Part shown: positions 1 through 25,158 of the stretch, one piece after another
Layout: every line of letters starts with the position of its first letter
How positions within the stretch are numbered: position 1 is the first letter of the stretch
Source of the DNA: Chrysochromulina tobinii
Taxonomy: Eukaryota > Haptophyta > Prymnesiales > Chrysochromulinaceae
NCBI GenBank assembly: GCA_001275005.1
Contig: JWZX01003395.1
Span: 1 to 25,158 of the forward strand
Direction of reading: 5' to 3'
Length of the DNA stretch: 25,158 bases
The notes under the pieces: model-generated
Database searches by the model: none
What the model saw: the letters and a program-made list of their open reading frames with translations, nothing else
What the model was told of the DNA's origin: nothing
Translations under genes and position numbers: made by a program

Positions 1-665
1 TCTTTGCTCAAGGACAACACTATGTCTTCTATCTCTCCTGCACCACAGGGGGAGGTGGGTCAGTCTCACTTATCACGCCATACTGGTTCGGGGTCCGATG
101 TTCGGGGTGAGCCTTCGGCTGCAGATGCAAGAGGTGTCCACGTGAGGCACTCGACGCTTCAGTCTGTTACTGCTACTACTACGACTCAGACCCAACCACA
201 CATGGTCCAGCCTTCACCGCGTACATCCCCTGGAGGTGTCACCGGCGCCGCTGGTCGTGATTTTGCGAACCAATCTGTCCCAATTTATGGTCTCGACTCT
301 CGTATGCCATCATCGGCCTCTTCGAAGGGCGTGACACATTCCCACGCCTACGCGACACCAGCTCCTCTTGCTTGTGCGTTTGGCAACTCTACGACGGGCA
401 CTGCCTCTGGCGCGCCACCCCCTACGACCGATGGCCTCGCATCGACTCGCCTGCAATTTCCCACCACTATCGCAAGCGAGCGTTCTTCGTCCATCACCTC
501 GCCATCTTCTCTCGGCACCCCGGCTTCGGCCACTTCGTTCAACATGGCCTCGGCCACCCCTTTCGTTCAGCGCACTGCGCAATCTGTTCCTGTCATCACT
601 ACTGATGGGGTCATCGCGACTCGTTTGCAATCTTTTGTCCCTGCAGCACGCGACAGCGGAGAGGT
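1..665 (+). CDS. N-terminal part of gag (or of a separate ORF upstream of gag), cut by an inversion
   Basis: The frame is open from base 1; the first ATG is at 22. The product is rich in Ser, Thr, Pro and Ala, without a recognisable domain and probably disordered. It contains a repeat of period 174 bp beginning at 445 and again at 619, each copy starting with a TTDG..TRLQ type motif. The second copy stops abruptly near 665, and its continuation is found on the opposite strand at 1372. The same frame stays open to 852, but 666-852 is antisense to better-looking coding sequence, so I end the coding segment at 665. I infer that this is the first part of one protein that continued through the inverted block into the frame starting at 1384. 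Confidence 0.55.
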
Positions 666-1356
666 CCATAGAGGGTTCAACGATAAGGTCACGGATAGCG
701 TCGAGCTGGCTAGGGGTAACCTCACAACAACCAGTTGGCCCAAGTGGATAGGCGCGAGCGCGAGCCGCATTGATGGCCTGAACAGTTTCGTGAACAACCT
801 CCTCTTGGATTGCCAAAAGGCGGGCAGCGCTCGGAGGGTTGGACAGAGTTGAGGACGCTAGTAACGAAGACTCAGTAGTAGGAGAGGCGGGGCGCCGAGC
901 AGGCGGCGTTGGGGGCAGGCGGCACGCTGCATCAGTAGTAGTAGAAGTGAAGGTAACGGGCAAAGCACACTCGCTTGCAATAGGGACAGCAGATTGCAGA
1001 CGAGTCGAAGTGTGTACAACTGGAGGCGGTTGAGGAGGTGCGGCCAAGACCGTGGTGTCGTGAAGGGTGCCACCGGGCCCATACCAAGGCATCCAGGACA
1101 GCTCGACAAGTTGGTCGTCTTCACGTGTATACCACTTACCAGTGCTCACTGAAAGGAGACGTCCATGCGTGTCCGCTAGCAGTGGGACAGACGTCTCAGG
1201 GCAAGTTTCGCCTGCAATGAGGATGAACCCTTCCAATAGCTTGGTAGCAAAGCGAGAAGAGAGTGACTGATTGGAATCGATTGTTGGTTGCGCAGTGCGC
1301 TGAACGAGAGGGGTGGCCGAGGCCAGATTGCCGAGAGAAGATGGCGAGGTGATGGA
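490..1356. repeat. Imperfect inverted repeat around the gag N-terminal inversion
   Basis: Bases 490-517 (28 nt) recur exactly in reverse complement at 1329-1356. Bases 546-582 (37 nt) recur with one mismatch in reverse complement at 1288-1324. The arms are separated by about 700 bp and are coding on opposite strands. Between its two blocks the plus copy carries an extra stretch of roughly 24-27 nt that is itself a partial duplication (ASAT-type residues). I interpret the arms as two units of what was a direct 174-bp-period repeat before inversion. Confidence 0.85.
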
Positions 1357-1372
1357 AGAGTCGGGCTCGAGC
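666..1372 (-). CDS. Inverted internal segment of the gag N-terminal region
   Basis: This minus-strand frame is open throughout and encodes sequence homologous to the plus-strand segment at 445-582, including the shared string SSITSPSSLG and a further TRLQ repeat near 1005. It ends in a helix-rich stretch (AIQEEVVHETVQAINAARAR) near 770-830. There is no ATG at its 5' end, and a stop lies just upstream at 1414-1416. Flipping 666-1372 between the inverted hexamers agaggt (660-665) and acctct (1373-1378) joins it in frame to the plus-strand segment on one side and to the frame of ATG 1384 on the other. As the window stands, the segment cannot be read as part of gag. Confidence 0.6.
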
Positions 1373-1383
1373 ACCTCTTCATC

Positions 1384-4132
1384 ATGTCCATCACTACGGA
1401 CGCCATGCTTCTCCTATTCCAACGCTATGGACCTCCGTTGCAGGATGTTGTGCGTGCTTTTGAGACCGGTAGGTGCGACATCAATTCACTCAAGGATTCG
1501 CTTATTGGTACGCACGCTACTTTCATACTTGATGGCTGCGACATGCCCCCCCCCCTGCCTCTTCTCGTTCCATCTGTTCCTCGTTCGCATCCTTAGCGAA
1601 GAGATGTTAGCAATTAACATGGGCGACGTACGTTCCTTGAACCTACGTGGCGTGCCCGATGATGCTTGGGACACTATTTTCGAGCGTGCACTGGATATCT
1701 GTTTGGACCACACTTCCGGAGTCGTCGTTCCCTATGGCTCTCGTACACCACACCGCAAGTCCATTTACGCGTCTGTCATGGCTGTCGTCCGACTCTCAAT
1801 TGATATGTACCATGCAGATACCGCGCGCCGAACACCACGTGCCCGCCCCGCCCCATGCTCCGCACGTTCCGAAGTGCGTGACACCGCACGTGCTGACGAT
1901 GTGCTGCTCGACGATGGGCGTGCCACGCGCGGACGTGACCCTGCCAGCGCTACCGCCCACCGTACTCCATCTGTCTCGTTCGACCTCCCGTCGGGGCGAC
2001 CCACCGCCGGGCGCACTGACGCACCACCTGTTTCGAGTTCGTCAACCGACTCTTCTCATCGTGATGCATATGAGCTTTCTGTCTCGCATCCTGCAGGCGC
2101 CTACCGTTTTCACGCTCATGGTACTCGTGCGACCCATGCCTCTGCACCAGGCACCGAGCCTATTGACGCCGAACCTGTTTCCGGTGCCCCCGGACTCGCG
2201 CCCACTGCTTCACCACTTCCAGAGCCACTTGTTTCCTCTGCTGAGTTTGACTCTCGAGTTGCTGCGGCTGTCGCTGCTCGGGTTGATGCGGCTGTCGCTA
2301 TGGCTTTTCGTGCTCGTGGTGTCTCGCCACCTCCAACAGGCTCCATTTCCCCTGACCGTGGTTCCCCTTTTGATGAGCCTCCCCCTTCACCCCCGCGTGG
2401 GCTCGATTTGAAGGGTCTGACTCTCGAGGTTGCTGTTCGCGAGTGCTTTGCCGATCAATTCATGACTCAACCCGCTTGGTACGGCTGCTCCCCTGCACCG
2501 GGTCGTGTGGACGGTTCGACCAGCTCGCCCGTCGCATGGTCGACCCTTCTACACCAAGTTTGTATCCAACTACTGAAGGGCCGTGAGTTCAACACGCGCT
2601 CCCAGACCTTCTCTAACCCCGTCTCTAAGTTCACGACTGACGTCAAACGTATCCTTAATGACCCGGAGTCTTACCGCCTCTGCCGTCCAAACCTTCACGA
2701 GGCCCTCGCCCGGTTGTATCTGACCAAGGGTGTGAACGACACTGCCACAAAGAAGGAAGCTACCCAGTATGTCATGCAACAACTCGAATCCGCCCTTCCT
2801 GAATCTCCACCGAAAGGGTGCTTGCATTACTCCCTGGACGAGATCCGGCGGTTCCTCTTGCATTCCATGTCCCATCGCGACGACACTGATGACGAGACTT
2901 CTACGTCCCTCATGCAATTTCTCCACATGCTCGACAACTATTACCTCTCGCAAACAGCCTCGGACCCGTACAATGAATTCTCTTCTATGCACTGGTTGCA
3001 CTCCGTCCCTTGGGTAGCATATGTCGTTGATCTCAAGCGGTTTGCTGAACGGCACCGATCCTTCCAGCGGCTGAACTCTTCTGGCCACAAGGGTTCCGCC
3101 CCGGTCAACATGGACTCTACCCAAGTATTCCTGCGTCAAATCGTCCAGACTCTCCAGCGGTGCATGGGTGAAGACGGTAATGATTCCGTCGCGGCCGAGC
3201 TTTTTACACTTTACTCGGCAACTCTTCTCAACCTTACTCCGCAACAACTGCTTGACGACCTGGAGAAACGCCCTAAGCTTAAGGAGGCTCACCGCTCGCC
3301 TGCGCGCAAAATTGCCGACCTTGCGCCTGCTGTGCCTGCGCCTCGACGCGCCGCTGCCGCCGCATACACGGAACATGGGACTACAGACCACGCTGATGTT
3401 GATGCTCTGCGTACTAACTGCGCGCGTTTACAGGCTGAAGTTGAGCGGTTGAGTGCTCTGACTCTGAAGAACCAGCCTCGCCCTGCGGATGCCGCGTCTT
3501 CACCCCCTCCGGGCGGCGGCGACGTCGATATCGATGTCTTCTTCGCTGGAGCTGGAACGGACGGGTTTGAGTTTCCTAAGTTCGGACCAGCCAAGCCTCT
3601 ACCCAGCGGCATGCGAATGTGTCTCGACGTGCCCAAAATTCAGCAAGCGGGTGTCCTCGCGGGTGTCGACTTTGGTGAGCTTTGGAATCGTAACCATAAG
3701 TTCGGCCTCGTCTCGCACCTCGAGTGTCCGATGTGCCCACGTCTTCCGTGGTTCGATAAATTCACAGAGTGCGTTGAGTACAAGGACCTCAAACAATTGT
3801 TGCCTAATCCAGACAAGGCTCCTTCCAAAACCAACAAGACCCCTGCGCACGTCACAACCTATCATTACAAATGGCAGTGCCAAGGTCTCAAGAGGTTCAT
3901 CAGTCAACATATCGAGACTCACCCTAACGACGCTTGGATGAAGACGCATATGGACGGCTCTGATGTTTATGCTCTCCTGCGCGCCTCCTACGACCGCCAA
4001 AAGGCTCAAGCGGCCGCGACGGCTGGAGAGGACAGAGTTCCGGGGACTCCTCGATCTGGACGACCTTCTCCAAAGGCCGCTACTCCGAAGCAGGCTAACA
4101 AGAACGATGGTGACCTGGACGATGACAATTGA
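1384..4132 (+). CDS. gag: Gag-like structural polyprotein (ORF1), probably with one intron
   Basis: The coding sequence begins at ATG 1384 if an intron at 1508-1610 is removed, or at ATG 1605 if gag starts there. Regions in order: a short helical N-terminus; a Pro/Ser/Thr/Asp-rich stretch (about 1810-2240); an Ala-rich helix from a 24-nt tandem repeat (2258-2305); a mostly helical capsid-like region (about 2400-3290); a short coiled coil near 3400-3460 (LRTNCARLQAEVERL); and a terminal Cys/His region near 3720-3940 with CPMC followed by H-x3-H (HIETH). No CCHC zinc knuckle is seen. The last codons are highly acidic and lysine-rich before TGA 4130-4132, which is in frame with ORF2. The capsid role rests on position, helical character and lack of enzyme motifs, not on a recognised family signature. 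Confidence 0.8.
1508..1610 (+). other. Candidate spliceosomal intron (or poly-C frameshift region) in gag
   Basis: The frame of ATG 1384 reads well to about 1507, then runs to TAG 1594-1596, while good coding resumes in the next frame at about 1605. Removing GT(1508)...AG(1610), 103 nt, joins the two in frame; the 5' site is GTACGC and the 3' half is pyrimidine-rich. A convincing branch site is not obvious. Two alternatives remain. A run of ten C at 1546-1555 could be a sequencing indel or slippage site. Or the upstream ORF may truly stop at 1596, with gag starting at ATG 1605, nine bases later. Confidence 0.4.
2258..2305 (+). repeat. Two-copy 24-nt tandem repeat in gag
   Basis: Two imperfect 24-nt units at 2258-2281 and 2282-2305 encode the alanine/arginine-rich string VAAAVAAR-VDAAVAMA, predicted to form a helix. 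The repeat keeps the reading frame. Confidence 0.7.
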
Positions 4133-4138
4133 CTTGTG
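4130..4138 (+). other. Putative stop-codon readthrough site between gag and ORF2
   Basis: ORF1 ends with AAT TGA (4127-4132) and the identical frame stays open from CTT 4133 to 10418. The first ATG in ORF2 falls well inside the USP domain, after the catalytic cysteine, so initiation there would destroy the enzyme. TGA followed by C is a known leaky context in eukaryotes, and several retroviruses use gag-pol readthrough. A weak downstream stem (about 4138-4142 with 4163-4167) is possible but not convincing. Non-AUG initiation at GTG 4136 or a small intron are alternatives. Confidence 0.65.
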
Positions 4139-7100
4139 GGGGAACCGGGTTGCGCTGATGGCTCCTCTGTGCATCTTCTTCCTCGAGCTCCTCGCCCTGC
4201 GCCGCCCTCTGTACCGTCTCGTGCCCCTGTTCCCGTTCCACTGCTGACGCCTGTGCCTTCCTCTCTGGCGCCTACGTCACATCCTTCACTCGCTCCATCA
4301 CCCGCCTCCGTGGTCACTTCTCTCCACGTTGGTCCAGGTTTCGTCAACACTAGTAGTACGTGCTACGTCAATGCGATCCTTCAGTGCCTTGTTCACGCAC
4401 CGCCGTTGGTATCCCTTCTCGCCACTGGCGAACATGTCCGTACCTGTCGCCTCCTTCGCCGTCCTGCCAAGGGTGCTAAGGGTGGTCGACCAGTCACTCT
4501 CTCCTCGGGGCGCGGTCGCCGTCATCCTGCTCCTCCTTCTCTGCCGCCTTTCTGCTCTGCTTGCGGTCTTGCTGGCATTCTCACCTGTCGTGCCGCGACC
4601 ATGGTGCCCTCTCTGTTTATCGACAATCTGAAGGCGTTCTCGACGTCTTTCACGCCTGGCCACCACGAAGATGCCCACGAGTTCTTCATCAGCGTGTTGG
4701 ATCATCTCAATCGCCATCGTAGCCTCGACACCGATACTTTTGTTGTTGGCGACGTCACTTTTGTCGACTCTGTGTTCGGCTGCTCGATCCATACGGTCTA
4801 TGAATGCCCGTGTTTGCATTCGCCAACGTATATCGAGCCGTCTTACGCCATCTCTCTCGGCCTTCGCCCGTGTATTGTTGACGCTCTTCGCGACTTCATG
4901 ACGGAATCCATCGAGTCCTATACGTGCTCTTTTTGCACTCGTTCTGGTTCTTGCGCTTCGCGTTCTTTCTTCGACCCTACCGCACTCCCTGCTGTGCTCA
5001 CTCTGCATCTCAAACGCTTTACCAATGACAGTCTGAAACTCACTACTCACGTTCAGTTCGATGAGACCCTCGACCTTAGTCCCTTCACTGTTGACCAAAC
5101 GACTGCACTCTATACCTTGTTTGCTGTGGTCGTTCACACTGGCGAGCGTCTTTCCAACGGGCACTTCTATACGTTTGCTCGTGCCCCTACGTCACCATCC
5201 CCCGCTGCACTTCCCTCGTCTTGGTATCGCTTCGACGATGCCAAGGTGCTACCCTCTACACTGACGACGGTCCTTTCCTCTACGGCGTACATGCTCTTCT
5301 ATGTTCGCATTTCTCCTGTCACGCCTCTCTGTCCACCTCTCGCGAGCGTCGCCCATGTCGGCGCGGACGTCCGTGCCGGAGAGGGGGGACACCCGGGGGG
5401 GACTCACGATCGCTTTTCGCAAGACAAACCTGCGTTTGACGAGGCTCAAGAAGCTCAGCCCGCTCGCAGTGACGCTATCGAACAGCAACAAATCAACGCA
5501 GCCATTTCAGCCTCCCTTCTTGAAGCTTCTCATCGTCCTCCTGCCTCTATTCAAGATCGACAGGGAGACAATTTAGCACGTACCGAGGTTCACAACGCGC
5601 CCAAGTCAGTGGAGCCGGCAGCCGTCACCGCACTCCCCGCTGGAATACCAGTGGTCAACAACGCTATTCTCGAGGCTACTTCCCAACCCTCGGGCGATTC
5701 CGAGCCTCAAGACAATCAACAGTGCGCCTCGTGCTGCGTATGTGGGCCATCCGAGGGACCTTTCCTTCACAGCTCTCTTCATGGCGGCCAACCACTAGTT
5801 GTTTGTACCAGAGCTGGCCTACCTTTGCCACCTCTCAGCTCGCGCCCACCCAGTGACTGTGAATCGTGCATTTCAGTCATACGCGAGACGACTCCTATGT
5901 TCAACAGCCTCGTGTTCTCTATCTCCAGTCCTCCTCCAGCTTCGGACGTCATCACCCTACGATGCGCTGCTACAGGATCCCCCGACGTCGATTCACTTGT
6001 TCTCGTTGAATCAGCTGAGTCGCCTCCAACTCGACGTGTTGTACACAAGTCGCTTCCTAACGGGCTCCCGTCTGTACCTCTGATGCTTCACGGGTCGATC
6101 AACCCTGTCTTTATGCCTTGGCCTCGCCCCGATGGAGAAGCAAGTGCCTGTGCCGTCCGTTCTTTCCGGCGTCGTTGGGCATCCAAGCCTACCCCTGCCC
6201 CTCTTCGTTACAGCAGCGCATCAGAGCTGGCGGACACTTTTCAGCGTCTTCTATCCCTCGAGGCCGAGGCGTCTGAGTCGGCCGCAGTTGATTCAGGCTT
6301 ATCCCAAGTAGCTGTTCAATGGGGACCGGGCCGAGACATTCGCCCGACAATTTATTTCCCCAACGCACTACCCAAGGATTTCAAGATTAACACTCGTGTC
6401 GTTGTCTCTCTTCAAGCCGCTAAGGGCTCCCGTCTGACCACCCTTCAGTCCAGCAAGGCATCTCGTTCCGGAACGGTTACCCACGTGGCACAGTCGCCCG
6501 TACCTATGGTGGGTGTCTCTCTCGACATCCCTGAGAAGACTGCCCCGTGGGAAGAGCACACGTGTGACTCGTCTACACGCTTCAGTATTTCCAAGGCGTG
6601 GCAATCTGTACCCCACGACCGTATGCTGGCCGCTCTCAGCAAATTCGCTCAAGCCCCTGGTGTCATTGGTACGAAACTTCGCGCTCTTCTTTTAGGGCAC
6701 CACTTACCTACTGTCCAGGCTTCTACTTCACCTCCGCTCCCAAATACCTTGAACACATCTCAACAGTCTGCTCTTCAACATAGCCTCTCGTCTGTCCTGA
6801 CTCTCATCCAAGGCCCACCTGGCACTGGCAAGACGGCTACGTCAGCTGAGATTGTTCGCAATTGGGTCGCCTTGGGGTATAGGGTTCTCGTCGTTGCACA
6901 GTCGAATTCGGCAGTCGACAACCTCACCCTCGCCATCTCGCGCCTGGGCGTCAGCCTCATTCGCCACTTCTCATCCAGCGGGCCACCTCCCGATTTCCCA
7001 TACGAACTCACAGCTGGGTACCATCTGGACACTAGTCCGTTCGCAGGCGACGACGACAAGAAAGCAGCAGAGCAGTTCGCGTGGTACCACAAGCTTTCGA

Positions 7101-10100
7101 AGGACGTTGAGTATTTAACGGAGACCGATCAGCTTCGTTACAGGATTCTTCTGAAGCGCGCTCTCTCTCTTGCGCTCAGCTCGGTACCTGTCGTCTGCTG
7201 TACGTGCTCCAGTGCCGCGGATCCTGCGCTTCAAGGCCGACACTTTGATTCCTGCCTTATGGACGAAGCCACTCAAGCGTTTGAACCTGAAGCGTACGTC
7301 CCACTTGTGTCCAGCGGTATCCAACGACTCGTTCTTGTTGGTGATCCAAAGCAGCTTGGTCCTGTCGTCACTAATCCTGCGGCTGCCGAGTCTGGACTGG
7401 GTACTTCTCTTTTCGAGCGCCTTCTCCTCTGTGGGTACCCTTTCACACTTCTCGACACCCAGTACCGCATGCACCCTTCGCTCGCCAAGTTTGCATCTCA
7501 GCAGTTCTATGACTCGCGCGTCGTCAGTGGTGTAGAAGCGAGTGATCGTCTACCAACTCCTGCATTCCCCTGGCCTGTTCCTACCGTACCGTGCTTCATC
7601 GCTGACACTCGTTGCCCAGAGTCTCACCAGCGCACTTCGTACGTCAATAAGGGAGAGGCAGACGTTGTTCTCCATGTTATACACGTTCTCCTCTCTACTG
7701 GTGTGAATGCTGCCGATGTATGCGTCATCACACTCTATGCAGCTCAAAAGGCACATTTGCGCCCCCTGGTGGATCAAGCTATGCAGGTTGACACCGTGGA
7801 CGCGTACCAAGGGCGTGAGTGTGACTACGTCATCATCTCACTAGTCAGGAGCAACGATAAGCACTCTATTGGGCATGGTAGCGATTCACGTCGGATGAAC
7901 GTCGCACTCACGCGTGCTCGCCGTGGTCTTGTCATAGTTGGCGATGTCCCCACGTTCTCCGAGTGCGCACTATGGCAGAACTTCTTCACAACGTTCAACT
8001 CTTGCATTGTCTCTACGTCTTCCTCGCCTTCTGGCGCTTTCTCGTTTGCACGCCCTTCGTCCACGTTCTTGACCTCAGTCGTAGCTGCCTCTGCACCCGT
8101 CACGCTCCAGCACTTTTGCCTCGCTTGGGACGGTCGTTATGATACTATGGATGCGACGGCACGCCTTCAAGTCGAGGATAGGCTGGTTCAAAAGTTGAAC
8201 CTCAATCGCCCCGCCCCTCTGTCCTTCGAAAAGAAGCCAATTGGATCTGTCTGGGAGTTTGCTCGTGATCTTCCCACTGGCCGTCGGCAGCTACATAACA
8301 CGCGTCTTGAGGACCTGTTGTTCGTACATTCGCAGGTGTTCAGGCCCCAAGTTCGCCTCACTCTACCCGAGCTACTCGTTTGTTGGCCACCGGGTAAGTA
8401 TTCCGGACTTCTACCCGCTACTGCATATGTTGCCCGCCGCTTTGGCAAGTCTACAGTCTACTACCTAGTGGTCGACACTCGACAGCCTGACATCCTTACA
8501 AGTCATGTGCGAGACCTCGTGTCCCTTCTCACCACTGTTGAAGCGCGCTGTCGTACTGAAGCCTTCACGGCTCCAACTCAGTCGTGTCTGTCCTGTGACG
8601 AGGAGTTCGACGACGAGTTTCGTCTTGCCTCTGACTCTGCTCTTGCTTATGTTGGATTCTCTTTGGACGATGCACCTGCTGGCATCTCACCGGACAAGTG
8701 GGCCCACGCGGCCACGCGTGTCGATGTACAGGGTGAGTTCCTACATGGGGCAAAGATCACGCGCTCACTCGCTGTTCGCGCTGAAGGGAGGAGAGGTCAC
8801 ACTTATCTCTTGGCTGCCATCAATTCTATACAGTGCTTTTGGCGTACGCGTATCGTCGGATACTATCAGTCTTCGCACGTGCGCACATACTGGAAGCTTG
8901 CTAACTCCCTACGCGGGCGGTGCGAGGCGTGGAATCTCCGCGATATCACAAAGGGTTGCAGCTCATGCCCCTTCTGTACTTTCCACGCTCTACGACTCTC
9001 CCGTCGGTGGGACATCCTTTGCGTCCCGTCACCGACGGATCCTTCTCTCTACGAGTTCAAAATTACCCTCACTGGCCGTCGTGTCAAAGCAGCGTGTAAT
9101 TCAGCACGCATGGCGTCTGCTGTTGCTGCTACTGCATCGGGTGGTCTTCTTCACCTTGCTTCGTTTCATACGTCTGCGGACCATTCGGCAGGTTACGTCT
9201 CTCTCCATCCTCGCAAGAGCTTCAAAGGCACCCTGTGCATGAAGTTTTGGCGCCGTACAGGCCATGCACCCACTGACTCTGCTAGCGCTGCTATACGCTC
9301 CGGATTTCTCATGTATCGTGCTGTCCGCCTCATGCGTTGTGGTTACGGCACTATGGCTTGCTATTTCCCGGTTCACTGTGCGGAGTCAGGTACAATCAGA
9401 CGGGTTACTCACATGGCCCACTCCAACGACTTCCGCGCGCAAGCAGCTGTTGCCCGTGAGGTCACTGACTGGTACAAAACGCGATACGTCTCCACACTTA
9501 AGGCCTCTCTTGATCCCCTTATTGTGTGTGGCTACTTCTCACCGGGAGGTCACGCCGATGGCGTCCGTCGTGCCGGTATCCATGCAGTCGGCATCGATCT
9601 TCAGGACAATATAAGCGAGGCGCGACGCTTCTTCGAGGATGTGATCCCAAACCGCGATCCACGCTCACCCGTTGTCACCTGCCACGGCGGTTCGGATGCG
9701 TTGAGCCAAGAAGTTCGCGACATGGCCGTTAAGGCGCACCCTCGCACGCAGGAAGTCATCGGTGACTTTGACACGCCACCGTGTCAGTTCTATAGCACAC
9801 TTCGTGCCCTTCCCGCTCGTACTCACGGTACCCCGTTACGCAGCGCACCACTCGGCCCGTCCCTTGCACTCAAGGCCACCATCTCGCTATGCCAAGCTCG
9901 GTATGAGAAACGAGTTCATCACTCGGTCCGAAGCGAACAAGGAATGTCATACTTCGTCGAGACTGTTTCTGGTGGCGCCGTCCAGTTGACCCCCGCTGTA
10001 GGTTGTGACCGTGTTCGAGGCATTGACTTTGGGCTGCCTTCGCACGATGAGCACCTCATCTACTTCCCCGCGAAACACCCTGTCATTATTGACAAACCCC

Positions 10101-10420
10101 TGGTTGATGGTGGTCGCTATCTGCAATCACGTACCTGTGCTGGTAGCAGTCGCCCCCTTCCGCCACGTCATCCGAATGGTTCACCAATAACTCCTCCTTG
10201 CTGTGTTGGCAACACGATGTCTGGATACAATGGTTCTACGGCTACCCACAGTTGTTCAGCTGCCTCGCGCCTTCTTGGCATCGATCCAGAACATAAGATA
10301 GAATCACGCCAGCGAGTCAACAACGTGTTCCCACCTCCTATGTCCGAGCTCCTCGCTGCCCAGCTTGCCATGTGGGGAGGGTGTAACATCCGACTATCAC
10401 TGACCTGTGATTTCATATGA
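4136..10420 (+). CDS. ORF2: USP deubiquitinase, UIM, UPF1-like helicase, C5 DNA methyltransferase polyprotein
   Basis: Uninterrupted frame of 2,094 codons, numbered here from GTG 4136. Order: Pro-rich linker (1-60); complete USP protease (about 65-393); ubiquitin-interacting motif (about 446-465); Cys-rich cluster (about 525-590); UPF1-like SF1B helicase (about 800-1290); a long unassigned region (about 1290-1790) with an IQ-like motif at I1565 and a CxxCxxC cluster near 8957-8977; and a C5-cytosine methyltransferase-like domain (about 1790-2085). There is no early ATG, so synthesis most likely depends on readthrough of the TGA at 4130. The end overlaps ORF3 by 14 nt in the +1 frame. Proteolytic release of the parts by the element's retropepsin is inferred, and cleavage sites cannot be seen. 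No standard Ty3 element carries any of these enzymes between gag and protease. Confidence 0.93.
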   Translation: MGEPGCADGSSVHLLPRAPRPAPPSVPSRAPVPVPLLTPVPSSLAPTSHPSLAPSPASVVTSLHVGPGFVNTSSTCYVNAILQCLVHAPPLVSLLATGEHVRTCRLLRRPAKGAKGGRPVTLSSGRGRRHPAPPSLPPFCSACGLAGILTCRAATMVPSLFIDNLKAFSTSFTPGHHEDAHEFFISVLDHLNRHRSLDTDTFVVGDVTFVDSVFGCSIHTVYECPCLHSPTYIEPSYAISLGLRPCIVDALRDFMTESIESYTCSFCTRSGSCASRSFFDPTALPAVLTLHLKRFTNDSLKLTTHVQFDETLDLSPFTVDQTTALYTLFAVVVHTGERLSNGHFYTFARAPTSPSPAALPSSWYRFDDAKVLPSTLTTVLSSTAYMLFYVRISPVTPLCPPLASVAHVGADVRAGEGGHPGGTHDRFSQDKPAFDEAQEAQPARSDAIEQQQINAAISASLLEASHRPPASIQDRQGDNLARTEVHNAPKSVEPAAVTALPAGIPVVNNAILEATSQPSGDSEPQDNQQCASCCVCGPSEGPFLHSSLHGGQPLVVCTRAGLPLPPLSSRPPSDCESCISVIRETTPMFNSLVFSISSPPPASDVITLRCAATGSPDVDSLVLVESAESPPTRRVVHKSLPNGLPSVPLMLHGSINPVFMPWPRPDGEASACAVRSFRRRWASKPTPAPLRYSSASELADTFQRLLSLEAEASESAAVDSGLSQVAVQWGPGRDIRPTIYFPNALPKDFKINTRVVVSLQAAKGSRLTTLQSSKASRSGTVTHVAQSPVPMVGVSLDIPEKTAPWEEHTCDSSTRFSISKAWQSVPHDRMLAALSKFAQAPGVIGTKLRALLLGHHLPTVQASTSPPLPNTLNTSQQSALQHSLSSVLTLIQGPPGTGKTATSAEIVRNWVALGYRVLVVAQSNSAVDNLTLAISRLGVSLIRHFSSSGPPPDFPYELTAGYHLDTSPFAGDDDKKAAEQFAWYHKLSKDVEYLTETDQLRYRILLKRALSLALSSVPVVCCTCSSAADPALQGRHFDSCLMDEATQAFEPEAYVPLVSSGIQRLVLVGDPKQLGPVVTNPAAAESGLGTSLFERLLLCGYPFTLLDTQYRMHPSLAKFASQQFYDSRVVSGVEASDRLPTPAFPWPVPTVPCFIADTRCPESHQRTSYVNKGEADVVLHVIHVLLSTGVNAADVCVITLYAAQKAHLRPLVDQAMQVDTVDAYQGRECDYVIISLVRSNDKHSIGHGSDSRRMNVALTRARRGLVIVGDVPTFSECALWQNFFTTFNSCIVSTSSSPSGAFSFARPSSTFLTSVVAASAPVTLQHFCLAWDGRYDTMDATARLQVEDRLVQKLNLNRPAPLSFEKKPIGSVWEFARDLPTGRRQLHNTRLEDLLFVHSQVFRPQVRLTLPELLVCWPPGKYSGLLPATAYVARRFGKSTVYYLVVDTRQPDILTSHVRDLVSLLTTVEARCRTEAFTAPTQSCLSCDEEFDDEFRLASDSALAYVGFSLDDAPAGISPDKWAHAATRVDVQGEFLHGAKITRSLAVRAEGRRGHTYLLAAINSIQCFWRTRIVGYYQSSHVRTYWKLANSLRGRCEAWNLRDITKGCSSCPFCTFHALRLSRRWDILCVPSPTDPSLYEFKITLTGRRVKAACNSARMASAVAATASGGLLHLASFHTSADHSAGYVSLHPRKSFKGTLCMKFWRRTGHAPTDSASAAIRSGFLMYRAVRLMRCGYGTMACYFPVHCAESGTIRRVTHMAHSNDFRAQAAVAREVTDWYKTRYVSTLKASLDPLIVCGYFSPGGHADGVRRAGIHAVGIDLQDNISEARRFFEDVIPNRDPRSPVVTCHGGSDALSQEVRDMAVKAHPRTQEVIGDFDTPPCQFYSTLRALPARTHGTPLRSAPLGPSLALKATISLCQARYEKRVHHSVRSEQGMSYFVETVSGGAVQLTPAVGCDRVRGIDFGLPSHDEHLIYFPAKHPVIIDKPLVDGGRYLQSRTCAGSSRPLPPRHPNGSPITPPCCVGNTMSGYNGSTATHSCSAASRLLGIDPEHKIESRQRVNNVFPPPMSELLAAQLAMWGGCNIRLSLTCDFI
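4328..5312 (+). other. USP-family (C19) ubiquitin-specific protease domain in ORF2
   Basis: The Cys box GFVNTSSTCYVNAILQCL matches the USP signature, with catalytic Cys at codon 4361-4363 (residue 76). The HEDAHEFF motif (QDAxEF type) lies near 4666-4690, a CxC and a CxxC pair near 4805 and 4924 resemble the USP zinc ribbon, and LPAVLTLHLKRF precedes the His box GHFYTFAR (catalytic His at 5162-5164, residue 343). WYRFDD and AYMLFYVR complete the fold at the C-terminal end. All catalytic elements are present. The expected activity is hydrolysis of ubiquitin isopeptide bonds; the substrate in this context is unknown. Confidence 0.93.
5471..5530 (+). other. Ubiquitin-interacting motif after the USP domain
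   Basis: Residues about 446-465 read IEQQQINAAISASLLEAS. This fits the UIM consensus of an acidic/polar lead, a hydrophobic residue, Ala, x3, Ser, x2, Glu. Its place directly after a USP domain is typical of cellular deubiquitinases. Short motifs can occur by chance, so the call is moderate. Confidence 0.6.
6560..7960 (+). other. UPF1-like superfamily 1B helicase domain in ORF2
   Basis: Motif I is GPPGTGKT (from 6812, residues 893-900), followed by the Q-S-N-S-A-V-D-N motif Ia. Motif II is DEATQ (Asp at 7262, residue 1043), motif III VGDPKQLGP, motif IV region QYRMHP, motif V VDAYQGRE, and motif VI VALTRARRG. The segment just before motif I (RFSISKAW..HDRMLAALSKFA.., then LLLGH) follows the UPF1 pattern specifically, so this is UPF1-derived rather than a generic SF1 helicase. 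The N-terminal UPF1 CH domain is not recognisable. All core motifs look intact, so ATPase and 5'-3' helicase activity is expected by family. Confidence 0.93.
9505..10395 (+). other. C5-cytosine DNA methyltransferase-like domain in ORF2
   Basis: A motif I-like segment (YFSPGGHADGVRRAG, near 9532-9576) is followed by AVGIDL (motif II). Motif IV is DTPPCQFYS with the catalytic Cys at 9782-9784 (residue 1883). Motif VI is FVETV with the Glu at 9959-9961. FGLPSHDEHLIYF sits where motif VIII is expected but lacks the usual arginines. The C-terminal part (ASRLLGID, then VFPPPMSELLAAQLA) resembles the motif IX/X end of phage-type C5 methyltransferases. The Cys-Glu pair is kept, while motif I is one residue short and motif VIII is altered, so activity is uncertain. 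Confidence 0.78.
10404..10420 (+). other. Putative +1 ribosomal frameshift site between ORF2 and ORF3
   Basis: ORF2 ends TTC ATA TGA (10412-10420). The +1 frame is blocked by TGA at 10401-10403 and open from 10404 to 13172, giving a 14-nt overlap. Skipping the T of the stop gives ATA-(T)-GAT-CAA into ORF3. A TGA-T stop in the A site with +1 reading is the arrangement used by ornithine decarboxylase antizyme mRNAs. ORF3 has no ATG until 10479. An intron, or initiation at ATG 10479, are alternatives. Confidence 0.6.
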
Positions 10421-13175
10421 TCAAGCGCAAATAGACTTGGAGTTGAACACGTGGCACTTGCGCCTGGTCCAGGGTCTTATGGCTACACCTCGTGTATCTC
10501 CACCACCCTCCCTCACTGTTTACGTTGTGTGCTTGACGGCGTCCCAGCCCGGCTCCATCACAGTCAATCAGCGAGGTGATCTTTGCCATGCACCTGCCGG
10601 CACTCTTGGCATGTTTCTCACTCAAGTTCATCAGGCCTTTGCCCTAGTCCATCCGGACGTTGACTTTGGTATCCTCGCTCGTGGCGATTCCAGCTATAGT
10701 GGTAGTGTCTATGCCACTGGTGTCGCTCGCTTCGTCCCCTCTCCAGATACGCCTGATACCGTCGCCTTTCGCACTAATCACCTGTACTCGCGCGACTGCC
10801 TTGGGGGCGTCTTCGACTCTGATCGCCCCCTCCCTGTCAAGTCTATCGAGGAGCTTTTTGCTTTTGACCCGGACTTTGACGATGGCGCTCGCACTAGCGG
10901 TTCTACATTTGCGGTTCCTATTGACGACTTCATCGAGCGACATTCACTTCGTGCAAACACCCCGTCCGACCCTGACTCGGCGTCCTCCCGTTTACAACTT
11001 AGCATGCTCGAGTGCGCCGTTCGGGCACCTGATGAGCGTGGAATCGATGATGCTGAAGAGTCATACTCAGAGTTCCGTCCTGGTGTTCGCCCTGTACGTC
11101 ATCCGCCTGCCGTGTGTGTCGCCAGTCAGGAGACTGTGGATGCCGTTGGCCAAGATGCACCACGACTCGTCTGCTGGACTGGCAAGGACATCTCTTTCCC
11201 ATCTACTGTGACGCTCCCTACACAAGAAAGCCTTCGCGCCAAGTATGTGGCGGCTCGCCGGGCGCGTAACATCCCAACATCTCATGACGAGGACTTCTTT
11301 AACAAGGTCCCGGAGGCAAAGGATTACACCACAAGGCCTGTCCAAGTGCAGATTGATGTCGTCGTTCCGCATACGAACGGCATGTTCATGTGCATCGCCG
11401 ATACCGTCACTACTGCTCGACCCTTCGCGTGTATTCGGCACGTCCAGCGCCCTAAAATGGGAGAGCCGTTCACGCCTTACTCCCTTCCCCACGCGGAGGC
11501 CTGTGCCCGGCACATTGGAATGGACGCTAACTGCAGCGATGGCTCATTCCTTTTCGCCATCACCTCCACGCTTCAGCGTGACGTCCCCCAGGTTGTCGTG
11601 TACGACGTTTCCTTTGCTACGGGTGGCGGGCATCTCGAGGTCACCGCGTGCCTCTGGCGCGTGCCGCTTGATACCCTTCCAGTGTCTGCACTCAGCCTTC
11701 TCGCCGAAGACCAAGGTCTCACCCCTGCAAGTGTCTATGCTGTTGCGAGTGGGGTCTTACAGAGCTATCTGCAACCGTCTTGCTTTGTACCCCACATGCT
11801 TGGCGTTTCTGTGTCCGACGTGACCACGTTAGTTGTCCAACCTGCAACGTTGCCTCGCTCGACACTTCCCCGCCCCTGGATTCAGCTATGGTTCACGCTC
11901 GACGTCTTCCACGATGTAGTCTCTCTCTCCAAGACTATTGAGTCACGCTTCAATACAGGGGCCTATTCATGGGTGCAACCCGGTATGCTTCTATGCTGCC
12001 GTTTCTCTTCTTCTAGTCCGTGCGCATGGTTCGAAGTAGAACATGTCAAGTACTTCACAGGCTACGCGGCTCCTGCACGTGAATACGGTACCCGACTTCT
12101 CCCTCATGTTCCGAACACATCTTCCCTGACGGAGCCTGAACTCGAGTACTATTTCTTCAAACTTCGGAGGAATGTGGACCCGCTCCAGTGGCGCCCGCGA
12201 GTGTCGAAGCCCGCTTCTGTAGTCTGCTGGTCCTTGGCGCCTTATACCTGCTGCCCTCCGACTTCGTGTTCATCTCTCGTCTCTGACTCTCCGCGCTTTC
12301 CAACCTTCACACGAGACTGGCATCGTTTCTATGCCGCCATATCCGATCGTACTCCCAATTCAACTGCGACGCCCCTACGCTCGCCTTCACCTCTCCTTGC
12401 ACCCGATGGCGCACCCTCGGACGATGAGTTCGACGAGGCGACGTGTGTGGCGTTGGAACTGGAGTTCCGACGGGAGGAGAAGCGGAGGGGCGCCCGACTT
12501 TTCGATATGCCTGGCCTTCACGACCTCCGCAATCGCCTGCATCTCACATCTTCCAACGTCGATAATCAGGCTTTCATCTCAGCCGTCCTACGTATCCAGT
12601 GTGCCTGGCGTGGTCACTTTGTTCGATCTCGGGATCGTGAGTACGCAAGATGGTCACTGAGGTACGAGACGTTTCTGCGGAAGGCAGTGTTGGAAGGACC
12701 CCGACCCCGACGTTTCGACGCCTGGCGCAGAGACTGTGCCGCCCGCGCTATTCAGTGTTCTTGGCTCCGTTACCTTGTGTTGGCAGTGAAAACACAACCA
12801 GCAGTTGCTCTCGAGTCTACCTTGAGGCTTCGCCTACGTTTCTTCTCTTCTATGTCGCGCAGTACTCTCCGTACCCGTCATGCACTAGTGCAGCGCTTCA
12901 ACTCTTCTCTTCCCACACTCTTCCTTGTCGCTCGGAACAGCTTCAAGCGCAGGCTCGCCTCTACGTGTGCCAACATTTTGTCTGACATCGATGCTATTGA
13001 GGCTGGATTTCATGCCTATCTCGTGGCCGAAACCGCTTCGACAGGCGCCACTGGTGTCGACACTCTCCTGCGCACCTTGTGCTCACAGGTTGCGAGCCGC
13101 ATGCGTAATGGTGTGAACACACAGTTCGCTACAGTGCAGGAATCCCCGACGGCGGCTCAGGTACCAAACTCATAG
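10407..13175 (+). CDS. ORF3: unrecognised polyprotein section with IQ motifs
   Basis: Open frame of 922 codons in the frame +1 to ORF2, numbered from GTG 10407; the first ATG is at 10479. I do not recognise a family. The N-terminal part (about residues 30-95) has alternating beta/helix character faintly like a Nudix fold but lacks the Nudix box. The middle part contains DGSFLFAI and GGGHLE, slightly reminiscent of OTU proteases but without the catalytic cysteine. Residues 730-740 form a canonical IQ motif (IQCAWRGHFVR), and a second imperfect one starts at I782 (IQCSWLRYL), in an Arg-rich helical C-terminal third. These suggest calmodulin or EF-hand protein binding by family knowledge. The end overlaps the start of ORF4 by 67 nt in the -1 frame. 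Confidence 0.85.
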   Translation: MISYDQAQIDLELNTWHLRLVQGLMATPRVSPPPSLTVYVVCLTASQPGSITVNQRGDLCHAPAGTLGMFLTQVHQAFALVHPDVDFGILARGDSSYSGSVYATGVARFVPSPDTPDTVAFRTNHLYSRDCLGGVFDSDRPLPVKSIEELFAFDPDFDDGARTSGSTFAVPIDDFIERHSLRANTPSDPDSASSRLQLSMLECAVRAPDERGIDDAEESYSEFRPGVRPVRHPPAVCVASQETVDAVGQDAPRLVCWTGKDISFPSTVTLPTQESLRAKYVAARRARNIPTSHDEDFFNKVPEAKDYTTRPVQVQIDVVVPHTNGMFMCIADTVTTARPFACIRHVQRPKMGEPFTPYSLPHAEACARHIGMDANCSDGSFLFAITSTLQRDVPQVVVYDVSFATGGGHLEVTACLWRVPLDTLPVSALSLLAEDQGLTPASVYAVASGVLQSYLQPSCFVPHMLGVSVSDVTTLVVQPATLPRSTLPRPWIQLWFTLDVFHDVVSLSKTIESRFNTGAYSWVQPGMLLCCRFSSSSPCAWFEVEHVKYFTGYAAPAREYGTRLLPHVPNTSSLTEPELEYYFFKLRRNVDPLQWRPRVSKPASVVCWSLAPYTCCPPTSCSSLVSDSPRFPTFTRDWHRFYAAISDRTPNSTATPLRSPSPLLAPDGAPSDDEFDEATCVALELEFRREEKRRGARLFDMPGLHDLRNRLHLTSSNVDNQAFISAVLRIQCAWRGHFVRSRDREYARWSLRYETFLRKAVLEGPRPRRFDAWRRDCAARAIQCSWLRYLVLAVKTQPAVALESTLRLRLRFFSSMSRSTLRTRHALVQRFNSSLPTLFLVARNSFKRRLASTCANILSDIDAIEAGFHAYLVAETASTGATGVDTLLRTLCSQVASRMRNGVNTQFATVQESPTAAQVPNS
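13109..13175 (+). other. ORF3/ORF4 overlap, putative -1 frameshift window
   Basis: The ORF4 frame opens after TAA 13106-13108 and ORF3 stops at TAG 13173-13175. ORF4 is in the -1 frame and has no ATG until inside the protease-RT linker. The retropepsin active site (DGGS, Asp at 13148-13150) lies in the overlap, so the shift must occur before about 13148. The run AATCCCC at 13141-13147 (ORF3 codons TCC CCG) is a possible but non-canonical slip site. No perfect X XXY YYZ heptamer is present. Confidence 0.5.
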
Positions 13176-16100
13176 GCGGTGACGAGTTCCGTCGCTTGCT
13201 GAAGCTAGGTGCTTGCCAATCTGTGAAGCCTCTTACCACCTCAGTGAAGGCAATTCGCGGAGTCACTGGACGCACGAGCATCACTCAGTGGGCTTCACTT
13301 ACCCTTAATTTGGGTGGATTGCTTGTACACCTCACTGATGTTCCTGTCATCGAGGGCCATCATGGCATCCTTCTTGGCAACGATGTACTTGGGAAAGGTA
13401 ACTGCAGGCAGTTCTACACCCCGAAATCACCTACTAGCGTGTACGATGGGTACTACCTGTTCACATCGGATGAAGGCCAAGTCATCTCTGAACCTGTCTC
13501 TTTCGTCTATCGGCGTTCCTCTGTTGACCGCTTTGTGAAGAAGAGTTTTATCGCTATGCCTATACCAGAAACTGATCCTGCTGAGATTGCTCGCATCGCA
13601 GAGGTGGAAGCTCGCACTGGATACAGTGCCACTGCCCGCGTCAATCCTAAGTTAACAGTCGGACCAGGTGGCACCATCTCTTTGTCCCTTAACGTTCTTC
13701 GACCCCTCACGTTCGAGGAGGAGTCTGCTATCAAAGGAGTAGCTCCTATCGCGTACACTGACAAGAGCATCGAAGTACCAGCCTGGAGTGAAAAGGATCT
13801 TTGGGTGCGTGTCCCATCGTGCTGTCCTAATGGAAGCCAAGTCGTCCTCATGCCACTCGACGACACCCGAGCGGCAGATCTTGGCGTCCTAGTTGCTTCG
13901 TCAGTTTCGACAGTCAACCATGAAGGATATGTGCGACTGCGCGTGATTAACCCCAACTTGCAAAGAGTACGTATCCCTCTCCTCTCCCCGATCGCGCGTT
14001 TCATAGTCGATCCTATCTTGCTTGGTCTGCACACGCCTTTCACCACCGAGGAGATTATGAAGAAAGTGAACATCAACCCGGCGCTCTCAGCAGCTGATGT
14101 CAAAGCTACTGAGTCGATGATCAGCAAGGTGAGGCGTCTGTTTCAAGAAAAGCTTGGATACGCTCATGGATATAAGTGCGTCATTCCCACTAGTCAGATC
14201 GACTCGGGTGAAGCCCCGCCGCCGAATCGACAACCGCGCAACCAGAGTATTGAAGAGGATGCGGCACTGAAAAAGACATTGGACAAGTTGGCCAAGGAAC
14301 GGATCATTGAACCGGCTCGCAGTCGCTTCAGCTCCGCGCCCCAGCTCATCCGTAAGCCCGACGGTACTTTTCGTGTTGTCCTGGACTTCCGCGACCTCAA
14401 CAAGTACACTGACAAAGATACGTATCCGCTCCCTAATCTCGAAGGGAACCTCGCTGCACTCGGTAAGGCCAACTGGTTCACTACTCTCGACCTCCTTCAG
14501 GGCTTTCATCAGATAGAGGTCGATGATGACAGCAAACACAAGACGGCCTTCACCACCAAATATGGTCAGTTTCAGTTTGCTCGTATGCCTATGGGTCTCA
14601 CGTCGTCACCAGGTACCTTCATGCGCATTGTGGACGCAACCTTGCGTGGTCTCCCGCCCCACATCGCCATCGCGTACATGGACGACGTCATTATCCCTAC
14701 TTGTGGTACGTACGAGGAGCACATGCGCGACGTCCAACGTGTGTTTGAACGCTTCATCGAGGCTGGCTTTGCTGTGCGCTGCGACAAGTGCTACATTGGC
14801 TACACTGAGGTCCCTTACTTGGGATTCAAGGTCGGCCAGCATGGTACTCGACCCATGGAAAACAAGACAGCTCCTATCCTGAGTATTAAGTGTGAAGACC
14901 TTGGCTTCGATGCAGCAGCCGCCCATCGTTATAGCGGCATGCTCGGGTTCTATCGAAAGTTCATCCCGAATCTCGGCCCTGCACTCGAACCGTTCGACAA
15001 GCTCAAACAAAAGGGTGCTGATGTCGAGAAGATCATGAGTTCACTCGTATTCAAGGCCTCTTTTGCGTACACTCAGCACGCTCTCGCTAACGTCGTCGCA
15101 CTTGCACGTCCGGACTCCAGCAAACCCTTCTACATCGACGTTGACGCGGCTTCGAGCTGTGGTATAGGCGCCGTCCTTAGCCAGCGTACCGACGAAAACG
15201 ACCCTACCTCCCACCGCCCTCTTGCGTGTTGGTCTCGCCGTTTCATCCCCGAAGAGACACGATATGGTGTTCGTGATCAAGAATGCCTTGCGTTACGTGA
15301 AGCGTGTATCCAATGGCGCCACTACATCTCGGGCGCGCGTACTATTGTGCGCTCTGACCACAGATCTCTGCAATGGCTTCTGTCAACCAAGCACCGTGAG
15401 GGCACTCGTGTCAATGGATACGCCCTCGACCTTCAGTCCTACGATATTGAGATCCAGTATGTGCCTGGTAAAGACCACCTTGTGCCTGACTGCTTATCGC
15501 GTCAAATTCCATTGCACCGCACTGAAGGAGGCAACTTCGAGTGCGGGGACTCGTCTCGCCCGCCTATTGCCGATCGACTTGAAGCGGCGCTTTGGGTGCG
15601 ACCCGTGGGGGACGAACCGGGGGGCCCTGTGCCTTCGCCTGTGCCTGTGCCTGTTCTTTCAATTTCCACGCCGCCATCATATCTCGAACAACTTCGATCC
15701 CACTCAGTACGGCGCGAGGCTCATCGTGTTGCTCTAGTCGTCCTCCAAGTCCAGGCTGCTAGAACTGAGTGCCTTCTTGAGCAGCGCGGCAGCGACCTTC
15801 AGTTCCCCGCTACGATGTACGATCCCAACTCTCGGTGCGATTATAGGTCTCAACTGCACGCGTACCTCTTTCGGGTCTACCCTCAATCACACTGGATTCA
15901 TCACGCATTGAAGGGCGCAGTCCCGCTCAAGCGCCGTCAAGGTGGTGGGTTAACACACTACTTCATCGCAGTCCTCCCACCGTCTTCTGTCTCTGGACTC
16001 GTGAGTGCTGTCCGCCTTATCAGCCACACGTCTTTCACCGATCTGAGTGGTGTATCGTCAGCATCTATGAGTGAGGTCGATGACTCTAAGATCCTCCGCC

Positions 16101-19100
16101 TTCTGAGTTCAACCCTTGAGCACGGCCACCCCCTACGTCGTCTTGGGTCTATAGCCACCCGTGTTAGCGACATTCGTGCCGAACTGCGAACGGTCGTCGA
16201 GCCAGTACAAACACTTGCCATCACTGTACCTCCTAGCATCCCTCGTCTCTCGACCTCTCCTCACGGTCCAGCCTTCTGCGACACCCTTACAGATATCGCA
16301 ACAGCTATGCAGATGCTCGATGAGCGTCTCAAGGCCTTTCCTACTCTCAGCATCTCTTTGGATCTCGAGGGCCGCCTCGGTGGTGCTCACCCTCACGTCG
16401 CCTTAACGCAAGTCTGTGTTGATGCTGTTGACGACGAGCACCCCGCTCTCATCTATGTCTTCGACACTCACTACTACGGTAATGCCGTCTTTGGACCGGG
16501 TAGCCCACTCCGCGCATTACTCGAGAACCCTGCCATAGTCAAGGTCATGCATTGCTGTCAAGGCGATGCCAGCTCACTCCAGATCGAACATTCTTTGGGT
16601 CTTCGCGGTCTATTTGACACGGGCATCGCTGACTCCTTAGCTCGATCTCTAATACCGAGTTCCAAGCGGGGGCTCAAGGTAGTACTTGAGTCTGTTCTTG
16701 GAGAAGGCGTAGTGCACATGCCGCATAAAGACGAAATGGAACACTTTGCAGCGAGCTACGGCCTCACTCACGCACAATTGTGGTCTCACCGTCCCTTGCC
16801 CTATACCGCCTTCGAATATGCCTATCAGGATACGACCTATTGCAACCGGGCTTACCTCCTGCTCCGTGCGAAGCTAACTGAACTTGGGCTTCTTGACTTG
16901 TGCTTCCAGCTCTCTACGCAGCAAACACTCGAGTTCCACAAGGCTCCGCCGCACACGCTCTATCGCCCCCCTGAGCGAGCTGTTTTCGCACTCACAGATG
17001 GGACGCACGTCGTTATGTTGCGCTCTCATACTGAGGTAGCTCATGCAGACCGAGTAACTATGGCCCTGCCCACAGCTGCTATCATCCCCCCAGGTAATTC
17101 TTCGGATCAATCGTGGGATCCCTTGTCTACGACGTGCCTCCTCAGTGGAGCGAAACGTGGCTGGGCCTCTGTGATGGGGGTACCCGTGAAGCCACTGACG
17201 CAAGCCATCAACTCGCACATGAAACCAGTTGTACGCATAGCTGACGCTCTACTTGTCATTTGCCGCGTCACCGACTGCCTTGCAGTACTCCCTTTGCTTG
17301 TCGATACACTCCCTACTCCTACGGCCGCCGCGAGCGAGGTTGTCCTTGGGAGCCTAGTTGGTGGTCCTCCCCCTTCTACCAACATGCACGACAAGCTCTG
17401 TTTCGACTACTTGCAGCTCTACGTACAGCAAAAATCCCGTTCTACATCAAGGGCCCTTATCACGTCTGCTTTTGTCTCTTCTATTTCGGACGCCTCTCAT
17501 TCTGCCGCTGAGGACGACCCACTCGTACCTGCTGCTGATTCCCCATCCGCTGTTTTGGTCGCGCGTTCCAGTTCCACCCGCCCTGTGGCTGCAACGATCA
17601 TCGTCCATGATGGTACTCTGGTGTACGCTCTCTCTGGTCCCAAGGCGGAGGACAGGTTATCGTTCCCTAGTCGCAACTTTGACAAGAGCCCTTCCCCGTC
17701 ATCTTCCGACCCCTCAGTGGATCAAGCAGAAGAGCTTTCTAGAGAGCTTTGGGACACTGCTAAGACCGCATTCGAAACCTTCGCCGGTAGCGCTCTCCTC
17801 AAGACAAGCAACAGCACGTCTCTGATGCCAAGCTTTGCCATCATGCCCCTCACTGGTGCTTACTTAAACAAGGCACTCAGCTTCGAATCGTGCACGGTCC
17901 TTGGCGACTTTGTTATCTCTCCGGATGGCACCGCAAAAGGTGGGTCGCTCACGCGTTATTTCGCCGTCTCAGTGTCATCTCTTCGCCGTTTCATTGGCAC
18001 CGAGCACGAGGCACGGGGTCTTGCAGCCTTGCACACTGACTTCTACGCCTCTCGCAAGTGTGGCTTTGAACTCACCCCTTCTCAACTTAAGAAGTATCCG
18101 TCTTGGGGATTCTATGACCTCAGACACACTGCACGCTTCGGGAAGGTCGACAGGGAGGCCTTATCCATTCTCGCTTTTAGCCTGCTCCCTCCCCTCAGCC
18201 CAATTGAACGCCCTTTGGGTGCCGACCCCGCGTTTGACGCACTCTTCGCGTCAGCCTTCTTTGTCTTCTTGGACTCTCCTGATCTCACCGAGGACGCTGT
18301 TCAGTCTCTCACTGTGGAAGCCTCTTCCTCACCTGAACTTCCCAACCTCGCGGCGATTCGGGAAGAGCAAGAGCGTCATCCTGCCACAGCACGCATTATT
18401 GACTGGCTCAAACTCGGAACCTATTCGGCCGCCTGGACTGACGGTACAGCCGCTGAACGGAATGAGTTAAGCAAGGAACCCTTTCATCTTGCCCCCTGTG
18501 GTACCCTCCTCTATGTTAATCCCACAATTGCGTCTGGTGGTCCTCGGTCTGGGGCTTCTCGCATCGTACTTCCCCCGCGTTACCAGGATGTCTTCCTTAA
18601 GTTGTGCCACGACAGGGCAGGTCATTTTGGAGTTCAGAAGACACTAGACCTCCTCCTCCAGCGCTTCCATTGGGGTAGTGATACTGACATGCGACGCTCT
18701 GTCAGTGAGTATGTCAAAACTTGCAATGCCTGTCAATTTGCCAAGGCCCCTCGTCACAATGCAAGCCCCGCGCAATCACCAGATAACGGTCACTTCCCCT
18801 TCGATGTTGTCGGTGTTGACGAATTCTCTGTGGGTGACGGTCGTGTGGTCGACAATTATGCAAGCTGCTTGGACTTCGCTGACTTCTTCACCCGGTATAT
18901 TGTCTCAGTTCCTATCGAGGGCACCCTCACGTCGGAAAAGGTGTATGATATCCTCCTGTCTCGCCTCATCCAAGTCCACGGGTGTCCCCGCGAGATACGC
19001 AGTGACCAGGCTCGTGTCCTCATCTCCGACGCTCTGAAACACCTCTACACGTCCCTAGGAATCTCGATGGAATTTGGTAGTGCCTATACGCACAACGTGG

Positions 19101-20500
19101 TTTCCATTGTCGAGCGCTGGCACGCTACCCTGAATCAAATGCTGCGAGTCCGTGATGTGGAAGACAAGGGCGTCAAGTGGTACAAGGCGCACCCCCTTTT
19201 GGTTCTTGCGTATAACGCTGCTACTCACGCTGTTTCAAAGTATTCCCCTTTCTTCCTGAACAACATGAGATCCGCTCGTCTCGGGCTTGACTCACTCTTC
19301 ATTGATGACGTATCGCTCCCGACTGATCTCTCTGAGTTTGTGGCCGCCCGTCTCCGCGAACGCCAAGTCGTTTGGGACGCGGCGAATCAGTCACTCCAGC
19401 TCAACTCCCTACATGCCAAGCAACGTCTCGATCTCGCACGTGTGACTGACATCTCATTTCAAGTCGGAGACTCTGTCTTAGTGATGCGTGGATCTTACTT
19501 CGACTCTAATGCCGTACATCCCAAGGCCGACGCTATCTTTGATGGACCGTATTGCGTCACACAAGTCCTACCGCATAACCGTTATACGCTCGAGACTGCG
19601 GGTGATTGCCGTGAGCTCGCTGAGCACGTTTCAGGGCGCCGCCTCATCCCGTATCATCCTAGGCATGACCTTTCAATCCAATATCAAGTTGATGGCCGAC
19701 CGTCCAGCCCCGACCAGCTTTACCCTGTTAAGTGCATCATTGATAGGCGTGTCACAAAACCACGCTCTAAACTGTGTGCGCTTATGGGTGCTTCACCGGA
19801 TGACAAGATCTTAGAGTACCGCGTGCGCTGGTTGGGGTTCAGTTCGTCGTATGACACTTGGCGCGCACGTTCAATGCTGACGTCCATCCAACCTCTGCTG
19901 AACGCTTATGATGCTAAACACCCTCTCCCCGCTACGTTTGGTGAACCTCCAGCACTCGCCCCACGAGTTTCTCCTGAACCTTTACCTGCTCCCCCTCCAA
20001 GATTTCAAGGCCGCTTCCGCCACCACCCTCCTACTCGTCTTCGTCCTGTCACTGAGGAATCTTCAAACGAGTTCGACAGTTCAACAATGCAGCCCGTACC
20101 TGTCGAATCCCCTCGCCCTGACCTGGAGTCACAGCCGGTTGAAGACACTCCGCTTCCCCCTCCCGTGGTTCATGGCCCCCCGTCAGCCCGTCTCGCTCGC
20201 CGTGCTGCTTCCGCCAAAGTACCTGGGACGTACTTCACCGAAGTTCAGTCTGACACGTGGTTACAAGCGGCGAAGGCTGAAGCTGAGTTTGACGCGTGGG
20301 TACGAGCGGAGGATGAACCCTCCGGAGAACTCAAGGATCTCATTGACAGGACCGCTACAGCTGTCGCGCATAAGGGAATCGAGTTCGAGGAATGGCTAAG
20401 GGCTAGGCACGCTAGGTTCCCTTTCTTGCACACCAACGGACATTACCATTCGTACTACTGCTCCAAGCTTGCTGAGCTCAGCAACACGGAAACCGCCTAA
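13109..20500 (+). CDS. pol: ORF4: protease, RT, RNase H, exonuclease, integrase, chromodomain (pol)
   Basis: The frame is open from 13109; residues are numbered from TTG 13196, where a conventional start-codon search would begin. I start at 13109 because the retropepsin active site lies upstream of 13196. Order: retropepsin (13139-13440); a beta-rich PR-RT linker typical of Ty3 pol (to about 14230); RT (14240-14960) with YMDD at residues 494-497; RNase H (15080-15510); an unassigned module (about residues 835-960); a DEDDy exonuclease (about 1050-1240); two further unassigned stretches (to about 1690); integrase (18580-19480); chromodomain (19700-19915); and a Pro-rich tail ending in a short helical segment. 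All catalytic residues I could check for RT, RNase H, exonuclease and integrase are present. Ordinary Ty3 pol is about half this length. Expression depends on recoding from ORF3. Confidence 0.96.
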   Translation, partial: WCEHTVRYSAGIPDGGSGTKLIGGDEFRRLLKLGACQSVKPLTTSVKAIRGVTGRTSITQWASLTLNLGGLLVHLTDVPVIEGHHGILLGNDVLGKGNCRQFYTPKSPTSVYDGYYLFTSDEGQVISEPVSFVYRRSSVDRFVKKSFIAMPIPETDPAEIARIAEVEARTGYSATARVNPKLTVGPGGTISLSLNVLRPLTFEEESAIKGVAPIAYTDKSIEVPAWSEKDLWVRVPSCCPNGSQVVLMPLDDTRAADLGVLVASSVSTVNHEGYVRLRVINPNLQRVRIPLLSPIARFIVDPILLGLHTPFTTEEIMKKVNINPALSAADVKATESMISKVRRLFQEKLGYAHGYKCVIPTSQIDSGEAPPPNRQPRNQSIEEDAALKKTLDKLAKERIIEPARSRFSSAPQLIRKPDGTFRVVLDFRDLNKYTDKDTYPLPNLEGNLAALGKANWFTTLDLLQGFHQIEVDDDSKHKTAFTTKYGQFQFARMPMGLTSSPGTFMRIVDATLRGLPPHIAIAYMDDVIIPTCGTYEEHMRDVQRVFERFIEAGFAVRCDKCYIGYTEVPYLGFKVGQHGTRPMENKTAPILSIKCEDLGFDAAAAHRYSGMLGFYRKFIPNLGPALEPFDKLKQKGADVEKIMSSLVFKASFAYTQHALANVVALARPDSSKPFYIDVDAASSCGIGAVLSQRTDENDPTSHRPLACWSRRFIPEETRYGVRDQECLALREACIQWRHYISGARTIVRSDHRSLQWLLSTKHREGTRVNGYALDLQSYDIEIQYVPGKDHLVPDCLSRQIPLHRTEGGNFECGDSSRPPIADRLEAALWVRPVGDEPGGPVPSPVPVPVLSISTPPSYLEQLRSHSVRREAHRVALVVLQVQAARTECLLEQRGSDLQFPATMYDPNSRCDYRSQLHAYLFRVYPQSHWIHHALKGAVPLKRRQGGGLTHYFIAVLPPSSVSGLVSAVRLISHTSFTDLSGVSSASMSEVDDSKILRLLSSTLEHGHPLRRLGSIATRVSDIRAELRTVVEPVQTLAITVPPSIPRLSTSPHGPAFCDTLTDIATAMQMLDERLKAFPTLSISLDLEGRLGGAHPHVALTQVCVDAVDDEHPALIYVFDTHYYGNAVFGPGSPLRALLENPAIVKVMHCCQGDASSLQIEHSLGLRGLFDTGIADSLARSLIPSSKRGLKVVLESVLGEGVVHMPHKDEMEHFAASYGLTHAQLWSHRPLPYTAFEYAYQDTTYCNRAYLLLRAKLTELGLLDLCFQLSTQQTLEFHKAPPHTLYRPPERAVFALTDGTHVVMLRSHTEVAHADRVTMALPTAAIIPPGNSSDQSWDPLSTTCLLSGAKRGWASVMGVPVKPLTQAINSHMKPVVRIADALLVICRVTDCLAVLPLLVDTLPTPTAAASEVVLGSLVGGPPPSTNMHDKLCFDYLQLYVQQKSRSTSRALITSAFVSSISDASHSAAEDDPLVPAADSPSAVLVARSSSTRPVAATIIVHDGTLVYALSGPKAEDRLSFPSRNFDKSPSPSSSDPSVDQAEELSRELWDTAKTAFETFAGSALLKTSNSTSLMPSFAIMPLTGAYLNKALSFESCTVLGDFVISPDGTAKGGSLTRYFAVSVSSLRRFIGTEHEARGLAALHTDFYASRKCGFELTPSQLKKYPSWGFYDLRHTARFGKVDREALSILAFSLLPPLSPIERPLGADPAFDALFASAFFVFLDSPDLTEDAVQSLTVEASSSPELPNLAAIREEQERHPATARIIDWLKLGTYSAAWTDGTAAERNELSKEPFHLAPCGTLLYVNPTIASGGPRSGASRIVLPPRYQDVFLKLCHDRAGHFGVQKTLDLLLQRFHWGSDTDMRRSVSEYVKTCNACQFAKAPRHNASPAQSPDNGHFPFDVVGVDEFSVGDGRVVDNYASCLDFADFFTRYIVSVPIEGTLTSEKVYDILLSRLIQVHGCPREIRSDQARVLISDALKHLYTSLGISMEFGSAYTHNVVSIVERWHATLNQMLRVRDVEDKGVKWYKAHPLLVLAYNAATHAVSKYSPFFLNNMRSARLGLDSLFIDDVSLPTDLSEFVAARLRERQVVWDAANQSLQLNSLHAKQRLDLARVTDISFQVGDSVLVMRGSYFDSNAVHPKADAIFDGPYCVTQVLPHNRYTLETAGDCRELAEHVSGRRLIPYHPRHDLSIQYQVDGRPSSPDQLYPVKCIIDRRVTKPRSKLCALMGASPDDKILEYRVRWLGFSSSYDTWRARSMLTSIQPLLNAYDAKHPLPATFGEPPALAPRVSPEPLPAPPPRFQGRFRHHPPTRLRPVTEESSNEFDSSTMQPVPVESPRPDLESQPVEDTPLPPPVVHGPPSARLARRAASAKVPGTYFTEVQSDTWLQAAKAEAEFDAWVRAEDEPSGELKDLIDRTATAVAHKGIEFEEWLRARHARFPFLHTNGHYHSYYCSKLAELSNTETA
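13139..13440 (+). other. Retropepsin-like aspartic protease domain
   Basis: Upstream of the first usual start codon the frame encodes PDGGSGTKLIGGDEF, matching the retropepsin active-site pattern D-[ST]-G-[AS] with Gly in place of Thr/Ser. About 70 residues later ILLGNDVL matches the second conserved retropepsin motif (hydrophobic-hydrophobic-G-x-D). It presumably processes the polyprotein. The DGGS variant is unusual, but the catalytic Asp is kept. Confidence 0.75.
14240..15510 (+). other. Reverse transcriptase and RNase H domains
   Basis: RT shows IEPARSRFSSAPQLIRKPDG, VVLDFRDLN, FTTLDLLQGFHQI (first catalytic Asp), ARMPMGLTSSPGTF, AYMDDVII (second and third Asp, 14675-14686) and YLGFKV, the usual Ty3 sequence of blocks. 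RNase H follows with FYIDVDAASS (Asp), RDQECLALREA (Glu), RSDHRSLQWLL (Asp) and a C-terminal VPDCLSR (Asp). Both enzymes look intact. YMDD is used where many Ty3 elements have YLDD, YIDD or YVDD. Confidence 0.97.
16340..16930 (+). other. DEDDy 3'-5' exonuclease domain (RNase D / EXD1-like)
   Basis: Exo I is SLDLEG (Asp 16361, Glu 16367; residues 1056 and 1058). YVFDTHYYG and the L..LL pattern follow. Exo II is VKVMHCCQGDASSL (Asp 16565, residue 1124), followed by GLFDTGIADSLARSL. Exo III is EYAYQDTTY with Tyr 1208 and Asp 1212 in Y-x3-D spacing. All four acidic residues and the Tyr are present. The wording around Exo II resembles the EXD1/Egalitarian and WRN-type branch rather than DnaQ-type proofreading subunits. 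The substrate (RNA or DNA) is not determined by sequence. Confidence 0.85.
18580..19480 (+). other. Integrase with HHCC zinc domain and DD35E core
   Basis: The zinc domain has His codons at 18608 and 18623 (H-x4-H) and Cys codons at 18722 and 18731 (C-x2-C). The core triad is Asp 18818 (GVDEF, residue 1875), Asp 19004 (RSDQA, residue 1937) and Glu 19112 (SIVERWH, residue 1973), with 61 residues between the aspartates and exactly 35 before the Glu. A GPY/F-like segment (DGPYCVTQVLPHNRYTL) follows near 19540-19590. Confidence 0.96.
19700..19915 (+). other. C-terminal chromodomain
   Basis: The sequence YPVKCIIDRR, then EYRVRWLGFSSSYDTW and LLNAY, follows the chromodomain layout: an opening aromatic strand, the E-Y-x-V-x-W-x-G-[FY] strand, x-x-T-W, and a closing helix. 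In chromoviruses this module steers integration to marked chromatin. Confidence 0.88.
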
Positions 20501-20504
20501 CCCT

Positions 20505-20591
20505 GTCGCGTGGCTCCAGCTTAGTAAGGCTCCATTCTCTTCATCTCGTGTGTTTCTTCCCCGTCGCGTGGCTCCAGCTTAGTAAGGCTCC
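20505..20591 (+). repeat. Two 29-bp direct repeats just after the ORF4 stop
   Basis: A 29-nt sequence beginning gtcgcgtggctccagcttag occurs identically at 20505-20533 and 20563-20591, period 58. It starts four bases after the TAA of ORF4. The core ccagcttagt recurs as the last ten bases of the window (25149-25158). The function is unknown; a transcript end signal, recombination footprint or start of an unseen tandem array are possibilities. Confidence 0.9.
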
Positions 20592-20620
20592 CACAGCCTA
20601 CTAGCCTCCCGCCATTGCGT

Positions 20621-20848
20621 TCACATGCCCCAGTTGTGCGCCGACGGTGTCTCCTTCTTGGCCGGGCAATACGGCTCCGGATTGGGCACTCCCCACTCGC
20701 GCATCTCCCACCCGTACGCGAGTTCACGCTCCTCGTCTGAGAGTGTCCACTCTTCTTCTTCGTCGCCTTCTTCTTCCTCTTCGCCATGATCGATCTGACA
20801 AACTGACAAACTCGCGTTCTTCGCTTTCCTCTTACGCCTCGGCTCCAT
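20621..20848 (-). CDS. Small acidic protein, unknown function
   Basis: ATG at 20848 to TGA at 20621, 75 aa. A basic start (EPRRKRKAKN) is followed by a run of Glu/Asp (HGEEEEEGDEEEEW) and the string LSDEERELAYGWEMREWGVP. The first part resembles a nuclear localisation signal. It lies 33 nt downstream of the next minus-strand ORF and may be a second cistron or a 3' exon. A competing 128-aa minus frame over the same bases (20521-20907) is Arg-rich without structure and is less likely. No family is recognised. Confidence 0.4.
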   Translation of the reverse strand: MEPRRKRKAKNASLSVCQIDHGEEEEEGDEEEEWTLSDEERELAYGWEMREWGVPNPEPYCPAKKETPSAHNWGM

Positions 20849-20881
20849 CCCTGCTCTGCCAAACGCATTCGCGCTGAGTGA

Positions 20882-21229
20882 TCAGGCGGGCTCAATCTCC
20901 ATCGCAATGGCTTCGAGCTCTATGTCGCACCTCCCACAGTCAGGCGCATCCACTTTCTTGGGTCGCTTCTTCGACACTTGGCCTTTGCTCCATTCCTCGG
21001 TTTCAACCTTACCGCTTGTTCCCTTCTCCACAAGTTCGATCGCCTTCGTCGTATCTCCGTTCTCGTGCATCGCCTTTCGCATGGCATATTCCTCATCGGC
21101 CTTCTCCTTTGCGGCGTCGCGTACCGCTGCGTTCCAGGTCTCGAAGTCCGTATCGCTGAGTTTGCTGCCGCTGGTGTCGGTTCTCTTCATCGGTCCCTTC
21201 CGCTTGTGCTTTGCCGGACTTGGGCTCAT
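20882..21229 (-). CDS. Small charged helical protein, unknown function
   Basis: ATG at 21229 to TGA at 20882, 115 aa. It begins with a Lys/Arg-rich segment (AKHKRKGPMKR) and continues with a charged helix (ETWNAAVRDAAKEKADEEYA) and a Lys-rich stretch with a CxxC (DCGRC). The bases just before the ATG (gcgcag on the minus strand) could be a 3' splice site, so this may be an internal exon. The frame is open a further ten codons upstream but without an ATG. No family is recognised. Confidence 0.45.
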   Translation of the reverse strand: MSPSPAKHKRKGPMKRTDTSGSKLSDTDFETWNAAVRDAAKEKADEEYAMRKAMHENGDTTKAIELVEKGTSGKVETEEWSKGQVSKKRPKKVDAPDCGRCDIELEAIAMEIEPA

Positions 21230-21794
21230 TCCTGCGCGGACGACACCCGCCGCGCTCAATGCAAACTAGCAAAAGGACGTACAAGGCTTCCAGCGCGCCC
21301 AGCCTGCCATAGCCACAGTCAGATCCGCAGCCTTTCAGTCGAACAGAATGGCTTCCTTTTCCCATGCCTCCACGTGCATTCCGCGGATCAACCCAGTCGA
21401 CTGCAGCGCAATTTCTTGCGCACCTGCAATGTGTTCCCATGACACCACCGATGTCATGTCGTTCGGCGCGCACTGCTCAGCCTATCTCGTCAATGCTCTT
21501 GCGCAAGTCACGCTCGGTGCTGCCTTTGTCGCGACGTTCAATTGCAACGCGTTGTGGGCGCTGTTCTACGTGTGATGACGCTCTCAATTAACGACCCCTT
21601 ACCGTACCTCTGTCGACTGTGCACGTGCTGTTCTACCTACACACGCATGTACCGTACTACTCGACGCATCACTCCGCCGTCACTGACTCTCACCCTCTAT
21701 GTCGTCGTCACTGTTCATGTTCGCACATTATCCTACGCGCTCACTATCGCGATCTCGTGTCTCCATTCTCCCATCGCGAAGTTGCTCCGTCAGT
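21230..21794. other. Interval without a convincing gene
   Basis: Several short overlapping frames exist on both strands, none with a domain, a consistent composition or a good ATG start. It separates the small minus-strand genes from the 469-aa minus-strand gene and could hold their regulatory or intron sequences. No RNA gene was recognised. Confidence 0.4.
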
Positions 21795-23204
21795 TTACAC
21801 GCGCGCCACGCGCGACATGTTCGGTAGGTCATCGTCACTCTCGTCACCACCTGGTTCTGCGGCCTTCTTGTTGGCTGCGTATATCGTCAAGGCAAGCAAG
21901 TGACCGTTATCCCGCGCCAGCTCGAGTAGCTTCACCGCGTCACTCGACTTCGGATACCTCTCCTTCATGGCTGGCGTCATGTTGTGGTTGAAGCTCACTA
22001 AGTTCGAATGAGCATTTGCACTCAAGGACCACAATGGTAGCCCGTCCGCCTTCTTCATAACCTCGTCAAACGCCAGGTACACGTTGGCGAGCGTGGGCGA
22101 AGTCTCGACAGTAGCAATGGCTTTAGCATCGGCTAAGCGTTTTGCAAGGGACGTGAGCGCCTTCTTGCGCTTCGCACTCTCGAGTAACCTCAGCATCGTC
22201 CTCTCCTTCGCGGGTAGTACGCTTTCCTTCGCGCCTTCTTTCATCTTCTTGTTCAAGAGCCCCACCACTTCAGCGACTTTCGAACTGACTTCCGCTCCGA
22301 ACAACTCTTCCCCGCTCGATGCGAGGGCCTTTAGCTTCTTGTAGGTCTCATCGGCACTGACGAAATCTGGATCCCTCGTGAAGAATCTGAGCATGTTCTC
22401 GAGGATGTCTCCGTGATCGTTCTCCGGAAGAAACAGCGTCCCCTCCTTCAGCTTTCCGTCCTCTCCTTTTGTGTCCTTCGTCCTGGCCCTCGTGCACACG
22501 TAGGCCAACAACCTCATCTCCTTGCGGGTCTTCGGGAAGTGCTCATCGTCCTGTATTGTCATCCCCGAGGTCATCTTCACCGCCACATCGTGCGACAGTT
22601 TCTGCCTCTGCTCTTGCTCTCGGATCACCGCGGCACGCGCTTCTTCACCTTCGCGCACACGTCGTGCACGCTCCTTCCCCCCCGCAGCTTGCATTCGGAG
22701 CAGCTCGGCGTGCCGTTCATCCTCCGCGTGCTGCAGTTCGTGCCCAGCACGCTCCCTCGTTCCCGCTGTCCGCTCCCTCTCTTCGCGCATCTGCCTGTCG
22801 ACACTGACTCCGTGTCGTGGTTGCACGTTCCTCGGCCTGTCGTGTCCTCCGCCATTACCTTCACGCCACTGCGAATTCCCCGGATTGCCGTACGGACGAG
22901 GGTTGTGCGACAGCCCATACTGAGCGCTGCTGCTGTATCGCTCACGCCGGTCATCGCCATCTTCGCGCCTCACGTCGCCTTCTCCGTTGCGGCTGCTGTT
23001 CCCACTGCCACGGTCAGTGTACCAGGCATTTGGGCGCATACGCCGGTCACCGCCATCGCCGTTGTATCCCGTATCATCGCGCTCGCGCGACCTATCACTC
23101 TGCTGCCGCCCGCCACATCGCTGCCACCCGCCTTCGTTTCCGCGCTCGCTGTCGCGGCCTGCGTACCAGTCTCTCGGGCCCTGCATACGGTCGCGACCGT
23201 TCAT
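21795..23204 (-). CDS. 469-aa protein with RG/D-rich N-terminus, coiled coil and a helical domain shared with the 309-aa neighbour
   Basis: ATG at 23204 to TAA at 21795. Residues about 1-150 are rich in Arg, Gly, Asp, Asn and Ser with repeated RDWYAGRD and NAWYTDRG-like strings, typical of disordered RNA-binding regions. Residues about 150-215 form a long charged coiled coil. The rest is a helical domain with landmarks RKEMRLLAYV, ELFGAEVSSKVAEVVGLL, MLRLLESAKRKK and LPLWSLSANAHSNLV. The same landmarks in the same order occur in the 309-aa protein encoded at 23714-24643, so the two are paralogues. The ATG overlaps the stop of a short upstream frame (ATGA), so the true start may lie further upstream through splicing. 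No known family is recognised. Confidence 0.72.
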   Translation of the reverse strand: MNGRDRMQGPRDWYAGRDSERGNEGGWQRCGGRQQSDRSRERDDTGYNGDGGDRRMRPNAWYTDRGSGNSSRNGEGDVRREDGDDRRERYSSSAQYGLSHNPRPYGNPGNSQWREGNGGGHDRPRNVQPRHGVSVDRQMREERERTAGTRERAGHELQHAEDERHAELLRMQAAGGKERARRVREGEEARAAVIREQEQRQKLSHDVAVKMTSGMTIQDDEHFPKTRKEMRLLAYVCTRARTKDTKGEDGKLKEGTLFLPENDHGDILENMLRFFTRDPDFVSADETYKKLKALASSGEELFGAEVSSKVAEVVGLLNKKMKEGAKESVLPAKERTMLRLLESAKRKKALTSLAKRLADAKAIATVETSPTLANVYLAFDEVMKKADGLPLWSLSANAHSNLVSFNHNMTPAMKERYPKSSDAVKLLELARDNGHLLALTIYAANKKAAEPGGDESDDDLPNMSRVARV

Positions 23205-23317
23205 TCCTGCGAGTCGTGGCGCATGACGCTCTCAGTGAGGTTGGTCAAGAGGCGTACAAGGCACTCGGTGTGGTCCTTCCAGTCCTTCTGCTGCGTCATC
23301 TTCTCAATCGACATCAT
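23201..23317 (-). CDS. Short ORF or 5' exon overlapping the start of the 469-aa gene
   Basis: On the minus strand ATG 23317 opens a 38-codon frame (MMSIEKMTQQKDWKDHTECL and onward) that ends in TGA 23203-23201, overlapping the ATG of the 469-aa ORF by the tetranucleotide ATGA. Further upstream, 23318-23520 shows good-looking minus frames that change reading frame (for example AEKKSDGEPGEELRTAYVMR), with a possible AG|GTGAG donor. This suggests spliced 5' exons of the 469-aa gene rather than independent genes. Confidence 0.35.
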   Translation of the reverse strand: MMSIEKMTQQKDWKDHTECLVRLLTNLTESVMRHDSQE

Positions 23318-23559
23318 CGCGAGCCTCACGCCACCGCTGTGCCCCCCCTTCACTCCGATTCACTTGCGGAACTGGCGACTGCACGTATCCAGTATCAAGA
23401 CCGCTGCCTTCACGCCGCTGTGCTGCATGTGCTACAGTTGCTGGGCTGCTCGCATCACGTACGCAGTTCGCAGCTCCTCACCTGGCTCTCCGTCGCTCTT
23501 CTTTTCCGCGCTTGTCCAAGGACTTCGCTGTTTTCGACGCGTCGCCTCGCGTGATACAC

Positions 23560-23577
23560 TGATTACGTTGGTAATCA
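23560..23577. repeat. Short perfect hairpin in the gap between the two paralogous genes
   Basis: The arms tgattac (23560-23566) and gtaatca (23571-23577) flank a four-base loop. Nothing else is recognised in 23521-23713. It may be chance or a transcript-end or binding element between the divergently decayed paralogues. Confidence 0.35.
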
Positions 23578-23713
23578 CTGGAGTGCTATCGCACAACGGA
23601 CATACCTTGTCTGTACACGCTCCATCCGACTACTCCAGCCAGACACTCGACTGTGCATTCGACTACACCATCTCGTTTACTATGTCGCTGCTGTTTCATC
23701 GACGGATTCGCTC

Positions 23714-24643
23714 TTAATCGCCTTCCTCCCCCCCTTCGTCCGCCTTTCTCTTCCGTTCATACTCCTTCATGAATGTCTTCCAGTTGAGTTCTTCGAACCA
23801 TCCTCTCTCACTCGCCACTTCGAGTATACGGATCGCGTACGCTGCTTGTGGGAACTTCTTCTTCATACCCGGCGTATCCATCATCGCGATAAACAGCTTG
23901 CGGTTCGCCGCTGCGGATTTCGGGCTTATGGGCCACAGCCGTCCACCATGCGGCAGCGGCCTGATGAGCTCGCTGTCAAATCTAACGAACACCTCCTCCT
24001 TCGTGATGTCGACCCGTTCAATCTCGTCGATCAGGAACACGCGCGTCGAGAGTCGCATCGCAAGCGCCCACAAGTGATCGCAGCGCCACATACTCAGTTT
24101 GTCCTGTCGCCTCGTGTTTTCGAGAAGTCGCACTATCGACACCATCTCCTTGTTCGGATACAACAATACGCCTGTCGGCGTATAGCGCACGCCTTCTTCG
24201 ACTGTCTCGACCAGGACGTCATACACTTCGGCGATCTTACGTCCGAGCTTCACTCCGAACAGCATGTCGTTGGAAAACGTGAAGTCCTCGAGCCTGAACG
24301 CGATCTCCTCGAAGGAAAGGCAGTTCGCCATGACGTACTCGAAGATGTGCAACTTGATGAGGTCGATGGCGCCAACTTCCCGTACACAGGCTATGTCGCT
24401 CTTTTTGAGGCAGAAAAGCAGCAGCCTCATCGACTTTCGGCCTTCAGCGAAGTCATCGTGTTCCCATCCCTTGATTTCTTCCGCAGCATCGTTCACATAC
24501 TTCTTCACCTGCTCCTCCATTCGCTGTTCTTCTATTTGTCTCTCCTTTCGTTGATTCTCGAGCCGTTGCTCCTTGGCCTCTCTGCTGCAGTCGTCGTATC
24601 CGCCACTCGGCCCTAGGTCTCGACCCCGCTCTTTCTCGCTCAT
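23714..24643 (-). CDS. 309-aa helical protein, paralogue of the 469-aa protein
   Basis: ATG at 24643 to TAA at 23714. A coiled coil of Glu/Arg/Gln (about residues 20-55) is followed by a helical domain with landmarks RKSMRLLLFC, MLFGVKLGRKIAEVYDVL, SIVRLLENTRRQDK and GRLWPISPKSAAANRKL, ending in a Lys/Arg- and Glu-rich tail. The landmarks align in order with the 469-aa protein, but the Arg/Gly-rich N-terminal region of that protein is missing here. The two genes are in tandem on the minus strand, consistent with duplication and divergence. I do not recognise the family. Relation to the retroelement is unknown. Confidence 0.75.
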   Translation of the reverse strand: MSEKERGRDLGPSGGYDDCSREAKEQRLENQRKERQIEEQRMEEQVKKYVNDAAEEIKGWEHDDFAEGRKSMRLLLFCLKKSDIACVREVGAIDLIKLHIFEYVMANCLSFEEIAFRLEDFTFSNDMLFGVKLGRKIAEVYDVLVETVEEGVRYTPTGVLLYPNKEMVSIVRLLENTRRQDKLSMWRCDHLWALAMRLSTRVFLIDEIERVDITKEEVFVRFDSELIRPLPHGGRLWPISPKSAAANRKLFIAMMDTPGMKKKFPQAAYAIRILEVASERGWFEELNWKTFMKEYERKRKADEGGEEGD

Positions 24644-25158
24644 GCCTGTGGCGCACAGCGCGGCACGCGTTCAATGCCGGTGCCCACGTCGCAATCGAGG
24701 CACTCAACACGCTCATTTTGCTACTCGCATCGTTGCATCTCTTTCCCCGATGTGCAGTCTGGCTGTCTCCTGCAGTCTGCAGCCCCCTTTCACCCGTGTG
24801 CTCCCGCTCGTGCACATCTCAATCAAAGTCACAGTGGCGAATCGCTGCGATGTGTCGTGCTGCATCCACCGGCTCGTTTCTCCGGAGCCCTCGCCGCTCG
24901 CACCTTCTCAACTCGAAGCTCCGCACAGCCCTTTCGTGCTTTCGCGACGTCCCCTTCTCGCTGGCGGCCACGCGCAGCTCGTTCTGTTTCTTCGCGAATT
25001 ACCACAGCAATCATCCCTCACCGTCGACTTACCGACTGGTGTCGCATTGGGACTACCTTATGTACGGCCCTGCCCTACACACGGTAATCACCTGCGCCAC
25101 TGCACCCCATTCGCGCAATGCTCAAGGGTGCATACGCTCCGCTACGACCCAGCTTAGT
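24644..25158. other. Right-end interval without a convincing gene
   Basis: This is the region upstream of the 309-aa minus-strand gene and would be expected to hold its promoter. Short frames exist on both strands without recognisable content. The last ten bases repeat the core of the 29-bp repeats found after ORF4. Confidence 0.4.

What the first reader, a model, noticed from the sequence alone, without database searches (positions are those of the whole stretch)
1..20500. Giant Ty3 chromovirus carrying a deubiquitinase, a UPF1-like helicase, a C5 DNA methyltransferase and a DEDDy exonuclease
Seen: intact motifs of all these enzymes lie on one strand between or within gag and pol, with continuous reading frames and no gene boundaries. 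Known: LTR retrotransposons with a single captured enzyme exist, including C5 methyltransferases in some algal and dinoflagellate elements, but I know of none with this combination. Inferred: the element is a self-contained replicator with functions convergent on those of very large RNA viruses (SF1 helicase, exonuclease, methyltransferase).
Basis: partly seen in the sequence, partly recalled or inferred. Interest (0 to 1): 0.95.

Follow-up and report, generated by a model that had tools for sequence, protein, structure and literature searches.

The report
Giant retrotransposon with many captured enzymes
This DNA is most of a very large jumping gene (a Ty3-type retrotransposon with over 19,000 bases of coding sequence) that carries, besides its copying enzymes, a ubiquitin-removing enzyme, an RNA-surveillance-type helicase and, inside the copying protein itself, a nucleic-acid-trimming enzyme whose active site is unchanged in all 32 relatives examined; it may show how such an element copies and protects an unusually long RNA.

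Summary
Plus-strand frames of 942, 2,095, 923 and 2,463 codons (1304-20500) encode gag (by position only), a USP deubiquitinase, a UPF1-type SF1 helicase, a methyltransferase-like region, an ASCH domain, and a Ty3 PR-RT-RNase H-[spacer-DEDDy exonuclease-two spacers]-integrase-chromodomain-SURP pol. It is not a chance join of host genes: 32 giant pols (31 of 87 hits with PF01612, plus one below cut-off) share the exonuclease; the RT tree puts them on one branch; in three other proteins or contigs the methyltransferase-like or ASCH region is joined to pol; five other UPF1-type polyproteins share parts of the layout. All five DEDDy residues are kept in 33 of 33 rows.

Corrections: the C5-methyltransferase call rests on motifs and failed profile tests; boundaries do exist (a TGA, a frame break, a -1 shift); the USP is so far known only from this element; no LTR, target duplication or host was found; 20500-25158 holds paralogous antisense ORFs.

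Giant multi-domain Ty3 elements (Burro) and retroelement DEDDy ORFs are known: a new variant, with an open proofreading question.

The parts
1304..4132 (+). Frame 1, 942 codons, presumed gag (first ATGs at 1352, 1427, 1445), ends in TGA
   Evidence: no Pfam domain above cut-off, no match among the 207 fetched proteins; gag by position only
4133..10420 (+). ORF2, 2,095 codons, in frame after the gag TGA; no ATG before 4601
4337..5302 (+). USP deubiquitinase domain (Cys box 4349-4369, His box 5159-5245)
   Evidence: Pfam UCH 1.7e-39; USP36 1.7e-31; coordinates
5720..5902 (+). Degenerate UPF1-like zinc-domain region (approximate)
   Evidence: By alignment only: Cys columns C378, C381, C423 of P0001 invariant in 6 of 6; Pfam PF09416 above cut-off in P0002, P0003, P0004, P0075, not in the window or P0079
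6746..7945 (+). UPF1-type SF1 helicase
   Evidence: AAA_11, AAA_12; tree; six motif patterns found in 6 of 6 proteins
9524..10372 (+). Methyltransferase-like region, C5-type motifs by eye
   Evidence: Family alignment; profile tests negative or inconclusive
10404..13175 (+). ORF3, 923 codons; one frame with ORF2 in P0001
11877..12236 (+). ASCH domain
13109..20500 (+). pol, 2,463 codons
13136..13498 (+). Retropepsin-like protease (by conserved columns; no Pfam hit)
   Evidence: D14 kept in 32 of 33 rows, one gap; G16 in 29 of 33
14216..15004 (+). Reverse transcriptase
15056..15508 (+). RNase H
15716..16228 (+). Spacer domain D1, unknown
   Evidence: Modelled fold; NUDIX kinship not supported
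16238..16939 (+). DEDDy 3'-5' exonuclease
   Evidence: Pfam 2.6e-11; all five residues in 33 of 33 rows; RNase D-like fold
16964..17506 (+). Spacer domain D2, homologous to D3
   Evidence: hhalign 96%
17576..18202 (+). Spacer domain D3
   Evidence: hhalign 96% with D2; no clear PDB hit
18572..19288 (+). Integrase, H2C2 zinc domain and DD35E core
   Evidence: Pfam (rve below cut-off); D1904, D1966, E2002 in 31 of 33 rows, 2 gaps
19727..19915 (+). Chromodomain
   Evidence: Pfam 28.5 bits, cut-off 25.1
20333..20476 (+). SURP (SWAP) module at the end of pol
   Evidence: Pfam 5.6e-10; in none of the precomputed lists of the 87 hits

Best explanation
It is most of the internal region of a giant Ty3/gypsy retrotransposon with a chromodomain integrase, from an unidentified eukaryote, and one member of a clade of such elements that share an exonuclease built into pol. 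SHOWN: domain order, conserved catalytic residues, the clade. INFERRED: gag is translated first. A fraction of ribosomes passes the gag TGA in frame (ORF2 has no ATG before its USP active site) and makes a gag-USP-helicase-MTase-like-ASCH polyprotein; a smaller fraction changes frame near 13109-13175 and adds PR-RT-RNase H-exonuclease-integrase. INFERRED function: the modules before pol protect and manage a very long RNA with an early stop codon that host UPF1 surveillance would attack (UPF1-like helicase as decoy or remodeller, RNA-linked ASCH domain, USP against ubiquitin-based removal). The RNase D-like exonuclease acts on 3' ends during reverse transcription, trimming RNA primers or mismatched or overhanging ends, so that a replicon with more than 19 kb of coding sequence can be copied. 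My probabilities: giant Ty3 element with these as its own modules 0.95; RNA-protection role of the modules before pol 0.4; exonuclease acting in reverse transcription 0.45.
For: Domains. Closest solved pol is Ty3. 31 of 87 pol hits carry PF01612, P0145 below cut-off; RT tree: the 31 rows with the exonuclease on one side of a branch, SH-aLRT 97. In 12 relatives scanned with Pfam the exonuclease lies after RNase H in 12 of 12 and before the integrase in 11 of 12; P0146 shows no integrase. DEDDy residues in 33 of 33 rows. MTase-like region fused to pol in P0142 (1.5e-22) and ASCH to PR-RT in P0156 (9e-17 and 9e-82); ASCH-ending ORF overlapping pol in L001. UPF1 grouping 100/99. First ORF2 ATG at 4601, past the Cys box. 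Retroviral RNAs are targets of UPF1-dependent decay, and MLV readthrough counters it (PMC10141005, passages).
Against: No LTR, primer site or target duplication. No stimulating RNA structure after the TGA (z 0.43) and no classical slip heptamer at the ORF3-pol overlap. The nearest folds of the exonuclease are RNA enzymes, and an RNA-binding protein (Egalitarian) scores highest. The exonuclease as a whole is less conserved than RT or integrase (67% against 92% and 81%, window against P0121). The helicase-to-pol link is direct only in the window; elsewhere it is transitive. The accessory set varies between members, so no single one except the exonuclease looks essential. No activity was tested.
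Confidence: 0.6

Rival explanations
1. A normal-sized Ty3 element lying beside or in host genes (USP, UPF1-like), joined by assembly; the enzymes are host genes.
For: The domains have cellular homologues: USP36-like and UPF1. The USP is in none of the five other ORF2-type proteins. No LTRs bound the unit.
Against: P0142 and P0156 fuse the upstream regions to pol in one protein; L001 has the ASCH-to-pol order; P0001 repeats ORF2-ORF3 on another contig; the frames run directly into each other.
Confidence: 0.03
2. A dead or domesticated copy: real giant element, but this copy has lost its ends and is decaying, or serves the host.
For: No LTRs; one frame break relative to P0001; antisense ORFs with different third-position GC close behind pol.
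Against: Open frames over about 19 kb and catalytic residues matching the family; P0001 is 99-99.9% identical without that break; P0121 is 68% identical over pol residues 12-2307. The break could as well be a sequencing error.
Confidence: 0.12
3. The modules before pol work for the host or against competing viruses (accessory-domain antiviral hypothesis), not in the element's own cycle.
For: Proposed for helicase and methylase domains of retrotransposons in PMC6338049 (parts 1-2 read); none of the modules is needed for a standard Ty3 cycle.
Against: They lie in frame after gag, so would be made with it; the layout is shared by relatives that are only 25-31% identical in this part.
Confidence: 0.12
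4. The exonuclease is only a structural or RNA-binding part of pol, or processes RNA, with no role in reverse transcription.
For: Top structural matches are RNA enzymes and Egalitarian; rotifer retroelement DEDDy ORFs were suggested to process RNA 3' ends (PMC5408684, passages).
Against: All five catalytic residues kept in 33 of 33 rows; placed between RNase H and integrase, so made with RT.
Confidence: 0.4

Closest known systems
Burro (GYPSM1) giant gypsy elements of planarians (PMC6431247; passages and section 7 read)
   Same: Gypsy pol, internal region up to 25 kb, very long polyprotein with several captured domains between gag and pol, some ubiquitin-related.
   Different: Burro carries MATH, BIR, BCL2-like, ankyrin, dUTPase and env-like parts; none of these was recognised here, and Burro has no exonuclease inside pol, UPF1-like helicase or USP in the text read.
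Rotifer Juno/Vesta LTR elements and Terminons with DEDDy ORFs (PMC5408684, passages; PMC6431247, passages)
   Same: RNase D-like DEDDy exonuclease carried by retroelements; Terminons reach 40 kb.
   Different: There a separate ORF3 with the motif changed to DEED, gained at least twice; here inside pol between RNase H and integrase, DEDDy intact in 33 of 33 rows. Terminons have Penelope-like RT.
KnitGypsy-Dnmt3 of Klebsormidium (PMC5890265, passages)
   Same: Cytosine methyltransferase in the pol of a Gypsy element; relatives P0135, P0137 and P0155 carry PF00145.
   Different: The window's methyltransferase-like region lies upstream of pol and is not proven to be a C5 enzyme; no helicase, USP or exonuclease in the passages seen.
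Insect retrotransposons with SF1 helicase (PMC6338049 parts 1-2; PMC5563155 passages; PMC4686597 listing only)
   Same: SF1 helicase translationally fused to retrotransposon proteins.
   Different: Those helicases come from plus-strand RNA viruses, mostly in LINEs; here the helicase groups with cellular UPF1.
Orchid Ty3/Gypsy elements with an m6A demethylase domain (PMC9289625, listing only)
   Same: RNA-modifying enzyme captured by a Ty3 element.
   Different: Single domain, another enzyme.
Ogre and Retand plant elements (PMC6431247, PMC11963269; passages)
   Same: Large elements; Retand has antisense ORFs between pol and the 3' LTR, like the antisense ORFs after pol here.
   Different: None of the enzymes found here is named in the passages seen; here it is unknown whether that region belongs to the element.

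Membership tests
Ty3/gypsy LTR retrotransposons (Metaviridae) | PR-RT-RNase H-integrase order with Ty3-like RT | tested here: met
   PR by conserved columns only
Ty3/gypsy LTR retrotransposons (Metaviridae) | Flanking LTRs and target-site duplication | tested here: inconclusive
   None inside the window; they may lie outside it; genome not searchable
Ty3/gypsy LTR retrotransposons (Metaviridae) | gag with capsid fold or zinc knuckle | tested here: inconclusive
   No Pfam gag domain; not folded
Chromoviruses | Chromodomain at the integrase C-terminus | tested here: met
   Pfam 28.5 bits over cut-off 25.1
Chromoviruses | RT inside the chromovirus clade | not tested
   No named reference chromoviruses were in the tree
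UPF1 helicases | SF1 motifs and grouping with UPF1 | tested here: met
   30 of 34 hand-picked sequences kept
UPF1 helicases | N-terminal zinc (CH) domain | tested here: inconclusive
   Not recognised in the window; above cut-off in 4 of 6 element proteins
DEDDy 3'-5' exonucleases (RNase D group) | D-E-D-Y-D catalytic residues | tested here: met
   33 of 33 rows
DEDDy 3'-5' exonucleases (RNase D group) | RNase D-like fold | tested here: met
USP deubiquitinases | USP domain with Cys and His boxes | tested here: met
   boxes read; the residues next to the Cys differ from the usual GNTCY (recalled), so activity is uncertain
C5 DNA methyltransferases | PF00145 domain or profile kinship | tested here: inconclusive
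   No Pfam match; hhalign 0.55% against 0.89% for the reversed control; motifs by eye only
ASCH domain | ASCH fold or profile kinship | tested here: met
Burro elements | MATH, BIR, BCL2-like, dUTPase or env parts | tested here: inconclusive
   None recognised by Pfam in the window frames; weak dUTPase (0.0037) in P0142 only; no Burro sequence was compared
Terminons | Penelope-like (Athena) RT | tested here: not met
   RT is Ty3-type and an integrase is present

The most novel reading that the evidence does not exclude
A clade of reverse-transcribing elements has acquired 3' proofreading: the DEDDy exonuclease, fixed between RNase H and integrase and invariant in its active site across 33 rows, removes misincorporated or damaged 3' ends during cDNA synthesis. 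This lets these elements escape the usual size limit of retroelements, as ExoN does for large nidoviruses, and accumulate a nidovirus-like kit (UPF1-type helicase; in relatives macro-like and NUDIX domains).
Probability: 0.15. Interest if true: 0.96.

Novelty: new variant of a known kind. Interest (0 to 1): 0.77.

Why it matters
Reverse transcriptases of retroelements and retroviruses are taken to lack 3' proofreading (recalled), and element size is thought to be limited by transcript length, RT processivity and packaging (PMC6431247, passage). A clade with a catalytically intact exonuclease fixed inside pol, in an element with over 19 kb of coding sequence, makes proofreading or 3'-end processing by a reverse-transcribing replicator directly testable. 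A UPF1-like helicase, with MLLE, NUDIX, DcpS-like, NADAR, macro-like and ASCH modules in the same clade or its helicase-bearing kin, points to an unexplored contest between giant retroelements and host RNA surveillance.

Tried and rejected
LTRs: direct repeats, terminal repeats and shared 12-mers between the ends: none in direct orientation (two inverted 12-mers only). A tRNA-primer-like stretch at 1242 (2 mismatches of 12) was dropped as possible chance. Readthrough structure after the gag TGA: no better than shuffles (z 0.43; 129 of 200 shuffles fold at least as well). Classical slip heptamers in 13096-13190: none.

NUDIX identity of the pol spacers D1-D3 was suspected by eye; hhalign against NUDIX domains of relatives (2-3 sequences) gave 0.04-0.51%, and a PDB profile of D3 gave 7 hits at E <= 5, none NUDIX. 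Unproven. D2-D3 kinship (96%) stands; D1-D2 (52%) and D1-D3 (26%) are weak.

C5 methyltransferase: left inconclusive. A macro domain in the window was not seen. In relatives, all 9 PDB hits of the profile at E <= 5 are macro-domain proteins by name or recall, best 4.6e-4, while Pfam found none in 7 members.

Structure of P0001 1388-2587: mean pLDDT 34.5, Foldseek without a hit at E <= 0.001; used only as a second look at ASCH.

A homologue search with P0001 1300-2700 returned only P0001, so at this distance relatives are missed; all homologue searches scored only about 7,990 candidates, and of 522 hits only 120 were listed. GTDB genomes gave L001-L003. Phage records: no match to ORF3. Codon-usage scoring did not separate the right frame from frame 3 for gag, ORF2 or ORF3, so it is not used as evidence of coding.

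Helicase tree: 34 proteins picked by hand out of 120 listed, 30 kept by a coverage filter. RT tree: 80 of 87 hits kept plus the window; P0147, P0156 and P0165 are among the 7 dropped for incomplete RT. Control against my reading: the exonuclease (67%) is less conserved than RT (92%) and integrase (81%) between window and P0121, close to its spacers (57-64%); its constancy is in the active site.

Literature: 10 searches in the PMC open library; no listed title or abstract start describes this combination; most listed papers were not read, and subscription papers are not held.

Full report
What is there. The plus strand holds four long open frames, 1304-4132, 4133-10420, 10404-13175 and 13109-20500, far longer than chance (longest run in 200 shuffles 406 codons). 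Pfam recognises a USP deubiquitinase and an SF1 helicase in the second, and RT, RNase H, a DEDDy exonuclease, the integrase zinc domain, a chromodomain and a SURP module above cut-off in the fourth; the integrase core is below its cut-off. By sequence the pol is closest to Ty3 Gag-Pol among solved structures (1.5e-79) and the USP to USP36 (1.7e-31). The first frame has no recognised domain and is gag by position only.

Boundaries. Gag ends in TGA at 4130-4132. ORF2 follows in the same frame, and its first ATG (4601) lies after the USP catalytic Cys box, so the whole USP domain can only be made by reading on from gag, by a non-ATG start, or from a spliced RNA. No stable RNA structure follows the TGA. 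ORF2 and ORF3 are in different frames in the window but one protein in P0001, which starts at ORF2 residue 157, is 99.9% and 99.0% identical to the two, and comes from a 24.7-kb contig; the break is a mutation or a sequencing error of this copy. From ORF3 to pol the frame changes by -1 within 13109-13175; no classical slip heptamer was found. In the distant relative L001 the corresponding ORF also overlaps pol in another frame.

The modules before pol belong to the element. Five further proteins, P0002, P0003, P0004, P0075 and P0079, combine a UPF1-type helicase with the MTase-like region (P0002, P0003, P0004) and/or the ASCH region (P0003, P0004, P0075, P0079) by BLAST against P0001. In P0142 the MTase-like region is in the same protein as the exonuclease-bearing pol, and in P0156 ASCH and PR-RT are in one protein. 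In L001, a 9.2-kb contig binned into a bacterial MAG and, I infer, a contaminant, an ASCH-ending ORF overlaps the pol ORF. The ends of P0002 and P0079 are homologous to the starts of several giant pols, a stretch whose profile hits only macro-domain proteins in the PDB (9 of 9 at E <= 5, best 4.6e-4; some labels recalled), although Pfam does not see it. The link from helicase to pol is thus direct in the window and transitive elsewhere.

Origin of the helicase. In a tree of 30 sequences (34 picked by hand from the 120 listed) the six element helicases and five of six UPF1-labelled proteins form a group (100/99) apart from SEN1, ZGRF1 and DNA2; the Symbiodinium 'Upf1' falls elsewhere. The element group itself has 84/58, so one capture is likely but not shown. 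Four of the six keep a Pfam UPF1 zinc domain; P0001/window and P0079 do not.

Changing accessories. Other proteins carry MLLE (P0003), NUDIX (P0079; P0122, P0150), DcpS_C (P0137), Skp1_POZ (P0140) and genuine C5 methylase (P0135, P0137) (P0155), and NADAR (P0144). The USP is in none of the five other helicase polyproteins, and SURP is in none of the precomputed lists of the 87 pol hits. The theme is mRNA ends, mRNA surveillance and nucleotide or ADP-ribose chemistry (family functions recalled), with some ubiquitin and DNA-methylation parts.

Ends. No LTR, target duplication or convincing primer site was found. After pol, 20500-25158 holds two minus-strand ORFs homologous to each other (28% over 309 aa, 1.6e-17), with third-position GC of 0.69-0.71 against 0.46 in pol and 0.54-0.57 in gag, ORF2 and ORF3. 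They may be host paralogues or antisense accessory ORFs as in Retand (PMC11963269, passages). The window's genome could not be searched: the genome search did not complete in 13 tries.

How it most likely works. Retroviral RNAs with a gag stop codon can trigger UPF1-dependent decay, and MLV readthrough counters it (PMC10141005, passages). An element whose gag stop is followed by more than 16 kb of coding sequence would be an extreme target, and it encodes a UPF1-like helicase past that stop. I infer a decoy or remodeller role for the helicase, RNA-linked work for ASCH and protection from ubiquitin-based removal by the USP, and that the exonuclease acts at 3' ends in reverse transcription, as trimming or, boldly, proofreading. 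None of this is shown.

Novelty. Giant gypsy elements with several captured domains are known (Burro; PMC6431247 section 7), as are DEDDy ORFs in rotifer retroelements (PMC5408684, passages), cytosine methyltransferases in Gypsy pol (PMC5890265, passages) and SF1 helicases in insect elements (PMC6338049 parts 1-2; PMC5563155, passages). What I did not find in the listings is a clade with the exonuclease inside pol, or UPF1-type helicase, USP and ASCH in one element. It is a new variant of a known kind.

Noticed in passing
window 21795-23231 and 23714-24670, minus strand: Two antisense ORFs (478 and 318 codons) homologous to each other (28% over 309 aa, 1.6e-17) with high third-position GC; no Pfam domain. 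Host paralogues or antisense accessory genes.
   Followed up: partly
window 487-582 and 1288-1359: Inverted repeats of 43-47 nt, 89-93% complementary, in the region before gag; the plus ORF 1-852 and the minus ORF 310-1413 encode similar stretches there.
   Followed up: no
window 20501-20591: 33-nt sequence repeated twice with 58-nt spacing just after the pol stop; its CAGCTTAGT core also stands at the very end of the window.
   Followed up: no
window 20333-20476: SURP (SWAP) splicing-factor module at the end of pol, absent from the sister P0121.
   Followed up: partly
window 16964-17506 and 17576-18202: Two domains after the exonuclease are homologous to each other (hhalign 96%); no known family found for D3.
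   Followed up: partly
L001 (PAAU01000079.1) 1-9219: A contig filed in a Micrococcales MAG encodes a eukaryote-type giant Ty3 pol: probable contamination of a public bacterial bin.
   Followed up: partly
L002, L003 (JALZUV01): Contigs in a Rickettsiales MAG encode Ty3 relatives at about 30% identity.
   Followed up: no
P0155, P0135, P0137: Genuine PF00145 methylase lies before pol in P0155 but after the chromodomain in P0135 and P0137, which suggests separate captures within the clade.
   Followed up: no
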